64,000 nt of DNA from positions 1,550,211 to 1,614,210 of the forward strand of contig NZ_CP118181.1 of the NCBI RefSeq assembly GCF_028748145.1, in the 5' to 3' direction. Source of the DNA: Entomospira culicis (lineage in GTDB: Bacteria; Spirochaetota; Spirochaetia; WRBN01). Numbering within the stretch: position 1 is the first letter of the stretch; each line of letters opens with the position of its first letter. The position numbers and the translations under genes were made by a program. Positions 1 through 64,000 of this stretch are shown in pieces. The notes beneath the pieces were generated by a model. The model was given only the letters and a program-made list of their open reading frames with translations. It ran no database searches and was not told where the DNA came from.

Positions 1-249
1 ACTACGAATTTCGCCTTTATTCAGATAAAAAGTCAGCGTGCCTTGCATGCCTAACCACGTTACATCGGGGCGGACAACCTGCCTAAAGGTTGCGCTTAGC
101 TCGCGCACCTCATCGCGCTCATTCACCACTAAATCATCCCACACGCGCCAAGAAGCGTCAAAGGGAAGCGCATGGCTCTTTGTCGCCTTTTGCTCACCGC
201 CACAACTCATCAAAATCAATAAGAGTATCCACAATCCCGCTCTTTTCAT
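1..249 (-). CDS. Lipoprotein, 3' end beyond window (partial)
   Basis: An open frame of 83 codons starts with ATG at 249 and runs off the left edge. The N-terminus is MKRAGLWILLLILMSCGGEQ, a basic start, a short hydrophobic stretch and a lipobox (LMSC), so the product should be a lipoprotein anchored through Cys16. The visible mature part (DASWRVWDDLVVNERDEVRE) matches no family I recognise. It lies 20 bases downstream of trhA on the same strand and is probably the last or next gene of the lolD-plsC operon. The C-terminal part is not in the window. Confidence 0.75.
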   Translation of the reverse strand, partial: MKRAGLWILLLILMSCGGEQKATKSHALPFDASWRVWDDLVVNERDEVRELSATFRQVVRPDVTWLGMQGTLTFYLNKGEIRS

Positions 250-269
250 TTTTTACTCCCCAATTCTCT

Positions 270-953
270 TTACTGTACCGGCATCGGCAAGACAATGGTG
301 TACATCACCACAAAGAAGAGCGCCGATCCCGCCAAGACAAACCAATGAAAGAGATCGTGTACGCGCATGGCCGTCTTGAGATCCTTCTTTTTACCCAGCG
401 CATAAATCACTGCACCGATGCTGTAGAGTAGCCCCCCGCCAATCATCATGGCGACGCCTTTAACTCCCACGCTCTGGTAGAGTGGACTCAAGACATAGAC
501 CGCCACCCAGCCCATCGCAATATAGAGCGTTGAGTTGATCCAACCCGGTGATTTGATCCATATCGCCTTAAAGAGCGTGCCCAAAATCGCGATGCTCCAG
601 ATAATAATCACTAAAATCCAATCCAGTGGATAATGCAACACAACTAAACTCACCGGCGTATACGTTCCGGCGATGAACCAGAAGATCATGATATGGTCAA
701 ACCGACGAAAGAGTTGTTTTACGCGCGTACCGCGCTTAAAGCTATGATATAATGTACTCATGGTGTAGAGTAAAATTTGACTGACCCCATAAATGATAAA
801 GCTCACCGTATGCACCGTACTGGCGCGTTGAATCGATGCCACCACCAAGACCACCAGCGCCACCACCGACAACCCCGCACCAATCATGTGTGAGAGCGCC
901 GACCAAGGCTCATTTTGTGGTAGTCTCTCTGCTTCGCTCTGCTCTTTGTCCAT
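270..953 (-). CDS. trhA: Hemolysin III / TrhA family membrane protein
   Basis: A 227-residue protein with about seven membrane spans and the PAQR/hemolysin III signature residues: Ser and His in SHMIGAGLS near residue 21, STLYHSF near 66-72, FDHIMIFWFIAGTYTP near 85-100, and HDLFHW near the C-terminus. These His/Asp/Ser residues form the putative metal site of the family. TrhA proteins are linked to membrane energetics and fluidity; haemolysis is not an established native role. I chose the ATG at 953 because AAAGGAG lies 7 bases before it. An in-frame TTG two codons upstream overlaps that spacer. It follows plsC by 14 bases and is co-transcribed with it. Confidence 0.9.
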   Translation of the reverse strand: MDKEQSEAERLPQNEPWSALSHMIGAGLSVVALVVLVVASIQRASTVHTVSFIIYGVSQILLYTMSTLYHSFKRGTRVKQLFRRFDHIMIFWFIAGTYTPVSLVVLHYPLDWILVIIIWSIAILGTLFKAIWIKSPGWINSTLYIAMGWVAVYVLSPLYQSVGVKGVAMMIGGGLLYSIGAVIYALGKKKDLKTAMRVHDLFHWFVLAGSALFFVVMYTIVLPMPVQ

Positions 954-967
954 TGTCAAACTCCTTT

Positions 968-1723
968 CTATTGCTTACTGATACTAGCGTCATTTGCCGA
1001 GGTAAAGCCACTCTCCACCGTCGTCTGCACTTTTGTCATCAGCGCTTGCTTTTGATCAGATGGATAATCTTTGGTCTCAATCATCGGGTGGATGACAATA
1101 TCGATCGGTTTTTTACCCCCCACCTGCGTGATATATTGCCCAGCCTTCCAGCTTCCACTAATCGTAACCGGCACAATTGCGGTATCGGCAAGATAGGCAA
1201 TACGTGATGCACCCACCATAAAATCACGATTCTTAGGGCCTCGACTACGCGTACCTTCGGGATAAATTAAGGCGCTATAGTGCTCTTCGGTGAGGCGCTG
1301 TTTTGCCTTTTGAAAGAGCTTCATCGCCTGCTTAGGATCTTTACGATCGAGCATATAACACTCTAACGATCGCATATACGTCGCAAGAAAGGGAATATCC
1401 CCCAACTCCTTCTTGGCGATCATCGCCATTGGGGTGCGTAAATAACCATAACACAAGAGAATATCACTGTACTCCTGATGGTTGGACATAAAGAGCACCC
1501 CACGATTCTTAGGCAGATTCTCCAAGCCACTCACCGTTACGCGTGCGCCATTACCCCACATCAATGCACGAGATATCCAACTGAGCGTACGATAAGCAAA
1601 GGCTCGATTGAGCTTGCGCGCGCGTAAAAAGCGCAATAACCACTGAATCAGTAAAAATGGAATCGTTACCAAACTCACCAAGATAAACACAACCAAAAAT
1701 CGTAATAGCCCCAAAATCTTCAT
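968..1723 (-). CDS. plsC: 1-acyl-sn-glycerol-3-phosphate acyltransferase
   Basis: PlsC transfers an acyl chain to lysophosphatidic acid to make phosphatidic acid at the inner membrane. The 251-residue protein has an N-terminal membrane anchor (residues about 3-32), the catalytic NHX4D box as SNHQEYSD (His82, Asp87), and the phosphate-binding YPEGTRSRG box at 154-162. The length is normal for the family. GGGAG lies 6 bases before the ATG. It sits between lolC/E and trhA in one minus-strand run, so phospholipid synthesis and lipoprotein release are grouped. Confidence 0.93.
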   Translation of the reverse strand: MKILGLLRFLVVFILVSLVTIPFLLIQWLLRFLRARKLNRAFAYRTLSWISRALMWGNGARVTVSGLENLPKNRGVLFMSNHQEYSDILLCYGYLRTPMAMIAKKELGDIPFLATYMRSLECYMLDRKDPKQAMKLFQKAKQRLTEEHYSALIYPEGTRSRGPKNRDFMVGASRIAYLADTAIVPVTISGSWKAGQYITQVGGKKPIDIVIHPMIETKDYPSDQKQALMTKVQTTVESGFTSANDASISKQ

Positions 1724-1775
1724 TTTTCTCTCCCTTACACCTAGAAATTCATCTGAAAAAGTTGTTTATTATATC

Positions 1776-3035
1776 TTATACTTTTCTCAATAATTGCATC
1801 GGCTTCATCACGCTTGCCCGCCATGCCGGCACAAGACTAAATATTACCGTTAATATAACCACACCGCCCAAGCTCATCAAGAGCGATGCCCACTCAATCC
1901 GCACCTCCATCCCACGTAGATAAAAGCTCAAGTCTAACACTGGCCACTCAATCCATGGCAAGATCTGCCCCAAACCACGCGCCATCACCACACTGACATC
2001 CTCCACCCACGGCAAGAGATGCACAAAACCAAAGGTCAACAACAAACCAAAGAGCGCACCCAGTAGGACACCAGCTAAGGCCGTCCAAAAGCTAGCAAAA
2101 AGATAAAACGCAAAGAGCTGTCTGCGATGCATGCCCAAAAAAGTCAGGGTAACAATGCTCCTAATCTGTTCCAAATAGAAGAGTTGAAGCACCCCCACCG
2201 TATTGGCAATCGCGACCACGGTAATCAAAATCAACAAAAAGAGCAAGATCCCACGACTAGAATTGAGGCTCACCAGTTCGCTCTTGTTGAGATTTTGCCA
2301 ATCATACACCAGATAATTATTACCTAATATTGCCTGCACCGCATCACGTGTTGCCTTAATGTTTTTGTACGGCTCATGCACTTTGATACCAAAGAGATGC
2401 TCTTGCTCCCCATCTGCAAAGAGATCCTTTGCCCAGGGAAGGGTTACAAAGAGCCAGCGCTCATCCAAATTTTGATAGCCTGTAGAGACCAACGCAGTAA
2501 TTTCTGCCCGTAAAATACGCGGTTGGTAGACGCCCATCGTATCCGCGTACGCCACCATCAGGCGCACCGTATCGCCCACGCCAAGACCCAACTGCTTCGC
2601 ACTAGCCACTCCCAACCAAACCTCGCCCTCATTGAGCATAGCATCCGGAGGCTCAATCGTTAAATAACGTCGAAATTGTCCCTCCTCGCCATAGAGCTTA
2701 GGATCGATGCCCCGCAACTGCACACTCATGCGCCCCGTCGAGGAGAAGGCTAACCCATAACTACGCACCTCTTCATACACCGCATGCACCATCGGTGCAT
2801 CGGCGAGACGCGCTTTTGCCTCATCAAAAGTCGGATCTAAAAAACTTGTTACTTGTAAATGATACGAGTAGGTCTCTAAAAAGCGATCGATAATGCCCTC
2901 CACCATCGACCTTGAGAGTTGACTCACAAAGACCAACGGCGCCACACTCAAGGCAATCACCCAAATGGCGCTCCGTAGAGCGCGCTGTTTAGGGTTTAGC
3001 ATAAAGCGCCTTGCTAAATAGCTACTAAGGTTCAT
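1776..3035 (-). CDS. Lipoprotein-releasing ABC transporter permease (LolC/LolE type)
   Basis: A 419-residue FtsX/MacB-type permease with an N-terminal span (residues about 21-41), a large periplasmic domain (about 45-255) and three C-terminal spans that end in a conserved (L/V)VPAWRASVMKPMQLLRKV tail typical of LolC/LolE. With LolD, encoded 3 bases upstream, it would extract lipoproteins from the inner membrane for transfer to LolA. Only one permease gene is present here, so the complex is either a homodimer (LolF style) or uses a second permease encoded elsewhere. Which of LolC or LolE it matches cannot be told by eye. Confidence 0.9.
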   Translation of the reverse strand: MNLSSYLARRFMLNPKQRALRSAIWVIALSVAPLVFVSQLSRSMVEGIIDRFLETYSYHLQVTSFLDPTFDEAKARLADAPMVHAVYEEVRSYGLAFSSTGRMSVQLRGIDPKLYGEEGQFRRYLTIEPPDAMLNEGEVWLGVASAKQLGLGVGDTVRLMVAYADTMGVYQPRILRAEITALVSTGYQNLDERWLFVTLPWAKDLFADGEQEHLFGIKVHEPYKNIKATRDAVQAILGNNYLVYDWQNLNKSELVSLNSSRGILLFLLILITVVAIANTVGVLQLFYLEQIRSIVTLTFLGMHRRQLFAFYLFASFWTALAGVLLGALFGLLLTFGFVHLLPWVEDVSVVMARGLGQILPWIEWPVLDLSFYLRGMEVRIEWASLLMSLGGVVILTVIFSLVPAWRASVMKPMQLLRKV

Positions 3036-3038
3036 CAG

Positions 3039-3719
3039 CTAGCTCCCTGCAAGAACCTTCGTCAGCTCCAATTGACGCGAGGCTCGCTTCGCCAACTGCA
3101 GATCGTGCGTAACCAATAGCAACGATCCTTCTTCGGCAAGTGTTAAATCAACCATCAAGCGAAAAACATTCTGCGCATGATAGCCATCCAAACTCCCCGT
3201 CGGCTCATCAGCCAAGATCAATTTTGGGCGATTCATCAACGCACGCGCTACCGCCACACGTTGGCGCTCGCCACCCGATAATCGCGCTGGCAGGCTCTTC
3301 TCTTTATTAGCCATACCTACCGCATCCAAAAGATACCGCGCGCGCGCATCCACCGTGGCACCGCGTCGCCCAGCTAACCACGCCGGCATGCAAACGTTCT
3401 CTAACACCGTAAAATCTTCCAGCAAAAAGTGAAACTGAAAGATAAAGCCTAACTCCTCATTGCGATACTGCGCCAATGTTCGATCGCTTGCCTTACCCAC
3501 ATCCACCCCACAGCTCGTAATCGTACCGCCATCAAACGGGTCTAGACCAGCAATTAAATTGAGTAATGTCGATTTGCCCGATCCCGACTCACCCACCACC
3601 GCCATCACCTCCTTGGGATAGAGGGAAAAAGTGAGATGGTGCAACACCTTTTGACGCGCATCGCCCACCTTATAGCTCTTCTCTAGTTGCTCCACATAGA
3701 GAATCGGCTTAGGGCTCAT
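3039..3719 (-). CDS. lolD: Lipoprotein-releasing ABC transporter ATPase
   Basis: A 226-residue ATPase of the LolD/MacB/FtsE group. Walker A is GESGSGKST at residues 43-51, the ABC signature LSGGERQ at 147-153, and Walker [10 protein letters not shown] at 167-175, followed by the D-loop SLD. The ATG overlaps the stop codon of the upstream membrane protein gene by 4 bases, and the stop lies just before the permease start, so the three genes are translationally coupled. It energises lipoprotein release at the inner membrane. Confidence 0.94.
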
Positions 3720-4342
3720 TCTTGCCCGTCTTCACCGCGTTTAGTTAGCGACAACGGCAACAACCAACTTGCAAACGCAATTGCCACCACCAATAAGACG
3801 CTTAAGGCAGTAAAAAGATATTGATTCATAAAGATAAAGACATCGCTTGCCCCAGCCACCAACGTGGCTACTACTAAGCCAATCAACGCAACCCATGCGC
3901 CTTTAGCGTAAAACCGCGCAACTAATAGCGTAAACAGTAGATAAAAAAGCGGGCGAAAGAGATACTCATATGCACCGTCAGCACTGCTTCTAAAGAACCA
4001 GAAAATCAAGCCATCTACCGCAAAAAACGTGGCCAAAAAGGCAATCAAGTAGATCTCGTCGCGCAAAACCCAACGACAGTGCAACGCCCAAGGGATCATC
4101 ACCAGTAAATAACCAAAAGGTATCAGGTAATCTAACACAAAAACCACCACCCATTGCGAGGCGAAGGTCATATAATCGCCAGCAAACCCCTGATCTAAAA
4201 GAAAGGCACGAATCAGAACCATCGGCAAGACCAATAGCAAGCCTATCGCCCCGTGCCACAAGACCATCCGTGGCGCGCGCCCCATAAATAATTGAGTAAT
4301 TAGCAGTGCGGGCATTAGCCCTAATACAAAGAGATTCATCAT
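3716..4342 (-). CDS. Multi-spanning membrane protein of unknown function, first gene of the lol operon
   Basis: A 208-residue protein made almost entirely of hydrophobic segments (about six or seven predicted spans), ending in a short charged tail ([10 protein letters not shown]). I do not recognise a family. It overlaps lolD by 4 bases, so it is likely made together with the LolCDE-type exporter and could be a partner or a membrane-maturation protein; that is inference. Two ATGs at 4342 and 4339 are possible starts. The -10 hexamer CATACT ends only 5 bases before the first, so the transcript would be leaderless. Confidence 0.8.
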   Translation of the reverse strand: MMNLFVLGLMPALLITQLFMGRAPRMVLWHGAIGLLLVLPMVLIRAFLLDQGFAGDYMTFASQWVVVFVLDYLIPFGYLLVMIPWALHCRWVLRDEIYLIAFLATFFAVDGLIFWFFRSSADGAYEYLFRPLFYLLFTLLVARFYAKGAWVALIGLVVATLVAGASDVFIFMNQYLFTALSVLLVVAIAFASWLLPLSLTKRGEDGQE

Positions 4343-4347
4343 TGTTA

Positions 4348-4376
4348 AGTATGCATGGATTATCGCATTTTGACAA
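4348..4376 (-). promoter_or_regulatory. Promoter of the lol-plsC-trhA operon (leaderless type)
   Basis: On the minus strand TTGTCA (4376-4371), a 17-base spacer and CATACT (4353-4348) lie 5 bases before the ATG at 4342. No ribosome-binding site fits between them. The -35 box overlaps the arm of the hairpin that follows mupG. Confidence 0.6.
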
Positions 4377-4404
4377 GAGGGGCAACCCTAAGATCGCCCC
4401 TCTT
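4375..4404 (-). terminator. Hairpin terminator after mupG
   Basis: Nine-base arms AAGAGGGGC and GCCCCTCTT enclose a 12-base loop. It lies just past the mupG stop. The T-run is better on the plus strand (TTTTCTC) than on the minus strand (TGTCAAAA), so termination in the minus direction may be partial. Confidence 0.55.
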
Positions 4405-4413
4405 TTCTCTATT

Positions 4414-5496
4414 TTATGGAATTAATTTGAATTTATGCCACGCTTCGATGCGATCTAAAAAAGGGATATAGTCAGGGTGCACGCGCGCCACCACCGAACT
4501 CTTACCACTATTCTCCATCGCATGACGCGCAATCTGCATCTCGCCAGCATAATGCCCATATTCTGAACTCTCAATGATAATATCACCGCGCTCAATCGTT
4601 GGCTTAGCGTTCATCACTGCAAAGTGATGCCCCTTGTGCTTAACGCGCGACTGGGTGGAACGTACCAAAAAGCTACTGACATCGCCACGATTGAAGTGCA
4701 ACTCATCAAAGAGAATGCTCTTCTCTACCGCAGGCAAATCGATAAGCGTCTCGATCTTAAGCTCTAGCACATCTTTATTGATCGCCGCTAACGTCGCCAA
4801 CTCCGCCTCACTGGCAAAGCAGTTGGAGATAATCACCACATCGATGCCACTAAAGAAGAGATCTCGCGCCTGCACATCGATAGGCAACGCGCGATGCTCC
4901 TCAAGCGTACACAACCCTTGATCGACCGGCCAAGGGCCAAACGTCGCCACATGCGAGTTGACAAAGGCTGCCGTAGTTAAACCAAATTGCTTAAAACGCA
5001 CGTTACAGCTATCAAAATGCGCGCGCGTTAAGCCACTGTAACGGTGCGGATAAAAGTTATGACACCCCAACATCATGTGTGTGTTGGGCTTGTAATCCAT
5101 AATCGTCTCGATATAGTGCGTGTCGTTGCTCATGTTGATCTCCACCTGCAGACCATGCGGGTTGTAGGTCATCATCGACTCCTCCATGCCCGTAAAGCCC
5201 ATATCCAAGCGAAAACCTTTCACCCCCAGATCGGCAAAGAAGCTCAAATCTTGATATGAAATCCCCAGCGCACTAAAGATACGCGGAGCCACATCGACAA
5301 TCACATCGTACTTGAGCGCCATCGCGTGTGCTACCGTCTCCTTAAATTCAGCAACAATCTTCTCCTTATCGCCCTCAATCGAGAGCAAACACATAAAGAC
5401 GCGCGTAAACCCATGCTTGGCCGCTAAGTCCAAATACGCCTTATTCTCGGCGATGGGCGCATGCCCTGCATAAACCGAAATGCCTAATTGACGCAT
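4414..5496 (-). CDS. mupG: MupG-like TIM-barrel phosphoglycosidase (DUF871)
   Basis: A 360-residue DUF871 protein. The family's best studied member, MupG, cleaves MurNAc-6-phosphate-GlcNAc in the cytoplasm; other members are often annotated as outer surface protein. Family features seen are the N-terminal LGISVYAGH, an internal LGCHNFYPHRYSGLT stretch near residue 145, and FGPWPVDQGLCTLEEHR near 190-206. The C-terminal part is the usual cyclophilin-like domain. It is the last gene of the celB-celA-mupG run, 9 bases after the EIIA stop, so its substrate is probably a disaccharide phosphorylated by this PTS. Whether that is a muropeptide sugar or a beta-glucoside is open. Confidence 0.85.
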   Translation of the reverse strand: MRQLGISVYAGHAPIAENKAYLDLAAKHGFTRVFMCLLSIEGDKEKIVAEFKETVAHAMALKYDVIVDVAPRIFSALGISYQDLSFFADLGVKGFRLDMGFTGMEESMMTYNPHGLQVEINMSNDTHYIETIMDYKPNTHMMLGCHNFYPHRYSGLTRAHFDSCNVRFKQFGLTTAAFVNSHVATFGPWPVDQGLCTLEEHRALPIDVQARDLFFSGIDVVIISNCFASEAELATLAAINKDVLELKIETLIDLPAVEKSILFDELHFNRGDVSSFLVRSTQSRVKHKGHHFAVMNAKPTIERGDIIIESSEYGHYAGEMQIARHAMENSGKSSVVARVHPDYIPFLDRIEAWHKFKLIP

Positions 5497-5505
5497 CCTC
5501 TCCCC

Positions 5506-5859
5506 CTACTTGCCTTCAAGTGCGCGTAAACGTGCATCTAAATCTGCCACTTTTGCGTGCAAATTGATAATCTTCTCGGTGAGCGCCTTCTCCGAAATCG
5601 CCGTCATCAAGTGATCTTGTGCGTGCAAAAAGAGCATGCTAATCTCAACGGGATTACCACCGCTCTCCTGCTGAATAAAGCCTGTCTGAATCTTATGCGC
5701 AGCGTGGAGCTCAGTATCTGCCTCGGCATAACGCGCCTTAGCCTCACCAATCTTTCCTGCCTCAGCCAAGCTCATCGCCTCAAAGACCTTACCTCGTGCC
5801 TCACCAGCACTGGCGATAATCGTAAAAATCGCCTCTTCCAGATTTAACTCTTCACTCAT
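5506..5859 (-). CDS. celA: PTS lactose/cellobiose-type EIIA component
   Basis: A 117-residue all-helical PTS EIIA. It carries the conserved C-terminal FLHAQDHLMTAIS segment (residues 78-90), which aligns with the VHAQDHLMT motif of the lactose/cellobiose family, and a central ELHAAHKIQTGFIQ segment with candidate phospho-accepting histidines (His52 and His55; the standard active His lies in or near the HAQDH region). It would pass phosphate from HPr to EIIB. GGAG lies 9 bases before the ATG. EIIC is encoded 11 bases upstream. The symbol celA is used in the sense of cellobiose EIIA. Confidence 0.88.
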   Translation of the reverse strand: MSEELNLEEAIFTIIASAGEARGKVFEAMSLAEAGKIGEAKARYAEADTELHAAHKIQTGFIQQESGGNPVEISMLFLHAQDHLMTAISEKALTEKIINLHAKVADLDARLRALEGK

Positions 5860-5870
5860 CTTTTACACTC

Positions 5871-7145
5871 CTACTCTTTAGCAGCATCCAGCTCTTCTTG
5901 GTACATCTTCTTATCGTACATCTTCATAAACGGCAGGTAAACAACACCCAAAATCACGATGTTCACCAATGCTAAAATCGCTGCGCGGATATCAAGCCCC
6001 GTTGCAAAGAAAGCCCCTAAAGGTGCGGGGAATGTCCACGGTGCTACAAGCACAGGAATATTTACCATACCAGAAGCGATAGCGATGTAACTTACAATCG
6101 TAACAATCACAGGACCTAAAATAAAGGGCACAAAGAAGAACGGATTGAGCATGATTGGTAGACCAAAAATAACTGGCTCATTAATGTTGAACAACGCAGG
6201 AATCAATGTAACCTTACCTAAATCCTTTAAGTAGCGAGAACGAGCAAAGAGAAGCAAAAAGACCAAACTCAACGTGCCACCAGAGCCACCTATCCAGACA
6301 AACCACTGAAAAAATGGCTCTGGAGTTAAATAAGGAATCGCCGCACCAGCTTCGTAAGCACTACTATTTTCAGAGATCATCTCTGTCCAAATAGGACGCG
6401 CCACCGCACCCACAATAGAGACACCATGAATTCCCATCGTCCACAAAAGCGTTACCAAAAAGACAATAATCACCGCACCATAAGGAGTATCTACGATATT
6501 TTTTAATGGATCAAAAATCTTAATAAACATCGCCTGTAAGTCAACTTTTGCGATAGTAATTAAGGTAAACATCACAATCATGATCGCAAAGGCCGGAAAT
6601 AACGCAGAGAAAGATTTAGAGACAGAGTCAGGCACACCTTCGGGCATCTTGATAACTAAGTTCTTCTTCACAAAGAGACGAAAGATCTCTACGGATAAAA
6701 TAGAGGTAAAAATTCCCGTAAATAAGCTCGCACCACCTAATCTTCCTAGAGGAATCACGAACCCTAAGCCATCAGCTATTTGAGGCATGGTGGTCATAAA
6801 GTAGGCCATCAGCGAAAGCGTACCGCCACTCCTACCATCTAGCTCATAGCTCTTGGCAAGGCTATATCCCATATTATATGTAGCATAAATGGCAATTAAG
6901 CCTGTAGTAACACGAAACGGTAACGCAATACCCAGCGAATTTGCCGCCAAAAATTGAAAAAATGCCTTACCCTCCTTAAAGGCGTCGGTAAAGGGCAAGT
7001 TCAAGAAAATTAAAAATAAACTGCCTACAATCGTCAATGGAATTGTTGAGACCATTCCATCGCGAATTGCCATTAAATGACGTTGCTTAGCAAGCTTGGT
7101 CATCGGGTTCAAAAAGTAGTGTTCCATCAAACTACCTGTACTCAT
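5871..7145 (-). CDS. celB: PTS lactose/cellobiose-type EIIC permease
   Basis: A 424-residue permease with about ten spans. Typical family segments are FLNPMTKLAKQRHLMAIRDG at residues 11-30, the conserved NINEPVIFGLPIMLNPFFFV near 312-331 and a MGIHGVSIVGAVARPIW segment near 237. It imports and phosphorylates a beta-linked disaccharide together with EIIA and an EIIB. No EIIB domain is fused here and none is encoded in the window. It is the first gene of the celB-celA-mupG operon and has its own consensus promoter. GGGAG lies 9 bases before the ATG. Confidence 0.93.
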   Translation of the reverse strand: MSTGSLMEHYFLNPMTKLAKQRHLMAIRDGMVSTIPLTIVGSLFLIFLNLPFTDAFKEGKAFFQFLAANSLGIALPFRVTTGLIAIYATYNMGYSLAKSYELDGRSGGTLSLMAYFMTTMPQIADGLGFVIPLGRLGGASLFTGIFTSILSVEIFRLFVKKNLVIKMPEGVPDSVSKSFSALFPAFAIMIVMFTLITIAKVDLQAMFIKIFDPLKNIVDTPYGAVIIVFLVTLLWTMGIHGVSIVGAVARPIWTEMISENSSAYEAGAAIPYLTPEPFFQWFVWIGGSGGTLSLVFLLLFARSRYLKDLGKVTLIPALFNINEPVIFGLPIMLNPFFFVPFILGPVIVTIVSYIAIASGMVNIPVLVAPWTFPAPLGAFFATGLDIRAAILALVNIVILGVVYLPFMKMYDKKMYQEELDAAKE

Positions 7146-7196
7146 TTTTCATCACTCCCTTCATACAAAAAAAAGTATTTTTACTATCTATCCTTC

Positions 7197-7225
7197 ATTT
7201 TACCATGCTTTTGGCAAGCTGTCAA
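7197..7225 (-). promoter_or_regulatory. Promoter of celB-celA-mupG
   Basis: TTGACA (7225-7220), 17-base spacer, TAAAAT (7202-7197) with an upstream TGG that makes an extended -10. The leader is about 45 bases and holds a GGGAG ribosome-binding site. The same GCATG(A/G)TAAAAT core is seen at the gene 8545 promoter. Confidence 0.7.
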
Positions 7226-7234
7226 TCACAACAA

Positions 7235-8545
7235 TTAAATCTGCCAACCCGATAGGTGGGGTTTGTGTGCTTGCAGTAACTCGTTAAAAATCACACGCGT
7301 CATCGCACCGTGCTTGGTGAGCGGATTAATGGTGAGGGCTTGAATGGCGATGTTGTAATCTTTTTTTACCGCCGCTTCGATAGTGAGGCGCTCGAAGGTC
7401 TTCATTAGGAGAATTTCGGCTTGCGCGGGCGCTGGTAGAGGCGAGGCTTTGAGCGAAACTGGGCCAAAGCTGGTGATCATGGCGGAGGTTTCGATGATCG
7501 CGTCGTCAGGGAGAATACCAATGGTACCATTATTTGGCATGTTCACCACCATAATCTCTTGACTATTGGTATAAATCGCACGAATCAAACCACAGGCAGC
7601 GTCGCTGTAGTGCGCCCCTCCACGCTGTTCAAGTTCGGCTGGTTTCTCGTTAAGTTCGGGGTTTTTGTAGATTTCAAAGAGCGCCTCTTCCACACCACGC
7701 ACCACTTCGGCACGCGTCTTGCCATCTTTAAACGACTCCAACTCTTCGTGTAAAATATCATCTTGCATGTAATAATAACGGTGATAGGGGCAGGGTAACA
7801 TGCCCAATTGTTGAACAAATTCCTTATTCCAAACGATAGGTTTAAGATTTTTTACGACCGATTTAGTGGATTCATGCTCAATGATTTTGGGTAGAATCTC
7901 TTGGGTAATCTCTCTGCCTTGGTGATAAATATGTTTACCCCAAACATAATGATTCATGCCCAAAAAGTGAATAAAGAAGTCCTCATCGCCAATCACCTCG
8001 CCCACCGATCGTTGCATGCCGATAGGCACATTGCACAGACCAATACACTTGATGCTAGAGTGGCGATGCACCGCCTCGGTAACCATACTGCTGGGGTTAC
8101 TAAAGTTGATCAGCCACGCATTGGGGCAGAGACGCTCCATCTCTTTAGCAATCTCCAAAACCACAGGAATAGTACGTAATGCCTTCATAAAGCCACCAAA
8201 ACCATTGGTCTCTTGCCCAATTGCCCCGTGAGAGAGGGGGATACGCTCATCTTGAATGCGTGCATCTAGCAGACCTACACGTAGTTGTGTGGTAACAAAA
8301 TCGGCATCTTTGAGCGCCTCTTCACGATCCATCGTCAGATGAATCTGCATCGGCACGCCAGCCTTCTCTACCATCCGCCTAGCCAGCGCGCCGACAATCT
8401 CTAACTTTTCTCTACCGGCCTCAATATCGACCAACCAGAGCTCTTTAATCGGCACATCTTGGTATCGACTAATAAAACCAGCTACAATCTCTGGCGTGTA
8501 GCTAGATCCGCCACCGATTGTGGCAATTTTTAGGGGTTTTTTCAT
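7235..8545 (-). CDS. celF: 6-phospho-beta-glucosidase, glycoside hydrolase family 4
   Basis: A 436-residue GH4 enzyme, which uses NAD+ and a divalent metal to hydrolyse phosphorylated beta-glucosides after PTS uptake. The N-terminal Rossmann motif is ATIGGGSSYTPEIV; NFSNPSSMVTEAV near residue 148 and GLCNVPIGMQRS near 170 carry the family's metal and substrate ligands (the Cys of CNVP). GQETNGFGGF is also a family motif. I prefer the ATG at 8545 (GAGAGG 8 bases upstream) over the GTG at 8554. It lies upstream of celB on the same strand but has a separate promoter. Confidence 0.92.
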   Translation of the reverse strand: MKKPLKIATIGGGSSYTPEIVAGFISRYQDVPIKELWLVDIEAGREKLEIVGALARRMVEKAGVPMQIHLTMDREEALKDADFVTTQLRVGLLDARIQDERIPLSHGAIGQETNGFGGFMKALRTIPVVLEIAKEMERLCPNAWLINFSNPSSMVTEAVHRHSSIKCIGLCNVPIGMQRSVGEVIGDEDFFIHFLGMNHYVWGKHIYHQGREITQEILPKIIEHESTKSVVKNLKPIVWNKEFVQQLGMLPCPYHRYYYMQDDILHEELESFKDGKTRAEVVRGVEEALFEIYKNPELNEKPAELEQRGGAHYSDAACGLIRAIYTNSQEIMVVNMPNNGTIGILPDDAIIETSAMITSFGPVSLKASPLPAPAQAEILLMKTFERLTIEAAVKKDYNIAIQALTINPLTKHGAMTRVIFNELLQAHKPHLSGWQI

Positions 8546-8591
8546 GGGGCTCACCTCTCACAAACATAGAGTCGTCTCTCTTTTTATTATA

Positions 8592-8620
8592 ATTTTATCA
8601 TGCGTTTTCCCCATTGTCAA
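8592..8620 (-). promoter_or_regulatory. Promoter of the GH4 gene
   Basis: A perfect -35 TTGACA (8620-8615), 17-base spacer and TAAAAT (8597-8592), about 45 bases before the start. Its position relative to the gene and its sequence resemble the celB promoter, suggesting shared control. No regulator gene is adjacent. Confidence 0.7.
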
Positions 8621-8632
8621 GAAAAACGTATA

Positions 8633-9772
8633 TTAACGAGGAAGTTCTGCCATCGCCTGCGGAAGTGCGACCGACAAAGCCTCTAGTTGTGAGATCGGTG
8701 TCCATGGGCTGTAGGAGAAGCGTACGATTTCCCCTGCCTCTTTCATGGCGATACCTTGGGCCATCAGGGCACGTAGACGCTCTTTGTTGCCTCCCGAGCA
8801 GGCGCTGTTGGTGCCCACCATGATACCATGCTCGCTTAAATGGCGCACCACCACCTCACCGGGGAGGGGAGCAAAGCGCACCAAGTAATGATACATCGAT
8901 TTTTCTCTTGCCGTCGCCTCTTGATGGTAGACCACGCCACCAGCATCTGCCACCGCTTGGTAGAAAAGCGCTTGCTTGGCTTGCGCCTGCGTATCTCTCT
9001 CTTGGGAGACGCGGTGTAGCGCAAGCTCCAGCGTCTTCACACCAAACAAATTCTCCGTGCCCGATCGCATACCAAATTCCTGTCCACCCCCCTGCAGAAA
9101 TGCCTGCTTACTGCCACGCCAATAGAGCAACCCCACGCCCTTAGCTCCCCCAAGTTTATGCGCCGAAAGTGCCAAGGAGTCGCACCGCCAATGCGACACC
9201 TCCCCGTAGAGATGCCCCACTACCAACTGCGCCGCATCCACGTGCAAGTGGATCGATCGGCTCTGATGCTCGGCTTGATAGGCATCTAACACCTTACGGA
9301 TCGCGCTAATATCATTGATCGCCCCACTTTGATAATTGATCGCCATACAACAGAGCATGCGTACTTCTTTAGTCAGCAATTTTTGCAAGTCGAGGAGATC
9401 TAAACGACCCAATTTATCTACCTTGACAAATTTAATACTAAAGCCTGTTTGCTTCAACCAACGGTGATTCTCATACATCGAGGGGTGTTCTGCCTCGCTC
9501 ATGAGGATGGTACCCCTTGCCGGCGATCGCAAAAGCGAGAGCAACACAAGCTGATTCGCCTCGGTAGCGCCACTGGTAAAGATAAGATCGTCTGCCGGTA
9601 ACCCTAAGTACCGGCCAATTGCCTCTCGACTTATCGACAAAGCGCCTCTTGCTCGCTTACCCGCCTCGTGTAAACTAGAGGGGTTCGCAAAATACTCCAA
9701 CGCCACGCGATACGCCTCTTCTACAAAAATCTGCTCCAACATCGCCGTAGCGGCGCTATCAAAATATAACAT
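8633..9772 (-). CDS. nifS: Cysteine desulfurase (NifS/IscS family)
   Basis: A PLP enzyme that takes sulfur from cysteine for Fe-S clusters and tRNA thiolation. The start is MLYFDSAATAM; EAEHPS carries the catalytic His, the Schiff-base Lys is in ALSAHKLGGAKGVG (Lys206) and the active Cys in GTNSACSGG (Cys325). The length (379) is normal. An in-frame ATG at 9790 would add six residues, but a -10 hexamer covers 9786-9781, just past that ATG, so the start at 9772 is preferred. No IscU-like gene is adjacent; murI is divergent. Confidence 0.93.
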   Translation of the reverse strand: MLYFDSAATAMLEQIFVEEAYRVALEYFANPSSLHEAGKRARGALSISREAIGRYLGLPADDLIFTSGATEANQLVLLSLLRSPARGTILMSEAEHPSMYENHRWLKQTGFSIKFVKVDKLGRLDLLDLQKLLTKEVRMLCCMAINYQSGAINDISAIRKVLDAYQAEHQSRSIHLHVDAAQLVVGHLYGEVSHWRCDSLALSAHKLGGAKGVGLLYWRGSKQAFLQGGGQEFGMRSGTENLFGVKTLELALHRVSQERDTQAQAKQALFYQAVADAGGVVYHQEATAREKSMYHYLVRFAPLPGEVVVRHLSEHGIMVGTNSACSGGNKERLRALMAQGIAMKEAGEIVRFSYSPWTPISQLEALSVALPQAMAELPR

Positions 9773-9780
9773 ACCTTTCG

Positions 9781-9810
9781 ATTTTAGCATATTTATCCTA
9801 TCTTTGCCAA
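9781..9810 (-). promoter_or_regulatory. nifS promoter (leaderless type)
   Basis: TTGGCA (9810-9805), 18-base spacer, extended -10 TGCTAAAAT (hexamer 9786-9781), then 8 bases to ATG 9772. Confidence 0.5.
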
Positions 9811-9890
9811 GAATGCATTGACTAATCGGGTCTCTTTACGCTAAAATATCAGAAAAGAGGGGAGGAGCGTGAGCATCTTTTTTAAGTGTT

Positions 9891-9896
9891 TATAAT
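9891..9896 (+). promoter_or_regulatory. Putative -10 box of murI
   Basis: A perfect TATAAT ends 6 bases before the murI ATG. I see no good -35 hexamer at 16-18 bases, so this is weaker than the other cases. Confidence 0.4.
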
Positions 9897-9902
9897 AATT
9901 AT

Positions 9903-10697
9903 ATGACAAAAAATCACAATATATTAATTATCGACTCAGGCATCGGTGGATTACCCTATTTTACTTCCATTAAGCATCTCCTAGAAGCGCACGCGCTAGC
10001 CTGCACCATCGACTATCTTGCCGATAACGACGCTTTTCCCTACGGTGCCAAGAACGATAGTCAACTGCAAGCCCACTTACATACACTGGCTAACAAGCTC
10101 AAAGAGGCGCATAAGCATTACGATGTTATCGTTATCGCCTGTAATACCGCCAGCATCTATGGCAAAGAGATCTTCACCAAGCACCTGCCCAATACCCCCA
10201 TCCTCACGACCACGCCGACCCTCTGCATGCAGAATACCTCCAGTGAATCCTTTCTTCTGCTTGCCACCAGTGCGACTTGCCGTGCCTACCAGCACCTAGG
10301 CAACATCACCATCATTCCTGCCGATCCGCTAGTACGGTGGGTAGAAACGCTCTTTCCCCAAGCCTCACAAGCCGAGCGTATGAAGTACCTTGAAACGTTT
10401 GTCATCGAGCAAATTCCCATTCAACATCCAGCAACACTCATTTTGGGATGCACACACTTTTTACATATTAAAAATGATCTAGAAAAACTTCTGACCTCCC
10501 ACCACCTACAGATCGCCGAGACCACCCAAGCTCTTGCGCAAGAGCTCCTACAGACCCTTCTCCATCAAGGCGCAACCAAGGGCAAGGTACAGCTAGGAGA
10601 ACTCTATTTAACCCGGTATCTACCCGAAGATAAGGCATATTATCAAAAAATCGCAGGAGAATATCACTTTGAATTTAACAAACATCGGCTCTTTTAA
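9903..10697 (+). CDS. murI: Glutamate racemase
   Basis: MurI makes D-glutamate for peptidoglycan. The 264-residue protein has the three family motifs: IIDSGIGGLPYF (residues 9-20, with the catalytic Asp/Ser), IACNTAS with Cys80, and LGCTHF with Cys183, the two catalytic cysteines. No Shine-Dalgarno sequence precedes the ATG; TATAAT lies 6 bases upstream. Its 3' end overlaps the ung start by 29 bases, so the two genes are coupled. Confidence 0.94.
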   Translation: MTKNHNILIIDSGIGGLPYFTSIKHLLEAHALACTIDYLADNDAFPYGAKNDSQLQAHLHTLANKLKEAHKHYDVIVIACNTASIYGKEIFTKHLPNTPILTTTPTLCMQNTSSESFLLLATSATCRAYQHLGNITIIPADPLVRWVETLFPQASQAERMKYLETFVIEQIPIQHPATLILGCTHFLHIKNDLEKLLTSHHLQIAETTQALAQELLQTLLHQGATKGKVQLGELYLTRYLPEDKAYYQKIAGEYHFEFNKHRLF

Positions 10698-11448
10698 TCA
10701 CAAACACCATCCGCTCAATTACCCCGTTCACCCTGAATGGCGCACGCTCTTTGTCGAGCTATCCGAGAAGCAATGGTTTCAGCTCCTTCTTAAAGAGATT
10801 GAGCATGCTTATGCAACCCTAAGCATTGCACCCCAAGAGAAGTACTTGTGGCGCGCCTTTGAGCTTACCCCACGTGCGCAACTCAAAGGGATTATTTTGG
10901 GGCAAGATCCTTATCCGAACATCGAATACGCTAATGGTCTAGCCTTTAGTGTCGATCCCGGATTAACGATTCCTGCATCACTACGCAATATCTTTTTTGA
11001 ACTCAACCGCTCGCATGAGATTCCCGTCTCCACCCATGGCGATCTCTCCAACTGGGCAAAACAAGGACTTCTCCTACTCAATACCGTCCTAACGCTTGAT
11101 CTTTCCACAAAAAAGAATCCGAAAAACATCTCAGAAGAACTCTGGACGCGCCTGAATCAAAGCATTATTCATTATATCCTCGAGGAGAAAACCCCCGAAC
11201 TCATTTTTATGCTTGCCATGGGCAAAAAGGCGCAAAAGGCGGCAAAAACCTTCTTGCTAGCCGACAACCTGCATATTATTAGTACGCCCCACCCATCGCC
11301 ACTGGCAGCCATTGGGCGTAGCGCAACGCCCTTTATTGGCTGTGGTTGTTTTTGTGAGATTGACGCTTTTCTACAAAAACATCAACAAGCCAGCATTACT
11401 TGGTCTCTTGACGCACTCGACGCACAAAAGGATAACCGTCCTCACTAA
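10669..11448 (+). CDS. ung: Uracil-DNA glycosylase, family 1
   Basis: Ung removes uracil from DNA in base excision repair. The water-activating Asp80 is in LGQDPYPN, the LLLLNTVLTLD segment is present, and the catalytic His motif is HPSPLA near residue 206. The protein is 259 residues, slightly long at the N-terminus. The ATG at 10669 lies inside the murI frame; a shorter non-ATG start close to the murI stop cannot be excluded. The 3' end overlaps the convergent NYN gene by 53 bases. Confidence 0.93.
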   Translation: MNLTNIGSFNHKHHPLNYPVHPEWRTLFVELSEKQWFQLLLKEIEHAYATLSIAPQEKYLWRAFELTPRAQLKGIILGQDPYPNIEYANGLAFSVDPGLTIPASLRNIFFELNRSHEIPVSTHGDLSNWAKQGLLLLNTVLTLDLSTKKNPKNISEELWTRLNQSIIHYILEEKTPELIFMLAMGKKAQKAAKTFLLADNLHIISTPHPSPLAAIGRSATPFIGCGCFCEIDAFLQKHQQASITWSLDALDAQKDNRPH

Positions 11449-12451
11449 TCTTCGTCTCCACGATGCCACGTACTTCGGCGTTCTGAATAAACTTCTTCAA
11501 TTTAGAGAAGCCTAGCTCCTGTAAATTAACGCCTCGGTTTGACAAGAGAATGCCCAAGTGATTATAGCCATGCCAGCCGTCGTGCTCACTATTTTCCTTG
11601 AGTTCATCTAGCTTGATAAGCTCTTCATCTAGTGCAATTAGCGCTGCCTGTAACGATCCTGGGGCGCTATTTCCACGCGTATTACCATTGTTACGGGAGA
11701 CCACCTCGCGTGAGCCGCTCTCGGAGCGTTGAATGGTGATAAATCCAGCAGATCCTGCGGCCATGACAAAATGGCTAAAGCGTTTAAAGCCCAAATCGCT
11801 CTCGTTAAATTCGCGATTGAGCATCTTCATCTGGATCTTTACTGCACTAAAAGGCGTACTCTTGCCCTGATTCTTCAACATATCAGCAGCCTCGGCCAAC
11901 TGTTGAAACCAATACTCTCTGCTCTCTTTTACCTTGGATACGGCAACTTCCTCGTCCTCATCATCATCGTCTTTGCTAGCCAAGAGTTCGCGATAGTCGG
12001 TAAAGCCGTCGGCAAGGGCAAGGAGATCTTGAGGGGCGCGCTTCATATCGTAAATGACATGGATCATCTTACCATTTTTACGCATGGTTTGCAGGAGCGG
12101 ACGAAAGTCGCTATCGCCGGTTACCACAATAAAGACATTGATATGTCCATAAAATTGAAGCAACTCCATCGCGTCGCTCACTAGCGCCATATCGGCCGAA
12201 TTCTTTCCCTTACCCCCATTGCCCCCCTTGTGAGGCGTGTGCGTAAGCTTAAATTGACGTTCGCTAAGGCTACGGCTTAGCTTAGCAAACTTGGGAATCG
12301 ACCAATCAGCATAGGCAAAGCTCACTGCTACCCGACCAAATCCTTCGGCAAATTCGCCGATCCCTTCCATCAATAAGGTATCGTTATTGGGTGGGGTGAT
12401 ATTCTCAATATCCCACAAAATAGCTACACCATGAGGCATCTCTTTATTCAT
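11396..12451 (-). CDS. NYN-domain (LabA/DUF88-type) protein with LOTUS/OST-HTH domains
   Basis: A 351-residue putative RNA-binding ribonuclease. Residues about 7-155 form a NYN (PIN-like) domain: VAILWDIENI gives the first acidic site, NSADMALVSDAMEL the second, and VVTGDSDFRPLL the third. Residues about 185-250 and 285-345 look like two OST-HTH/LOTUS modules (STPFSAVKIQMKMLNREF; FSKLKKFIQNAEVRGIV) separated by a polar linker. An acidic stretch (SKDDDDEDEE) follows the NYN domain. It lies 45 bases downstream of infA on the same strand, which suggests a role in RNA or translation. Its 3' end overlaps ung. The ribosome-binding site is weak. Confidence 0.85.
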   Translation of the reverse strand: MNKEMPHGVAILWDIENITPPNNDTLLMEGIGEFAEGFGRVAVSFAYADWSIPKFAKLSRSLSERQFKLTHTPHKGGNGGKGKNSADMALVSDAMELLQFYGHINVFIVVTGDSDFRPLLQTMRKNGKMIHVIYDMKRAPQDLLALADGFTDYRELLASKDDDDEDEEVAVSKVKESREYWFQQLAEAADMLKNQGKSTPFSAVKIQMKMLNREFNESDLGFKRFSHFVMAAGSAGFITIQRSESGSREVVSRNNGNTRGNSAPGSLQAALIALDEELIKLDELKENSEHDGWHGYNHLGILLSNRGVNLQELGFSKLKKFIQNAEVRGIVETKISEDGYPFVRRVRQETK

Positions 12452-12496
12452 AGTTTATTCTCGATTTTAAAATTAAAATTTTAAAGGATAAGAGCT

Positions 12497-12718
12497 CTAA
12501 CGTTCGCGGAAAATGATGCGACCTTGTGTCAAGTCGTAAGGAGATAGCGCCACCTTCACCCGATCACCGGGAACAATACGAATATAGTGCTTGCGCATAC
12601 GCCCCGAGAGATAGGTCATCACAACGTGCCCATTATCGAGCTTAACTTTAAAATTGGTATTCGGCAGTGCATCGGTTACGACACCCTCTACCTCAATTGC
12701 TTCTTCTTTTTGCGACAA
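12497..12718 (-). CDS. infA: Translation initiation factor IF-1
   Basis: A 73-residue S1-fold protein that matches IF-1 along its length: [18 protein letters not shown], then [19 protein letters not shown] and [13 protein letters not shown]. It binds the 30S A site during initiation. The start codon is TTG (12718-12716) with GAGGTGG four bases upstream; no ATG gives a normal N-terminus. A TTG start on infA is unusual. The NYN-LOTUS gene follows. Confidence 0.95.
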
Positions 12719-12778
12719 AATGCCACCTCATCTTTTCATTTAATAATCTCTAAGAAATCTTATCATCTCTTCTCCTCT

Positions 12779-12808
12779 AGTCTACTCGTTTTTGAGACTA
12801 AAAGTCAA
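12779..12808 (-). promoter_or_regulatory. infA promoter
   Basis: TTGACT (12808-12803), 18-base spacer, TAGACT (12784-12779). This leaves a leader of about 50 bases with a GAGGTGG site before the TTG start. Confidence 0.55.
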
Positions 12809-12908
12809 TTATCTACGTCGCTTTTTCGTACACTTTTACGCATAACCACAAAAAATATCGACAAAATAGCCCTTACGTCTTCTCTTTATAGCATGGAGCG
12901 TCGAAAAT

Positions 12909-14144
12909 TTGATTATGATGAAATTATCTACCTTGCCAAAATTTCTCAGCCTCTCTCTCTTTTTTAGTGGATTCCTTCTCTTGCTCTCGGCACAAGAGCT
13001 CTCAACGGTGCGTATTCTCAGGCCAGAGGACATCAAAATTTTTCGGCTAGACCCAAGCAAAGATGGCTTTGATCTCTTTGTGCGAAAAAGAGATGGCGTA
13101 GAGTCGATCATGCTCACCGACTCCACCGTCGACCTGCAAGGCCTCTACGATAACTTTGCCCTACGCGCCTACGACCCCGACCCCACCTATGCAAATGAGC
13201 ATCGCAACCTAGGCGATCGTACCATCGCTCTCTCCGACGGAAGCTACTTTCTGGTTACCTCTACCGCGCAAGTCTTTAAGCCCCTTGGCGATGACGAATG
13301 GTTTCACCTCTTTGTGCCCAGCGCCGTGGTCTTTGGCTATCCACGCCCCGGCAGTAGAGAGGGGCAGATGGAATTTATCGACGACTTTTGGCTCAACATC
13401 CGCACCTTTACCGCGCCCAACGCCACCTATAACACCGCCCTCCCCGATCGTGGCTTTCGTGATAACCCCTACCATATCCGCTTCCAAAAAGTCGCGCCCA
13501 AAACCGATTCCATCACACCCCTTAGCCAACTCGCCAAGCAAACAGGGGGAACCTTCCATACCAATCTCGAAAAAGGGGAAGATTTCATCGCTACGCTAGA
13601 GCAGATCTTCGCAGCTATCCCCGCCACTGGCACGACCAAAGTCGTCTTTGCCATCGACACCACCGTGAGTATGAAACAAGTGATGCCCTACGTGCAAAGA
13701 GAATTTCTGCCCACGCTCATTCAAGAACTACAACAAAAACCGATCCAGATCGGCTTTGTCCTCTACCGCGACTACGAAGATGCGCGCAAAGGGGCGTATC
13801 TTACCAAGATTTTGGGGACAGGCTTTACCCGCGATGCCAAGGTGATTGAACAGCACATCAAGAGCATTACGGTAGGCGGTGGACACGATATTCCCGAGGC
13901 AGTGTACGAGGCAATTGAGCGCGCGGTGCAAGATTTCGACTGGAGCGGTGCGCAAAATCGAATCATCATCCAAATTGGCGACGCGCCTCCCCACCCCACG
14001 CCCAAGAGTCGCCAAATACGCACGCCCGAAGGGAAATTCATCACCATTTTTGGCCCCACCCAAGAGCAAACTATCGCCATGGCAAAGGCAAAAGGCATCA
14101 CGCTTATCACCTACCTGCTACCCACCAACGCCGACTATCACTAA
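12909..14144 (+). CDS. Secreted von Willebrand factor A-domain protein
   Basis: A protein of about 410 residues with an N-terminal signal peptide (hydrophobic run LSLSLFFSGFLLLLSAQ), a beta-rich N-terminal half I do not recognise, and a C-terminal vWA domain from about residue 240. The MIDAS motif is VFAIDTTVSM (D-x-T-x-S variant of DxSxS), followed by an IGFVLYRDYED segment and IIIQIGDAPPHP. It is likely periplasmic or surface-attached and binds a protein partner or metal. TTG at 12909 has GGAG 10 bases upstream; ATG 12915 or 12918 are alternatives with poorer spacing. The small membrane protein follows 31 bases later. Confidence 0.8.
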   Translation: MIMMKLSTLPKFLSLSLFFSGFLLLLSAQELSTVRILRPEDIKIFRLDPSKDGFDLFVRKRDGVESIMLTDSTVDLQGLYDNFALRAYDPDPTYANEHRNLGDRTIALSDGSYFLVTSTAQVFKPLGDDEWFHLFVPSAVVFGYPRPGSREGQMEFIDDFWLNIRTFTAPNATYNTALPDRGFRDNPYHIRFQKVAPKTDSITPLSQLAKQTGGTFHTNLEKGEDFIATLEQIFAAIPATGTTKVVFAIDTTVSMKQVMPYVQREFLPTLIQELQQKPIQIGFVLYRDYEDARKGAYLTKILGTGFTRDAKVIEQHIKSITVGGGHDIPEAVYEAIERAVQDFDWSGAQNRIIIQIGDAPPHPTPKSRQIRTPEGKFITIFGPTQEQTIAMAKAKGITLITYLLPTNADYH

Positions 14145-14175
14145 GAAAAAGTATATCATCCAAGGAGATCAATTG

Positions 14176-14424
14176 ATGTTGAAAAAGATAAGAGCTACAC
14201 TATTAGCACTACCTAAAGCATGGAGAATCGTACTATTATTCCTTGTAACATTTTTGTTTATTCTTTTTGTAGTTCTTCCCATATTCTATAAGCTCGGCGA
14301 GTTAATCTATAAAGATGATTGGTATCCCACCAAGTCAACATGGTTAGAGCCTCTTCTGCTTGTTCCAAGTATTACATTATTGTGGTTATTAGGAAAGTGG
14401 TTAAAATTAGACGAAAAGAAGTAG
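14176..14424 (+). CDS. Small two-span membrane protein, unknown function
   Basis: An 82-residue protein starting at ATG 14176 with AAGGAG 7 bases upstream. It has a basic N-terminus, two predicted spans (IVLLFLVTFLFILFVVLPIF near residues 17-36; LEPLLLVPSITLLWLLG near 55-72) and a lysine-rich C-terminal tail. It is AT-rich compared with its neighbours. It follows the vWA gene closely and may be co-transcribed. I recognise no family. Confidence 0.7.
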   Translation: MLKKIRATLLALPKAWRIVLLFLVTFLFILFVVLPIFYKLGELIYKDDWYPTKSTWLEPLLLVPSITLLWLLGKWLKLDEKK

Positions 14425-14442
14425 CTTTTTTCTAAACAATAA

Positions 14443-14460
14443 ATGTGGGTTTACCCCCAT
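14443..14460. repeat. Small inverted repeat before recB
   Basis: Arms ATGTGGGT and ACCCCCAT (one mismatch) around TT. A related G5/C5 hairpin lies after recB at 18326-18340, in a similar AAATG-G-run context. There is no good T-run, so a terminator role is uncertain. Confidence 0.4.
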
Positions 14461-14562
14461 ATTGGCTTAGTTTTATGCCAAAGTTAAGTAACGCATTTCA
14501 ACGTAATAGCTTGATACTTGCGCCGATTCTCCTAAAAAATACTTCCGTCTTAGCCTATTTTG

Positions 14563-14571
14563 TGCTACAAT
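14563..14571 (+). promoter_or_regulatory. Extended -10 of recB (leaderless type)
   Basis: TGCTACAAT, an extended -10 element, ends 6 bases before ATG 14578. The -35 position at 17 bases reads TTCCGT, which is weak. No Shine-Dalgarno sequence precedes the ATG. Confidence 0.5.
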
Positions 14572-14577
14572 AGTCGC

Positions 14578-17500
14578 ATGAGTAAGAATTCTTATGTCGA
14601 CTTAGACCTCACCCAGCCCGCCGCCCTCAACGCATCTGCCGGCACGGGCAAGACCTACAGCCTTATCCGCCTTGCGCTCCTCTACCTGCTAAAGAAGGAT
14701 AATCCCCCCACTATCCAGCAGATTCTCCTAGTTACCTTCACCAACAAGGCCACCGCCGAGCTTCGCCATCGCCTGCGTGAGTTGCTCAAAGGTCTGCTCC
14801 ACCCCAGCGACGAGACCGAACTAAAACAGTTTTGTGAGGAGCATCGCGCCTTTTTGGAGCGTGAGGACTACCATATCGAGAACGACCGACCCGAAATCAG
14901 AGAGTGCCTCGAGCGTGCCTATGCCAATCTCGACGAAGCGCCGATCTACACCATCCACAGTTTTTGTCAATATTTATTGCGCGCCTATCCCTTTGAGAGT
15001 AGACAGAATTTTCACTTTGCGCTGGTCAACAACCAAGCCATTCTCGAGCAACTGCTCTACGACTTCTTTCGCCAGCAAGAGCAAGCCATCAATCCACGCA
15101 TCCACCTTGCCTATCGTTGTTACACCCGTTCTTACAAATTTTTCAAGAACGACCTCGAGAAGCTACTCCTTGAAAAGTCAGAGCGATACGAAGATAGTCC
15201 CCTCATCCAAGCGCTCAAGGAGGAGCTTCGCACCAATCTCATCCACCCCGATCCAGACGAGCGCAATCGGGTATGGGAGATCTATCAAGCCTATCAACAA
15301 GGTAACCATGAACTCAACGCCATAGTGGAGGCGCTCCGTGCCACGGCTATCCCACCCACAGAAGAAGATAATAAAGTGCTATGGCAGGAGCTTAAACGCA
15401 TCGATCCGCGCGATCTCTACGCCCTAATGGACATCCTCGCGCAAATCCCACCCAAAAGTAAGGGAGATTTTACTACGTTAATCGATCAACTCGCAAAGCT
15501 TAATCTCTATCACCTAGAAAATGGTAAAAAATCAAAAATTCCCTTCTTTAACGCGATGAAGGCGACGTTGCTTGCCGAGATTGTCGATTTTATCCAGAAA
15601 AAGCACCCGCAGCAACGCCAAGAGCAGGCGCAGTTGCGTTTTAATGATTTGATCGACGATGTTTATCAACTGCTTGCCCATGAGCAGGCCAATGAATCAT
15701 TTGTTAGCGCGATTCGTCGCAATTTTCGCGTGGCGCTCATTGACGAATTTCAAGATACCGACCACAAGCAGTGGGCAATCTTTAAGCGCCTCTTTAGCCC
15801 CAGCCCCAACCCCAACGATCCGACAGACCACACCTATCTGCTCATTGGCGACCCCAAGCAGTCGATCTACCGTTTTCGCGGGGCGAACCTTCAAACCTAT
15901 CTCACCGCGATGCAGAGCGTTCCACAAGATAATATCTGTACGCTTGCCAACAACTATCGCTCTAATGCACAGGTTATCAAGGCGATTAACCAACTCTTTG
16001 CGCCCCTCTTTTGCGAGCAAGATTACGCATCCGTCAACGCAGAAAACAAAGAAGCGCTCATGCTTATGAAAAACGACAAACCCTGCACCGCAGGCATCAC
16101 CTTGCTTACACCTACCCTAGCTGCGGAGGCAAAGCCTATCGGCAGTAAAGAGAGCATTAGAGCGACGGCGCAAGAACTCCTCGTGCAACAGATTCATACC
16201 CTGCTCGATCCTGCCAATGGCTACGAGCTCTACAACCCCAAGACACAAAAATCACGAAAATTAGAGCCCAGCGACATCGCCTGTCTCACCGAGACCCACA
16301 AGGAGGGGAGCGATCTTAAAGAGGCGCTCTATCGTCTCAATATTCATGCCGTCAACATCTCCAACCAGAGCCTCTTTGCCAGCCAAGAGTTTCTCTTTTT
16401 GCAACTCTTCCTCCAAGCGCTCATCGCTTTACACGCCAAGGGTACCGCGGTAAATGAGTTCTTCTACCATCACTTCCTCCACACCTTCCGCCAAAAGCAT
16501 CCGCAAGATGGCTACGCGCGTCTGGTAGGCAAGCTCGAAACGGCAAAGGCGTTGCTCCAAAAGCACTCGATCTTGCGCGCCTTCGATCAGATCTTAACAA
16601 AATGTGATATCATGCGCTCCCAGCTCGCCCAGCCCTACGACGGCGAACGTTTCTTTATTAATATTCGCCACCTCGAGGATCTCCTCATCGACATTGGCAG
16701 AAGTACCGCGCTCACCAACCCAACGGCGATTCTCCACGCCCTCCAAGCGATGATTGACAAAGCCGAAGCCCAAGACGAGAGCAATAATGAAAAGACCTTG
16801 CGTCTGGAGCACGACGAAAATGCCCTACAAATCCTCACCGCGCACAAAGCCAAAGGCCTTGAGTTCCCCATCGTCTTTAGCCTCGTAGGCATCACCAATC
16901 TAAACGAAATAAAAAGCAAGCCATCGCTCGCCTACATGGACGAACAGGGCAAGCAAGGCTATCGCTACGGCATCGACGCAACCTTTGTCCAGATGCACAC
17001 CCAACAAGAACTCGACGAAAAAAAACGCCTCTTTTACGTTGCCTGCACCCGCGCCCAGAGCCACCTCTACCTACCCTATCTCTTTGTAAAAGATCCCGTG
17101 CCCTTTGTGCAATTTTTGCAACAATTTTTAGATCTAAAGGAACCCGAACTAGAAGTAAATGCCAAAGGAATAAAAGTAACCGGCGCTGCTGTAAAACAGG
17201 CTACGCAACGTCATGAAGCAATAGAAGATGCCCTTAAGGGACTCCCCGCTGCCTTTGCCTATCTTGATATCGATACGGAGATAATGCTCGCGCCTCTGTC
17301 GCAAGAAAAAGCGACACGATCCAATCCGCAATTTATCCCTGCCTCGCTAGATATCCAGATAAAAGATCGCATGCGCGCAACCCATAGCTACACCTCGCTC
17401 ACCAAAAACCTCAAGCGTACCGCTAGTGCTAGCGAACCTGAAGATGATCAGAGCGATGCCGAAACATTGCTGTGGGAGGATAACGAGACCCCAGCCGTTG

Positions 17501-18237
17501 TTACCGCGCTCACCCTTAAAGGCGGAAAGAGTCTGGGGTTGCTTCTTCATCAACTCTTTGAAGAGAAAGATTTTAGCATCGCAAGTATCGACAAAGAAAC
17601 CTTCCTCACCAACGAGACGATCCACCACCAATTCCACACCATCGCCCAGCAACACTTCCACACCAAGTGGATAGAGCGAAATCTTGCCATCGTTAAAGAG
17701 ATCTTTTGGCAGAGCCTCAATGTGCCGATGCCTCACTCGCGCCAACCGCTTCACCAACTCGATCGCCTGCGCCAAAGCAAAGAGCTTTCCTTTCGTCTCT
17801 TTTTACGCGAAAAGGTAACCTTCAACCTTAATGAGATCAATTACACCCTCAAGCAGGGCCTCCTCACGGGCTTTATCGATCTCTTTTTTGAGGATGCAGG
17901 TAAATTCTATATCATCGACTGGAAGAGCTCCAACCTCGGCGAGAGCCTAGCGCACTACACCCAAGAGCGCATGCAAGCCGAAATGCATCAGCAACACTTT
18001 ACACTACAGTACCACATCTACCTACTGGCTATCACCTACTACGTGCAGATGAGCCAGCGCACCTTTAGCTACGACCAAATCGGTGGGGTATACTATCTCT
18101 TTTGCCGAGGCATCCAAGCCGATCAGGGGCATCAACACGGCGTGCTTCTGCTTAAACCCACACAAGCCGAATTCGAAGCATTTCAACACGCCTTTTCTCG
18201 CGCTATCCAACTACAGCCTGTACCTGAAGGAGGATAA
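14578..18237 (+). CDS. recB: RecB-like exonuclease V beta subunit (UvrD helicase plus RecB nuclease)
   Basis: A 1219-residue SF1A helicase fused to a PD-(D/E)XK nuclease. Walker A is NASAGTGKT (residues 18-26); Walker B is VALIDEFQDTD near 390; motif III is LLIGDPKQSIYRFRGA; motif IV is NNYRSN; motif V is TAHKAKGLEFP near 757. The C-terminal nuclease shows LTGFIDLF and FYIIDWKSS near residues 1100-1120, the RecB active-site Asp-Asp-Lys. It would resect double-strand breaks with RecC and RecD, which are not in the window. I chose ATG 14578; a TTG six codons upstream would overlap the extended -10. Confidence 0.92.
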   Translation: MSKNSYVDLDLTQPAALNASAGTGKTYSLIRLALLYLLKKDNPPTIQQILLVTFTNKATAELRHRLRELLKGLLHPSDETELKQFCEEHRAFLEREDYHIENDRPEIRECLERAYANLDEAPIYTIHSFCQYLLRAYPFESRQNFHFALVNNQAILEQLLYDFFRQQEQAINPRIHLAYRCYTRSYKFFKNDLEKLLLEKSERYEDSPLIQALKEELRTNLIHPDPDERNRVWEIYQAYQQGNHELNAIVEALRATAIPPTEEDNKVLWQELKRIDPRDLYALMDILAQIPPKSKGDFTTLIDQLAKLNLYHLENGKKSKIPFFNAMKATLLAEIVDFIQKKHPQQRQEQAQLRFNDLIDDVYQLLAHEQANESFVSAIRRNFRVALIDEFQDTDHKQWAIFKRLFSPSPNPNDPTDHTYLLIGDPKQSIYRFRGANLQTYLTAMQSVPQDNICTLANNYRSNAQVIKAINQLFAPLFCEQDYASVNAENKEALMLMKNDKPCTAGITLLTPTLAAEAKPIGSKESIRATAQELLVQQIHTLLDPANGYELYNPKTQKSRKLEPSDIACLTETHKEGSDLKEALYRLNIHAVNISNQSLFASQEFLFLQLFLQALIALHAKGTAVNEFFYHHFLHTFRQKHPQDGYARLVGKLETAKALLQKHSILRAFDQILTKCDIMRSQLAQPYDGERFFINIRHLEDLLIDIGRSTALTNPTAILHALQAMIDKAEAQDESNNEKTLRLEHDENALQILTAHKAKGLEFPIVFSLVGITNLNEIKSKPSLAYMDEQGKQGYRYGIDATFVQMHTQQELDEKKRLFYVACTRAQSHLYLPYLFVKDPVPFVQFLQQFLDLKEPELEVNAKGIKVTGAAVKQATQRHEAIEDALKGLPAAFAYLDIDTEIMLAPLSQEKATRSNPQFIPASLDIQIKDRMRATHSYTSLTKNLKRTASASEPEDDQSDAETLLWEDNETPAVVTALTLKGGKSLGLLLHQLFEEKDFSIASIDKETFLTNETIHHQFHTIAQQHFHTKWIERNLAIVKEIFWQSLNVPMPHSRQPLHQLDRLRQSKELSFRLFLREKVTFNLNEINYTLKQGLLTGFIDLFFEDAGKFYIIDWKSSNLGESLAHYTQERMQAEMHQQHFTLQYHIYLLAITYYVQMSQRTFSYDQIGGVYYLFCRGIQADQGHQHGVLLLKPTQAEFEAFQHAFSRAIQLQPVPEGG

Positions 18238-18620
18238 ACAATAAAAGAGCCATTACGAGAAGTCTTTTAGGAAGTCTATCCGCAAGAAGATGCATTTAGA
18301 AGATGATAATCCTAAGCCATAAATGGGGGGTACATCCCCCGTACTATCGCCTTGCGTTTACCGCATACCTTAGCAGAAAAAGCCCTTACATAGGATATTT
18401 TGGGAAATGTTTCCTAAGCTATTATTAGTTAGTGCCTCTTTTACATGTTGTGAAAAATTATTGCTTTATTCAAAATCACAGATAATTAATCAACAGATAA
18501 ATAAACAATCCCAAAAACAATGCATAGATATGAATAAAAAAATTATTATAATTAATTTTAAGATCTTTTTTGCATAATTATTAAAAATATTTAATTTTAT
18601 TAATTATAATAATAAAATTA
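18238..18620. other. Gap after recB with a possible decayed reading frame
   Basis: About 445 bases separate recB and the next gene. In the recB frame past its stop, codons read KEPLREVF, stop, EVYPQEDAFRR, stop; this looks like coding sequence with nonsense codons but I cannot name it. A G5/C5 hairpin is at 18326-18340. From 18420 on the sequence is very AT-rich and I see nothing else except the promoter at 18621. Confidence 0.35.
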
Positions 18621-18649
18621 TTGACAAATATTGTAATTTTGTATATAAT
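18621..18649 (+). promoter_or_regulatory. Consensus promoter of the 18683 lipoprotein
   Basis: TTGACA (18621-18626), 17-base spacer, TATAAT (18644-18649): a perfect sigma-70 type match. An AAGGAG site at 18670-18675 lies 7 bases before the ATG. Confidence 0.85.
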
Positions 18650-18682
18650 AATAAATAGATTATAAACATAAGGAGTAAATTT

Positions 18683-19333
18683 ATGTTCAAAAAAACTTTA
18701 TTTTTGCTGGCCGTTTTGGCGATGATTGGTTTGGTAAGCTGTAAGCCAAACAATAGTGATGTTGATAATGGTATGGATAAACCTGATATTGATAATGGTA
18801 CAAATAAACCTGATATTGATAATGGTATGGATAAGCTTAATGTTGATGTCGAATTATCCGTGAATAATATCATCATTCCTACTACGGAGGCTGGAGAGGA
18901 AGGAATGGCTACCGCCCTGATGACCCTGAAGATTGATGGTAAAACCGAACAAGATGACGACAATTGGAACGCGATAAACGTAGAGGCTCTTAATGGTTTC
19001 TCTTTTTACGTGGTAGGCATGGAGCTACCCAGCGGTAGTGCGTACGCCTTACCTTGGAATTTTTCCCTAAATGAGCTAGTAGAACTGCTTGTGGAGGAGA
19101 CAGATTTTATGTTCACCTTAGCCGATGGCGTAGATGGTACGATAACAATTAATCCATCTTCTGTTGAAGCCTTTGGTCTTAGCTGGGCTACTGCAGTAAC
19201 AGCAGGCGATACTATTAAATTTCCTGCCGTTTACAAGATAACCTTTAAGGGTAATGATGTCGATGGCTATACTGTCGTTGTTGCCAAAAAAGAGCTAACC
19301 GATGTTACATCTACCATTACTATAGATAAATAA
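18683..19333 (+). CDS. Lipoprotein with short DNG repeats
   Basis: A 216-residue lipoprotein. The signal peptide MFKKTLFLLAVLAMIGLVSC ends in lipobox LVSC (Cys20). Residues 24-52 hold three copies of a (V/I)DNG(M/T)(D/N)K(P/L) unit forming an acidic, probably flexible tether. The rest is a beta-rich domain (about 55-216) that resembles a secreted adhesion or cohesin-like fold by pattern only. It stands alone between a perfect promoter and a strong terminator, so it is probably highly expressed. It is AT-rich at its 5' end. No function is known. Confidence 0.8.
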   Translation: MFKKTLFLLAVLAMIGLVSCKPNNSDVDNGMDKPDIDNGTNKPDIDNGMDKLNVDVELSVNNIIIPTTEAGEEGMATALMTLKIDGKTEQDDDNWNAINVEALNGFSFYVVGMELPSGSAYALPWNFSLNELVELLVEETDFMFTLADGVDGTITINPSSVEAFGLSWATAVTAGDTIKFPAVYKITFKGNDVDGYTVVVAKKELTDVTSTITIDK

Positions 19334-19371
19334 AATAATATATAGCTTAATTAAATCTACTAGAAAAATAG

Positions 19372-19402
19372 AAACCTCACCTTAGCAGTGAGGTTTTTTA
19401 TT
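19372..19402 (+). terminator. Terminator of the 18683 lipoprotein
   Basis: Arms AAACCTCAC and GTGAGGTTT around a 7-base loop, followed by TTTTATT. Confidence 0.85.
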
Positions 19403-19462
19403 CTGTTTCGTGTTGTATTTATGATGATAATTATCTCTAGCTCCACCCAATCACAATTCATC

Positions 19463-20557
19463 TCACGTGCGTTTATTACGTCGACGTTGAAGATAATCCT
19501 GCTCTTTAAAGAAGTTGCTCGGTAGCCCCTCTTTGGCGGCCATCATCTTAATCACCATAAAGAGGTCTTTATTCGGAAGCACAACCGGAAAGAGAATCTC
19601 TTTTAGGAGCAAGACAATCGCCTCACCCTCTAGCGAGGAGAGCGTACCTAGCGCCTTGACATACGGATAGATCATGCCATACATCGTTTGATGGCGGATC
19701 GAGATACTCTTAAAGCGCTTGCCCCTAGGGAGATCGGGCTGGGTGATATGTGCCCAAAGCTTCGCTTGCTCGGCCTTACCAAGACGCTGAATATAGGCAT
19801 GATAAGCGGGAATCCAGTAGGCAAGAAGCTTCATTTCGTAGCAAGTGGCTAAGAAGTCGGCACACTCGGCGAGCACCACCACCTTGAGAAGTTCTTCACT
19901 GAGACGCGAAGAGGAGCTCTTTGCGAGTAACGGCGCTTGTTTTTTGATCGCTTTGGCAAGGGCGGGAGATAGTTTGCTTTGGGAGGTTTTTGCCGATTTA
20001 ATCGCACGGATCATGCGCACAGGATCTTCAACAAAAGTGATCTTGAGGGGAACAACTGGCTCAATCATGCGATTTTGTAGATGGCGATAGCCCCCGTGAA
20101 AGTCGATAATCTGCTCTTCCATCACGTCGTAATAGAGCGCATTAAGCGTAAAGTCGCGCCGAAAGGCATCTTCTTCGAGCGTGCCAAAGAGCTCTTCGCC
20201 ATCATCACCATTACGCGATCGAAACGTTGCCACCTCAAAGAGCGCGCCGGAGTTTGTTGTTACATGCACCAGCTTAAAGCGCTTACCAATAATGCGCGAT
20301 CGCTTAAAGATCTTGCGAATCCTTGCAGGGTGCTCGTTGGTAACAATATCCCAATCCTTAGGCTCTCTGCCCAATAGGATATCACGAATCGCCCCCCCCA
20401 CAATGTAGGCCTGCGCACCAGCATGAATCAACTGCCGACAAATCGCATAGGCATCTTTATCTACACTACGCGCATCAATTCCATGCTCTTCCTTTACATA
20501 GACATCAGCCAGCTTAACCAACTTGCCTTTACTACTCTTGCTATACCGTGCTAACAC
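19463..20557 (-). CDS. pcnB: Poly(A) polymerase / tRNA nucleotidyltransferase family protein
   Basis: A 364-residue class II nucleotidyltransferase. YIVGGAIRDILLGREPKDWDIVT (from residue 54) carries the GG and DxD catalytic motifs. RIIGKRFKLVHV follows, a stretch typical of PcnB rather than CCA-adding enzymes. FRRDFTLNALYYD and EDPVRMIRAIK are also present. It would polyadenylate RNA 3' ends. TATAAT preceded by TGA lies only 3 bases before the GTG at 20557, so translation may really begin further in, for example at TTG 20521 (AAAGG four bases upstream); either choice leaves the catalytic domain intact. Confidence 0.88.
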   Translation of the reverse strand: MLARYSKSSKGKLVKLADVYVKEEHGIDARSVDKDAYAICRQLIHAGAQAYIVGGAIRDILLGREPKDWDIVTNEHPARIRKIFKRSRIIGKRFKLVHVTTNSGALFEVATFRSRNGDDGEELFGTLEEDAFRRDFTLNALYYDVMEEQIIDFHGGYRHLQNRMIEPVVPLKITFVEDPVRMIRAIKSAKTSQSKLSPALAKAIKKQAPLLAKSSSSRLSEELLKVVVLAECADFLATCYEMKLLAYWIPAYHAYIQRLGKAEQAKLWAHITQPDLPRGKRFKSISIRHQTMYGMIYPYVKALGTLSSLEGEAIVLLLKEILFPVVLPNKDLFMVIKMMAAKEGLPSNFFKEQDYLQRRRNKRT

Positions 20558-20598
20558 CCTATTATATCATTCCTACTGCTACAAAGATCTCTTCTTTT

Positions 20599-20949
20599 TT
20601 AGTGATGCGATGTGATAGCTCGCTGGCAATCGATGCACATAGCCGCCTCAGGGATTGCCTCTAGGCGCTCTTTATCGATCATCTTGGCGCACTTAACACA
20701 GACGCCATACGTGCCATTTTCCATTCTCGCTAGAGCCGCATCTATCTTTTGCACGCCCATTAACATGGTCGCACCCAGTTGCTCTAGGATCTTTTTGTCA
20801 TTGGTGGTGGAGACTTCGTCCATGCTATCGCCACCGTCGTGTTGATGAATCATCTCATCAAAACGTTCGTGCTCCAACTCCCAATTGCCCGTGAGCTTAG
20901 CCCGCTGGGCTAGCAACACCTCTCGCATGCGTTCTGTAAAGTCATTCAT
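20599..20949 (-). CDS. DksA/TraR-family zinc-finger protein
   Basis: A 116-residue protein with a helical N-terminal half (coiled-coil like, residues 1-75, containing HDGGDSMDEVS) and a C-terminal four-cysteine zinc finger: YGVCVKCAKMI, then MCIDCQRA. Such proteins act in the secondary channel of RNA polymerase or as related regulators. AAGGAGG lies upstream of the ATG. It lies between pcnB and a YaiI-like gene on the same strand. Confidence 0.88.
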   Translation of the reverse strand: MNDFTERMREVLLAQRAKLTGNWELEHERFDEMIHQHDGGDSMDEVSTTNDKKILEQLGATMLMGVQKIDAALARMENGTYGVCVKCAKMIDKERLEAIPEAAMCIDCQRAITSHH

Positions 20950-20991
20950 GCCTCGCCTCCTTGTCTTACTACCAACTCATAGCTTGGTATG

Positions 20992-21492
20992 TTAACACTT
21001 CTTAATCATAACACACTCTATCGATTCTCGCAAGCCCTTTTTTTCTTCTAGCACACGATAAAAGGCATTGGCAAAATTTTGACCATCTTTTTTGGCATAC
21101 AGACTCTCTTTGGGCGGAACATAGAGACCAGCCTCACGCGCTTTTAGCATATGATCGCGTTCGCTTAATTTAACCTTGATTTCGTCATCATTAAATTGAT
21201 ATCCGCGATCGTTAAGCACCGCCACCCCCTTGGCTAACAATCGGCTCGCCAAGATAATATCACGCGTTAAAACCAAGTCGTGCACTTGCGCATGTTCTAC
21301 TAAAAAGTCATCCGCCTTATCCGCGCCAGCTTCTACCTGATAAAAGAAGATATTTTTATGGTGCTTGGGCAACGAAATAGGATGATTTGCCACAAAGTGT
21401 GCACAGATTCGCCCTTTGAGTGCGCTACGAATCACCACCTCGCGCGCCTGCTTAACGAACGAGTCACCATCAATAAAGACGCGCACAACCAT
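20992..21492 (-). CDS. YaiI/YqxD (DUF188) family protein
   Basis: A 166-residue PIN-like protein of the UPF0178 family: VFIDGDSF at the start, ADDFLVEHAQVHDLVLTRDI in the middle and DRGYQFNDDEI later. The biochemical role is not established. AAGGAGG touches the ATG at 21492 directly, while the GTG two codons later (21486) has a 6-base spacing and is the more likely start. Confidence 0.85.
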   Translation of the reverse strand: MVVRVFIDGDSFVKQAREVVIRSALKGRICAHFVANHPISLPKHHKNIFFYQVEAGADKADDFLVEHAQVHDLVLTRDIILASRLLAKGVAVLNDRGYQFNDDEIKVKLSERDHMLKAREAGLYVPPKESLYAKKDGQNFANAFYRVLEEKKGLRESIECVMIKKC

Positions 21493-21537
21493 CCTCCTTA
21501 TCGTAAGGATGCAACTTCCCCCTAGCTCCCCGTTCCA

Positions 21538-23466
21538 CTAAGTATCCCTCTCTAGCTCCTGCGTGATGCTTTGCCAGCTCTCGTATAGTGTCTCTAACGA
21601 TGCCTCTAACGATGCAATCTCGGCTTGCACCTCTTTTAAACGCCCCACATCGCGATAGACCACCTCATCGGCAAGCATCGCCTGCTTCTGCGCCAAAGTA
21701 TCCTCTTGTTCGGCTATCTGAAGAAGAAGCTCTTCTTCCTGACGCTTCAATTTACGCACCTTGGCCGCTTGTGCCTTATTCTGTAAGCGCTCCTGTTGCG
21801 AGTTGGTGATGACCTTGGGCTCTTCTTTAATCGCCTTGAGAAGCGACTGCTCCTGCTTGGCGCGCATCAATTGACCCGTACCGCCCTTTGCCCATTGATC
21901 CAAGTAGTAGCCGTAATCCCCCGGATAGTATCGAGGCTCTGCCTGCATGTGCAATACCGACGTTGCCAACTGCTCATTAAAGTAGCGATCGTGGCTGACA
22001 AAGATCAACGTTCCACGATACTCCTTCAAGGCACGAAGTAAGAGATCCTTGGACTGGAGATCTAAATGGTTGGTCGGTTCATCTAAAATAAGTAAATTGA
22101 ACGGTTTTAAAAAGAGCCTTGCCAACAATAAGCGCGCCTTCTCGCCACCCGAGAGTACCGAAATCGGCTTGTAGACCGCATCGCCATTAAAGAGAAACGC
22201 CCCCAAGATATTACGTACCTCCGGCTGTAGGTGCAGCGGCGCTTGGCTCTCCATCTCCTCCAAAACGCTCTTACCCATAAAGGGCTGGTGCGTATCCTCG
22301 CTAAAGTAGCCAATCTCCACACCACTGCCCCACTTGAGATAGCCACTATCGGCCTTCTCCACGCCACTCAAGATACGCATCAAGGTAGACTTACCCGCAC
22401 CATTGAGACCCGTAATCGCCAAGCGTTCGCCCTTCTCCACCAAGAGCGTCAGATCGCTAAAAATGAGACGATCGTTGTAACTCTTTTGGAGATCTTCCAA
22501 ATAGAGCACCCGCTCGCCAGCATGCGGAGGCTTGGGCAGAACAATACGCATCTGTTTGGTGGTTTCTGGCAGGGAGGGAAGCTGTTCTCGGATCTTTTCG
22601 GCCTCACGTAAGCGCGACTGTACCAAGCTCGCTTTACTAGGACTCGCCCGAAATTTGCGCGCAAAATCCTCAATCTGGGCCAGACGCTCCTCTTGCTGTT
22701 GACGCAACTTCATTAATTGTTCCAACTCCTGCGCCCGACGCACCTCGTACTGGCTATACGATCCTGCATATCGCTTGAGCGCCCCATTAAAAAGCTCCAA
22801 CGTCTCATTGGTAACTTGCTCCAAAAAGTAGCGATCGTGGCTCACCAAGAGCAGACCACCGCTGAACCGCTTCAACCAATCCATCAACCACACAGAGGTC
22901 TCAGTGTCCAAAAAGTTCGACGGCTCATCAAGAAGGAGAATATCCGGCTCACTCAAGAGCACCTGCGCCAAGGCAATACGCATCTGCCAGCCCGAGGAGA
23001 AGTGCTTCACCTGCTTAATAAAGTCGCTCTCCTTGAACCCAAGTCCACGTAACGTAGCATCGATAAGCGAGGTGCGTTGATAAAATGAACTATGCGCCAA
23101 GCGATCGTGTAGAGCGCTAGCCTCTTGCAGACTCTCTTCATCGCCAAGCTCCATCAATGCATGGGCGCGCGCCTCGTAAGCAAACCAATCATCATAGGCA
23201 TGCTCTACCTGTTGCCAGAGCGTCGCCTCCGCCTCCACCTTACTGCTCTGTGCCATGTAGGCGAGCTTTGCTCCCTTACTTAAGACGATCTCCCCATCAT
23301 CAGGGCTAAGACCACCTGTCAACACCTTCATCAATGTCGACTTTCCCGCACCATTAATCCCTACCAACGCTGCCTTACTCATCGGCGCTAAGGTAAAGGC
23401 AACCTTATCTAAAATTACCCGCTCGCCAAAAGCAAGCGACAACGAAGAGACTTGTAAAAATGCCAT
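21538..23466 (-). CDS. ABC-F family ribosomal ATPase
   Basis: A 642-residue soluble protein with two ABC domains and no membrane spans. Walker A motifs are GINGAGKST (about 35) and GLNGAGKST (about 352); signatures are FSSGWQMRIALAQ and LSGGEKARLLLAR; Walker B motifs LLLDEPSNFLD and LILDEPTNHLD. The 80-residue linker (FARKFRASPSKASLVQSRLRE) is the P-site tRNA interaction motif, and the C-terminus is a coiled coil. ABC-F proteins rescue or tune ribosomes; the subgroup (Uup, YdiF or EttA) cannot be fixed by eye. It follows the SH3-like lipoprotein gene by 13 bases. Confidence 0.92.
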   Translation of the reverse strand: MAFLQVSSLSLAFGERVILDKVAFTLAPMSKAALVGINGAGKSTLMKVLTGGLSPDDGEIVLSKGAKLAYMAQSSKVEAEATLWQQVEHAYDDWFAYEARAHALMELGDEESLQEASALHDRLAHSSFYQRTSLIDATLRGLGFKESDFIKQVKHFSSGWQMRIALAQVLLSEPDILLLDEPSNFLDTETSVWLMDWLKRFSGGLLLVSHDRYFLEQVTNETLELFNGALKRYAGSYSQYEVRRAQELEQLMKLRQQQEERLAQIEDFARKFRASPSKASLVQSRLREAEKIREQLPSLPETTKQMRIVLPKPPHAGERVLYLEDLQKSYNDRLIFSDLTLLVEKGERLAITGLNGAGKSTLMRILSGVEKADSGYLKWGSGVEIGYFSEDTHQPFMGKSVLEEMESQAPLHLQPEVRNILGAFLFNGDAVYKPISVLSGGEKARLLLARLFLKPFNLLILDEPTNHLDLQSKDLLLRALKEYRGTLIFVSHDRYFNEQLATSVLHMQAEPRYYPGDYGYYLDQWAKGGTGQLMRAKQEQSLLKAIKEEPKVITNSQQERLQNKAQAAKVRKLKRQEEELLLQIAEQEDTLAQKQAMLADEVVYRDVGRLKEVQAEIASLEASLETLYESWQSITQELERDT

Positions 23467-23479
23467 CTAGTGCCAAATC

Positions 23480-24763
23480 CTACTTAACAAAAATTGTCTC
23501 GATGGGGCTAACATACTGCGATAAAAGCACATGATTAGGCGTCATTTGCTCCACCCAACTCGCCTCAAAACCACCCACGCCCATGCGGTAGGCGATAATG
23601 ATACGCTTAGCCGATTCATCAAAGACCAGTGCGAAAGCACCATCAAAACGATTGCATAACGCATCATCCAGATAGAGATCGAAGAGAACACGCCCACTAT
23701 TGCCGTCGCTGGGCAGAATAATTTGAAAATCCTGTAAGCTCTGTGTATCGTTGAAGATAAAGCGCCCATCGCCCGTAAAGGTAAGCGTGCCCCAATCGCT
23801 ACGGAAGGTTGGCCCCATCGCGGTAAACTCTCGATAGCGCGCACCACGTCGGCTCTCTTCCTCACTGATAATCGCCCGAATTGGCTGTTGTAGCACCCTA
23901 AATTCAGCACTCTGGTTCGCCCCTCTAAGTGAGTAACGTGCCTGCACCAAATTCGGTTTCAACGTAAAGCTAAAGGGACTATCCACAAACATATAGGCAT
24001 CGCCACCTACCGGCGTAATGCGACTGTAGGTAAAGTCGACACTTTGATTGGGCAAACGGATGTTAATGGTCTTGCTCTCAGGGTTGATAAAGAGTCCATA
24101 CTCCTCGCTGACCAGCGCCAAGTTGACCGTATTTTTGGCCACCATATCATAGATATATGCAGGACGCCAGATATTCTCGGGGTCGAAAAAATTCTCTAAG
24201 ATGGCATCGCCTGTATAATCCTTCTCATCATAAATTGCCTGCCCCGACTCGGTGAGCATATACTCGCGCAAAAAGCGTCCATACGCCCAACCCTGCACAC
24301 CGTCGTTAGAGAGCAAGTGATACCAATACGCCTTGTACCCACCAATCTGCTCGCGCTCGGCACTTCTGCCAATCACTTTTAAGACCTGTCCATCACGCAA
24401 GGAGTAAAAGCTCTCCCCCTGAATGACGTACGGTTGTCGGCGCATCGGTAATCCGGTACGTCTGGCATCAACGTAACTACGCAAGAAGGGCGCAAATTCA
24501 GCCAGATACTCCTGCGCTTGTGTCTTCTTCTCAAAGCGCTCTAAACGCCACTTATCCATCTCGATAATCGCCCGTGTATCAGGATGCTCCACGCGAACAA
24601 TCTCTCGGCGCTGCGACTCGCCCACAATACGCACAATCATGCCCGTGGCAAGCTCAATCTCATCGGCGCTCCAGAGCACCACACCATAGCCATAGCTATC
24701 TCGACACGATGCCACCACTAGCAAGATCGTGCTCATCATCAATATCTCTCGTATTCTCTTCAT
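23480..24763 (-). CDS. Lipoprotein with SH3-like domain
   Basis: A 427-residue lipoprotein with signal peptide ending VVASC (Cys20). Residues about 95-170 look like a bacterial SH3 domain: GESFYSLRDGQVLKVIGRS, then GYKAYWYHLL and GVQGWAYGRFLREY. The C-terminal half (about 190-427) is beta-rich and unrecognised. Similar SH3-lipoproteins occur in spirochaetes, with no firm role. It has its own promoter overlapping the thiZ 3' end. Confidence 0.75.
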   Translation of the reverse strand: MKRIREILMMSTILLVVASCRDSYGYGVVLWSADEIELATGMIVRIVGESQRREIVRVEHPDTRAIIEMDKWRLERFEKKTQAQEYLAEFAPFLRSYVDARRTGLPMRRQPYVIQGESFYSLRDGQVLKVIGRSAEREQIGGYKAYWYHLLSNDGVQGWAYGRFLREYMLTESGQAIYDEKDYTGDAILENFFDPENIWRPAYIYDMVAKNTVNLALVSEEYGLFINPESKTINIRLPNQSVDFTYSRITPVGGDAYMFVDSPFSFTLKPNLVQARYSLRGANQSAEFRVLQQPIRAIISEEESRRGARYREFTAMGPTFRSDWGTLTFTGDGRFIFNDTQSLQDFQIILPSDGNSGRVLFDLYLDDALCNRFDGAFALVFDESAKRIIIAYRMGVGGFEASWVEQMTPNHVLLSQYVSPIETIFVK

Positions 24764-24772
24764 GCTACCCTT

Positions 24773-24802
24773 ATCCTATCGCAGTTTAGGCTATTTAGTC
24801 AA
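24773..24802 (-). promoter_or_regulatory. Promoter of the SH3-like lipoprotein
   Basis: TTGACT (24802-24797), 18-base spacer, TAGGAT (24778-24773), 9 bases before the ATG. It overlaps the last codons of thiZ. Confidence 0.45.
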
Positions 24803-25521
24803 TGCATGGAGAGAACGCCCTGCCCCACCCCCAACGCCTGCCATAAGAGCTTGCGCCGTGCCTCATAATCAAGACCCGTGCTATCGATGCGCTGTAGCTG
24901 GGGGGTCGATTCCTTATGCATCACCCAAATTTCATCGGCTAAATCGAGCGCCTCCTCCACATTATGGGTGATAAAAAAGAGGGTAAATTGCTCTTTTTCT
25001 TGCAGTTCTTTCAAAAAGAGGCGTAATTGTTGGGCGCTGAGCGCGTCGATTGCCGAAAAAGGTTCATCCATCAGCACGATAGGTTGCCGATAGATCATCG
25101 TACGCAAGAGCGCCACGCGTTGGCGCATACCTCCCGATAATTGATTGGGATAGTGATCGGTAAAGTCGGCCAACCCAAACCTCGCCAAGTGCGATTGCAC
25201 CTGCGCATGCGCCTCTTGCTTGCGAACTCCCGACAATACTAAAGGCAACGACGCGTTCTCCAAAAGCGTATACCATGGCAATAAGAGATCTTTCTGTTGC
25301 ATGTAGCTCACCGGAAGTTTATCAACAAGCTCTCCGTCCACCTGCATCCTACCACTATCCAGCGAGAGCAAGCCAGCTAGCAGGTGAAAAAGTACGCTCT
25401 TGCCACAGCCAGAGGCGCCTAAAAGCGCCGTTCGCTTGCTCGAAGGTAAAGAGAAATCGAGCGACCGCAACACCTGATGACCACCAAATGCCTTACTTAA
25501 ACCATTTATCTCGATTGCCAT
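24799..25521 (-). CDS. thiZ: Thiamine-precursor ABC transporter ATPase
   Basis: A 240-residue ABC ATPase of the nitrate/taurine/pyrimidine group. Walker A is GASGCGKSV, Q-loop YMQQKDLLLPW, signature LSGGMRQRVALLR, Walker B IVLMDEPFSAID. With ThiX and ThiY it should import the pyrimidine moiety of thiamine (formyl-aminopyrimidine or HMP). The function is inferred from the TPP riboswitch upstream of the operon. It is 13 bases after thiY. Confidence 0.88.
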   Translation of the reverse strand: MAIEINGLSKAFGGHQVLRSLDFSLPSSKRTALLGASGCGKSVLFHLLAGLLSLDSGRMQVDGELVDKLPVSYMQQKDLLLPWYTLLENASLPLVLSGVRKQEAHAQVQSHLARFGLADFTDHYPNQLSGGMRQRVALLRTMIYRQPIVLMDEPFSAIDALSAQQLRLFLKELQEKEQFTLFFITHNVEEALDLADEIWVMHKESTPQLQRIDSTGLDYEARRKLLWQALGVGQGVLSMH

Positions 25522-25534
25522 GGTGCGCCCCCTC

Positions 25535-26521
25535 TTATTCTAACAACCTATTTGTAAAAATTTCTTCAATAATAATATTTTGCCCATTATTAGGAAGTAA
25601 GCCCTCTGCGCTCGCCCACGCCAAATAGCGGGCAAAGACCTTGCCATCCATGCGACCAAATTGACCATTATGATTAAGATAAAGCGTCGCTAAGTGCACC
25701 GTACTCGCCTCAATCAGCGCCCGATCCATTCCCGACACCGCACTTAAAAAGATCTCGCTCGCCTTACCTGGATTCTCAACAGCATACGCATAGCCACGGG
25801 CAATCGCGCGCATCGCCTTTGCCAGAGCAACCTCTCGCTTGGCGATATTCTCGTCGGTGGAGAGAATCATCGGGGTGTAGAAGTTGAGCGCATCGTCGTA
25901 CTCGCGCACAATAATTTCATTAAGCATAATGCCTTGTAGCTTAGCGGCCAAGAGATCCCAGCCTCTAAAGACCCAGAGATAATCACCCTCCCCATGCACC
26001 AGCGCGTTGAGATCGGCCATCGACCCCGTAGCAGCTAATGTAACTTCGGGATTCTCCACCCCATCGCGTGCCATAATGGCTCGCACCGTAGCGATGTCGT
26101 TGGCGCTACCATAGCTCAAATAGCGCTTGCCCACTAAATCGCTAGGACGCGTAATATTATTCTCTTGCAAAGAGACCAACACCGAATCATTCTCTTGTAA
26201 AATCGCTGCTACAGCCACAATCGGCAAACCTTGGTCGCGTCCAAAAAAGAGCGTACTCTCCCAGCCAATCAACAAATCCACCTGATTAGTCAACAAGAAA
26301 TCTAACCCACCATCTTCAGGCGCTTGCAGAATCGTAAGCTCCACACCCTCTTCCGCCAAGTATCCCATCGCCTGCGCCACATAAAGCCCAATGTGGTTGG
26401 TATTAGGCACCCAATCTAGCATGATGCTCACCTTATCTTTGGATTCTTCATCTTTCGCCTTGCCCGTGCAAGCCACCATGCTAAAAACTATCCCTAAACC
26501 AACAATAAAAAGTCCTCTCAT
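25535..26521 (-). CDS. thiY: Thiamine-precursor binding lipoprotein (NMT1/THI5-like)
   Basis: A 328-residue periplasmic binding protein with a signal peptide ending in lipobox SMVAC (Cys18). The family motif LDWVPNTNHIGLYVA is at residues 35-49. VGKRYLSYGSANDIATV and DYLWVFRGWDL are also typical of ThiY-type pyrimidine binders. It captures the precursor outside the inner membrane. The ATG abuts the thiX stop. Confidence 0.9.
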   Translation of the reverse strand: MRGLFIVGLGIVFSMVACTGKAKDEESKDKVSIMLDWVPNTNHIGLYVAQAMGYLAEEGVELTILQAPEDGGLDFLLTNQVDLLIGWESTLFFGRDQGLPIVAVAAILQENDSVLVSLQENNITRPSDLVGKRYLSYGSANDIATVRAIMARDGVENPEVTLAATGSMADLNALVHGEGDYLWVFRGWDLLAAKLQGIMLNEIIVREYDDALNFYTPMILSTDENIAKREVALAKAMRAIARGYAYAVENPGKASEIFLSAVSGMDRALIEASTVHLATLYLNHNGQFGRMDGKVFARYLAWASAEGLLPNNGQNIIIEEIFTNRLLE

Positions 26522-27301
26522 TTACGTTCTCTCCTCCTTATCTATAAGATGATACCTACGCATCACCCGTTGCTCTAACTGACTACTAATAAAAATAATC
26601 AGTAAACTCAACCCAATGCTCAAGGCGATGGTTGCCATCATCAGGGCGTAATCGTAGCTCTTTCGGCTTCGCAACAACGTATTGCCCAGACCATCTTGCC
26701 CGCCCAGCCATTGTGCCGTAATCACCACCGAGATAAGGTATGTTGCCGAGACGCGCACGCCACTAAAGAAGCCCACCATCGCCATGGGCCAGCGCGCCAT
26801 CCTAAAGATCTGCCAACGACTTGCCCCATAGCTACGCAACAACGCCTCAACTTCGCGATCGCTCTTGGCTAACGCCTGACTAAAGCCCACATAAATCGGG
26901 AAAAAGGTAACCAACACCACAATCACTAGCTTGCTCGTGGTGCCAAAACCAAGCAACAAGAGCACCAGCGTCGTGGTAGCGATAGGCGGACTGGCCTGCC
27001 ATGCATATAATAAGGGATAAAGAAGGCGCGCTAACCAAGGCAACGGCTCTAAAACAATCGCCAAGACAAAAGCAACAACTGCGCCTAAAAAGAGACCAAT
27101 CACCGCTTGATAAAGCGTCTCCACCGTGCCTAGCCACAAGAGCTCACGATGCCTTACCATAGAAGCAACAATAGTAGATGGTTTGGGAAAAATGCGCACC
27201 CAAAGGGTAAAATAGTCGTCGGCAAAGAGTTGCCAAAGAACTAACCACGCAAGATAAAATAGAGCAATCGCAATAGATAAACGAATTTCTTTTATACGCA
27301 T
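26522..27301 (-). CDS. thiX: Thiamine-precursor ABC transporter permease
   Basis: A 259-residue permease with about six spans. The EAA-type loop reads SYGASRWQIFRMARWPMAM near residue 160. It is the first gene of thiXYZ and lies directly behind the TPP riboswitch. GAAGGAAG, the last part of the riboswitch 3' side, also supplies the ribosome-binding site. Confidence 0.9.
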   Translation of the reverse strand: MRIKEIRLSIAIALFYLAWLVLWQLFADDYFTLWVRIFPKPSTIVASMVRHRELLWLGTVETLYQAVIGLFLGAVVAFVLAIVLEPLPWLARLLYPLLYAWQASPPIATTTLVLLLLGFGTTSKLVIVVLVTFFPIYVGFSQALAKSDREVEALLRSYGASRWQIFRMARWPMAMVGFFSGVRVSATYLISVVITAQWLGGQDGLGNTLLRSRKSYDYALMMATIALSIGLSLLIIFISSQLEQRVMRRYHLIDKEERT

Positions 27302-27305
27302 ATGG

Positions 27306-27394
27306 ATGCTTCCTTCGCTGGCATTATCCAGAATCAGGTTCGATGGGTCGATGCATAGGCATCCTCTCAGCTTAACAAGCTCCCCAGCTCCTTT
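27306..27394 (-). ncRNA. TPP riboswitch (THI element)
   Basis: On the minus strand the conserved parts occur in order: GGGGAGCTT, GCTGAGAGGAT, a variable P3 arm, GACCC, GAACCTGATTCTGGATAATG and CCAGCGAAGG. This matches the thiamine pyrophosphate aptamer closely. Because the 3' end contains the purine-rich ribosome-binding site 5-10 bases before the thiX ATG, control is most likely at translation: bound TPP would hide the site. Confidence 0.95.
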
Positions 27395-27436
27395 GATACG
27401 TTTATTCTATCTTAACTGCTCTTTTTTGTCAAGTAA

Positions 27437-27919
27437 CTACTCTTCAATTTGCGTGTTGTTCAACACCCAGCGATAGACGTGTAAGATAAACCAAGAGGCA
27501 AAGAATGCCATAAAGAGCATATACATTGCACCGGCGATACCTGTTACCCAAACCGGTGATAGGTCGGTTTGATAAAGCCACATCACCAAGCCAGCAAAAA
27601 GAGAGGTAACAATCAAAAAGAGAAACCAACCAATTAGCACTAAAGACAAAATACCAATCGCCTGTCCTTTGTACTTAAGCTTCTGTCCGCCTACTTGGGT
27701 ATGCTCTACCAAGTACTTAGCGATGCTGTTGACAATGGTAGGCAAAGCAAAAATCATCACGCCTAAAACGATAAAGGCCATCACCGAGCGGATAAACATG
27801 CTCTCCACCGCACCCGAGACTGCCGAGGCGACCACCGCCGTACCCACAATCAACAACACAGTGCGAATCAACGTCCACATCAAGGCATTTACCGATCCTT
27901 CAAAGCGAAACCCTTTCAT
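27437..27919 (-). CDS. Small DUF898-like membrane protein
   Basis: A 160-residue protein with four predicted spans. It begins KGFRFEGSVN and has an internal HTQVGGQKLKYKGQAIG segment; this F-x-G / Y-x-G module before a span is reminiscent of DUF898 (YjgN-like) proteins and recurs in the next three genes. The similarity is by pattern, not by search. AAGGAGG precedes the ATG, and a long hairpin lies just upstream. Confidence 0.75.
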   Translation of the reverse strand: MKGFRFEGSVNALMWTLIRTVLLIVGTAVVASAVSGAVESMFIRSVMAFIVLGVMIFALPTIVNSIAKYLVEHTQVGGQKLKYKGQAIGILSLVLIGWFLFLIVTSLFAGLVMWLYQTDLSPVWVTGIAGAMYMLFMAFFASWFILHVYRWVLNNTQIEE

Positions 27920-27929
27920 AAGAACCTCC

Positions 27930-27971
27930 TTATATTAAGCGCTAGCAATAACGCTAGCTCACTTAATATAA
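27930..27971 (-). promoter_or_regulatory. Leader hairpin abutting the ribosome-binding site
   Basis: Arms TTATATTAAG and CTTAATATAA (10 of 10), continued by two GCTAGC blocks, enclose a short loop. The 3' arm is followed at once by GGAGG, so the site is next to the stem. The 5' arm contains the -10 hexamer. Confidence 0.6.
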
Positions 27972-27993
27972 TGCAAGGATGAAAAAAGATCAA
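27965..27993 (-). promoter_or_regulatory. Promoter of the 27437 gene
   Basis: TTGATC (27993-27988), 17-base spacer, TATATT (27970-27965). The expected start site is inside the leader hairpin. Confidence 0.6.
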
Positions 27994-28042
27994 CCTCAAT
28001 TACGTAACAAAAAATTGATAGCGAGCAAAACGATTCGCTTAG

Positions 28043-29278
28043 CTATGCCTCAATCTCTTCGGTATTGCGGATAAACCAGCGCCCTAGCAGATAGTACACC
28101 AGCATCTCTAGCGACAAGAATGCCTGTAAGATACCCGCGCCCACCACAAAAATCACGCCCACATTCCAACTAGGTGCGCTCTCATCACTTGCACTGCTCG
28201 CGCCTAACATTCCAGAGAAACTCTCTAGTATCTTTTTGGAGAAACTCTCACTGATCGCATTGCTTACCATCAAGCTCACCATCATTAAGGCGAAGAGACC
28301 CAACCAGATATACCACATCTGCCAAAATTTACCCCTAAAGCGAAATGCTCGCTCGGGTAAGCTCACCTGTTTTGCTAGCGTACTAAAGCTCCACGTAACC
28401 ACGCCTGCCATCAACACCGTGAGTGCAAGATAGAGCGGCCAAGCAAGACCCAGTAGCGTCGCAGAGCTATTCTCTGCCAATGGCGATAAATCAATTTTGT
28501 CCGACTCAAATGATTGATATGCCCACACACTCCATAACCAACTAATCACAATAGCTCCCACGTAGTAGAGTGTCATCATCGGGACAAAGCTAAACCATTT
28601 ACCGCGATACGCAAGCAGTTGCACGCCCCCACCATGGCTCGTTTTGCTTCCATAGTAGCCCACCACCCGATGCATCACCACCGCATACACTATCGCTAAA
28701 AGAAAAAGAAAGGGCATCATACGGAAATGAAGCGCCGAAAAGATACCCTGTGCATTTACATCCTCGAAATTGCCACTGGTGATAGTGTCCAATACCCAGC
28801 CCTGAATGTCATAGAACATAAAGCCCATCACTAATCCCACCACAACTTGCAATGCCACGTAATGGATTGCCAAGTAACGCCAAGAACCACCTAGTGTAAA
28901 GCGCTCGCCCTTGAACGTGCTCTCTTTTGCAAAGTAACGCGCTTGGGTAATCATCTGCCATGCCCACGCCACGCTATAGGCAAGAAACAGTACAAAAAAG
29001 AGCGCCCCCAGTAGCCAGAGGTGCCGTTGTAGTGCGCCCTCATCGATACCCATATACTTCATGGCGTTGCTCACCATGTTGGTATCTAAATCTAGCCCAC
29101 CCCGACGCGCAACATACACACTATAGCGCATGCTCAACCACATCACCAACTGCGATCCCTTAGGCAACAAGACAAACAACACCACCGCCAGCATCCCCAC
29201 CAGCGAAACCCACCGCGCCGTCATCGCAACACGTTGACGCTGTAAAAACGCAATAAAATTCCCTTCAAACTTTAACAA
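28043..29278 (-). CDS. Modular multi-spanning membrane protein (DUF898-like)
   Basis: A 411-residue protein with about eight spans arranged as repeated units, each opened by a soluble F-x-G style motif: MLKFEGNFIAF at the start, STFKGERFTLGGSWRYL near residue 140, GGGVQLLAYRGKWFSF near 228 and RAFRFRGKFWQMW near 323. This fits three or four DUF898-like modules. The start is TTG with an AGGAG site. It is one of four related adjacent genes. The function is unknown; a channel or transporter role would be a guess. Confidence 0.75.
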   Translation of the reverse strand: MLKFEGNFIAFLQRQRVAMTARWVSLVGMLAVVLFVLLPKGSQLVMWLSMRYSVYVARRGGLDLDTNMVSNAMKYMGIDEGALQRHLWLLGALFFVLFLAYSVAWAWQMITQARYFAKESTFKGERFTLGGSWRYLAIHYVALQVVVGLVMGFMFYDIQGWVLDTITSGNFEDVNAQGIFSALHFRMMPFLFLLAIVYAVVMHRVVGYYGSKTSHGGGVQLLAYRGKWFSFVPMMTLYYVGAIVISWLWSVWAYQSFESDKIDLSPLAENSSATLLGLAWPLYLALTVLMAGVVTWSFSTLAKQVSLPERAFRFRGKFWQMWYIWLGLFALMMVSLMVSNAISESFSKKILESFSGMLGASSASDESAPSWNVGVIFVVGAGILQAFLSLEMLVYYLLGRWFIRNTEEIEA

Positions 29279-29310
29279 CTCTCTTCTCCTATTCTATTGA
29301 GATATTAAAT

Positions 29311-30396
29311 TTATTCTAAACCTAAATCCTCTTCCTTATTTGGTAACTCTTCATAATGAATCCCTCGAATCACCCATCTTATCATGACATACGTCCACCA
29401 AGCATAAGTCAGTATAAAAAACCCCGTAACCAAAACGACCGTCAACATCACTGCCTCTGTCAAAATCGGGATAATCACGACGATAATCAGCACCGACCCA
29501 AAGACAATCGAGAGCCCCATAAACTTAAACAGCGTCTTGACCCCCGTCCGAAATGCTAACGGGCGCTCACCATAGGTAATTAAACCCAGTATCTGCCGCG
29601 TAAAGAGACGAATTAAGAAGGGGCTAGCAATCACAACCACCATAAACATAAGGGCAAATATCCCTTCATGCACCATCTCTTGAAAGACACCCACCAGATA
29701 GAATGGCGTTAAGTAGAGGCTGTAAATTTTGAGGATCTGGAGAAATTTGCCCTCATAGACAAAATCTTCTGGACTCTCCTCTACCACCAAGTGAGGCACG
29801 CCCCACTCTAGCCACTTATGCAAAACAAACGCACTGGTGATGACTTGTATCACGGTAGAGGCGACTCCTGCCACCAAGGTAAGTGTCTCAATCTTCAAAG
29901 ACTTGAGCTCCTCAAATGGTGCTCCAACTAATCCTGCTAAGATATTCACCCCAAGTGCGATAAAAAAGAGTTTGATGAGCCCACCCATGCGCCCATCAAA
30001 ACGCACCCGATGCCGACCCAGCCTGCTAACATCGGCAAAGTAGCGCATCAGCGTACGGTAGTACCACGACAAAACAAAAGGCGAGGCAACCAGCATCAGC
30101 AAGATAAAGAGAAAAATCGCACCAAAAAGCCCAAGGAAAGCAAGGAGCGTCGACTCATCCATATCTGCAAATAACTCTTCGAAATACGCCTGCAACGCCT
30201 CAGGATTCTCCTCCACCGTAGACAAGGCGATCCAAAAATCCTCCTCAAAAAGAATCGCAGGCTCTAAGCCCGCCGTCTTCAGCGCGCCAAAAACCATCAT
30301 CGCTCCCACTAGCACTAACCCAAAATTCAATAGTAAAAAACCACTCATCCGCTTGAGGTATCCACCAAACGTCCCATTAAACGCTACTGCTTGCAC
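29311..30396 (-). CDS. Modular multi-spanning membrane protein, duplicate copy A
   Basis: A 361-residue protein starting MQAVAFNGTFGGYLKRMSGF (GTG start). F-x-G style modules recur at RFDGRMGGLIKLF (near 130), DFVYEGKFLQILK (near 212) and PLAFRTGVKTLFK (near 278), each before paired spans. It is a clear paralog of the 30574 gene: the first 20 residues are identical and the rest is diverged but collinear. Copy A has an extra acidic insert (ENPEALQAYFEELFADMDES) and a longer C-terminus (PNKEEDLGLE). Confidence 0.78.
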   Translation of the reverse strand: MQAVAFNGTFGGYLKRMSGFLLLNFGLVLVGAMMVFGALKTAGLEPAILFEEDFWIALSTVEENPEALQAYFEELFADMDESTLLAFLGLFGAIFLFILLMLVASPFVLSWYYRTLMRYFADVSRLGRHRVRFDGRMGGLIKLFFIALGVNILAGLVGAPFEELKSLKIETLTLVAGVASTVIQVITSAFVLHKWLEWGVPHLVVEESPEDFVYEGKFLQILKIYSLYLTPFYLVGVFQEMVHEGIFALMFMVVVIASPFLIRLFTRQILGLITYGERPLAFRTGVKTLFKFMGLSIVFGSVLIIVVIIPILTEAVMLTVVLVTGFFILTYAWWTYVMIRWVIRGIHYEELPNKEEDLGLE

Positions 30397-30524
30397 GCTA
30401 TCACCATCCTTGTTCTATATTATACGTAATTTTTTTACTATAGCATACATGGTTCACCCAAATTGTGCAAGTAGACAAAAGCGATCGTTTCATCTATACT
30501 CTAACCTATGAGAATCTGGATTAC
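30341..30524. repeat. 184-base direct repeat, copy A (with 31475-31658)
   Basis: It covers the first codons of copy A, the intergenic region and the first 17 bases of an rfbD-like frame. It is nearly identical to, and the same length as, 31475-31658, which spans the start of copy B through the true rfbD start. Confidence 0.85.
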
Positions 30525-30558
30525 CAAGGAGAATATCCCATTATCCACCCTGCTCTAA
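30508..30558 (+). pseudogene. Relic of the rfbD 5' end
   Basis: ATGAGAATCTGGATTAC is identical to the start of rfbD at 31642, with the same upstream TAGACA-17-TATACT promoter 7 bases before the ATG. After codon 5 the sequence departs and the frame stops after 16 codons. It marks the end of the duplicated segment and could still be transcribed. Confidence 0.8.
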
Positions 30559-30573
30559 GGCAAGATCCTCATC

Positions 30574-31530
30574 TTAATTGGGAATCTCTTCATAATGAAT
30601 TGCCATTATTGTCCAACGCGCAATCGCATAGATCCACCAAGCAAGAATCAACGTAGAAAAAGGGAAGACAACGAAGATATCTAATACCGCCTCACCCACT
30701 AATAGAATAAATATTACGATTGGGATAAAGATAACAACCGCATAGATAACCGTGAAACCAATCAAACGAAAAGGCCACTTAATGCTCGCTCTCCATTGCA
30801 AAGGATGCTTACCATACGTAATAAAACCAACCATCTGCTTCATTACCCAATACAGTAAGAAGATACCGCCCATCACAAGCATCAAAAACCTAAGGATCGG
30901 TGTGGCCTCTGCAAAAAAGAGATTATTAATAATATGGAATGGCATTACGTAGAGCGCATAAATGTTAAAAATATCTCCCCATCTTCCTCGATAAACCAAA
31001 TCCGCCGAACTCTTCTCGACCACCACATGCGATACGCCCCACTTTAACCAATAATGGGAGAGCGTAGCACCCAATATCGCTTGTGTCATGGCAGAGAAAA
31101 TTTTTGCTGAAACAGGGAACGCAGCAAACGGTGCTACGACTAATCCTGCCAAGATATTCATCCCCCAAATAATAAAGTAGATCCTAATCAACCCACCCAT
31201 GCGCCCAGTAAAACGTAACTGATGCCGATCCAGCCTGCTTGCACCCACAAAATAGCGTATTAATATGTGGTAAAACCACGAAAACGAGAACGGTAAAACC
31301 ACGAATGACCATAATATCAAGAGCAAGAGGAGCGTCGGATTCTCCCTTAGTGTAGCCAAAGCGGTTAAAATATTCTCCTTAAAAATAATCGAAGGCTCTA
31401 AGCCCGCCGTCTTCAATGCCCCAAAAACCATCATCGCTATCACCAACGGTAACCCAACCCCCAGCAACACAAAGCCACTCATCCGCTTGAGGTACCCACC
31501 AAACGTCCCATTAAACGCTACTGCTTGCAC
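30574..31530 (-). CDS. Modular multi-spanning membrane protein, duplicate copy B
   Basis: A 318-residue paralog of the 29311 product with the same GTG start and N-terminus, then RFTGRMGGLIRIYF, DLVYRGRWGDIFNIY and PLQWRASIKWPFRLIG modules ahead of membrane spans. It ends ARWTIMAIHYEEIPN, matching IRWVIRGIHYEELPN of copy A. It is transcribed away from rfbD from the shared intergenic region. Function unknown. Confidence 0.78.
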   Translation of the reverse strand: MQAVAFNGTFGGYLKRMSGFVLLGVGLPLVIAMMVFGALKTAGLEPSIIFKENILTALATLRENPTLLLLLILWSFVVLPFSFSWFYHILIRYFVGASRLDRHQLRFTGRMGGLIRIYFIIWGMNILAGLVVAPFAAFPVSAKIFSAMTQAILGATLSHYWLKWGVSHVVVEKSSADLVYRGRWGDIFNIYALYVMPFHIINNLFFAEATPILRFLMLVMGGIFLLYWVMKQMVGFITYGKHPLQWRASIKWPFRLIGFTVIYAVVIFIPIVIFILLVGEAVLDIFVVFPFSTLILAWWIYAIARWTIMAIHYEEIPN

Positions 31531-31658
31531 GCTATCACCATCCTTGCCTTATATTATAAATCATTTTTTTACTATAGCATACATGGTTCACCCAAATTGT
31601 GCAAGTAGACAAAAGCGATCGTTTCGTCTATACTCTAGCCTATGAGAATCTGGATTAC
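31475..31658. repeat. 184-base direct repeat, copy B
   Basis: Partner of 30341-30524. This is the intact arrangement: start of copy B, intergenic region, start of rfbD. Confidence 0.85.
31606..31634 (+). promoter_or_regulatory. rfbD promoter (leaderless type)
   Basis: TAGACA (31606-31611), 17-base spacer, TATACT (31629-31634), then 7 bases to ATG 31642. There is no room for a ribosome-binding site. Confidence 0.65.
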
Positions 31659-32514
31659 GGGGGGAGATGGACAACTGGCACGCGCGCTTCAACAACAACT
31701 GCGTCGGCAAGGTGCGCCCTTTGTTGCCACCAACCGTAGCCAGTGCGACCTCACCGATTATCGAGCGGTTGAGAGCTTTGCCCAACAATATCGCCCCACG
31801 CTCATTATGCACACCGCCGCCTTTACTCATGTCGACCACGCCCAGCAACACCAGCTCCAAGCCCTTGCCGACAACCTTCTCGCCACGCGTAATCTTACAC
31901 ACATCGCGCAACCCTACCGCGCTAAAATTGTCTTCTTCTCTACCGACTATCTCTTTGACGGCACCAAAACCTCGCCCTACCTCGAGAGCGACTGCCCCAA
32001 TCCTCTACAATGGTACGGTAAGAGCAAGCTCCTCGCCGAAGAGACCTTGCACCCCTACCCAAATCATCTGATTATTCGTCTATCGTGGCTCTACAGCACC
32101 GAGCGTGGATTTGTCCTGGCCATTCTCCAACAACTGCGCACCCAAGCCAGCCTCACCGTGGTAGAGAATGAAATCGGCACGCCCACCTTTATCCCGTCTA
32201 TTGTACCAGCAATTCTTGCCCTTGCCACTAGCCCAGCCGTGGGTACGTATCATCTTGCCAGCGAAGGAGAGGTAAGCCGATATCACCTCGCCCAGGCCAC
32301 CCTTAACCTCGCGCAACGTAGCCTCAACCTATCCACCAACCCCACCCTCCACGCCATCACCAGCCATGCCTATCGACAAGCCCATCCACAGACCGCCACA
32401 CGCCCCATCTACAGCCCATTAGCCAGCCAAAAAGCCAAACAAACCCTCGCCATCGCCTCGCTAGGCACGTGGCAGGAACACTTGCAAGCATTTTTTCGAC
32501 ACTATCTTTTATAA
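31642..32514 (+). CDS. rfbD: dTDP-4-dehydrorhamnose reductase
   Basis: A 290-residue SDR enzyme for the last step of dTDP-L-rhamnose synthesis. The NAD(P)H motif is ITGGDGQLA (residues 5-13); HTAAFTHVDHAQ, VFFSTDYLFDG and the catalytic YGKSK near 123 follow. Its stop codon directly abuts the stop of the convergent rfbC. RfbA and RfbB are not in the window. Confidence 0.92.
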   Translation: MRIWITGGDGQLARALQQQLRRQGAPFVATNRSQCDLTDYRAVESFAQQYRPTLIMHTAAFTHVDHAQQHQLQALADNLLATRNLTHIAQPYRAKIVFFSTDYLFDGTKTSPYLESDCPNPLQWYGKSKLLAEETLHPYPNHLIIRLSWLYSTERGFVLAILQQLRTQASLTVVENEIGTPTFIPSIVPAILALATSPAVGTYHLASEGEVSRYHLAQATLNLAQRSLNLSTNPTLHAITSHAYRQAHPQTATRPIYSPLASQKAKQTLAIASLGTWQEHLQAFFRHYLL

Positions 32515-33039
32515 TTAAGGCTGAAAGTGGGGCGCTTGGGCATCTTTTGCTGACAAAATTTTATACCGAGGCCAGGGAACCGACCATATCGGGCTATCGT
32601 GGGCAACGCTTCGCTCGTGGCTTGCATGATACTCGGCGCTCGTATGATAAAGCACCAAATTATCCTGCCCCAAAGCATAAAAGCCGTGGAGAAATCCTTT
32701 AGGAATCCACAATTGACGCATGCTCTTGGCCGTTAAGTAAAAGCTAAACCACGACAAATAGGTCGCGCTCTGGGGGCGGATATCGACCACTACATCCCAA
32801 ATCGCCCCTTGTAGAACACTCACCAGTTTGCCTTGCGCGTAAGGTTCAAGCTGATCGTGCAATCCGCGCAACACCCCATATTTACTCCAACTAAGATTAC
32901 TCTGCACCAACGCATCGGGTAAACCAAGCGCCCTAAGGGTGCTAGCTTTACTAAGCTCCATAAAACACCCGCGCTCATCACGATAAAGCGGAGGCGTGAT
33001 AACCATCAAGCCATTGGCAAAACGACGCACCTGCATCAC
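32515..33039 (-). CDS. rfbC: dTDP-4-dehydrorhamnose 3,5-epimerase family protein
   Basis: A 174-residue cupin. YRDERGCFMEL, YGVLRGLHDQ (catalytic His region), WDVVVDIR and IPKGFLHGFYAL are RmlC motifs. The usual RGLHFQ has Asp in place of Phe. The start is GTG 33039 or ATG 33036, 3-6 bases after the HAD gene stop, so it is coupled to it. Together with rfbD it indicates rhamnose-containing glycan. Confidence 0.9.
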   Translation of the reverse strand: MMQVRRFANGLMVITPPLYRDERGCFMELSKASTLRALGLPDALVQSNLSWSKYGVLRGLHDQLEPYAQGKLVSVLQGAIWDVVVDIRPQSATYLSWFSFYLTAKSMRQLWIPKGFLHGFYALGQDNLVLYHTSAEYHASHERSVAHDSPIWSVPWPRYKILSAKDAQAPHFQP

Positions 33040-33042
33040 AAT

Positions 33043-33684
33043 CTAAGTGTGTTGTGCCAAAAATTGATGCAATTCTGCCACCGTAGCCACCCAGTAATCG
33101 CCCTCGGCAAGCTCGGCCATATCGCGCGCATAGCCATAGCCCACCCCGATAAACGGGACACCCACCTCTTGCGCTCCGGTTAAATCAAAGTGGCGATCGC
33201 CCACCATGATCGGCGCTTTTGCTCCCGTTGCTTCAATAACCGTACGCATCAGCTGTGCCTTGGTTTCGGGAGCATCGGGATAGTAGCCAGCCACCGCGTC
33301 AAAAAGATGCCCGATGCTAGCAACTTCCAAGATCTTGTCCAACGAAGGGCGAAACTTCAACGAGGCGATGGCTTGCTTCTTGCCTGCCTGCTTAAACTCC
33401 TCCAGCATCGGCATAATCCCATCAAAAAAGATGAGGTGCTCCAACGCCGACTCCTGATAACGTGGGCGAAAATAGACAATCATCTGGGTAACCACATCGG
33501 GCGCTGCCCCCACAATATTTGCCAACGACCACTCCATGGGTGGCCCCACAAACTCTTTAAGGTCGTAGCCATCGGGGTTAAAGCCAAACTCCGCTAACAT
33601 CTGGCGCAAAATCTTGTGCAAACCAGGGCGGGTGTCGTATAGTGTGCCGTCAAAGTCATAAATAATTAAATCGAACTTACTCAT
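33043..33684 (-). CDS. HAD-superfamily phosphatase (phosphoglycolate phosphatase-like)
   Basis: A 213-residue HAD hydrolase: nucleophile motif IYDFDGTLYDT (residues 7-17), motif II Ser near KQAIASLK, and motif IV MVGDRHFDLTGA near 157. A four-helix cap lies between. The substrate is not known; Gph/PpaX-type enzymes act on phosphoglycolate or pyrophosphate. It has a leaderless-type promoter and precedes rfbC in one unit, though the link to rhamnose synthesis may be chance. Confidence 0.87.
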   Translation of the reverse strand: MSKFDLIIYDFDGTLYDTRPGLHKILRQMLAEFGFNPDGYDLKEFVGPPMEWSLANIVGAAPDVVTQMIVYFRPRYQESALEHLIFFDGIMPMLEEFKQAGKKQAIASLKFRPSLDKILEVASIGHLFDAVAGYYPDAPETKAQLMRTVIEATGAKAPIMVGDRHFDLTGAQEVGVPFIGVGYGYARDMAELAEGDYWVATVAELHQFLAQHT

Positions 33685-33690
33685 GCCTAT

Positions 33691-33719
33691 AGTCTACCCA
33701 TTTTCACCACTTTAGACAA
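33691..33719 (-). promoter_or_regulatory. Promoter of the HAD-rfbC unit (leaderless type)
   Basis: TTGTCT (33719-33714), 17-base spacer, TAGACT (33696-33691), then exactly 6 bases to ATG 33684. Confidence 0.6.
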
Positions 33720-33767
33720 CCGCCCAGCTATTTGTGGCCATGATGAGAGAAAATTACCTATTTTTAC

Positions 33768-33796
33768 TTTACATTCAAACAAACCCATGGTAAAAT
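33768..33796 (+). promoter_or_regulatory. Promoter of the 33803 gene (leaderless type)
   Basis: TTTACA (33768-33773), 17-base spacer, extended -10 TGGTAAAAT (hexamer 33791-33796), then 6 bases to ATG. The GAAAGG in that gap touches the ATG and could not act as a normal ribosome-binding site. Confidence 0.65.
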
Positions 33797-33802
33797 GAAA
33801 GG

Positions 33803-34174
33803 ATGGAAAAGAAAAAAGAAGTAAAAAGATTGCTAACAGCGCGTCTTCATGACGATATCTATCGAAGTCTTAATGGAGTAAATCAAAAATTTAATCTCAT
33901 CACTAACCCAGATGCATATGCAGATCTAGTTGAAGAAAGATTACCCACGGTAAAAGTAGTAAATCAGAAAAATTTGGAAAAGAAAGTGGCAAAAGTCATT
34001 GATACGCTATTTCCAAATGATAAAGACGATGATGAAATTCCCTATCACAACAATTCTGTGCATCATATCGATGAAACTTGGGATATCACAAATGGTGTGT
34101 TTAAAAAGTATTTTAAAGAAGGTAACTTCGACAAGTGGTTAGAGAAAAGAGTTAAGGCAAGTGACTCCGATTAA
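33803..34174 (+). CDS. Orphan charged protein, unknown function
   Basis: A 123-residue soluble protein, rich in Lys, Asp and Asn (MEKKKEVKRLLTARLHDDIY at the start, FPNDKDDDEIPYHNN in the middle, EKRVKASDSD at the end). It has no signal peptide or spans, and no family I recognise. It is AT-rich beside GC-richer housekeeping genes and stands alone with its own promoter, which suggests acquisition. It could be a small regulator or half of a mobile or defence module, but nothing in the sequence shows this. Confidence 0.65.
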   Translation: MEKKKEVKRLLTARLHDDIYRSLNGVNQKFNLITNPDAYADLVEERLPTVKVVNQKNLEKKVAKVIDTLFPNDKDDDEIPYHNNSVHHIDETWDITNGVFKKYFKEGNFDKWLEKRVKASDSD

Positions 34175-34175
34175 A

Positions 34176-34211
34176 ACAACCTAGGTAGAAATCAGCGGAT
34201 CTCTACCTAGG
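34176..34211 (-). terminator. Terminator after amiD
   Basis: Perfect 10-base arms CCTAGGTAGA and TCTACCTAGG. On the minus strand the stem is followed by TTGTTTTAAT, so it serves amiD; it may also stop the convergent 33803 transcript. Confidence 0.65.
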
Positions 34212-34228
34212 GATAACGTCATAAAAGC

Positions 34229-35257
34229 CTACTTGCGCAGTAAGGCGAGCGCGACATCGGCACCTTTATAGCGCTCCACCAAGGCAAGGGCGATCGCTTC
34301 GCTCTCCACGTCGGCGATGCCCGAGAAGTTGCTAGGGCGAAAGTGCATCTGAAAGGCACGAATCACCATACGTCTGCTCTCTTCGTACTGCTTAACCTCT
34401 TGCGGTTTGAGCAATTTCTTCGGGATACGTTCATCCAGTGGTTCGGGAATTTCATAGCCATAGACTTTGAGCGCCTTAAGTAATAATTGCGGATCGACCT
34501 CTTGATCTAAGGGGCGATCCTGCACGTACCACTCCACCGCCTCAGGTAGATACCACGCGCCAACTCCCGCGTCATAGAGCTCTTGCCAAGGAAAGAGTGG
34601 ACCTGGATCGTGCTTGCGCTGGGGAGCGATATCCATATGCCCTAAGATATGTTCGGGAGGGATATCGTGCCGTTGAGCAATGCCTTTTGCTAGGGCGATG
34701 ACCGCAGTCGTCTGCTCGGCGGTAAAGGGAAACCAATAGCGATCCTCGGCATAAAGCCAACTGCTCTTCTGCTTCATCAACTCCGCTTGAGAGATACCGC
34801 CCTCTTTGCTAATACGCTCCTCTTTGAGCATCAGCGCGTAGATGGCATTATCATCATTGGGGTCAGGGGCGTCGATGTAGCCAAAGTTGACAATCTCGAT
34901 GCCTATCGAGCCAGAATTGAGGTTGGTATTACCTGCCCAGTAGCTTTTACCCGCCTGCCAAGCGCGCAATTTTTCGTCGACCAAGCCATAGACAACAGGC
35001 TTTTTGCCTCGCATCTTTGGGTACTCGGTAACCAAGTAGTGCGCACTAGCAGGCCAATCGGGGCGCGTTAAAAGGTCAAACGACCGCCCCTCATCGACAG
35101 CGGTATAGTGCATAATAAGATACTGTACCCGACTATCAAAAGTCTCCTGCGCCGGATGCGAGGTATCATCATAATAATCATCTTGCACCCGCTTTTGACT
35201 TTGGCAACCAATCGTCATTAGCAAAAGAATCCATACTATTTTTTGTAAAGACATCAT
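34229..35257 (-). CDS. amiD: N-acetylmuramoyl-L-alanine amidase lipoprotein (AmiD-like)
   Basis: A 342-residue lipoprotein with signal peptide ending in lipobox MTIGC (Cys18). The Amidase_2 domain spans about 40-235: zinc ligand His in YLIMHYTAV, AWQAGKSYW, SIGIEIVNFG, and the other ligand region ILGHMDIAPQRKHDPGPLFPW. The C-terminal part (about 255-340) looks like a peptidoglycan-binding helical domain. It cleaves the bond between MurNAc and the stem peptide, probably for wall recycling at the outer membrane. Confidence 0.9.
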   Translation of the reverse strand: MMSLQKIVWILLLMTIGCQSQKRVQDDYYDDTSHPAQETFDSRVQYLIMHYTAVDEGRSFDLLTRPDWPASAHYLVTEYPKMRGKKPVVYGLVDEKLRAWQAGKSYWAGNTNLNSGSIGIEIVNFGYIDAPDPNDDNAIYALMLKEERISKEGGISQAELMKQKSSWLYAEDRYWFPFTAEQTTAVIALAKGIAQRHDIPPEHILGHMDIAPQRKHDPGPLFPWQELYDAGVGAWYLPEAVEWYVQDRPLDQEVDPQLLLKALKVYGYEIPEPLDERIPKKLLKPQEVKQYEESRRMVIRAFQMHFRPSNFSGIADVESEAIALALVERYKGADVALALLRK

Positions 35258-35346
35258 CTTCTCCTATCTTTCTATATTTCACATTCTGATATATGTCATT
35301 ATGCATAGTCAAGATAAGCCAACGATGTTCATACACGCGATACTCC

Positions 35347-35376
35347 ATTTTAAACCAATACGCTAGCTTCTGTCAA
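35347..35376 (-). promoter_or_regulatory. Probable amiD promoter
   Basis: TTGACA (35376-35371), 18-base spacer, TAAAAT (35352-35347), about 90 bases before the amiD start. Confidence 0.5.
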
Positions 35377-35436
35377 GAGATGTGCCTAGACTTATTTCTT
35401 TAATGACAATCAGTAACGTAAAGAATTGCTCACTCA

Positions 35437-38400
35437 ATGCCGAAAATAGGCTATAGGTGGGAGGTCTTTGTCCAAGTGGATACATCAACACAAAAAACAC
35501 CCTCGTTCGTAATTAGCTCTATGTTCTACATACTTGCCGTTTTGCTCTTGTTTATGCTTGTTTCGGCGCTCTTTGCTTGGCCCACTGCCACTCTTATTGG
35601 GCGCTTCTTCTTTGACGCCTTTGGTCTCTTTGCCCTCTACATTCCGCTCTACCTCTATATTATCGGCAATTACCTCAAGCAAAATCACGACAACCCTGCC
35701 TATATCACCGCGATAAACCTCACCTTTTTGCCCTTTATCACCCTAGTTCTCTTTACGCGCTTTCTCACCGGCAACGCCACCACCGATTGGGAACTTGATC
35801 TCTTTTGGCGTCTCTCTAAAAACCACCGACCCCACTTTATCATGATTTATCTTGTCGTGCTATTGCTTGAGCTCACCCTCATTAGTTACTTCTGGTATCG
35901 CTCGCGTCTCTTCTTAAAAGATCGCAAAATTGCCGAGGAGAACCTCAACGTAGACGAAAAGATCCACGTTCACATCAACCAAATCAACACCATCGACAAT
36001 AGCCAGAATATCTTTATGGACGGCGAAGAGATCCCACCAAATCCTCACCCCAATCAGCATGATCCTAGTCGTATTTTACTGCGTGTGGAGTCGCACCTAA
36101 AGAAGAGTAAACATCACCTCAGCGAGAGTCTGCACAAAATAAAAATCGCCCTCTTTGGTGCCGAAAAGGTGGAGAAAGAGTGGCAAGAAGAGGTCGAAGA
36201 TCTCCTTGGTGAACTCAAAAGTGAGCCTCGTTTTACCCCCTCCGATGAAGATACCAAAATAGAGACAACCCTTAGCGACGAAAAGAGCACCTTGCACTAT
36301 CTACAAGCCGACCCGCAAATTAAAGAGCTCCTTGAAGATCCGATGGTGGATGCTTGGCACGAAGAGGCTACCAGCCACAATCCTTCGCACGTAGAGGTTG
36401 CGCCATTCTCTTCTGCCCTTGAGGATGAACCAGAGGAGAGCCTCCAGAGTGAAGAGAAAATCCCCGAACCTACCCCCCACGATCCCCTTAACAAGGAGGA
36501 TCTTAGCCAGATTATTAATCAACATTTAGGTATTGTGGAACCTGACCCTGCCCCCGAGATATCGCCCGCGCCAGAGGAGTCCTTTATCCCCAAAAAGCTT
36601 GAGCGTCCAGAAGTTAATGTGGAGAATGACTTTAAAGAGCGAAGGAACCATCTTGAGGATGATCTTCTTCCCCCACACCTGCGCGAATCGTTCTTTACCC
36701 AAGAGGAGCAAGATGCCTTGCATGCGATTAGCGAGGAGATTGTGGAGAATGCGCACTTGGAGTCGCAGATTGCCGAACTTATCGACGAAGCAAACCACAC
36801 TCTTGATAAGATTATCGCCAACACCCAGATGCCCATCGCTCAATCCAACGAGCTTCACCAAGAGTATGCCCAGCTTGTCTCGCTAGACGAGGAATTTCTC
36901 CCTACCCATCACGATAATATCCATGATACATTTGAGGAACCCCAACCAGAAGACGCGCCTAGCCTTCCGGAGTCAGAGGAAGTGTTGCCCGAAGAACCTC
37001 TTCACGAGCCATACAGCTCCACTCATATCGACGCATCAACGACCCAAGATTCTCCCCCTATCCCCCTCACGCCTGCCCAAGAGCGCGCGCACTTTTTAGC
37101 ACGCACTGCCCTTGAGCATCCACCCGAAGCAACCCAGCCTACTCCCTTTATCGCCCTAGACGATCCCACCTTTGACGATATCGACCTTGATCCCCAAGAA
37201 GAGATTCAACACGTGGGCGCATTGCCTAGCATCAAAGAGGATTGGGAGAATTCGCCTTTTCTTCAACAGACGCTTGTCGAGCAAGAGCTTGAAGAGGCGG
37301 TCGACTCGCCCACTACTCCAGCCGAAATCGCCAACTATCAATTTCCCCCTGCCGACATCCTCCAAGGCTACGAGCAAGTTCCCTATTGGCACATCGACGA
37401 AGAGACCGAACAGCTCGCCAGCATCTTGGAGAGCACCCTCAAGGAATTTAAGATTGAGGGTACGGTAACCAATATCTCCAAAGGACCAGCCATCACGATG
37501 TTTGAGCTTCTACCGGCCAGTGGTGTCAAACTCTCGCGCATTGAGGGGCTTGCCGACAACATTGCCTTTCGTCTGGCTGCCAAGAGCGTGCGTATCGTCG
37601 CGCCCATCCCCGGTAAGCAGGCGGTGGGCGTAGAGATCCCTAACAAGCGCCGTTCGATTGTCAGCTTTCAAGAGCTTATTGATGATACCAAGATGCACGA
37701 TCCGCGGGAGATTATCCCGATTATTTTAGGGAAAGATATCGCAGGCGATAACCAAGTGATGGATCTTGCCAAGACACCTCACTTGCTGATTGCTGGTGCT
37801 ACGGGCAGTGGAAAATCGGTCTGCGTCAACGGTCTCATCTCCTCGATTTTATTCACGCGAAAACCCTCTGAAGTGCGCCTCTTGCTCATCGACCCAAAAG
37901 TTGTCGAGCTAAAACCCTTCAACGACGTACCGCACCTCCTCACGCCCGTCATCACCGACCCTAAGCGCGCCCTGCAAGCTATCCAGTGGGTCAACGAAGA
38001 GATGGATCGTCGCTATCTGCTCCTCGACAATCTCGGTGTGCGTAACATTGTGGGGTATAACCTCAAAATTCAAGAGATGCAATTGATCAACCCTCCCCTC
38101 CCCTATCTGGTCGTGGTGATTGACGAATTTGCCGACCTCATGGCAACCGGCGCAAAAGAGCTAGAAGGACTCATCGCCCGCCTCGCCGCCAAGAGTCGCG
38201 CCGCCGGTATCCACCTCGTTTTGGCTACCCAGCGCCCCAGTGTCGACGTGATTACCGGTCTTATCAAGGCAAACTTCCCTAGCCGTATCGCCTTTATGGT
38301 TGCCGGCAAGATGGATAGCCGTGTTATCCTCGATACCAACGGTGCCGAACAGCTCCTAGGCAAGGGCGATATGCTCTTTGTCAGCAGTTGGAATCCCATC

Positions 38401-38733
38401 CCCACGCGTATCCAAGGGGCATTTTTAAGCGATAACGAAGTAGAGCAGATTGCCGACTTTGTGAAGAGTCAAGGTGCGCCCAACTACATCGACGACGAGA
38501 TCTTCTACGACGATGACGACAACTCCTTTGAGAGCAATGACGGCGCAAGCGATGATATCCTCTACGACCAAGCGGTAGAAGTGGTGCTCACCTCGGGTAA
38601 GGCGAGCGCTAGCTACTTGCAACGTCGCTTTAAGATTGGCTACAACCGCGCCGCCACGCTCATCGAAATGATGGAGAGCCGAGGCATTGTTGGCCCCGCC
38701 AACGGTAGTAAACCACGCGAAATTTTACGCTAA
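35437..38733 (+). CDS. ftsK: DNA translocase FtsK/SpoIIIE
   Basis: A protein of up to 1098 residues that moves DNA at the division septum and helps resolve chromosome dimers. There are about four N-terminal spans (residues 28-150), then a long Pro/Glu/His-rich linker (about 160-640), and the motor with Walker A GATGSGKSVCVNG and Walker B LVVVIDEFADLM. The C-terminal winged-helix gamma domain starts near YDQAVEVVLTSGKASASYLQ and reads QRRFKIGYNRAATLIEMME. ATG 35437 lacks a ribosome-binding site; GTG 35476 has GGGAGG 11 bases upstream and may be the real start. Confidence 0.94.
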   Translation: MPKIGYRWEVFVQVDTSTQKTPSFVISSMFYILAVLLLFMLVSALFAWPTATLIGRFFFDAFGLFALYIPLYLYIIGNYLKQNHDNPAYITAINLTFLPFITLVLFTRFLTGNATTDWELDLFWRLSKNHRPHFIMIYLVVLLLELTLISYFWYRSRLFLKDRKIAEENLNVDEKIHVHINQINTIDNSQNIFMDGEEIPPNPHPNQHDPSRILLRVESHLKKSKHHLSESLHKIKIALFGAEKVEKEWQEEVEDLLGELKSEPRFTPSDEDTKIETTLSDEKSTLHYLQADPQIKELLEDPMVDAWHEEATSHNPSHVEVAPFSSALEDEPEESLQSEEKIPEPTPHDPLNKEDLSQIINQHLGIVEPDPAPEISPAPEESFIPKKLERPEVNVENDFKERRNHLEDDLLPPHLRESFFTQEEQDALHAISEEIVENAHLESQIAELIDEANHTLDKIIANTQMPIAQSNELHQEYAQLVSLDEEFLPTHHDNIHDTFEEPQPEDAPSLPESEEVLPEEPLHEPYSSTHIDASTTQDSPPIPLTPAQERAHFLARTALEHPPEATQPTPFIALDDPTFDDIDLDPQEEIQHVGALPSIKEDWENSPFLQQTLVEQELEEAVDSPTTPAEIANYQFPPADILQGYEQVPYWHIDEETEQLASILESTLKEFKIEGTVTNISKGPAITMFELLPASGVKLSRIEGLADNIAFRLAAKSVRIVAPIPGKQAVGVEIPNKRRSIVSFQELIDDTKMHDPREIIPIILGKDIAGDNQVMDLAKTPHLLIAGATGSGKSVCVNGLISSILFTRKPSEVRLLLIDPKVVELKPFNDVPHLLTPVITDPKRALQAIQWVNEEMDRRYLLLDNLGVRNIVGYNLKIQEMQLINPPLPYLVVVIDEFADLMATGAKELEGLIARLAAKSRAAGIHLVLATQRPSVDVITGLIKANFPSRIAFMVAGKMDSRVILDTNGAEQLLGKGDMLFVSSWNPIPTRIQGAFLSDNEVEQIADFVKSQGAPNYIDDEIFYDDDDNSFESNDGASDDILYDQAVEVVLTSGKASASYLQRRFKIGYNRAATLIEMMESRGIVGPANGSKPREILR

Positions 38734-38740
38734 GTTACTA

Positions 38741-38771
38741 TAAAAAACCCGTATGAGACTTCATACGGGTT
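38741..38771 (-). terminator. Terminator between ftsK and the zinc-finger gene
   Basis: Arms AACCCGTATGA and TCATACGGGTT with a 4-base loop; the minus side is followed by TTTTTTATAG. It mainly serves the zinc-finger gene and may also stop ftsK transcripts. Confidence 0.8.
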
Positions 38772-38794
38772 CATGGTTAAAACATTTTTAAGAC

Positions 38795-39025
38795 CTAGCG
38801 CGCAGGAACGTGCTTTTTGGTAGGACTTTTGCTACAGCTATTACTTGTTAAGTCGACCAAATTAGAGTACATTTTTCCACAGAGTTTACAGGTATACTGC
38901 TTCTTCTCCGATCCCTCATACAGCACGTGCTTCTTGGTCGGACTCTTACTACAACTATTGCTCGTTAAATCCCTGACGTTAGAATACTTCTTTCCACAAC
39001 ACTCACAATAAAAATTCTCTGCCAT
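38795..39025 (-). CDS. Small tandem zinc-finger protein
   Basis: A 76-residue protein starting MAENFYCECCGKKYSN (AAGAGG 7 bases before ATG 39025). It has two nearly identical units: YCECCGKKYSNVRDLTSNSC...KKH and YTCKLCGKMYSNLVDLTSNSC...KKH, each with C-x2-C, a later Cys and His that can bind zinc. The linker VLYEGSEKKQ is of a kind seen between such fingers in spirochaete and gut bacterial small proteins. The DNA of the two units is also similar, so it grew by internal duplication. Role unknown. Confidence 0.8.
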   Translation of the reverse strand: MAENFYCECCGKKYSNVRDLTSNSCSKSPTKKHVLYEGSEKKQYTCKLCGKMYSNLVDLTSNSCSKSPTKKHVPAR

Positions 39026-39113
39026 TTCTTTACCTCTTTTACCAACATATGATGCTTCGCCCAACGGGCAAAGGGCATAAGACCCACCGTAATGGATCTT
39101 ATGCATAAGACTT

Positions 39114-39431
39114 CTAGTCAGCCCAAAGCTCTGGCTTGAGCTGTAACAGGCCATTCAACTCTACCGAGACCAGTCGTACTTTGTAGGTCTTGGTTTCATC
39201 GAAGTTTTTATCCTCCTTTTTGGCGTGTCGCATCAGCGCATCTTTGAGCGTGGTGATATTAAATTGATGTGGCGGAACCGCGTAGGTATTAATCTTAACC
39301 TCCTTATCCACCACCATATCAAAGTGATCGAGCAGATCTAACGGGGCAAAACCGCGTAAAATCAACTCTTGAACCATGTGCATTGCACCCTCCACAAAGA
39401 GCGCCTGTTCTTTCTCATTGGCAAATTCCAT
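39114..39431 (-). CDS. Small soluble protein, unknown function
   Basis: A 105-residue protein with an AAGGAG site before ATG 39431. The N-terminal 40 residues are helical and acidic (FANEKEQALFVEGAMHMVQ); the middle has NTYAVPPHQFNITTLKDALM and the end ETKTYKVRLVSVELNGLLQL. No signal peptide, spans or motifs are seen. It precedes the zinc-finger gene on the same strand by 88 bases and could be co-transcribed. Confidence 0.7.
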   Translation of the reverse strand: MEFANEKEQALFVEGAMHMVQELILRGFAPLDLLDHFDMVVDKEVKINTYAVPPHQFNITTLKDALMRHAKKEDKNFDETKTYKVRLVSVELNGLLQLKPELWAD

Positions 39432-39575
39432 AGAATTCTCCTTAAAATAAAATGTGCTATCCTTATGCTAAAAGCATAGGATATGACTATAGGGATGCTA
39501 TACGCCTCTAGGCGAGGCAAAACGAAAACCACATCTTATCATCTATAAATAAATAGTAAAAATAGAAGAAAATTT

Positions 39576-39652
39576 TTATCATAGATCTATGATAAGATCA
39601 ACCCTAGGGTTGATCTTGCCCTGCCATACGGATATAATCCGCATGACAGGGC
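39576..39652. repeat. Three abutting palindromes in an intergenic region
   Basis: First is a perfect 20-base palindrome at 39576-39595 (arm TTATCATAGA). Second is a perfect 24-base palindrome at 39594-39617 (arm AAGATCAACCCT). Third is an imperfect hairpin at 39618-39652 (GCCCTG...CAGGGC with inner CGGAT/ATCCG and two mismatches). None is followed by a strong T-run on the plus strand. The rest of 39432-39710 is AT-rich with no other feature seen. Confidence 0.8.
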
Positions 39653-39710
39653 GATTCACTATCGTAAATCCTTTTTCTCTACCCCAATCTAAAAAAACCG
39701 GAGATAATAA

Positions 39711-40052
39711 ATGAAAAAATGGTTATTGATTCTCTTCTTTGCTCTGCCCCTCGGCTCATCGGAGGTGGAACTCATCGATGAAACAGCAATCGTCAAGGCG
39801 TTAAATTTTATCTTACTCGATCACGAATGGACAGTAGGCATGGAGTTTGAGCTAGATAAATCCATAGAAGGAAAACTCTTACGCTTTAATTTTGATGTTT
39901 ATGATGCCTTTGATGATCTCATTTTCGAGGGTGCATTAAGAACAGATCAAATTACGGGCATGGCAACATACCGAAGCTTTGATCTACACAAAGCTATCCA
40001 AATGGGGTTTATTTCTGTTCGTGTTTATGACTTAAAAATTGCCCGTGGCTAA
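39711..40052 (+). CDS. Small secreted protein, unknown function
   Basis: A 113-residue protein with a short signal peptide (MKKWLLILFFALPLGSSEVE, no lipobox) and an acidic, beta-rich mature part (EWTVGMEFELDKS, LRFNFDVYDAFDDLIFEGAL). GGAG lies 8 bases before the ATG. It is AT-rich and stands alone after the triple palindrome. I recognise no family. Confidence 0.7.
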   Translation: MKKWLLILFFALPLGSSEVELIDETAIVKALNFILLDHEWTVGMEFELDKSIEGKLLRFNFDVYDAFDDLIFEGALRTDQITGMATYRSFDLHKAIQMGFISVRVYDLKIARG

Positions 40053-40083
40053 AGACAAAAAGAGCTTTCACAGGGAAAGCTCT
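40051..40083. terminator. Bidirectional terminator hairpin
   Basis: Arms AGAGCTTTC and GAAAGCTCT with a 5-base loop. The minus side is followed by TTTTTGTCTTT; it serves the 40105 lipoprotein and the convergent 39711 gene. Confidence 0.75.
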
Positions 40084-40104
40084 CTAAAATAAATTAATAG
40101 ACAA

Positions 40105-40737
40105 CTACTTTAACGTATAAGATTTGAGCGTGAAATACTGCAAATAAGATCCGTTAGCGTTATCAGAAATTATTACAAATTCTACGTAAATTTCATCTCC
40201 TGCAACCAAGGGTGTCTTGCCAGCATTACTCAAAAAAAGATTTAATGACTCAATTTCTGGATCACTGACACTCCAATCCATAAAATCTTTACCATTGGAT
40301 CGCGTTAGTTGCTTTGGTCTGAATTTCTCCCCATTGATACCCAGTTTTGTCCACATCTCTCCGGTACGATAATTCAATACCAAGCTATCCTTATCTTTGG
40401 TATTATACGCTAAAACAGGTCCCTCAGATGCGCGCGGTGGTGCAAAATAGACCCCAGAAGCTACAATATCCCGAACCACATCCACCGTATCTACAGAGGG
40501 AACAAAGGCACCATTAGACCCAACTTTGAACGAATAGGGGGTAAGAATCAGATTTGCTGCTTTTTTTCCATTAACCATAAAAAAGACCGAGGCAGTACTC
40601 GTTGTACTAGGTAAATCGCTTACAGTGGCCAGATACTGTGTATCTTCCTTATCATCCACATCATCAGCTTTTGGCGAACAGGCCACCAACCCCACTACAA
40701 ACAACACCAGCATCCAAGGCATTACTCTCTTCATCAT
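40105..40737 (-). CDS. Lipoprotein, unknown function
   Basis: A 210-residue lipoprotein: MMKRVMPWMLVLFVVGLVAC ends in a lipobox, followed by an acidic tether (SPKADDVDDKEDTQ). The mature part is beta-rich (VFFMVNGKKAANLILTPYSF; DEIYVEFVIISDN), not recognised. The ATG at 40737 has GGAGG 8 bases upstream. The leader TTGGAGGATATATT is identical to that of the peroxiredoxin gene at 59498. Confidence 0.75.
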   Translation of the reverse strand: MMKRVMPWMLVLFVVGLVACSPKADDVDDKEDTQYLATVSDLPSTTSTASVFFMVNGKKAANLILTPYSFKVGSNGAFVPSVDTVDVVRDIVASGVYFAPPRASEGPVLAYNTKDKDSLVLNYRTGEMWTKLGINGEKFRPKQLTRSNGKDFMDWSVSDPEIESLNLFLSNAGKTPLVAGDEIYVEFVIISDNANGSYLQYFTLKSYTLK

Positions 40738-40833
40738 GAATATATCCTCCAAAGAATATAAATATCTTCATTATATTATATTAATGTTTTTATATCAATA
40801 CTATTTTATTTTTTTTATGATGATTATCATTTT

Positions 40834-41658
40834 CTACGTAATACAGATAAGCTCTTCTGCTACGTCGTACTTAGTGAGCGAGTCGTTGTCAAAGAGATGC
40901 TCCTCGCCTAGGTGATTACCTGTGCGTCGGTCGATAATTTGCCGATAGATCTGGTTTTGGCGATAGATGCCGTCGCTCTTTTGGACAAAGCGATGGTTCT
41001 TCTCGACAATATGATAACTGTGCGGTGGATAGTCGTTGGCGCGGATATCGCCATGGATATAGGTCTCGTCGAACCAGAGATTGACCTGAAAGGTGAGGTT
41101 GGTCGGATTCTTCACCTTGATATCCTTCCAACCGTGTACCAACGTGGCACCCGTGCCAAAGGGGATGACGCGTCCGTAATCAGGGAAGGGGTCAAAGCCG
41201 TGGCGATAGCGCTCGACAATCTCTAAGGGCGTATGTAAAAAGATCCAAAAGAGCAAATTCGCCAATTGACACAATCCACCGCCACTGGCCACTTTTACCG
41301 CGCCATCGGAGAGGAAAATGCCATCTTTGTAGCCCTGCTTGGGTGAGACATCGCCCACTAAGTGCCAAAAAGAGAAGACCTCGTTGGGCTTAATAAGCAC
41401 GTGAGAAATTTTACTACTAGCAATTTTAAGGTTAGTTACCTTGTTGATCTGTAATTGCATATCGGTGTCGCCTAGCTTGCGTAATAGCAACGACTTATGC
41501 GTAAAAATACGCTTCTCTAGCTTATCATCACTAAGTGTACTAGCGTAGGTGTGGCGATCGAACCTCATGCCTATCTTGTAAAAAAGCGCGCGTTGACGCT
41601 TGCGAATCGGTAACAAAAAAGGAAAAATTTGGGTGAGGCGTTTACGGGGCAAGGGCAT
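40834..41658 (-). CDS. VanW family protein
   Basis: A 274-residue VanW-like protein: VLIKPNEVFSFWHLVGDVSP and the hallmark KVASGGGLCQLANLLF with the conserved Cys, then LEIVERYRHGFDPFPDYGR. VanW domains occur in glycopeptide-resistance clusters and elsewhere with no proven activity. AAGGAG touches the ATG at 41658, so the TTG two codons later is a likely alternative start. No vancomycin-resistance genes are nearby. Confidence 0.85.
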   Translation of the reverse strand: MPLPRKRLTQIFPFLLPIRKRQRALFYKIGMRFDRHTYASTLSDDKLEKRIFTHKSLLLRKLGDTDMQLQINKVTNLKIASSKISHVLIKPNEVFSFWHLVGDVSPKQGYKDGIFLSDGAVKVASGGGLCQLANLLFWIFLHTPLEIVERYRHGFDPFPDYGRVIPFGTGATLVHGWKDIKVKNPTNLTFQVNLWFDETYIHGDIRANDYPPHSYHIVEKNHRFVQKSDGIYRQNQIYRQIIDRRTGNHLGEEHLFDNDSLTKYDVAEELICIT

Positions 41659-41769
41659 CTCCTTGGGTGCATGGCTGATCCTACTATACGCAATAATCTC
41701 CTAAAGGTCAACTAGACGGGAAGCGTACTCAACGGGATGCCTCTTCTTGCCAATAGCTCTACTTATCCA

Positions 41770-42819
41770 CTAGCTACGCCCGCTGTAACTTAAGTAAAGA
41801 AGGGAAAGCCCCTCACTCTCTTCACGTTCAAAAAAGGAGAGCATTAAGGAGGCATCATGCCAGTTAAATATGGATGTGTTAGAGAACTCATGATTTAAGA
41901 CAAAATTAGGGTCGTCGATGGCTTGCATGATTGCCATAATCGTGGTGCGATCGTCGGTAAGGGTAAACGCCTCGCCTAAGAGATGCACTTGCACGTCGCG
42001 CCTTGCTAAGACTCCCCCTAAACTTAACGACTCTAACACCAGCGTATCATCCTCGGTTGTGCTTGGTTTCAACCATATATTAATTTTGTTGGGATAATCA
42101 TAAGCGATGCTGCCGCTCGCTGACTCAAAGATATTGATGGGTTCGCCTAAAACCGCAACCAGCTCATCCTTGGTCATGCCAAAGGTAAGCATCTTGCCCT
42201 CGATGGTAAAGCCATTAGGCAAGAGTTCTATCGCAAGGGGCGGTAGCAACGAGACCGTTTCATTGCGATATTCAATATCCACAATCTTATCGGCATTAAT
42301 GGAACTACGCCTGATGGTCAAACTATCGCCTGCGTTACGCCATTCACTCCAGTTCTCCCCATGCTCAATCGTTGCGCCTGCTATAGAAATATCCGACAAC
42401 CGCTCGATGGTTTGCGCGTAACTATCGGTGGTGGCAAAGGTTACTCCGCCAAGTTGCATGGTGGTAGTAGATGTGTTGTCAAGCCAGATATACGCTAAAG
42501 AGAAGCGCCCTTCATAAAGGAGCTCTTCATTGAGAAAATATAACGAAAATCGATTGCGATAGGTGTAGCGCACCAAAACAGGCATATCTTTATCTGATCG
42601 GTACGTTGGTTCGCCTAAAAGTGCAAAGACCTCGGCTTCGTCCATGCCAAAACGCACCTCTTTGCCATCCACCATAAAGCCAGTTTTGGTAAGGACAATC
42701 GGCTCGCGCAGGACTGCCTCTTGGGTGCGCTTTTGGTAGTTAAAGAGAAAAACCAAGGCAAAGATCGCCAAGTAGGCAATCAGTAAGCGTCTGGCGTAGG
42801 GTAATTGGTTTGTATTCAT
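41770..42819 (-). CDS. Membrane-anchored protein with two FGM-LGEP repeats
   Basis: A 349-residue protein with an N-terminal signal anchor (LLIAYLAIFALVFLFN, residues 12-27) and two copies of a domain of about 140 residues. Each starts with a GF-x-(V/I)-x-GK-x-(V/L)-x-FGM pattern and an LLGEP or VLGEP turn: FMVDGKEVRFGMDEAEVFAL and FTIEGKMLTFGMTKDELVAV. The fold resembles the BamE/SmpA style FGM...LG-x-P motif. It is the first of three adjacent paralogs. The site is probably periplasmic; the role is unknown. Confidence 0.78.
   Translation of the reverse strand: MNTNQLPYARRLLIAYLAIFALVFLFNYQKRTQEAVLREPIVLTKTGFMVDGKEVRFGMDEAEVFALLGEPTYRSDKDMPVLVRYTYRNRFSLYFLNEELLYEGRFSLAYIWLDNTSTTTMQLGGVTFATTDSYAQTIERLSDISIAGATIEHGENWSEWRNAGDSLTIRRSSINADKIVDIEYRNETVSLLPPLAIELLPNGFTIEGKMLTFGMTKDELVAVLGEPINIFESASGSIAYDYPNKINIWLKPSTTEDDTLVLESLSLGGVLARRDVQVHLLGEAFTLTDDRTTIMAIMQAIDDPNFVLNHEFSNTSIFNWHDASLMLSFFEREESEGLSLLYLSYSGRS
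42361..42450. repeat. Near-identical DNA block shared with 44921-45010
   Basis: The end of the first repeat in the 41770 gene (ATGCTCAATCGTTGC onwards) matches 44921-45010 in the 44360 gene almost base for base, while flanking parts are more diverged. This suggests recent duplication or gene conversion. Confidence 0.75.
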
Positions 42820-42838
42820 CTAGGTACTCCTTGCTATG

Positions 42839-44311
42839 TTACTCTTTGGTATAGGGATAGGTGCGATAGGCAACCCATGCGATGCGTCCGGCTGATTGCT
42901 CTGGGTCTTCGTAGACAATCAAGTGGTGATCGTACAACCTAAAGAGCTCGCGGCCGTTGCTCGTGGAGCGATCGAAGGAGATCTGCCTTAATCCATTCAA
43001 CCTTTCGACCAACTCCTGCGTGGTTAAGGCAAAGGAGAAGGTGTTATCCTCTATCGACCACGTATGCTGTCCGTTAAAAATAACGATATTTTTAAGCATA
43101 TTCTCGCTGCCCACCTGTTGATTGGCATCAAAAAAGTAGAGGCTAATGCCACCGCCTGCATAATCATAACGCACACTATCATTCGTGGCTATCTTGTCGG
43201 GCGCGCCTAAGATCGCCTCCACCTGCGCCTCGTTCATGCCAAAACTCACCACGCTATCATTATAAAGAAAGCCATCGGGGGTAAAGTGAACATGCACCGG
43301 TTGATACAAGCGCTCTATCTTAATGCCATACGATAGCGCATCGAGTTGATCCTCTTTATTGCGCAATAGCATAAGCCCATTATCAAAAAAATCAATCAAA
43401 ACATTGCCACTCTCTGACTCATGAAAATAGCTAAGCTCTGCTACATCCACACTCTTTAGCTGGGCAACCATTGCATCAAAAGAGTCGGTAAAGTTGATGC
43501 TCAGCTCCGCAAAAAGCCCACGAGAATCTGAAAAAAAAGGAGCATATAACCACACATCTTTTAATAAATATTGCCCCTCAATATCAATAAAATTCAAGAC
43601 AAACTTATTCTTATAGGTAAATCTATGGCTAGCATTATCTTCCTCTTCTTCCCTGCGAGATGGCTCACCCAAAACCGCGATCACCGCCTCCTTGGTCATG
43701 CCAAAGCGAACCTTGCGCTCCTCCACCTTAAAGCCATCTGCCTCTAACTCTACAGTTACCGCGCGTGGTTGCATCCGCCATGAAAAAACAAAGATAGTGT
43801 CAATCTGATTAGAAGATCCTTTACGTGGGTTAATCAATACATAGTGGTTACCCATAGTAAGTGCGCCACTTTCTAATACTTTACCATCATGACGATGAGC
43901 GATCTCCGCAAGCTGATCGCCCACCAGCGTATAATCCCCATGATACCTAAAGGCGTATTCATCGATCAGCAAGGTTGTGTTTGGATTGTCCCTATCTAAA
44001 AATATGCCATCTAAATAGACAACCCCCATATCATCGGTAAAACCAAGCGCATAACCATGATATACAAAGGTTCTGTCGCCGGAGAAACGACGCGGTTTGC
44101 CCAAAATCGCGCGCACCTCATCCATCGTCATGCCAAAGGCAACCTCTTTGCCATCAATACTAAAGCCATCAGGCAACAGTTCTATCGTAATCGGCGCGCG
44201 CTCACGCGCCTCTTGGGTGCGCTTTTGGTGGTTAAAAACAAAAAAGAGCGCAAGCATCGCCAAGTAGGCAAACATCAAGCGTTTGGAGTAGGGTAATTGG
44301 TTTGTATTCAT
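42839..44311 (-). CDS. Membrane-anchored protein with three FGM-LGxP repeats
   Basis: A 490-residue paralog with the same anchor (MNTNQLPYSKRLMFAYLAML) and three repeats: FSIDGKEVAFGMTMDEVRAI, FKVEERKVRFGMTKEAVIAV and FLYNDSVVSFGMNEAQVEAI, with LGKP, LGEP and LGAP turns. It is probably produced by internal duplication. AAGGA precedes the ATG. It lies 19 bases upstream of the 41770 gene and is co-transcribed. Confidence 0.78.
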   Translation of the reverse strand: MNTNQLPYSKRLMFAYLAMLALFFVFNHQKRTQEARERAPITIELLPDGFSIDGKEVAFGMTMDEVRAILGKPRRFSGDRTFVYHGYALGFTDDMGVVYLDGIFLDRDNPNTTLLIDEYAFRYHGDYTLVGDQLAEIAHRHDGKVLESGALTMGNHYVLINPRKGSSNQIDTIFVFSWRMQPRAVTVELEADGFKVEERKVRFGMTKEAVIAVLGEPSRREEEEDNASHRFTYKNKFVLNFIDIEGQYLLKDVWLYAPFFSDSRGLFAELSINFTDSFDAMVAQLKSVDVAELSYFHESESGNVLIDFFDNGLMLLRNKEDQLDALSYGIKIERLYQPVHVHFTPDGFLYNDSVVSFGMNEAQVEAILGAPDKIATNDSVRYDYAGGGISLYFFDANQQVGSENMLKNIVIFNGQHTWSIEDNTFSFALTTQELVERLNGLRQISFDRSTSNGRELFRLYDHHLIVYEDPEQSAGRIAWVAYRTYPYTKE

Positions 44312-44359
44312 CTAGGTATTCCTTACTATCTTATTCTTTGGTATCATTATCGGCACGAT

Positions 44360-45346
44360 TTACTCTTGCCAGCGATAATGCATCATAATCACATCAGAGC
44401 TAGGCAAGGTGAGCGTAACATCGTGCCAGCTAGCGGTGAACCACAATGGCGCCTTTGTATCCAGAGCAAAGGCTGGGTCGTCGATGGCTTTAAGCCTTGC
44501 TTGAATCGCTTGCCAATCATCTTTAAGCGAAAATTCCTCGCCCAGTAGAAGAAACGTTACCCCACGCCTTGGCGGAGCCAGCAAGCGCAACGATCCTAAG
44601 AGAAACTCCTCGCCGAGCTGTCGATCAAAATTAAGGCTAACCGGTGGGGCTGCGTAAGTATACGACGCCGACTTACCCGCATCATCAAAGATATGCATCG
44701 GCTCGCCTAGTAACGCCATCACCTCGGTCTGAGACATGCCAAAGCGAACCTCTTTCTCGTCGATACGCACACCATCAGGTAAAAGTTCTATCGCAATCGG
44801 TGGTAATAACGGCAACGTTTCATTACGATATTCAATCGACTCTATCTTATCCGCATGCTCTCGGCTACGTCTGATAGTCAAACTATCGCCCTCTTTACGC
44901 CAAATGCTCTGTTTCTCTGTATGCTCAATCGTTGCACCTGCTATAGAAATATCCGACAACCGCTCGATCGCTTGCGCGTAACTCTCCGATGTGGCAAAGG
45001 TTACCCCGCCCAGCTCCATGGTACGCATACGAGAAGAATAGAGCGAAATCGATGTTAAATAGCGCGGAGAATCTTGTAAGCGCACATCATCTCGAAAGCG
45101 TAACATAAACTGAAAGCCATACCAATGCATACCTATGGATATATCATCAGGTGTGCTATCGGTTGGCGCGCCCAAAAGAGCAAAGACCTCAGCTTCGCTC
45201 ATGCCAAAACGAAGCTCTTTGCCATCCACCATAAAGCCCCCCTCGGTAAGCACAATTGGCTCGCGCCCACGCGCCTTATGGTTGCTCTTCACACAAGAAG
45301 CGACAAAAATCAAGGCGAAAATCGCCAGCCAGATGCGTTGTTTCAT
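44360..45346 (-). CDS. Lipoprotein with two FGM-LGxP repeats
   Basis: A 328-residue paralog of the two downstream genes. Here the N-terminus is a lipoprotein signal (LAIFALIFVASC, Cys18) rather than an anchor. Its repeats are FMVDGKELRFGMSEAEVFAL and VRIDEKEVRFGMSQTEVMAL. The first repeat is almost the same as the first repeat of the 41770 protein, also at DNA level. GGGAG precedes the ATG. The three genes form one minus-strand unit. Confidence 0.78.
   Translation of the reverse strand: MKQRIWLAIFALIFVASCVKSNHKARGREPIVLTEGGFMVDGKELRFGMSEAEVFALLGAPTDSTPDDISIGMHWYGFQFMLRFRDDVRLQDSPRYLTSISLYSSRMRTMELGGVTFATSESYAQAIERLSDISIAGATIEHTEKQSIWRKEGDSLTIRRSREHADKIESIEYRNETLPLLPPIAIELLPDGVRIDEKEVRFGMSQTEVMALLGEPMHIFDDAGKSASYTYAAPPVSLNFDRQLGEEFLLGSLRLLAPPRRGVTFLLLGEEFSLKDDWQAIQARLKAIDDPAFALDTKAPLWFTASWHDVTLTLPSSDVIMMHYRWQE
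44921..45010. repeat. Near-identical DNA block shared with 42361-42450
   Basis: Partner of 42361-42450, in the first repeat of the 44360 lipoprotein gene. Confidence 0.75.
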
Positions 45347-45496
45347 TATAATGACTCCCTTAGTATTTATTACTTGCCTATTTTGTCATATTTTCTTGCG
45401 TTATGAAAGGCAAAAAAATTGAACAGTGTTAATCTAAGCCGTGCCTTTCATCAGATGGACAACCCCGATCTCCTTGCTTTGCTGGCTACAATCGCA

Positions 45497-45525
45497 TAAA
45501 AAAAGTCCATCAAAACGATGGACTT
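45497..45525 (-). terminator. Terminator of the MinD-like gene
   Basis: Arms AAGTCCATC and GATGGACTT with a 5-base loop, followed on the minus strand by TTTTTTT. Confidence 0.85.
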
Positions 45526-45553
45526 AGACAGGAGGTGGCGCATCTACAACGCA

Positions 45554-46699
45554 TTACAATTTAAATCCATCTTTGCTGGCTTTGACAATCTTACTCTTTA
45601 AGAAGCGATTCTCTTTACGTAGCTGATTGAGTTCATACTGCTGGGTGCGGATGGTCTCGATGATGTCGCCATCGCTGATCGAGCCCTCTTTAAAGAAGGT
45701 CTCCACGCTCCCCATCTTCTCCATATAATCTTCGCTTGCCTCGGCCTCGGCGAGCTTATAGCCTGCTTCGATGTCGTCGGCTTTAAGGAAGGGTGCAGCG
45801 TTACCCTCACGCGCTAGCATAATGCGATCGACCACCCGATTGACCGCTTGGGTCATCACGCCACGCGGTTTATAAATCACCACAGGTAAGCCACTTGCCA
45901 ATGCGCGTGATTGGGTTTCATCGCGAAACACTACGCCTAAGTGTTCAATATCGATGCCTAAATACTGCACAATCGTACGGCGTAGACGCTCGGCCTTGCT
46001 AGCGCTACTTGGCTCATCGAGCATATTCATAATCAAGCGCGGGCGAAAGGCTTTCAGCGTACGTTCAAATTTTGGATAATGTTCGGGATCGGCGATCTTG
46101 AGTTGTTCCAGTAGCTTGGTAATGTAGATCTTCTGCAGACTCAACCCATCACGTTTGAGGTGATCCATAAAGATCGCACCCTTACTATCCTTAGGAAAGG
46201 CCGAAGCGATAATACGAAAGATGGCATTCTTTAAAAAGAGATAGGCGGTGAGCGTAGCAGCCATGTTGGGGGCGGTAACAATCACGCCACGTCCAGAGAT
46301 GAGGAAGAAGTCTACCGTGTTAAACCCCGATCCTGCGCCTAGGTCTAAGATAAGATAGTCGCATCGGATGGTCATAAGAGCGTTGATCAATCTCTTCTTC
46401 TGCTGAAAGGTGAGGTTCGCTAAGCCCACCACGCCACCATCGCCTGCCAAAAAGAAGAGCTTATCATACTCGGTGCGCATCACCAAGTCGTTAATGTCCA
46501 TCTGCGGACTCACCAAAAAAGTGCCCACACCATGGCTAATGCCCTTAACCCCCAAAGTGATATGCAAGTTGCCTGCGCCCAAGTCTAAATCGACCAAGAC
46601 AACCTGCTTGCCCTTTTTTGCTAACGTAATCGCGATGTTCGTGGAGAGCGTACTCTTACCCACACCGCCTTTGCCACTTGCTACTGGTATGATTGTCAT
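45554..46699 (-). CDS. MinD/ParA-family ATPase (FlhG-like position)
   Basis: A 381-residue deviant Walker ATPase. ASGKGGVGKSTLSTN is at residues 7-21, switch I VLVDLDLGAGNLHITLG near 37-53, and YLILDLGAGSGFNTVDF near 126. The family's C-terminal part is extended by about 100 residues, ending in a coiled coil (QQYELNQLRKENRFLKSK). The DUF115 motility-associated gene lies divergently nearby, so a role in flagellar number/placement or surface positioning is plausible. I start it at ATG 46699, matching the normal MinD N-terminus; the -10 lies 6 bases upstream. Confidence 0.88.
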   Translation of the reverse strand: MTIIPVASGKGGVGKSTLSTNIAITLAKKGKQVVLVDLDLGAGNLHITLGVKGISHGVGTFLVSPQMDINDLVMRTEYDKLFFLAGDGGVVGLANLTFQQKKRLINALMTIRCDYLILDLGAGSGFNTVDFFLISGRGVIVTAPNMAATLTAYLFLKNAIFRIIASAFPKDSKGAIFMDHLKRDGLSLQKIYITKLLEQLKIADPEHYPKFERTLKAFRPRLIMNMLDEPSSASKAERLRRTIVQYLGIDIEHLGVVFRDETQSRALASGLPVVIYKPRGVMTQAVNRVVDRIMLAREGNAAPFLKADDIEAGYKLAEAEASEDYMEKMGSVETFFKEGSISDGDIIETIRTQQYELNQLRKENRFLKSKIVKASKDGFKL

Positions 46700-46705
46700 G
46701 TTCTT

Positions 46706-46734
46706 AGTATACCTCACTCTCATCAATTTCTCAA
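46706..46734 (-). promoter_or_regulatory. Promoter of the MinD-like gene (leaderless type)
   Basis: TTGAGA (46734-46729), 17-base spacer, TATACT (46711-46706), then 6 bases to ATG 46699. An upstream in-frame ATG (46726) would be inside the promoter. Confidence 0.7.
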
Positions 46735-46832
46735 GAGGTTTGATGCGCTTTTACCACCGCTATCTAGCGAGAAAGAGTAAAAATAAAAATAAAATTTCTT
46801 AAGGATTTTTCTCAAGCGTCGATACAGTGATC

Positions 46833-47174
46833 ATGATGTTTGTCCTAGAAAGAGAAAAAGCTACCGTCGCCGGTGTCGCATTAAGCGATCGCGAGTATCA
46901 GTATCAGGTGAAAAAGACCTATCAAGATGCGCCCGTTATTGGCAGGCCTCCACACTTTACTCGTCCCTCGGCAAAAGAGGTACACGATGTGCAACCCTTC
47001 GACCTCTTACAAGCTGAAGGTGCCGAAGCCCTCGAAAATATCAGTTATAATCAAGAACAACTCGACTTTTTACACCATCATGCGCTCTCTCTGCGTCAAG
47101 CCCTCTCGCCAGTGATTAGTGCCTTTACCGATACGCCTCAAGATATGGGTATCGTGATGAATTTTTGCACCTAA
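46833..47174 (+). CDS. Small soluble protein upstream of DUF115 gene
   Basis: About 113 residues from ATG 46833 (GTG 46827 and ATG 46836 are alternatives). No signal peptide or spans. The C-terminal half is helical (QPFDLLQAEGAEALENISYN, then HHALSLRQALSPVISAF). It ends 19 bases before the DUF115 gene on the same strand, suggesting they work together in motility or flagellin modification; that is inference from position. GATACA 6 bases before the ATG is a weak -10. I recognise no family. Confidence 0.6.
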   Translation: MMFVLEREKATVAGVALSDREYQYQVKKTYQDAPVIGRPPHFTRPSAKEVHDVQPFDLLQAEGAEALENISYNQEQLDFLHHHALSLRQALSPVISAFTDTPQDMGIVMNFCT

Positions 47175-47193
47175 ATCAATTTTATATAAGTAG

Positions 47194-48696
47194 ATGAATT
47201 TATGGACAACAAATCTCCAGATCTTGCGTCAACGCTTTAATGCGCTAGCGCAACAACTTGCGCAATATCAGCCTATTGCTCTTCCCCTAAAAGAGGCGCG
47301 CAATGGGCTTGCTGTACCCATCTACCAAGACCAACCACTCCACAGCCTCTATGATCCCATGAAAGAGGCGCAAAAAATGTTGCCTCCCACAGGCGAGAGC
47401 TACCTCGTTATCGGGCTAGGTGCAGGCTACCTTGCCAAAAGCATCCTCGCGCAATCTACCACCGCCCTGCTCCTTATTATCGAACCAAGCCCCTGCGACC
47501 TTGCCAACCTCCTTGCCACCCTCGACTACACCGATATCCTTAACGATCCTCGCCTTATCCTTTTATCTAATAAAGAGATATCTCCCCTATTTCAGCAATT
47601 AGCTCACCTCTATCAACCCTTACTGCACGGCAATCTTCACCTCATCCACCCACGCCTTATGCAGAGCCTCTATCCCACTTTTTTCGATAATTTTACGCAG
47701 GCATGGCAAGCATGGATGCATCAACTTAGCGGGGAGTTGAGTACGTGGCACTTCTTTGGGCGACGCTGGTTTAAGAATATCGTTACCAACCTCGCCACCA
47801 TCACGCCCGAGAATTCAGCGCGCGCTATTCCTAGCCAAACCGACATCTTTATTGCCGGGGCAGGGCCATCCTTAGAAGATGCCATCGTGCGTATGAAAAA
47901 AGAGCATAAGCGCCCGCTCATCATCGCTAGCGACGCGGCAGCCCTCACGTTGCAAGCCCATCAACTGCCAGCCGATCTCATCCTCTCCATCGACGCGCAA
48001 GCCCTTGTTCAATATCACTTTTTAGGACTCGATCTCAAACCATCTACCCTCATCGCCGATCTCAGTGTCCATCCTGCCCTCCACCGCTCGGGAAAGAGCC
48101 ACTTCTTTGCCGGATCGCATCCCCTAGCGCGCTTAAGCGGACTTCGCCATCTCCCCACCGACTCTGGTAATGTCGGCACCACCGCCTACCTCCTCGCCAA
48201 GTACCTAGGCGCAAAAAGTATCCGCTGGGGCGGCCTCGACTTTGCCTATCTGCACGGCAAGCCCTACGCCAATCCCAACTACCTCTATTGTTTATATGAG
48301 GCGCAAGCCTCGCGCTTACAACCCATCAGCCAAAACGTAGCCCAACTGACCTTTCGCACCGCCATTCACTACTATCCAGAAACAGGGCACTATCAAAGCG
48401 ATCTGCTCGCCTTTTATCAAACAAAATTCCATCAAGCCCAAACCCTCCACACGCCAAAAACATGGCATCAACCTAGCATTGATGGCATAAAATTCCTAAA
48501 AAATTATCACCAACAACTCATCGATCTCGCCAAACGCCCCATCGATGCATGGCATGCTCTAAGCCCAAATCATCGCACGCTTCTCTACACGCTCCTACCA
48601 AGCATGAGTACTGGCTATCAGATGGGTTTACGCACGAACCAATTAATAGAAGAGACGCTCAATTTCGCCCTAACCTCCCTTAAAGATAAAATCTAG
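47194..48696 (+). CDS. DUF115 (MptE-like) motility-associated factor
   Basis: A 500-residue protein. The central domain (about 200-370) has the DUF115/6-hydroxymethylpterin pyrophosphokinase MptE-like pattern: IFIAGAGPSLEDAI near 223, LIIASDAAALTLQAH, DLILSIDAQALVQYHF, and TDSGNVGTTAYLLAKYLGAK near 327. The N-terminal part has a methyltransferase-like YLVIGLGAGYLAKSIL. In spirochaetes and Campylobacterota such proteins (Maf family) are linked to flagellin glycosylation. The actual substrate is unknown. Confidence 0.85.
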   Translation: MNLWTTNLQILRQRFNALAQQLAQYQPIALPLKEARNGLAVPIYQDQPLHSLYDPMKEAQKMLPPTGESYLVIGLGAGYLAKSILAQSTTALLLIIEPSPCDLANLLATLDYTDILNDPRLILLSNKEISPLFQQLAHLYQPLLHGNLHLIHPRLMQSLYPTFFDNFTQAWQAWMHQLSGELSTWHFFGRRWFKNIVTNLATITPENSARAIPSQTDIFIAGAGPSLEDAIVRMKKEHKRPLIIASDAAALTLQAHQLPADLILSIDAQALVQYHFLGLDLKPSTLIADLSVHPALHRSGKSHFFAGSHPLARLSGLRHLPTDSGNVGTTAYLLAKYLGAKSIRWGGLDFAYLHGKPYANPNYLYCLYEAQASRLQPISQNVAQLTFRTAIHYYPETGHYQSDLLAFYQTKFHQAQTLHTPKTWHQPSIDGIKFLKNYHQQLIDLAKRPIDAWHALSPNHRTLLYTLLPSMSTGYQMGLRTNQLIEETLNFALTSLKDKI

Positions 48697-48738
48697 TACA
48701 TATTAAAATAAAATTCGCGTCAAAATGATAAAATTTAC

Positions 48739-48767
48739 TTGACCACCCCAAAATATCTTGTTATCTT
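48739..48767 (+). promoter_or_regulatory. grpE-dnaK promoter
   Basis: TTGACC (48739-48744), 17-base spacer, TATCTT (48762-48767). There is no CIRCE inverted repeat (TTAGCACTC-N9-GAGTGCTAA) near it. Confidence 0.5.
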
Positions 48768-48813
48768 GTTAGTAAAGATGTACAAATAAGCAAAGGAGTG
48801 CAATCTAGTATTT

Positions 48814-49404
48814 ATGGCTAAAAAGAAGAAAGATGAAGCAGAGGCAGAGGAGGTATTGGCAGGCGAAAACCCTACTGAAAGCCAACCTCAAGCGACCGAA
48901 ACCTCGCCTAGTCAAGAGGATAACCTCATTCAAGAGCTTAGCGAGACTATCGCAAAACTCACCCAAGAAAAGGCAGAGTTGCAAGATTTGTCGATACGTA
49001 AGCAAGCAGATTTTGAGAATTATCGCAAGCGCATGAGCAAAGAGAAGATCGAGAGCATTCAATACGCTAACGCCGATCTCATCGAAAAAATGCTCGATGT
49101 TCTGGATAATTTTGAACGTGCCAAAAAGGCCGCGCAGGAGAATAACGACATTCAAGCCGTTATCCAAGGCATCGATCTCATCGAAAATAATCTCATTGCC
49201 CTGCTCAACAGCAAAGGCTTAACCAAACTAAAGAGCCTTCAAGAGCCCTTTAATCCCGACCATCACCTAGCCATTGCCATGGAAGAGAGCGAAGAGACCG
49301 ATGAGGCGCATGTAATAGAAGAATTTCAAGCCGGCTATCTCTTGCACGATCGCCTCTTGCGTACGGCCAAGGTAAAAGTACGCATGCCAAAAGCCAAAGA
49401 GTAG
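48814..49404 (+). CDS. grpE: Nucleotide exchange factor GrpE
   Basis: A 196-residue GrpE. A charged disordered N-terminus (MAKKKKDEAEAEEV) leads into a long coiled coil (about 40-110, with RKQADFENYRKRMSKEK) and the beta wing with FNPDHHLAIAMEE and EFQAGYLLHDRLLRTAKVKV. It releases ADP from DnaK, encoded 66 bases downstream. The AAGGAG at 48793 is 15 bases from the ATG, longer than usual. Confidence 0.94.
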   Translation: MAKKKKDEAEAEEVLAGENPTESQPQATETSPSQEDNLIQELSETIAKLTQEKAELQDLSIRKQADFENYRKRMSKEKIESIQYANADLIEKMLDVLDNFERAKKAAQENNDIQAVIQGIDLIENNLIALLNSKGLTKLKSLQEPFNPDHHLAIAMEESEETDEAHVIEEFQAGYLLHDRLLRTAKVKVRMPKAKE

Positions 49405-49470
49405 TTACACGCCCTGCGCTTGTACCCAACCAACAATAGACTTTATATATCCAACAAAGGAGTTTAAACC

Positions 49471-51372
49471 ATGGGAAAAATTATTGGAATAGATTTAGGA
49501 ACCACCAACTCTTGTGTCGCTGTTATTGAAGGCGGTGATCCCGTTGTTATTCAAAATGCCGAAGGGCAACGCACCACTCCCTCCATCGTGGCCTATACCG
49601 AAAAGGGCGAACGCCTTATTGGTAGCCCCGCCAAAAACCAGATGGTTACCAACCCGGAAAATACCATTTACTCCATCAAACGCTTTATGGGGCGTCGCTT
49701 TGACGAAGTAAGCGATGAGCTTCATCGCACCCCCTACCGCGTAGAGCAAGGCTCTAATGGCGACTGTCGTGTGAATATCCGTGGCGAGAAGCTCTCTCCA
49801 CCAGAAATTTCGGCGGCCATCCTCCAAAAAATGAAGAAAACCGCCGAAGACTATCTAGGCGAAAGCGTTACCGAGGCGGTTATCACCGTGCCTGCTTACT
49901 TTAACGACGCGCAGCGTCAAGCCACCAAGGATGCTGGTAAGATCGCCGGTCTTGAGGTGAAGCGTATCGTCAACGAGCCAACCGCCGCTGCTATGGCCTA
50001 TGGCTTTGAAAAGCAGAATAAAGAAGAAAAAATCGCCGTCTATGACCTAGGTGGTGGGACTTTTGATATCTCCATCCTCGAGCTAGGCGATGGTGTCTTT
50101 GAAGTACGCTCGACCAATGGTGATACTCATCTTGGTGGTGATAACTTTGATACCAAGATCATCGACTGGCTTATCAACGAGTTTAAAAGCACTTCGGGTA
50201 TCGATCTTGCCCAAGATCGTATGGCATTGCAACGCCTTAAAGAGGCCGCCGAGAAGGCAAAAATCGAGCTCTCCAGCGCGACAACCACCTCGATTAACCT
50301 ACCCTTTATCACCGCCGATGCCAGTGGCCCTAAGCACTTACAAATGGAGCTATCTCGCGCCAAATTTGAGCAGATGGTTGCCGATCTCGTGGAGCGCACC
50401 AAAGAGCCTTGTCTCAATGCCCTTAAAGATGCCGGCTTGAGCGCATCGGATATTGATGAGGTTATCCTTGTTGGTGGTTCTACCCGTATTCCTGCAGTGC
50501 AAGAGCTGGTGAAAAAGCTCTTTGGCAAAGAGCCGAATAAGAGCGTCAACCCCGACGAAGTGGTTGCCATGGGTGCGGCCATTCAAGGTGGTGTGATCGG
50601 TGGCGATGTGAAAGACGTTCTCCTCCTCGACGTTACCCCCCTCTCCCTTGGTATCGAAACCATGGGCGGAGTCATGACCAAGCTCATCGAGCGCAACACC
50701 ACTATCCCCACCAAAAAGAGCCAAGTCTTTAGCACCGCTGCCGATAATCAACCAGCCGTAAGCATTCACGTTCTCCAAGGTGAGCGTAGCATGGCCGCGC
50801 AAAACCGCACCCTTGGTAAATTCGATCTTACCGATATTCCACCAGCACCGCGCGGTGTCCCACAAATTGAGGTGAGTTTTGATATCGATGCCAATGGTAT
50901 TGTGCACGTAAGCGCCAAGGATCTTAGCACCGGTAAAGAGCAAAAAATCCGCATCGAGAGCTCTTCGGGTCTCTCCGATAGCGACATCGAAAAGATGGTA
51001 CAAGAGGCCAAAGCTAACGAGGCTGCCGATAACGCAATCAAAGAGAAAATTGACGCGAAAAATGAGGCTGACTCCTTCATCTATCAAGTGGAAAAGAGCC
51101 TAACCGATCTAGGTGATAAAGTCAATGCCAACGACAAAGCCAACATCGAGAGTGCGATTGCCGACCTTAAGAGCGCCATCGCTAGCGACGACGTGCAGGC
51201 AATTAAGGATAAGACCGAGCACCTCAAACAGCTCTCGCACAAGCTTGCCGAAGAGGCCTACAAACAAGCCCCCGAAGGCGCGCAAGGCGATGCATCGGGA
51301 CAAAATGGTGGCGATCATCCTAAAAATGATGCCCAAGATGCTGATTTTGAAGTTGTTGATGATAATAAGTAG
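49471..51372 (+). CDS. dnaK: Chaperone DnaK (Hsp70)
   Basis: A full-length 633-residue Hsp70. Its ATPase domain starts [34 protein letters not shown] is near 190 and [15 protein letters not shown] near 329. The substrate domain contains [16 protein letters not shown] and the lid is followed by a tail ending [11 protein letters not shown]. It folds proteins with GrpE and a DnaJ that is not in the window. AAAGGAG precedes the ATG. Confidence 0.97.
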
Positions 51373-51401
51373 TTGCACTCCTTCACTAATTGTGCTAAAC
51401 T
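51373..51401 (+). promoter_or_regulatory. Promoter of the LysM/coiled-coil gene
   Basis: TTGCAC (51373-51378), 17-base spacer, extended -10 TGCTAAACT (hexamer 51396-51401). It begins one base after the dnaK stop. Transcripts would start near 51408, 67 bases before the LysM start codon. Confidence 0.6.
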
Positions 51402-51419
51402 AATTTCATGCAGATGGTT

Positions 51420-51448
51420 GCATCCCCTTCTTTGAGGGGGTGCCTTTT
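51420..51448 (+). terminator. Hairpin terminator / possible attenuator
   Basis: Arms GCATCCCCT and AGGGGGTGC (one T-G pair) with a 6-base loop, then CTTTT. It ends dnaK transcripts, but it also lies in the leader of the LysM gene, downstream of that gene's own promoter. Confidence 0.75.
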
Positions 51449-51474
51449 ATCATCATCTGGAAAGGAGAAGATAC

Positions 51475-53058
51475 ATGCAAAAATTCCACCACCTGTCGTT
51501 AGGCTTTGTCATTGCCTCGCTCTTGAGTGTCGGATCGCTCTTTGCGCAAGAAGATGCAACCCAAACACCAGTGCCTATCAGCAGTATTCAAGAGAATCAT
51601 AATCAGAACTTAGACGAAGAGATTGCGCGCCTAGAACGTGAACTCGAAGGACTTACCGAAGAGAACGAACATCTTCGCGAGGAGAACGAACGCCTAAGAA
51701 ACACCCAAACCAACCAAACAAATGCAGATCTAGCAGAGGAGACGACGGATTCTCTTGAGGAAGATATCCTTTACATCCAAGGTGCTTCTGAAGAGGGAGA
51801 TTTTATCACTACGGAGAACGACGCGGAAGCCACTTCAGAGGCGTATCATCCCCTCCAAATCGATCCATCCATTGGCGAGAGTTTGCCCACCTTCAATCAA
51901 ATTGTTGAGTATGAGTTAATCATTGCACAAAACATCGCTCCCTATGAAGAAGCCCAAGCCAGTGAATTATCTGCATCGCTTCAAGAAGTGGGCGACCGCC
52001 TAGAAGCCGGCGATGATGGCGAAGAGACCTTGGCTATTTGGCAGGAATTTACCGTTTTGCTCATCGAGTATAGCGATATTATCGATCTCCATCTCGCGCT
52101 TTACGAGACCTTCCTTGAGGATGTCCAACGCCCAGAGCGCCTCTATCTTTTAGAGAATCCTTTAGCTGATTTTCGCAATGAAGTGAGCAATGCGCGTATC
52201 GCCTATAATGAAGCACGATTAAGCGAAGCGGTAGAGCATCTACAAAATGCTAAGCATCTCTGGCAAGCCATCGAACATGACGATGAGACCCTCATTGTAC
52301 TTCTCGATCGCCACTTAGAGACTGCACTTAGCATCGAAATGTTGAGCCGTCGCTATGCCCGTGGTACCGATGAGCAAATGCATCAACCTAGCCCTTGGCA
52401 AGCGAGCCGTGGGGAGAATAACTCCATGGAGCACCAAGATATGGCGCCCCAATTTACCAATCTTCAACGTGCTATCATTCTATGGGAGCAGGCTACCGTA
52501 GCTGCCGAAGCGGGAGAACACGATCAGGCTCTTGCCCTCTTAGATGAAGCCTCAACACATGTTGTTGTCTACTCACAAATGAGCTTTGCTCAAATTCGTG
52601 TGGTGCGCCTCAATGTTAGCCGTCGTGAATCGCTCTGGCGCATTGCCGAAGAGGTTTATGGTGATGGTTTCCAGTGGACACGTCTCTGGGAGGCCAACAA
52701 AGATATCATCTCTAACCCCGATATCATCTTACCCGGTCAAGAGTTAGGTATCCCCGAAGAAGGTCAAGAGATCAACCTCCCTGCACAAGAGAATTCTTCT
52801 CAAGAGAGCAATATCGAGGACGAGGTAGAACAAATCAGCTCCGATGAGCTTATTGATACCATTGACGGGCAGGAGGGTAGTCTTGAACCAACCGACGAAG
52901 ATCTCCTTATCGAGGATGAGATTGAAGACGAAATTGCCGAACTTGAAGGCGAGATCGAAGATCTTCAGGAAGAGCAAGATATCCTTCAAGAGCGCCTTGA
53001 CGAGATTGAGGATGAAATCAACGAACTCGAGGAAGAGATCGAAGATCTACAGGAATAA
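51475..53058 (+). CDS. Secreted LysM protein with coiled coils
   Basis: A 527-residue protein with a signal peptide (LGFVIASLLSVGSLFAQ, cleavage near residue 25) and an N-terminal coiled coil (about 43-80: EEIARLERELEGLTEENEHL). An alpha-helical central region (120-370) follows. A LysM-like domain is at about 378-425 (VSRRESLWRIAEEVYGDG, then WEANKDIISNPDIILPGQEL), and the C-terminal acidic coiled coil (about 478-527) has repeated EIEDLQEE units. It should bind peptidoglycan in the periplasm. GGAAAGGAG precedes the ATG. Confidence 0.85.
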   Translation: MQKFHHLSLGFVIASLLSVGSLFAQEDATQTPVPISSIQENHNQNLDEEIARLERELEGLTEENEHLREENERLRNTQTNQTNADLAEETTDSLEEDILYIQGASEEGDFITTENDAEATSEAYHPLQIDPSIGESLPTFNQIVEYELIIAQNIAPYEEAQASELSASLQEVGDRLEAGDDGEETLAIWQEFTVLLIEYSDIIDLHLALYETFLEDVQRPERLYLLENPLADFRNEVSNARIAYNEARLSEAVEHLQNAKHLWQAIEHDDETLIVLLDRHLETALSIEMLSRRYARGTDEQMHQPSPWQASRGENNSMEHQDMAPQFTNLQRAIILWEQATVAAEAGEHDQALALLDEASTHVVVYSQMSFAQIRVVRLNVSRRESLWRIAEEVYGDGFQWTRLWEANKDIISNPDIILPGQELGIPEEGQEINLPAQENSSQESNIEDEVEQISSDELIDTIDGQEGSLEPTDEDLLIEDEIEDEIAELEGEIEDLQEEQDILQERLDEIEDEINELEEEIEDLQE

Positions 53059-53084
53059 CCTAATTTCCCTTTCCATCATAAAGC

Positions 53085-53117
53085 AGAAGAGTAGCCTTGC
53101 GCTACTCTTCTCTTTCT
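53085..53117 (+). terminator. Terminator of the LysM gene
   Basis: Perfect 11-base arms AGAAGAGTAGC and GCTACTCTTCT with a 5-base loop, then CTTTCT. Confidence 0.8.
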
Positions 53118-53133
53118 ATCCTCAAGCGAGTGC

Positions 53134-53796
53134 TTAATACGCTCCGCTATGGCTATTCCCTTGCATTAATACGACACCGGCACTGGTACCGATACGGCTA
53201 GCGCCTGCCTGCACCATCGCTTCGAGATCGGCAAGGGTGCGCACGCCTCCTGCGGCCTTAATCAAAGCGCTATCGCCCACGCAGGCTTTCATCCAAGATA
53301 CATCCTCCACCGTTGCCCCACGCGTGGAGAAGCCCGTGGAGGTTTTGACAAAATCAGCTCCCGCACGCACGCACGCCAAGCAGGCTAAGCGAATCTCCTC
53401 CTTGGTGAGCAGACAGGTCTCTAAAATCACTTTGACCAACGCATCACCGCTAGCATCCACCACCGCGCGCACCTCTTCTTCGATATAGGTAAAGTCGCCA
53501 TCCTTGGCCTTGCTGATATTCATCACCATGTCGATCTCTTCTGCCCCCATCGTAATAGCATCCTTGGTCTCAAAGACCTTCGTTGCCACGCTATTTGCGC
53601 CTAAGGGAAACCCGATTACCGTGCAGACCTTCACCGATGTTCCTGTTAATGCCTCCTTGGCAAGGACAATCCAGTGGGGATTAATGCAGACCGAGGCAAA
53701 ATGATGCGTCTTGGCCTCGTTGCACAACTGTAGAATTTGCGCCTTGGTGGCATCGGCCTTTAATAGCGTATGGTCGATAAGTTTGGCTATTTCCAT
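53134..53796 (-). CDS. deoC: Deoxyribose-phosphate aldolase
   Basis: A 220-residue class I aldolase that splits deoxyribose-5-phosphate into glyceraldehyde-3-phosphate and acetaldehyde. [12 protein letters not shown] is at residues 6-17, [11 protein letters not shown] near 60, and [11 protein letters not shown] near 119. The Schiff-base Lys is in [15 protein letters not shown] near 149, and [13 protein letters not shown] near 178. TGCTATAAT lies at 53839-53831 as an extended -10, and AAGGAG precedes the ATG. Confidence 0.95.
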
Positions 53797-53848
53797 CTCT
53801 AACTCCTTATTTTTTGGGTATACTTTCTCTATTATAGCAGATTTGTAG

Positions 53849-53881
53849 AGAAAAAAGAAGAGAGACCCAATGCCTCTCTTC
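53849..53881 (-). terminator. Terminator of the 53991 glycosyltransferase gene
   Basis: Arms GAAGAGAG and CTCTCTTC with a 9-base loop; the minus strand continues TTTTTTTCTC. Confidence 0.75.
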
Positions 53882-53990
53882 CTTCTAGGAGTTCAAATAA
53901 AATGATACCTTTTTCTAACGGCATAAAAAACGTAACTTTCTTTAAGAATAGCATCTTTTTACACCTTTGACAAGCAATTTAGAGCAAATA

Positions 53991-54917
53991 TTACGATCTT
54001 TTCTTCTTTCGACGAAACAGAATCGTAAAAAAGTTGCCCACAAAGGCGCCTACCCACTTAATCGCCACCTGCGAATAGATAGCAAAATCGTATTTTCTCG
54101 ATAATGCAAGATCATCGGTAAAGGTGATACGCTCTTTCGGATTGACCTCCTCCCCAAAGACACTATCAGCAAAATCGTAGCCATGCAACCCCGTGCCGTC
54201 AAAGCCAATATTGCGGATATACCCACGCACCGGCCAGAGCGCTACCTTATCATGCTTTAGCATATAATAAGTCGTGTGGATATCCCACAATTCACTAGAT
54301 GGCTTACTTGCCACTTTATGCGACATCAAGTGCCCCCAGCTACGATTAAAGATCGAAAAGGTACTGCCCAATCCCTTAAAATAATCCTGCTCTGGCATAT
54401 GAAAATCAATTGCCTTCCACTTATCCGACCAAATACCCCAGCCAAAACAGTGAAACGCCACGCCAAAAATCACATCATACGGGTACTTCTTCTTGATAAG
54501 CGCCTTACGAAACGCTCGCTCGTGCGCATAGGCGTTAATCAGTAAGACCTTATCGTTATCCTTATAGTAAGCCAAGGCATCGTGCATAAACTGCAAAAAG
54601 AGCGGATGCGCCAACGCATCGTCCTCAATGGCGATCCACGCCTCGTATTTGTCGCTGAGCATATCGCCCATCACCTTGACCGCACGCTTCACATTGTGAT
54701 TCTCCGCAAGCTCTACGACCTCAACCTCTTTAAAGCCCGTAATCGTCTTAAAGTATGCCCGACACGCCTCTACTTTAGGGCGATCCTCCTCATTACGCGC
54801 GCCATCCGAGCAGATATAGAGCTTGCTCTCCTTCGCTAAAGCATTCGCTAATAAGGAGTCTACCACCTGCTTGGCATGCTCCAGTCGATTATATGTAAAT
54901 AAGACTATTGGGTACAA
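53991..54917 (-). CDS. GT-A fold glycosyltransferase (paralog of 56407)
   Basis: A 308-residue family 2-like glycosyltransferase. The N-terminus is PIVLFTYNRLEHAKQVVDSL; the metal-binding acidic motif is WIAIEDDALAHP near residue 95, and FGWGIWSDKWKAID near 158 is a conserved acceptor-side motif. The C-terminus ends in hydrophobic then basic residues (FTILFRRKKKRS), suggesting membrane contact. The start codon is TTG with AGAGGAAG upstream. Together with the next two genes it forms a glycan cluster. Confidence 0.85.
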   Translation of the reverse strand: MYPIVLFTYNRLEHAKQVVDSLLANALAKESKLYICSDGARNEEDRPKVEACRAYFKTITGFKEVEVVELAENHNVKRAVKVMGDMLSDKYEAWIAIEDDALAHPLFLQFMHDALAYYKDNDKVLLINAYAHERAFRKALIKKKYPYDVIFGVAFHCFGWGIWSDKWKAIDFHMPEQDYFKGLGSTFSIFNRSWGHLMSHKVASKPSSELWDIHTTYYMLKHDKVALWPVRGYIRNIGFDGTGLHGYDFADSVFGEEVNPKERITFTDDLALSRKYDFAIYSQVAIKWVGAFVGNFFTILFRRKKKRS

Positions 54918-55039
54918 AATTTATTCTTCCTCTAATTATTTATAAATTATTTTTTATCTAAAAAGCAATCGATGTACTCTTTTTGCCAAGAACATATCGA
55001 TCGCTTCTTTTATCCTCAGTAAACTACTCTTCCACTATT

Positions 55040-56308
55040 CTAGGTATTCATCGACTGTTCTTCATTAAATTCCGAACTCACCACAGTTGCTTCGGTGCGC
55101 ATGCTACGCTTATCAACAACCACTTGCGTTAATAAACGCACCAGCTTCTCCCCAGTAAGCACGTCAAAGGCAAGCTCTTTACCTCGCGCTTGCGCCTCTT
55201 GACGCTTCTTAGCATAGAGCGCCTCATCATCTAATAGTAAATTGACCTTATTGGCAAAAGCATCGAGATCATTCTCCACCAAAAAGCCACCACGCTCCCC
55301 CTCAAGGACACTTATCGACCCCAATTCAGCAATCGCCACCACAGGAATGCCATTGCAAAGTGCCTCGGTGGTTACCACGCCTTGCGTCTCGGTGAGGCTG
55401 GCAAAGACAAAGATATCGGCAATCGCATAGACATACTTCATCTGGCTATTCGGGAACGCTCCTAAAAAGGTTACATGCCCGTCGATACCCATACGCTTGA
55501 CCAACGCTTTATGTTGTTCCATATAGCTACCCGATCCCGCGATCAATAACTCCACATCCTCACGCTGTTGCAAGAGTTTTTCCATCATCTTTAAGAGAAA
55601 ACGCACATTCTTCTCTTTACCCACCCGTCCCACAAAGAGCAATCTGCGACGCGTTTTTACTCGCGGATGCTCTTTATAGATAAACGATGACTCGCGCTCA
55701 TGCCCTTGATCCACTCCTGCAAAATTCTCCACAATGATCCCCGTAGGTAACACCTCAATCGGTTGCTCAATCTTGTAAACCTCTTGAATCACCTGCTTCA
55801 TCTCTTTAGAAGGCGTAACCAAGAGATCAAACCCCTTGTAAAACCAACGGCTCCAATGCTTGATAATACTCCTCCACAAAGCAAGTGGAAAGAAAGGCGC
55901 GTATATCTTAAAATAAGGCGGAAAGTAGGTATGTACCATCATTATGGTGGGCGTGTTATGCTCTAGCGCCCACGCCTTGGTAACGCTACCAATGGTGAAT
56001 TCCATGTGGTTATAAATGACATCAGGGTTAAAATCTGCCAATAATTGACGTATACGCGGAAATTCTCGCTTATAGACAAAGCGCTCTTCTTTATTCGTGG
56101 TCAACTTTAAGTCGGCAATACTATAGGAGTCAAAGCGATGTATCGTGATGCCCTTCGGATACTCACGCTCCTTAGTATCGGGAAAGCTTGGCGCATAGAC
56201 TGCCACCTCATGCCCTGCCTGTGCTAAGTAGCGAATACTCGAATCAATTGCCACGGCAATCCCGTGCGTGCGTGGATAAAATGCATCCGTCGTTACCGCT
56301 ATTTTCAT
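55040..56308 (-). CDS. GT4-family glycosyltransferase
   Basis: A 422-residue GT-B enzyme. Its N-terminus MKIAVTTDAFYPRTHGIAVA is typical of alpha-mannosyl or glucosyl-diacylglycerol transferases; RLLFVGRVGKEKNVRFLL begins the C-terminal domain (near 205). The ASLTETQGVVTTEALCNGIP stretch carries the E-x7-E donor-binding motif (near 295-314). ATG 56308 has GAGGAGGGG just upstream; the frame extends 17 codons further 5' without a site. It may make a glycolipid or a surface glycan. Confidence 0.88.
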   Translation of the reverse strand: MKIAVTTDAFYPRTHGIAVAIDSSIRYLAQAGHEVAVYAPSFPDTKEREYPKGITIHRFDSYSIADLKLTTNKEERFVYKREFPRIRQLLADFNPDVIYNHMEFTIGSVTKAWALEHNTPTIMMVHTYFPPYFKIYAPFFPLALWRSIIKHWSRWFYKGFDLLVTPSKEMKQVIQEVYKIEQPIEVLPTGIIVENFAGVDQGHERESSFIYKEHPRVKTRRRLLFVGRVGKEKNVRFLLKMMEKLLQQREDVELLIAGSGSYMEQHKALVKRMGIDGHVTFLGAFPNSQMKYVYAIADIFVFASLTETQGVVTTEALCNGIPVVAIAELGSISVLEGERGGFLVENDLDAFANKVNLLLDDEALYAKKRQEAQARGKELAFDVLTGEKLVRLLTQVVVDKRSMRTEATVVSSEFNEEQSMNT

Positions 56309-56349
56309 CTCTCTACCCCTCCTCTTTTCCCTCTTTCTTGATTCTATAC

Positions 56350-56378
56350 AACATAACAAAAATTTGCAACCCTGTCAA
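56350..56378 (-). promoter_or_regulatory. Promoter of the GT4 gene
   Basis: TTGACA (56378-56373), 17-base spacer, TATGTT (56355-56350). The transcript would start about 30-35 bases before ATG 56308. Confidence 0.55.
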
Positions 56379-56406
56379 GGTTATCTCTCTTAAAGAAAAG
56401 ATTTAC

Positions 56407-57390
56407 TTAGGCATTAGATCGATCTCCTTTCTCGGAAAAAACCAACACTTTTTCTGGCTTACTCCACCATCGTGACGATTTTCGTCCCAAAATGAGCCAA
56501 AGATTGCCCCAAAACGCCCGTATCCATAAACGAATCACGCCAAAGGTGATACTACTATGGTAATTATCGCTAATATGAATATGATTGGTAAAGGCGATAT
56601 CCTCTCTGGGTTGAAGCCTTTCTTGAAAAAAAGTTTCCCCAAAGTGATACTTATGTAAGCCCGAACCATCAAAACCGATATTTTGCAGATAGCTACGTAC
56701 TGGCATCACCGCAACCAGCCCTTTACGGATCATCTCATAACAGAAGTGTACGTCCCAAAGCTCGCTGGTGGGCTTGCTCGCCACCCGATGCGAAGCCAAG
56801 TGCGCCCAACTACGACGCAACAGTTGCAGATACGATCCCATTCCTTTAAAGTAATCATGCGAAGGCATAGTGATCTCCAAACTCTGCCACTTATGCGCCC
56901 AGGTTGCCCAACCAAACGCATAAAACGCCTGCGTAAAGAGCACATCATGCGCATAGCCTCGCCCAATTAATGCCTTCTCAAAGACGCTGTCATAAGCGAA
57001 ACCCATCACACAAGCCACCTTCTCATTATCCCGATAGTAGACCAGCGCATCATTCATAAAGCGCAAGAAATCCTCATGCACCAAGATATCATCTTCAATC
57101 GAGATCCACGCCTCATACTTCTTGCTCATCCACTCGCCCATCACCTTGGCGGCCTTCTTTACATTATGATTTTCGGTGAGCGCCACCACTTGTACCGACT
57201 TAAAGCCTTCAATCTGCTCAAAATAAGCCCGACAAGCCGAAACTTCCGGCTCATCCTTTTTCGTACGTGGGGCATCCGAGCAGATATACAACGCGCTCTC
57301 TTTTGCCAAAGGACTCTTCGCCAGTGCCTCGATAGCAAGGCGCACATGCGTCGGACGATTATAACTAAACACAACAATAGGATATGGCAT
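56407..57390 (-). CDS. GT-A fold glycosyltransferase (paralog of 53991)
   Basis: A 327-residue paralog of the 53991 product, with PIVVFSYNRPTHVRLAIEAL at the start, WISIEDDILVHEDFL near 95, FGWATWAHKW near 158 and SELWDVHFCYEM near 218. The two proteins are collinear throughout, so they arose by duplication and probably add related sugars. AAAGGAAG lies before the ATG. A short upstream frame sits in the leader (57408-57434). Confidence 0.85.
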   Translation of the reverse strand: MPYPIVVFSYNRPTHVRLAIEALAKSPLAKESALYICSDAPRTKKDEPEVSACRAYFEQIEGFKSVQVVALTENHNVKKAAKVMGEWMSKKYEAWISIEDDILVHEDFLRFMNDALVYYRDNEKVACVMGFAYDSVFEKALIGRGYAHDVLFTQAFYAFGWATWAHKWQSLEITMPSHDYFKGMGSYLQLLRRSWAHLASHRVASKPTSELWDVHFCYEMIRKGLVAVMPVRSYLQNIGFDGSGLHKYHFGETFFQERLQPREDIAFTNHIHISDNYHSSITFGVIRLWIRAFWGNLWLILGRKSSRWWSKPEKVLVFSEKGDRSNA

Positions 57391-57407
57391 CTTCTACTTC
57401 CTTTAGG

Positions 57408-57434
57408 TTAAATTGATTCTATGCATAAGAACAT
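57408..57434 (-). other. Possible 8-codon upstream reading frame
   Basis: ATG at 57434 with AAGGAG 4 bases upstream encodes MFLCIESI and stops 17 bases before the glycosyltransferase ATG. It lies in the leader of a clear promoter. Translation is unproven. Confidence 0.35.
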
Positions 57435-57444
57435 GTTTCTCCTT

Positions 57445-57473
57445 ATCATAACAAGCATCTTTGTATTTGTCAA
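57445..57473 (-). promoter_or_regulatory. Promoter of the 56407 glycosyltransferase
   Basis: TTGACA (57473-57468), 17-base spacer, TATGAT (57450-57445). Confidence 0.65.
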
Positions 57474-57569
57474 TAGAAACAAACCATAAATTTAGCAACA
57501 TAAACTGTAAATTTAGTAATGCATAAGGAAAATTCTGTCTTATTAAAAAGAATATTTTATTATTTTACA

Positions 57570-57603
57570 ATAAAAAAAAGGAGACCATTAACCGATCTCC
57601 TTG
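57570..57603 (-). terminator. Terminator of the orphan ParA gene
   Basis: Arms AAGGAGA and TCTCCTT with an 11-base loop, followed on the minus strand by TTTTTT. Confidence 0.75.
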
Positions 57604-57681
57604 AATAGCAAAATCTGCTCGACAGTTATGCTTTTTTTGCTTATGGTAAGAGTGAATTCAACAATATTCTAACAAGAATAA

Positions 57682-58701
57682 TCAAAGAAGCTCCACTAAA
57701 CGATTGATATACTCTTTATATTGTTTCAAGTTATTTACTTGTATGATCTTTCCCTCAGCCGTTTGTACTCTGTTCTTCATCAAAGAGATCACTTGTGGAT
57801 CATAAGTAATCACTGGTACTAAAGAATTCATATCGGGGAGATCGTATTCCAAAGAATTTACCGGGAGAAAAATAGAACCATTATACTCCTTTTTCATCAT
57901 TTGTAAATACTCTCGCATGCCTCGCTCAATATTTTTAAACGCTTGTGCTGAACCTTTGTCGTATCTAGTCGAACGCCCAAAAATAACATGAGCGATAATC
58001 GGTACACTTAAATCATACATCATAGCTTGCTCTTTTAAGGTATATTTACTATGAATTTCGCTATTATTTTGATTTATGCCGTATAAGAGATGAAAAACAT
58101 TTTTTAAAGCCAATGAAGAACCATAATCTGCTAAACAAGGAATAATTAATTGATCACCAGCTAAAAGTGCCATTTTTGTATAAATAGAAAACGACGGGTT
58201 AGTATCAATAAAAAGACAACTTGCCCCCTTATATTTATTACTAAAGGGTATCTTTAAATCCTTAATAATACCCAAAATTTGTCGATGCTTACTTTGACCG
58301 TCTATGCCTTTAATTTCGGCAGTAGCCTCCAATGCAGGAGCAAGAATTTCCAAACTATTATGACCACACATCAGGTAAATATTCTTAGGCATGCCAATAT
58401 TATAGCTTGCCACATGAATAAAATAATCACTCTCTGTACCTAAAAGAGCAAAAGGAGAATGCGACAATCGTTCATTAAAGTAATGACCAATGGTAATTTT
58501 TTTCTCATCTACTTTTTCGTAATTTTTACCTTCACCTTTTGTCCCACCGAGTAATAACTGAGAAATATCAGATTGAGGACACATATCAATCACCAAAACA
58601 CTCTCTGCTGGATGCATTCGTGCATATTCAGTGGCGAGAATAAACGTTAATAAACTCTTTCCAACTCCACCCTTATTATTCCATAACGTATAACTCTTCA
58701 T
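57682..58701 (-). CDS. Orphan ParA-type ATPase
   Basis: A 339-residue ParA/Soj-like ATPase. Deviant Walker A is WNNKGGVGKSLLTFILA (residues 7-23), VLVIDMCPQSDISQLLLGG follows near 35, and CLFIDTNPSFSIYTKMALL near 160 is the Walker B region. No ParB, centromere repeats or plasmid replication gene is adjacent. The gene is notably AT-rich relative to neighbours, has a perfect promoter and terminator, and is likely acquired. It may segregate a replicon elsewhere or position a protein complex. Confidence 0.82.
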   Translation of the reverse strand: MKSYTLWNNKGGVGKSLLTFILATEYARMHPAESVLVIDMCPQSDISQLLLGGTKGEGKNYEKVDEKKITIGHYFNERLSHSPFALLGTESDYFIHVASYNIGMPKNIYLMCGHNSLEILAPALEATAEIKGIDGQSKHRQILGIIKDLKIPFSNKYKGASCLFIDTNPSFSIYTKMALLAGDQLIIPCLADYGSSLALKNVFHLLYGINQNNSEIHSKYTLKEQAMMYDLSVPIIAHVIFGRSTRYDKGSAQAFKNIERGMREYLQMMKKEYNGSIFLPVNSLEYDLPDMNSLVPVITYDPQVISLMKNRVQTAEGKIIQVNNLKQYKEYINRLVELL

Positions 58702-58721
58702 CGCCTCTTATCCTCGTTTTT

Positions 58722-58750
58722 AGTATACAAAATGACATCTATTTTGTCAA
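58722..58750 (-). promoter_or_regulatory. Promoter of the orphan ParA
   Basis: TTGACA (58750-58745), 17-base spacer, TATACT (58727-58722), then a short leader with AAGAGG before the ATG. Confidence 0.75.
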
Positions 58751-58754
58751 CATA

Positions 58755-58784
58755 AATAAAAAAGAGACCCAAACGGATCTCTTT
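58755..58784 (-). terminator. Terminator of perR-peroxiredoxin
   Basis: Arms AAAGAGA and TCTCTTT with a 10-base loop, followed on the minus strand by TTTATT. It lies 5 bases upstream of the ParA promoter. Confidence 0.75.
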
Positions 58785-58805
58785 ACAAAATAAAAAATCT
58801 CTCAA

Positions 58806-59498
58806 CTACTTGCTAGGCTTGGTGCATAGGAACCAATCATGACAGGTCATGCCTTCTGGCTTCTCTACACGTTGGCGAGCAATGTCAGCAGTGGCAGCAG
58901 GTGGCACAATCACATCATCACCCGGACGCCAGTTAGCAGGCATCGCAGCGCCCAACTTGTCGGAAGTTTGCAACGCTTGAATAACGCGCTTTAGCTCGTC
59001 AAAGTTGCGACCCAACGCCATAGGATAGTAAATAATCGTGCGAATTTTTCCTTCAGGATCGATCACAAATACCGCGCGTACCGCCTGTTGATTCGATTGA
59101 TTAGGCTGAACCATGCCATACTTCTTAGCAACGTCCATGCGAATATCATCAATAACAGGGAAGTTAATCTTCACCTGCTTCATCCCATTGAATTGAAGCT
59201 CTTCAATCTTGCGGATCCAAGCAATGTGCGAGAACAACGAGTCAATCGACAAACCAATAAGCTCGGTGTTAAGCGCCTTAAACTCTTCTGCCATCGTGGC
59301 AAAGGTCATAAACTCGGTGGTACAAACGGGAGTAAAGTCGGCTGGATGCGAAAAGAGAATCACCCACTTACCCTTGTAATCTTTAGGAAAGTGAATCTCA
59401 CCCTTGGTCGTGTTAGCCACAAACTCTGGTGCAGCATCACCTAGTAATGGCATCTGAAAACGATCTTCCTGATAGTAATCTTGCTCATGTTTTTCCAT
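58806..59498 (-). CDS. Peroxiredoxin (Prx6 / AhpC-TSA type)
   Basis: A 230-residue thiol peroxidase that reduces H2O2 and organic peroxides. The peroxidatic Cys59 is in HPADFTPVCTTEF, with Thr56 and an Arg further on (RAVFVIDPEGKIRTIIYYPM). Two more cysteines near the C-terminus (Cys219 and Cys225 in GMTCHDWFLC) fit the archaeal-type long Prx6 group. ATG 59498 has GGAGG 8 bases upstream; the frame's TTG at 59513 is the leader. It follows perR directly. Confidence 0.93.
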   Translation of the reverse strand: MEKHEQDYYQEDRFQMPLLGDAAPEFVANTTKGEIHFPKDYKGKWVILFSHPADFTPVCTTEFMTFATMAEEFKALNTELIGLSIDSLFSHIAWIRKIEELQFNGMKQVKINFPVIDDIRMDVAKKYGMVQPNQSNQQAVRAVFVIDPEGKIRTIIYYPMALGRNFDELKRVIQALQTSDKLGAAMPANWRPGDDVIVPPAATADIARQRVEKPEGMTCHDWFLCTKPSK

Positions 59499-59513
59499 AA
59501 ATATATCCTCCAA

Positions 59514-59933
59514 TTAAATAATTTTATCCCAACACGCTTTACACGTGCCTATTACATACACATTCTGCTCTAAAATAACACAATTTTCCAGCTCCGGCGA
59601 GAGATTAAGGTCTAAATGTATCGAAAAGTTGCTCACCTTACCACAGATCTCACATTTAAAGTGTCCATGCTCTTCCATCATCGCATCGTAACGTAACTCA
59701 TTATTTTCGATGGTAATGAGCCTTGCTAATTGATGTTGCACCAGTAGGTTGAGCGTATTGTAAACCGTAGTGCGCGATAAACTAGGAATCTCACCCACCA
59801 AGCGCACATACAATTGCTCGGCACTAGGATGCTCTTGACTAGCGCTAAGCTCCTGATAGATACGCAATCGCTGATACGACGCGCGAATCCCCCTACTCTC
59901 TAGTACCTCACTTAGTTGCATGTTATTACTCAC
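59514..59933 (-). CDS. perR: Fur-family peroxide regulator (PerR-like)
   Basis: A 139-residue Fur-family repressor. The winged helix (about 8-82) contains ASYQRLRIYQEL and SLSRTTVYNTLNLL. The regulatory metal ligands are likely His35, Asp83, His89 and His91 (RYDAMMEEHGHFKC), and the structural zinc is held by Cys94, Cys97, Cys131 and Cys134. Having the Asp in this position and a peroxiredoxin partner favours PerR over Fur or Zur. The start may be GTG 59933 or ATG 59921. A perfect operator lies 23 bases upstream. Confidence 0.9.
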   Translation of the reverse strand: MSNNMQLSEVLESRGIRASYQRLRIYQELSASQEHPSAEQLYVRLVGEIPSLSRTTVYNTLNLLVQHQLARLITIENNELRYDAMMEEHGHFKCEICGKVSNFSIHLDLNLSPELENCVILEQNVYVIGTCKACWDKII

Positions 59934-59955
59934 AATAATGAAATCACTCTCTTTT

Positions 59956-59968
59956 TGTAATCATTACA
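59956..59968. promoter_or_regulatory. PerR/Fur-type operator
   Basis: TGTAATCATTACA is a perfect 13-base palindrome (TGTAAT-N-ATTACA) of the Fur/PerR box kind. It sits 6-18 bases downstream of the -10 hexamer, over the transcription start, where binding would block transcription. Confidence 0.75.
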
Positions 59969-59973
59969 TTTTT

Positions 59974-60002
59974 AGTATACAATCAAAATAACCCTTTGTC
60001 AA
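59974..60002 (-). promoter_or_regulatory. perR-peroxiredoxin promoter
   Basis: TTGACA (60002-59997), 17-base spacer, TATACT (59979-59974). Confidence 0.8.
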
Positions 60003-60077
60003 TAGCTTTCTACTCTTTTTTAGGAGAATCCACCCTCTTAAGTACGATTATGTAAAAGAGAGTGGCTCTCACTCGTT

Positions 60078-60341
60078 TTAAATGAGGTTATTACTCTTCA
60101 TTGCCTCGATCATGCCGGCAAGCGCATCGGTTTCGTCGCTACCTTCGGCGATAATCTCCACCTCGGCACCCTCGGAGACGGCTAAGGAGAGAATTTTAAG
60201 CATCGCTGAGAGGCTGGCCTCTTTTTCGCCGTAACGCATTGTCATTGCCGATTGATACTTTTTGGCTTCTTTAACCAAAATCGACGCAGGTCTAGCGTGC
60301 AGACCAATAGGATCGATAATGGTTACTTTTTGACTTACCAT
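60078..60341 (-). CDS. ptsH: Phosphocarrier protein HPr
   Basis: An 87-residue HPr with active-site His15 in IGLHARPASILV. The residue aligned with regulatory Ser46 of Firmicutes HPr is Ala46 (SLSAMLKILSL in place of LKSIMGVMSL), although Ser45 is next to it. It passes phosphate from EI to the EIIA proteins, such as that at 5506. AAGGAAGG lies before the ATG. EI is not adjacent. Confidence 0.95.
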   Translation of the reverse strand: MVSQKVTIIDPIGLHARPASILVKEAKKYQSAMTMRYGEKEASLSAMLKILSLAVSEGAEVEIIAEGSDETDALAGMIEAMKSNNLI

Positions 60342-60416
60342 TTTTACACCTTCCTTTCATGTACCTAGAGAGTCATCTCCCTATTCAAGTATCATAACAC
60401 TCTTTGGCTAAAATTA

Positions 60417-60953
60417 CTAGATATAACCTAGTAATTTTTTGTAAGACTTCTCCTCGATCTGTTCTGGCTTGACCCCTAAACGAGATAATGCCTCGCGCAC
60501 CTGCACTTTTGCCTGCTCGATGCCTTGCATGTCGCGCTCTTCTTCGACAACTTTTTCAATCTCGATATAGAGACCAAGGCCAGCTACCTCCACCAGCTCA
60601 TAATGAATACCGTCGTGGGTGTAAAGGTGCATCATCTTCTCTTTTTCAAAACTCACGCCATAATGAAGTGCCTCTAGCATCGCCTGTGCCTTTGCCATGT
60701 CCGAGACCTCCATCTCGATCTCTTTGTTCGTCTCTACGCCCTCATGCGTATGACGCTCTTTATAGGTGAGTAAAACGCCCTTCACGCTACATTTACGCAG
60801 GCGTAGACGCTCTTCACTCTCGCCTATCTTCTTAAAATAGACATCATGACGCTCATAAAAGCCTCCGTCCACCGCCATCTGCTCCAACTGCTTCTTCATC
60901 TGCGTATACTCCTTGGCACTAATACGCGCTTTAATCTCCACTTCGTATGCCAT
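60417..60953 (-). CDS. CYTH-domain protein (class IV adenylate cyclase-like)
   Basis: A 178-residue CYTH (CyaB/thiamine triphosphatase) fold protein. The signature ExExK is EVEIKAR at residues 4-10; basic tunnel residues are in ERLRLRKC and LLTYKER, and acidic ones in NKEIEMEV and LYIEIEKVVEEE. It binds a triphosphate and two metals. It may be an adenylate cyclase, a tripolyphosphatase or a thiamine triphosphatase; sequence alone does not decide. Confidence 0.87.
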   Translation of the reverse strand: MAYEVEIKARISAKEYTQMKKQLEQMAVDGGFYERHDVYFKKIGESEERLRLRKCSVKGVLLTYKERHTHEGVETNKEIEMEVSDMAKAQAMLEALHYGVSFEKEKMMHLYTHDGIHYELVEVAGLGLYIEIEKVVEEERDMQGIEQAKVQVREALSRLGVKPEQIEEKSYKKLLGYI

Positions 60954-60973
60954 TGTACTCTACTCCTTTTCTT

Positions 60974-62002
60974 CTATTTTTTTGAATTTTTATAGGTGAA
61001 TATTGCCATTATCGGCAGATGATCGCTCAAGCCGTCGATACGATTAGCATAAAATGCGTTTGGGTAGAGGAAAATTTCTTGGCTCTCCTCGTCTACTTGC
61101 TCCGATAAAAATCGCGCATGGGTAATCGGGCGTTGCTCAATAAAGGTCAAGCCATCGCCGATCAAGAGCCGTCGAGCTAGTAAAAAACCATCCAGTGCCT
61201 GCCAATTTCCCCCATACGCATAGGTACCCAAAATGCTCTCTTTCTCCTGATGCGCTTCCACATAGCTGGGCCAAGGATTGTAAAATCCCTCCGCTTCTAC
61301 CATCGCAAGAGACGAGGCAATCGCCATAATGTTTGCCTCCATTGCCGATGCATTACGTAAATCCATATTGAAATCGCCACCCACCAAGATCGCCACATCC
61401 TCGCCATACTCGCGCCGAATACGTTCGATGCTCAAGTGTAACTGTGCGAACGTCGCACTACGACGCACCACATTGCGCTCCTCGCGCTGACTCTGTAAAT
61501 GGAGATTGATCACGACCAGCGGTTGGTTGTTAGATAAGCGTAAAACGCCCAAGAGAATCGGGCGTAGCTGTTGACGCTCATCCAACGGATCGCGCACCTG
61601 AATGCTTCGCATCTCGATCACCTCATAGCGCGAGAGAATCGCCAGCCCCGTAGCATGCGAAGGCTCTTTGGCAAAGAGAATATGCATCCCTTGTAAGCCT
61701 TTGCTCTGCTCGCTTAAGGCTTGCACCACCGCATGATTCTCCACCTCTTGCAATAAAAGAATGCTCGGTGAACCATAACTCTGGGCAATCTGGGCGAAGC
61801 CACCAGCTAAATTACTCACTTTTTGTTGATAAAGCGCGGTGCTCACCTCGCTAAATTCGCGATACTCCGTACCCTGATATTGATCGTCAAAGAGATTTTG
61901 CACATTATAACTGATCACCACCACCTTCTTTTGGGGCAGACAACCCAGCAATAATCCTACCCAAAGCAACCATATCCAACGCATGCGCAATTTTCTCATC
62001 AT
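60974..62002 (-). CDS. Endonuclease/exonuclease/phosphatase-fold lipoprotein
   Basis: A 342-residue lipoprotein: signal peptide ending in lipobox LLLGC (Cys21). The EEP fold motifs are present in order: VVISYNVQNLF, ILLLQEVEN (catalytic Glu), LVVINLHLQSQ, ILVGGDFNMDL (Asp, Asn), and GLSDHLPIMAIF (Asp-His). It is an extracytoplasmic metal-dependent phosphodiesterase or nuclease. It is 20 bases upstream of the CYTH gene and co-transcribed. Confidence 0.87.
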   Translation of the reverse strand: MMRKLRMRWIWLLWVGLLLGCLPQKKVVVISYNVQNLFDDQYQGTEYREFSEVSTALYQQKVSNLAGGFAQIAQSYGSPSILLLQEVENHAVVQALSEQSKGLQGMHILFAKEPSHATGLAILSRYEVIEMRSIQVRDPLDERQQLRPILLGVLRLSNNQPLVVINLHLQSQREERNVVRRSATFAQLHLSIERIRREYGEDVAILVGGDFNMDLRNASAMEANIMAIASSLAMVEAEGFYNPWPSYVEAHQEKESILGTYAYGGNWQALDGFLLARRLLIGDGLTFIEQRPITHARFLSEQVDEESQEIFLYPNAFYANRIDGLSDHLPIMAIFTYKNSKK

Positions 62003-62138
62003 CTCTCTATTTTACCCTAAATTCTTATCGATAGCAAGCCTATTTAATCGATAAAATACGACAACTTTTCTCTTATTCATCGCATTATCCACCTAGGCAT
62101 GCAAGAAATCGTCGCGTCTTTGCCGATAATCCAAACAA

Positions 62139-63638
62139 ATGAAGTACCAAGTTACGGCATCACGCAAGCGACCCAAGAATTTTCAATCGATGGTGGGGCA
62201 AGAATTTGTCGCCACGGCCATTAGCCACAGCCTCGATCATCAATCCTTGGCCAATGCCTATCTCTTTACCGGACCTCGCGGGGTGGGTAAAACCAGTAGC
62301 GCCCGTATCCTAGCGACCTGTCTCAATTGCCTTGCCAACGAGAAACCCACCATCACCCCTTGTGGCACTTGCGCCAACTGTATCGAGATTGCTGCCGGAA
62401 GTAGTGTCGATGTCATTGAAATTGACGGTGCAAGCAATACCGGTGTCGGCGACGTGCGCGCCATTAAAGATGAAATTCTCTTTCCGCCCACCGCCTCGCG
62501 CTTCAAAATTTATATCATCGATGAGGTACACATGCTCTCCAGCGGTGCCTTTAACGCCTTGCTCAAGACGATTGAAGAGCCTCCCGTCTACGTTAAGTTC
62601 ATCTTCGCCACCACCGAGAGCCACAAGATCCCGGCCACCATCAAGAGCCGAACCCAGCAGTTCAACTTCAAGCTTATCTCTATCGATCTCATTAAAGATC
62701 GCCTGCAAGAAGCCCTCAATGAGGTAAACATTAGCTATGAAGAAGAGGCGCTCTTCTGGCTGGCAAAAGAGGCCAGAGGCAGTATGCGCGATGCCTACAC
62801 CCTGCTCGACCAAGCCATCGCCATTAGCCAAGGAAAAATTACCTTAGCCGAGTTGAAAGAGAAGATGGGCTTCGCCGGTATCGACGATCTCAATCAATTA
62901 GTAGCGCTTGCCCTAGACCAAACCATGCAAGATGCGATTCTCCTCTTGCGCGACTTTATCGCCAAAGGCATTAGTGGCGAGCAGATCATCCAAGATCTCA
63001 GCGCCTACTTCCACGCCATCATGCTCATTAAGCACGATATCACCAAAGAGTCGCTCTTAGGTTTCCCCCTCGCCAGCTTCTCGCAAGAAGTGCTCGCCAA
63101 GCTCTCCCTCGACCAGACCAAAGATCTCCTAACCAGCCTCTTTGCCCTCTACAAAAGCGCCAAATTCTCCATCAACATTCAACTCGAACTCGAACTCTTC
63201 CTTAGCCAGATCGCCGCCATCCAAACCAAACTCTACCCTAGCGACCTCCTCGCCAAACTAAGCGCGCTACGCATCAACCTTACCAACCCAGCCACATCCA
63301 CCACCACCTTAGAAACATCCAAACCCAATCCACCACCCAGTAAAACCGAAGAAATTTCCATTTCAGCCCCAGAAACAAAAACTCTCTCCAAAGCATCCAT
63401 TCTTGCCTATCTTGCCGAGCAATTCGACATAAGCCTCACCCCCAAAGATCTGCTTATCGATGAGGATATTGTGCAGATTACCCTTCATCAAGCCGTGCAC
63501 TACCAAACCCTTAGCGCGAGGCAGGTAGAAATTCAAACCTATCTTGCCAATTTAGATAGCACACAGGCGTGGCAATTATCCTTAATCTATGATAAAATCA
63601 ACTTAATTCAATCTATTTTTTATGGAGAACAATCATGA
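62139..63638 (+). CDS. dnaX: DNA polymerase III subunit gamma/tau
   Basis: A 499-residue clamp-loader ATPase. Walker A is GPRGVGKTSSAR (about 44-55), the zinc module is CLNCLANEKP...CGTCANC, Walker B/DEXX is IYIIDEVHMLSSGAFNALLK, sensor 1 is FATTESHKI, and sensor 2 GSMRDAYTLLDQ. Domain III follows, with a Pro/Ser/Thr linker (about 385-420) and a short C-terminal domain. No ribosome-binding site precedes the ATG; GATAAT lies 8 bases upstream. Its TGA overlaps the ybaB ATG. Confidence 0.95.
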   Translation: MKYQVTASRKRPKNFQSMVGQEFVATAISHSLDHQSLANAYLFTGPRGVGKTSSARILATCLNCLANEKPTITPCGTCANCIEIAAGSSVDVIEIDGASNTGVGDVRAIKDEILFPPTASRFKIYIIDEVHMLSSGAFNALLKTIEEPPVYVKFIFATTESHKIPATIKSRTQQFNFKLISIDLIKDRLQEALNEVNISYEEEALFWLAKEARGSMRDAYTLLDQAIAISQGKITLAELKEKMGFAGIDDLNQLVALALDQTMQDAILLLRDFIAKGISGEQIIQDLSAYFHAIMLIKHDITKESLLGFPLASFSQEVLAKLSLDQTKDLLTSLFALYKSAKFSINIQLELELFLSQIAAIQTKLYPSDLLAKLSALRINLTNPATSTTTLETSKPNPPPSKTEEISISAPETKTLSKASILAYLAEQFDISLTPKDLLIDEDIVQITLHQAVHYQTLSARQVEIQTYLANLDSTQAWQLSLIYDKINLIQSIFYGEQS

Positions 63639-63946
63639 ACATCAATCCCCTGACTTTTATGAGCCAATTTGGCAAGATGAAGGACGAAGCCAAGCGTATG
63701 GAGGAGAAGTTACAACAACTGCGCATCAATGGATCGGCAGCCAGCTTGGTGCAGGTTACCATCAATGGCAAGTTTGATTTAATTGATATAAAAATTGACC
63801 CCATCGCCGTCGATGAACGCGACATTCCCATGCTTGAAACCCTCATTAAGAGCGCCTTTGTCGATGCCTCTAACAAAGCCAAAGAGACCATCGCCCAAGA
63901 GTTACAATCCACCGATCTTGCACAACTTCAATCTATTTTTAAGTAA
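63635..63946 (+). CDS. ybaB: YbaB/EbfC nucleoid-associated protein
   Basis: A 103-residue YbaB/EbfC protein: LTFMSQFGKMKDEAKRMEEK (residues 6-25), then the beta hairpin LVQVTINGKFDLIDIKIDP and a C-terminal helix. It binds DNA as a dimer. ATGA overlap with dnaX couples the two genes; the dnaX-ybaB(-recR) order is conserved widely. Confidence 0.94.
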   Translation: MNINPLTFMSQFGKMKDEAKRMEEKLQQLRINGSAASLVQVTINGKFDLIDIKIDPIAVDERDIPMLETLIKSAFVDASNKAKETIAQELQSTDLAQLQSIFK

Positions 63947-63950
63947 TATT

Positions 63951-63979
63951 TTAACAAAAAAGAACATACTTGCTAAAAT
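63951..63979 (+). promoter_or_regulatory. Promoter pointing out of the window
   Basis: TTAACA (63951-63956), 17-base spacer, extended -10 TGCTAAAAT (hexamer 63974-63979). It would drive a gene beyond the right edge. Confidence 0.5.
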
Positions 63980-63990
63980 TCTTCCACTTC

Positions 63991-63999
63991 TTATCCACA
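63991..63999 (+). other. Perfect DnaA box
   Basis: TTATCCACA matches the strongest DnaA box at the last bases of the window. A single box is not an origin, but it lies next to dnaX-ybaB. A one-mismatch box (TTATCCACC) is at 62085-62093. Confidence 0.4.
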
Positions 64000-64000
64000 A

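Follow-up and report, generated by a model that had tools for sequence, protein, structure and literature searches.

Promoters adjacent to the start codon suggest leaderless mRNAs at a minority of first genes in the spirochaete Entomospira culicis

Introduction

At several unrelated genes within a 64,000-nucleotide stretch of the Entomospira culicis genome (the window), a sigma-70-like promoter appears to end so close to the start codon that no room is left for a 5' leader. The question raised by this locus is whether such a layout recurs at the first genes of transcription units, and whether it implies unusual rules of translation initiation, both of which a sequence-only reading of the window had proposed. 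Leaderless genes as such are already known in spirochaetes and other bacteria (PMC3160421, PMC5243855). A survey of the 953 bacterial genomes sequenced by 2011 describes TANNNT/TATAAT, about 12 bases 5' of the start codon when counted from the first T, as the promoter of leaderless genes; among spirochaetes, it counts 6 of 18 genomes as having such genes, at a mean share of 3.9% of genes (range 1.8-6.9%), and for Actinobacteria it gives a share around 20% (Zheng et al., 2011; PMC3160421).

Promoters at the start codons of window genes

Promoters were scored with a generic sigma-70 matrix, not fitted to the Entomospira culicis genome, and gene starts were called from codon scores alone. For each gene, the best promoter with a gap of 5-8 bases between -10 box and start codon was compared with 2000 dinucleotide shuffles of the 100 bases upstream of that gene. 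The hexamers, spacers and gaps reported for seven main cases are present in the sequence as listed, and in six of the seven the promoter score was matched by fewer than 0.5% of these shuffles.

On the minus strand, the six include the promoter at 4343..4376 for gene 3716-4342 (TTGTCA-17-CATACT-5-ATG; P 0.0045), immediately preceded by a terminator-like hairpin (-24.9 kcal/mol, z -5.3); that at 9773..9810 for the nifS-like gene 8633-9772 (TTGGCA-18-TAAAAT-8-ATG; P 0.0010); that at 33685..33719 for a HAD hydrolase gene, 33043-33684 (TTGTCT-17-TAGACT-6-ATG; P 0.0025); and that at 46700..46734 for a ParA-like ATPase gene, 45554-46699 (TTGAGA-17-TATACT-6-ATG; P 0.0005), where a GAGG 12 bases before the ATG, 5' of the -10 box, sets off the flag for a Shine-Dalgarno (SD) site. 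On the plus strand, they are the promoter at 31606..31641 for rfbD/rmlD, 31642-32514 (TAGACA-17-TATACT-7-ATG; P 0.0015), and that at 33768..33802 for ORF 33803-34174 (TTTACA-17-TAAAAT-6-ATG; P 0.0005), which has a weak coding score and found no match in a family search. The seventh case, recB, is weak: an extended -10 box, TGCTACAAT, lies at 14563..14577 (plus strand), 6 bases 5' of the ATG at 14578, with a weak -35 (P 0.061).

Two genes on the plus strand had been put down as weaker cases, which holds for dnaX, with a -10-like GATAAT at 62125..62138, 8 bases 5' of the ATG at 62139 (P 0.13), and less so for murI, 9903-10697, with its promoter at 9869..9902 (GTGAGC-16-TATAAT-6-ATG; P 0.0065). 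A strong case missing from the original list was found on the minus strand at 62003..62037 (TTGCTA-17-TAAAAT-6-ATG; P 0.005), upstream of gene 60974-62002, a member of the endonuclease/exonuclease/phosphatase family (Pfam PF19580). Scanning all 53 scored genes of the window, 38 of them first genes, with 400 shuffles each gave nine with P <0.05, all of them first genes, against a chance expectation of about two among the 38; adjacent promoters were marginal at the genes starting at 12451 (P 0.018) and 12915 (P 0.047).

Enrichment outside the window

Since the original cases had been chosen by eye, the layout was also scored in 40 other 20-kb stretches, covering 800 kb of the Entomospira culicis genome. 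Among the 180 first genes without an SD site in this sample, 22 carried a promoter scoring >=7 at a gap of 5-8 bases, compared with a mean of 3.5 and a maximum of 9 in 100 shuffles. Measured against promoters at other distances and with the SD filter switched off, the excess was smaller (349 first genes; 25 sites vs. 14.3 expected, P 0.007), since leadered genes carry genuine promoters at greater distances. The sites form a peak: the 200 first genes without SD showed 9, 12 and 6 sites at gaps 6, 7 and 8, against 1.29 per offset. Internal genes outside the window showed no clear excess (6 adjacent-promoter sites vs. 3.8, P 0.18).

The adjacent -10 boxes might instead be chance matches in AT-rich DNA, or secondary promoters of genes transcribed mainly from further upstream with long leaders. 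Consistent with this alternative, a second promoter-like site of murI, stronger than the adjacent one, lies at gap 55, and recB has a strong one at gap 37-39. The genome-wide tabulation of TANNNT that had been suggested as a check also leaves the bare hexamer nearly flat: in the first 464 kb, with 218 first genes, there was almost no peak (29 at gap 5-8 vs. 26.7), and the signal emerged when -35 and -10 were scored jointly and genes with SD were set apart. Column-by-column base composition upstream of first genes without SD likewise gave no clear -10 column in Entomospira culicis, because the leaderless-type class is a minority. When starts and promoters were called jointly, the adjacent window collected 49 genes at a cut-off of 7, compared with 14-33 in eight decoy windows, and at the loose cut-off of 5 the decoys came near it (66 vs. 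47-65); this null is blurred, as genuine promoters of leadered genes fall within the decoys at gaps 14-53. Against chance or secondary promoters stand the shuffle controls, the peak at gaps 6-8, the lack of SD at nearly all such genes and, as described below, conservation between orthologs at the adjacent distance and at none of seven decoy distances; altogether, this explanation appears quite unlikely.

Conservation in a related genome

Among 40 relatives searched, the sole member of the same family was the genome of another genus (G001). Of 207 first genes that lack SD in this genome, 58 have a strong promoter at a gap of 5-8 bases, against 6.0 in shuffles, and joint start calling separates more widely from its decoys (75 vs. 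11-28 at cut-off 7, 99 vs. 42-58 at cut-off 5). Its internal genes also show an excess of adjacent promoters (17 vs. 4.2), and a restriction to first genes is therefore doubtful in it.

In the related genome, a -10 box still precedes the start by 6-8 bases at five of six comparable window genes: murI, with an adjacent promoter; recB, with TGCTATACT-6-GTG; rfbD, with TTGTCT-17-TATTAT-7-ATG (read by eye); the ParA-like ATPase gene, with TTGCCA-17-TAAGAT-6-ATG; and dnaX, with TATACT-8-ATG. The layout was not kept at nifS. Across 26 ortholog pairs with consistent starts, an adjacent promoter (score >=5) was found in the related genome at 7 of 8 genes that have one in Entomospira culicis and at 4 of 18 that do not (P 0.003); at >=6 and >=7 the ratio was 6/7 vs. 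5/19 (P 0.011), and at the seven decoy distances nothing was significant. An initial form of this test on 73 first-gene pairs, which also required that no SD be flagged, gave P 0.08 at cut-off 5 and 0.037 at cut-off 7, and pairs without SD in both genomes gave P 0.19 and 0.055, respectively. In six pairs that share the layout, the 45 upstream bases are only 24-40% identical; thus the layout is kept and not the sequence. The leaderless layout is found at recB and uvrA in both genomes, and at a recC-like gene in Entomospira culicis. The proposal of a recurrent leaderless layout at first genes is borne out, in that it is enriched outside the window and kept at orthologous genes; leaderless-type first genes are a real minority pattern, common to Entomospira culicis and a related species.

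Start codons, SD sites and the initiation machinery

The start codon of leaderless (TA-led) genes is almost always ATG. In Entomospira culicis, all 29 leaderless-type genes (gap 5-9) start with ATG, compared with 312 of the 358 remaining first genes (P 0.035); the related genome shows the same bias (57/58 vs. 280/320, P 0.011). Miscalled start codons could mimic the layout, if the true starts lay downstream behind an SD site and the mRNAs had ordinary leaders. Start calling rests on codon scores only, and for gene 3716-4342 a start at 4222 has a slightly better coding score than one at 4342 (14.7 vs. 13.5). Yet a downstream in-frame start with a 5-base SD within 90 bases occurs at 3 of 29 leaderless-type genes vs. 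24 of 358 others, and in the related genome at 0 of 58 vs. 3 of 320; moreover, the six layout-keeping pairs align from residues 1-4 in both genomes, so that miscalling is an improbable account of the pattern.

SD sites are strongly enriched, both at first genes (187/387 vs. 88 in shuffles) and at internal genes (160/234 vs. 59 in shuffles). The statement that genes inside operons keep their SD sites is thus mostly right. Of the 28 first genes whose strong promoter lies at gap 5-8, 2 have an SD site and 26 do not; for strong promoters further upstream, in five windows spread over gaps 20 to 43, an SD site is found in 63 of 78 gene-window cases. Geometry accounts for part of the absence of SD, because the -10 hexamer overlaps the place where an SD site would lie.

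A 4-base SD match is missing from 200 of 387 first genes, which could be taken as a sign of a distinct initiation system whose altered rules have replaced SD-led initiation in this lineage. The SD enrichment speaks against it, as do the intact anti-SD at the 16S 3' end (GGATCACCTCCTTTCT) and matches to IF3, IF1, RpoD and S1 domains (the initiation-factor search covered IF1 and IF3). With SD as the main signal, the suggestion of unusual initiation rules is not upheld, and a replaced initiation system is hardly credible. Two genes thought to start with TTG had been considered relevant in this context. The TTG start of infA (12497-12718) has GAGGTGG four bases before it and, some 60 bases upstream, a promoter-like TTGACT-18-TAGACT; with an SD site and room for a leader, infA therefore looks leadered. 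Gene 11396-12451, presumed to be the NYN-LOTUS gene, starts with ATG, and its adjacent promoter is the marginal one at P 0.018. The suggested relevance of the two genes was therefore rejected.

The wider class and Escherichia coli

The adjacent-promoter signal is uneven across the wider class, as sampled in small stretches of 200 kb per genome. At the strict cut-off, first genes without SD showed it clearly in G007 (6 sites in 29 genes, P 1.3e-4) and G024 (6 in 32, P 1.4e-5) and weakly in G027 (P 0.03), with no significant signal in G026, G021 and G019; when a simple pattern took the place of the matrix, only G007 remained significant among these six. The class is Spirochaetia, which contains Borrelia; G019, grouped in it with Entomospira culicis, carries on its contig C2 a 6-kb stretch that matches a Borrelia turicatae plasmid at 100% identity. 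In E. coli, the loose cut-off gave 8 sites vs. 2.7 (P 0.006), five of the eight at gap 5, and the strict cut-off 1 site vs. 0.7.

Discussion

The placement of the promoters, the missing SD sites, the enrichment, the preference for ATG and the conservation, all of them computed, point to a reading to which we assign a probability of about 0.85: a minority of first genes, roughly 5-8%, probably have leaderless mRNAs, with a housekeeping-type promoter placed at the start codon. The transcription start and the mode of translation are the inferred parts of this reading. Acting at a promoter of the ordinary housekeeping type, with a -10 box that ends 5-8 bases 5' of the start codon, RNA polymerase would start transcription at the start codon or within a base or two of it, and the resulting mRNA would have neither a 5' leader nor an SD site. 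Its 5'-terminal AUG may then be read directly by a 70S ribosome or by a 30S subunit loaded with initiator tRNA, by analogy with direct recognition of this kind as described in other bacteria (PMC9031893, PMC10783764). SD sites are retained at most internal genes and at roughly half of the first genes, and the anti-SD is intact.

The estimated share in Entomospira culicis, 3-5% of genes, is similar to that of TA-led genes in the survey of Zheng et al. (2011), and the estimate for the related genome, about 9% of sampled genes, lies above the spirochaete range reported there. Leptospira belongs to another lineage of the spirochaete phylum. In Leptospira interrogans, dRNA-seq gave about 440 mRNAs with a leader of <10 bases, and, of the genes for which a primary start site is given, about 70% are reported to have an SD motif (PMC5243855); leaderless mRNAs were mapped experimentally in that spirochaete, whereas in Entomospira culicis they are predicted. 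In Deinococcus-Thermus, experiments have shown that a -10 box lying a few bases upstream of the ORF is the promoter of leaderless genes, and the TANNNT motif is reported on about 30% of ORFs (PMC12340547); in Entomospira culicis the class is a minority, and its scored cases have a recognizable -35, as the score requires. Mycobacterium, of a distant phylum, has a leaderless class alongside SD-led genes (PMC3898074, PMC4633059), a commoner one by the share that Zheng et al. (2011) give for Actinobacteria, and Entomospira culicis likewise mixes leaderless-type and SD-led genes. As a caveat, a prominent AT-rich bias at -20 to -10, described for Bacteroidetes, Cyanobacteria and Deinococcus-Thermus in an account that does not name Spirochaetes at this point, is by itself no proof of leaderless mRNA, as the same source warns (PMC5397173).

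More speculatively, and with rather low likelihood, the leaderless mRNAs could form a selected, ortholog-conserved class of genes that includes DNA-repair genes and that 70S initiation could favour for translation under stress; if so, the same genes would keep a promoter placed at the start codon even as the DNA around it turns over. The general picture of bacterial initiation is unchanged by these results. They would add this spirochaete family to the bacteria with an already known, unevenly distributed way of expressing genes, and they suggest conservation of its layout at the level of single genes. When start codons are annotated in genomes of this sort, a -10 box next to the start should be taken into account.

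Promoters adjacent to start codons across the genome

The sequence-only reading had proposed that promoters ending a few bases before the start codon recur at the first genes of transcription units in Entomospira culicis. This was borne out in a sample made up of the window and 40 further stretches, each 20 kb long, which together cover 864 kb, about half of the 1.77 Mb genome. Gene and start calls rested solely on codon scores and took no account of upstream signals; the 674 called genes yielded 387 scorable first genes (divergently oriented to the preceding gene, or separated from it by 60 bases or more) and 234 scorable internal genes. Shine-Dalgarno (SD) sites were found in 187 of the first genes (88 in shuffles) and in 160 of the internal genes (59 in shuffles). 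The 200 first genes without SD carried 28 promoter sites (score at least 7) with a gap of 5–8 bases between −10 box and start codon, against 5.2 expected from gaps of 13–60, and the sites peaked at gaps 6 (9 sites), 7 (12) and 8 (6); the score matrices are generic E. coli-like frequencies that were not fitted to this genome. Outside the window, with the discovery set thus excluded, the enrichment persisted (22 of 180 first genes without SD; shuffle mean 3.5, maximum 9 in 100 shuffles), and internal genes there showed no clear excess at gap 5–8 (6 vs. 3.8, P 0.18). With the SD filter dropped, 25 sites stood against 14.3 from other distances in 349 first genes (P 0.007); this excess is smaller because the real promoters of leadered genes occupy other distances. 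Site counts minus expectation therefore give estimates for the leaderless type of about 5% of first genes at the strict score, (22 − 3.5)/349, and about 8% at the loose score, (45 sites − 13)/387; its estimated share of all genes is about 3–5%.

Signals consistent with leaderless translation

SD sites accompanied strong promoters at gap 5–8 in 2 of 28 first genes, compared to 63 of 78 in a sum over five windows from the gap range 20–43, where the same gene may count twice or more; as a caveat to this comparison, a −10 hexamer leaves little room for an SD beside it. ATG is the start codon of all 29 leaderless-type genes (gap 5–9) and, among the remaining first genes, of 312 of 358 (P 0.035); downstream alternative starts with an SD were not clearly in excess (3/29 vs. 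24/358). The scarcity of SD sites and the ATG-only starts fit leaderless translation, for which both transcription starts and translation are predicted from sequence. No sign of the unusual initiation rules suggested earlier was seen: the anti-SD is intact, and searches covering IF3, IF1, RpoD and S1 domains gave matches. The TTG-started infA, previously considered possibly relevant, is itself preceded by an SD, at a distance of four bases from the start codon.

Leaderless-type genes in the window

All hexamers and spacings listed in the initial reading were found in the sequence. In all but one of the seven main cases, fewer than 0.5% of shuffles of the gene’s own upstream DNA matched the promoter score at gap 5–8; by the same measure the adjacent promoter of murI is intermediate (P 0.0065), and weak ones precede recB (P 0.061) and dnaX (P 0.13). 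The gene starting at 62002 on the minus strand is an additional, tenth case.

Upstream of the gene starting at 4342, a very stable terminator-like hairpin (4362–4420, minus strand; −24.9 kcal/mol, z −5.3) abuts with its 3′ arm the −35 element of the leaderless-type promoter, packing termination and initiation together; it is consistent with a new unit beginning there, despite the same-strand upstream gene. The divergent leaderless-type promoters of the genes starting at 33684 and 33803 share one 118-base gap; the open reading frame at 33803–34174 has a weak coding score, and a search for a family match found none. A TPP riboswitch (RF00059, 67.5 bits; 27293–27396, minus strand) lies immediately upstream of the gene at 26522–27301, slightly overlapping its predicted start.

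Occurrence in relatives

In G001, a genome of another genus of the same family sampled to under half of its length, the layout is stronger than in E. culicis: among the 207 first genes without SD it was found in 58 (6.0 in shuffles), and by distance in 53 sites vs. 3.2, with an excess in internal genes as well (17 vs. 4.2). Six further genomes of the class were sampled at 200 kb each. At the strict cut-off, G007 and G024 (stretches L078–L087 and L122–L131) showed a significant peak of start-adjacent promoters, which of these two only G007 kept when a simple pattern replaced the matrix; G027 showed a weak peak, and G026, G021 and the Borrelia genome G019 no significant one. G019 shows a 100% match to a plasmid of Borrelia turicatae, and we therefore take the class to be Spirochaetia. 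E. coli had no peak at the strict cut-off, and 8 sites vs. 2.7 at the loose one.

Conservation between orthologs

Among 26 ortholog pairs with consistent starts, the G001 counterpart had an adjacent promoter for 7 of the 8 E. culicis genes with one and for 4 of the 18 without (P 0.003, score at least 5); all 73 first-gene pairs gave a table of 8/6/10/49 (P 0.004), and seven decoy distances at three cut-offs yielded nothing significant (lowest P 0.077). A stricter variant demanding no SD flag was weaker, with P 0.08 and 0.037 (cut-offs 5 and 7) over the 73 pairs, and P 0.19 and 0.055 for pairs without SD in both genomes.

The layout is kept in murI (TATAAT-6 in E. culicis, TATACT-7 in G001), the ParA-like ATPase gene (TATACT-6, TAAGAT-6), recB (TGCTACAAT-6-ATG, TGCTATACT-6-GTG) and, with G001 read directly from its sequence, rfbD (TATACT-7, TATTAT-7) and dnaX (GATAAT-8, TATACT-8). 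It is absent from the G001 counterpart of nifS; for the genes starting at 4342, 33684 and 33803 the G001 sample gave no hit at E 1e-4, and this comparison covered the window cases other than 62002. In six shared pairs, the upstream 45 bases are 24–40% identical. Another case common to both genomes is uvrA (L064:2342-5218, a sampled E. culicis stretch), and the layout also precedes a RecC-like gene (exonuclease V gamma; L063:6643-10023, likewise E. culicis). Several DNA-repair genes, recB in the window, the RecC-like gene and uvrA, thus belong to the leaderless type.

A leaderless layout of this kind is already in print, spirochaetes included. The same layout is described for 6 of 18 spirochaete genomes, at 1.8–6.9% of genes (Zheng et al., 2011; PMC3160421), in Leptospira interrogans the leader is under 10 bases long in about 440 mRNAs (PMC5243855), and in Deinococcus-Thermus the layout occurs on about 30% of ORFs (PMC12340547). 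The new contribution is the gene-by-gene conservation of the layout across two genera.

What the first reader, a model, noticed from the sequence alone, without database searches (positions are those of the whole stretch)
29311..31660. Tandem duplication that copied the start of rfbD
Two paralogous membrane genes lie in tandem. The 184 bases covering the 5' end of each gene, the intergenic region and the first 17 bases of rfbD are nearly identical (30341-30524 and 31475-31658), while the rest of the coding regions has diverged strongly. The relic keeps the rfbD promoter and a 16-codon frame. The mismatch between old coding divergence and a fresh 5' segment points to gene conversion or strong selection on the divergent promoter region.
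Basis: seen in the sequence. Interest (0 to 1): 0.6.

Follow-up and report, generated by a model that had tools for sequence, protein, structure and literature searches.

The report
Duplicated membrane gene with converted front
A membrane-protein gene was duplicated side by side together with the promoter and first few codons of its neighbour rfbD; the two copies have since drifted far apart except for their front ends, which look as if one was recently overwritten by the other, an ordinary kind of DNA copying event (gene conversion).

Summary
30341-30524 and 31475-31658 match at 175 of 184 bases. They cover the first 18-19 codons of two tandem membrane genes, their promoter region, the divergent rfbD promoter and the first 17 nt of rfbD. 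The rest of the two genes is 69% identical (about 45% in protein), with dS about 1.0. The edge is sharp: a step at 30341 (support 30337-30347) fits better than a smooth decline. The 184 bp occurs nowhere else in the genome.

Best explanation: an older tandem duplication of gene plus divergent promoter plus rfbD start, then gene conversion (recent, or repeated) from the rfbD-proximal copy, limited to the 5' block. A refinement: 6 of the 9 differences fall within 16 bp around the membrane gene's -10 box (P about 0.0007), so the tract is a mosaic. Purifying selection alone is less likely, because silent sites and the rfbD stub are also conserved, but it cannot be excluded: no close relative carrying this locus was held (the one same-family genome has another gene beside rfbD). 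Ordinary genome evolution; low interest.

The parts
29311..30396 (-). Gene A: 361-aa membrane protein, weak DUF898-like, left copy of the tandem pair (GTG start)
   Evidence: ORF; Pfam DUF898 15.9 bits, below cut-off 28; 45% identical to B by tblastn
30574..31530 (-). Gene B: 318-aa paralogue, right copy, next to rfbD; shortened by an early TAA after which A-like sequence (DEDLALE) continues to about 30553
   Evidence: ORF; alignment past the stop
30341..30524 (.). Left copy of the 184-bp near-identical block (A codons 1-18/19, A promoter region, relic rfbD promoter, 17 nt of rfbD)
   Evidence: 175/184 identical to 31475-31658; sharp edge
31475..31658 (.). Right copy of the block, presumed donor because it holds the intact rfbD
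30413..30428 (-). 16-bp patch with 6 of the 9 differences, around the conserved -10 box TATAAT at 30424-30419; counterpart 31547-31562
   Evidence: clustering P = 0.00066
30472..30500 (+). Relic rfbD promoter-like site TAGACA-N17-TATACT
30508..30558 (+). Relic rfbD start: 17 nt of rfbD (30508-30524) running into a 16-codon frame, stop included
31606..31634 (+). Promoter-like site of the real rfbD; -10 ends 7 nt before the ATG, so a leaderless mRNA is predicted
   Evidence: leaderless start is inference
31642..32514 (+). rfbD/rmlD, dTDP-4-dehydrorhamnose reductase, intact
   Evidence: TIGR01214 245.1 bits, cut-off 224.05

Best explanation
An ancestral membrane gene divergent from rfbD was duplicated in tandem as a unit running from near its stop codon to the first codons of rfbD, giving genes A and B with a truncated rfbD stub between them (shown by the anatomy). 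The bodies diverged to dS about 1. Later, homologous recombination copied the 5' block of the rfbD-proximal copy (B 5' end, promoter, rfbD start) over the same part of the A unit without crossover, that is, gene conversion (inferred). The tract stopped at 30341, where the next 17 bp match poorly, and near 30524, where homology to rfbD ends. A 16-bp patch around the -10 box was left unconverted or changed afterwards. There may have been one event or repeated homogenisation; the right-to-left direction is inferred. The relic probably has no function of its own; A keeps its promoter.
For: 175/184 identical against 68.6% elsewhere, with a step at 30341. Body dS 1.035 over 298 codons, while codons 1-19 have 2 silent differences in 13.7 sites and no amino-acid change. 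The 94 bp 30431-30524 have 2 differences; P about 4e-13 even at the body's mean nucleotide divergence. The 17-nt rfbD stub is unchanged (0/17). Homology between A and B runs through the whole gene and past B's stop codon, so the original duplication was of the whole gene. No further copy of the block in the genome. The genome has recA.
Against: No related genome with A and B was available, so timing and direction are not tested. A single recent event and continuous homogenisation cannot be told apart. The 6-base patch needs an extra assumption (mosaic repair or later change). A 184-bp tract is short, though not out of line with the 200-300 bp means that a review cites for yeast and rodents (PMC3924818); no bacterial figure was found there.
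Confidence: 0.7

Rival explanations
1. Purifying selection: the 5' block of both units is a dense regulatory region (promoter, operator, start region, possibly an antisense promoter reading into gene B) held nearly constant since the duplication, with no conversion.
For: The block contains two divergent promoter-like elements; TATAAT, the SD-like AAGGA and the GTG start are identical in both copies; the relic promoter could make RNA antisense to gene B.
Against: It would need constraint at nearly every base, including silent codon sites, spacer and a truncated rfbD stub, and yet tolerate 6 changes in 16 bp beside the -10 box. The edge is abrupt.
Confidence: 0.13
2. A and B were already old tandem paralogues with an ordinary short spacer; a recent one-sided copying event (template switch or end-joining at the far side) placed B's 5' end, the divergent promoter and 17 nt of rfbD in front of A, replacing A's old start.
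For: Explains the single young age of the whole block and the abrupt junction at 30524 without a relic kept from an old duplication; genes A and C are only 32 bp apart, so a short spacer is plausible.
Against: Needs one homologous and one non-homologous end. The diverged patch inside the block suggests that a copy of the promoter was there before.
Confidence: 0.14
3. Assembly artefact or falsely duplicated contig stretch.
For: None seen; reads were not available.
Against: The copies differ at 9 positions and sit in different, strongly diverged genes; a 184-bp repeat is shorter than usual long reads. If the genome is Entomospira culicis, it was assembled from Illumina and Nanopore reads of 1.2-1.9 kb mean length (PMC11636382).
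Confidence: 0.03

Closest known systems
Interlocus (ectopic) gene conversion between tandem paralogues
   Same: A sharply bounded tract of near identity, silent sites included, in otherwise diverged duplicates
   Different: The tract covers the divergent promoter and a fragment of the neighbouring gene, and is a mosaic; detected from one genome only
Tandem gene duplication with truncated flanking gene
   Same: One copy carries a broken-off start of the gene next door
   Different: The stub is far better preserved than the duplicated gene itself
DUF898 (PF05987) membrane proteins
   Same: Weak profile matches in A, B and the next gene 28043-29278; gene 27437-27919 passes the cut-off (29.6 bits)
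   Different: A and B score 15.9 and 13.6 bits, below the 28-bit cut-off

Membership tests
Gene conversion between paralogues | Local excess of identity with sharp edge over diverged background | tested here: met
   Step model at 30341 and segment shuffles
Gene conversion between paralogues | Silent and non-functional sites homogenised too | tested here: met
   Codons 1-19: 2 silent changes in 13.7 sites against dS 1.0; rfbD stub 0/17; 30431-30524 2/94
Gene conversion between paralogues | Copies more alike within a genome than to orthologues in sister species | not testable with these tools
   No held genome of the genus besides its own; no orthologues found
Tandem duplication of a unit | Homology over the full unit in the same order and orientation | tested here: met
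   A/B alignment from start to beyond B's stop, plus promoter and rfbD start
Tandem duplication of a unit | Identifiable junction with microhomology | tested here: inconclusive
   GGAGA/GAGAT resemblance at the junction is no better than shuffles (67 of 200)
DUF898 | Score over the curated cut-off | tested here: not met
   A 15.9, B 13.6 bits, cut-off 28

The most novel reading that the evidence does not exclude
The relic rfbD promoter is kept because it is used: it fires a leaderless transcript that runs antisense through gene B's 3' end, so that A, B and rfbD are co-regulated through two copies of one divergent promoter, and conversion or selection keeps the copies matched.
Probability: 0.06. 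Interest if true: 0.5.

Novelty: new member of a known kind. Interest (0 to 1): 0.2.

Why it matters
It is a clean, small example of how a tandem pair can diverge in its proteins while its start and divergent promoter stay homogenised, and of a neighbouring gene's start being carried along. It matters mainly as a caution: age estimates from one part of a duplicate can be wrong by an order of magnitude.

Tried and rejected
Microhomology (GAGAT) at the duplication junction: not significant. Further dispersed copies of the 184-bp block as a mobile or regulatory element: none in the genome. Orthologues of A/B in 60 relatives, in GTDB contigs and in plasmids: none; a GTDB scan with RfbD gave only a distant homologue. 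Two DUF898-like genes of the same-family genome G001 (L062, L063): not close to A/B and not next to rfbD. Smooth decline of identity: worse fit than a step. Rfam match at the block: none. Literature search for the same pattern in bacteria gave no direct precedent in the held library.

Full report
Observation. Window 30341-30524 and 31475-31658 are 175/184 identical. The differences are at 30361, 30413-30415, 30425, 30426, 30428, 30492 and 30504. The block comprises A codons 1-18/19, the spacer, the divergent rfbD promoter and 17 nt of rfbD. The remaining aligned part of the unit is 68.6% identical. Segment scores exceed all of 5000 shuffles (139 against at most 66).

Edge. A one-step model places the left edge at 30341, with a support range of 30337-30347, and is preferred to logistic and quadratic smooth declines (lnL -593.2, -603.7, -595.2). 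In the 17 bp before the edge 10 bases differ. A two-step model adds a milder step at 29913 (64%, then 76%, then 95%). The intermediate stretch may be a conserved protein region or an older tract; this was not separated.

Genes. A (29311-30396, -) and B (30574-31530, -) are membrane proteins about 45% identical with weak DUF898 scores below cut-off. Two more DUF898-like genes follow at 28043-29278 and 27437-27919. rfbD at 31642-32514 is an intact RmlD and is followed by convergent rfbC (RmlC). B ends earlier than A: after its TAA, A-like sequence (DEDLALE against EEDLGLE) continues. So the homology spans the full gene, and the duplication unit was the whole gene plus promoter plus rfbD start.

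Age contrast. A Nei-Gojobori count over codons 20-361 gives dS 1.04 and dN 0.41. Codons 1-19 have 2 silent differences in 13.7 sites and no replacement. Of 138 body codons with the same residue 87 are identical, against 55 expected at saturation, so the duplication is old but not fully saturated. In 30431-30524 there are 2 differences in 94 bp, far fewer than expected at the body's divergence (P about 4e-13).

Inner structure. Six of nine differences lie in 16 bp (P = 0.00066) flanking the conserved TATAAT of the membrane gene promoter (30424-30419 and 31558-31553). The patch is 10/16 identical, like the unconverted body. It may be an unconverted island in a mosaic tract, or promoter change after conversion. 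If it is an island, a diverged copy of the promoter was already in front of A, which favours old duplication followed by conversion over recent insertion. This step is inference.

rfbD start. TAGACA-N17-TATACT is found in both copies. The number of promoter-like sites in the region (5) is near the shuffle mean (4.7), so the match alone is weak; its position just before the ATG is what supports it. The -10 ends 7 nt before the ATG and no Shine-Dalgarno sequence fits, so rfbD is probably read from a leaderless mRNA (inference). The relic frame MRIWITKENIPLSTLL* has 16 codons, and nothing suggests that it is used.

Relatives. The only held genome of the genus is its own. The single same-family genome has rfbD and rfbC in the same convergent arrangement, but with an rsmG-like gene upstream (my reading of the translation) and no A/B homologue there. 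Scans of GTDB contigs and plasmids found none. The genome size and contig number (1,769,585 bases, 4 contigs) and window GC 47% fit Entomospira culicis (1.76 Mb, chromosome plus three plasmids, 45.8% GC; PMC11636382). That identification is an inference.

Verdict. Gene conversion after an older tandem duplication is the best explanation (0.7). Constraint alone (0.13) and a recent one-sided copying event (0.14) remain possible because the between-species test could not be run. It is a tidy example of a known process.

Noticed in passing
window 27293-27396 (-): TPP riboswitch (Rfam RF00059, 67.5 bits) directly upstream of a three-gene ABC-transporter-like set at 24799-27301 (- strand); likely a thiamine-precursor uptake operon.
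   Followed up: no
window 30553-30576: Gene B has lost its last codons to an early TAA, yet the A-like C-terminal coding sequence persists after the stop (DEDLALE), suggesting that the stop is fairly recent.
   Followed up: partly
window 27437-31530: Four consecutive DUF898-like membrane genes on the - strand; only A and B are close paralogues, the others are very distant.
   Followed up: partly
window 31629-31642: rfbD has a -10-like TATACT 7 nt before its ATG and no Shine-Dalgarno sequence: predicted leaderless mRNA.
   Followed up: no
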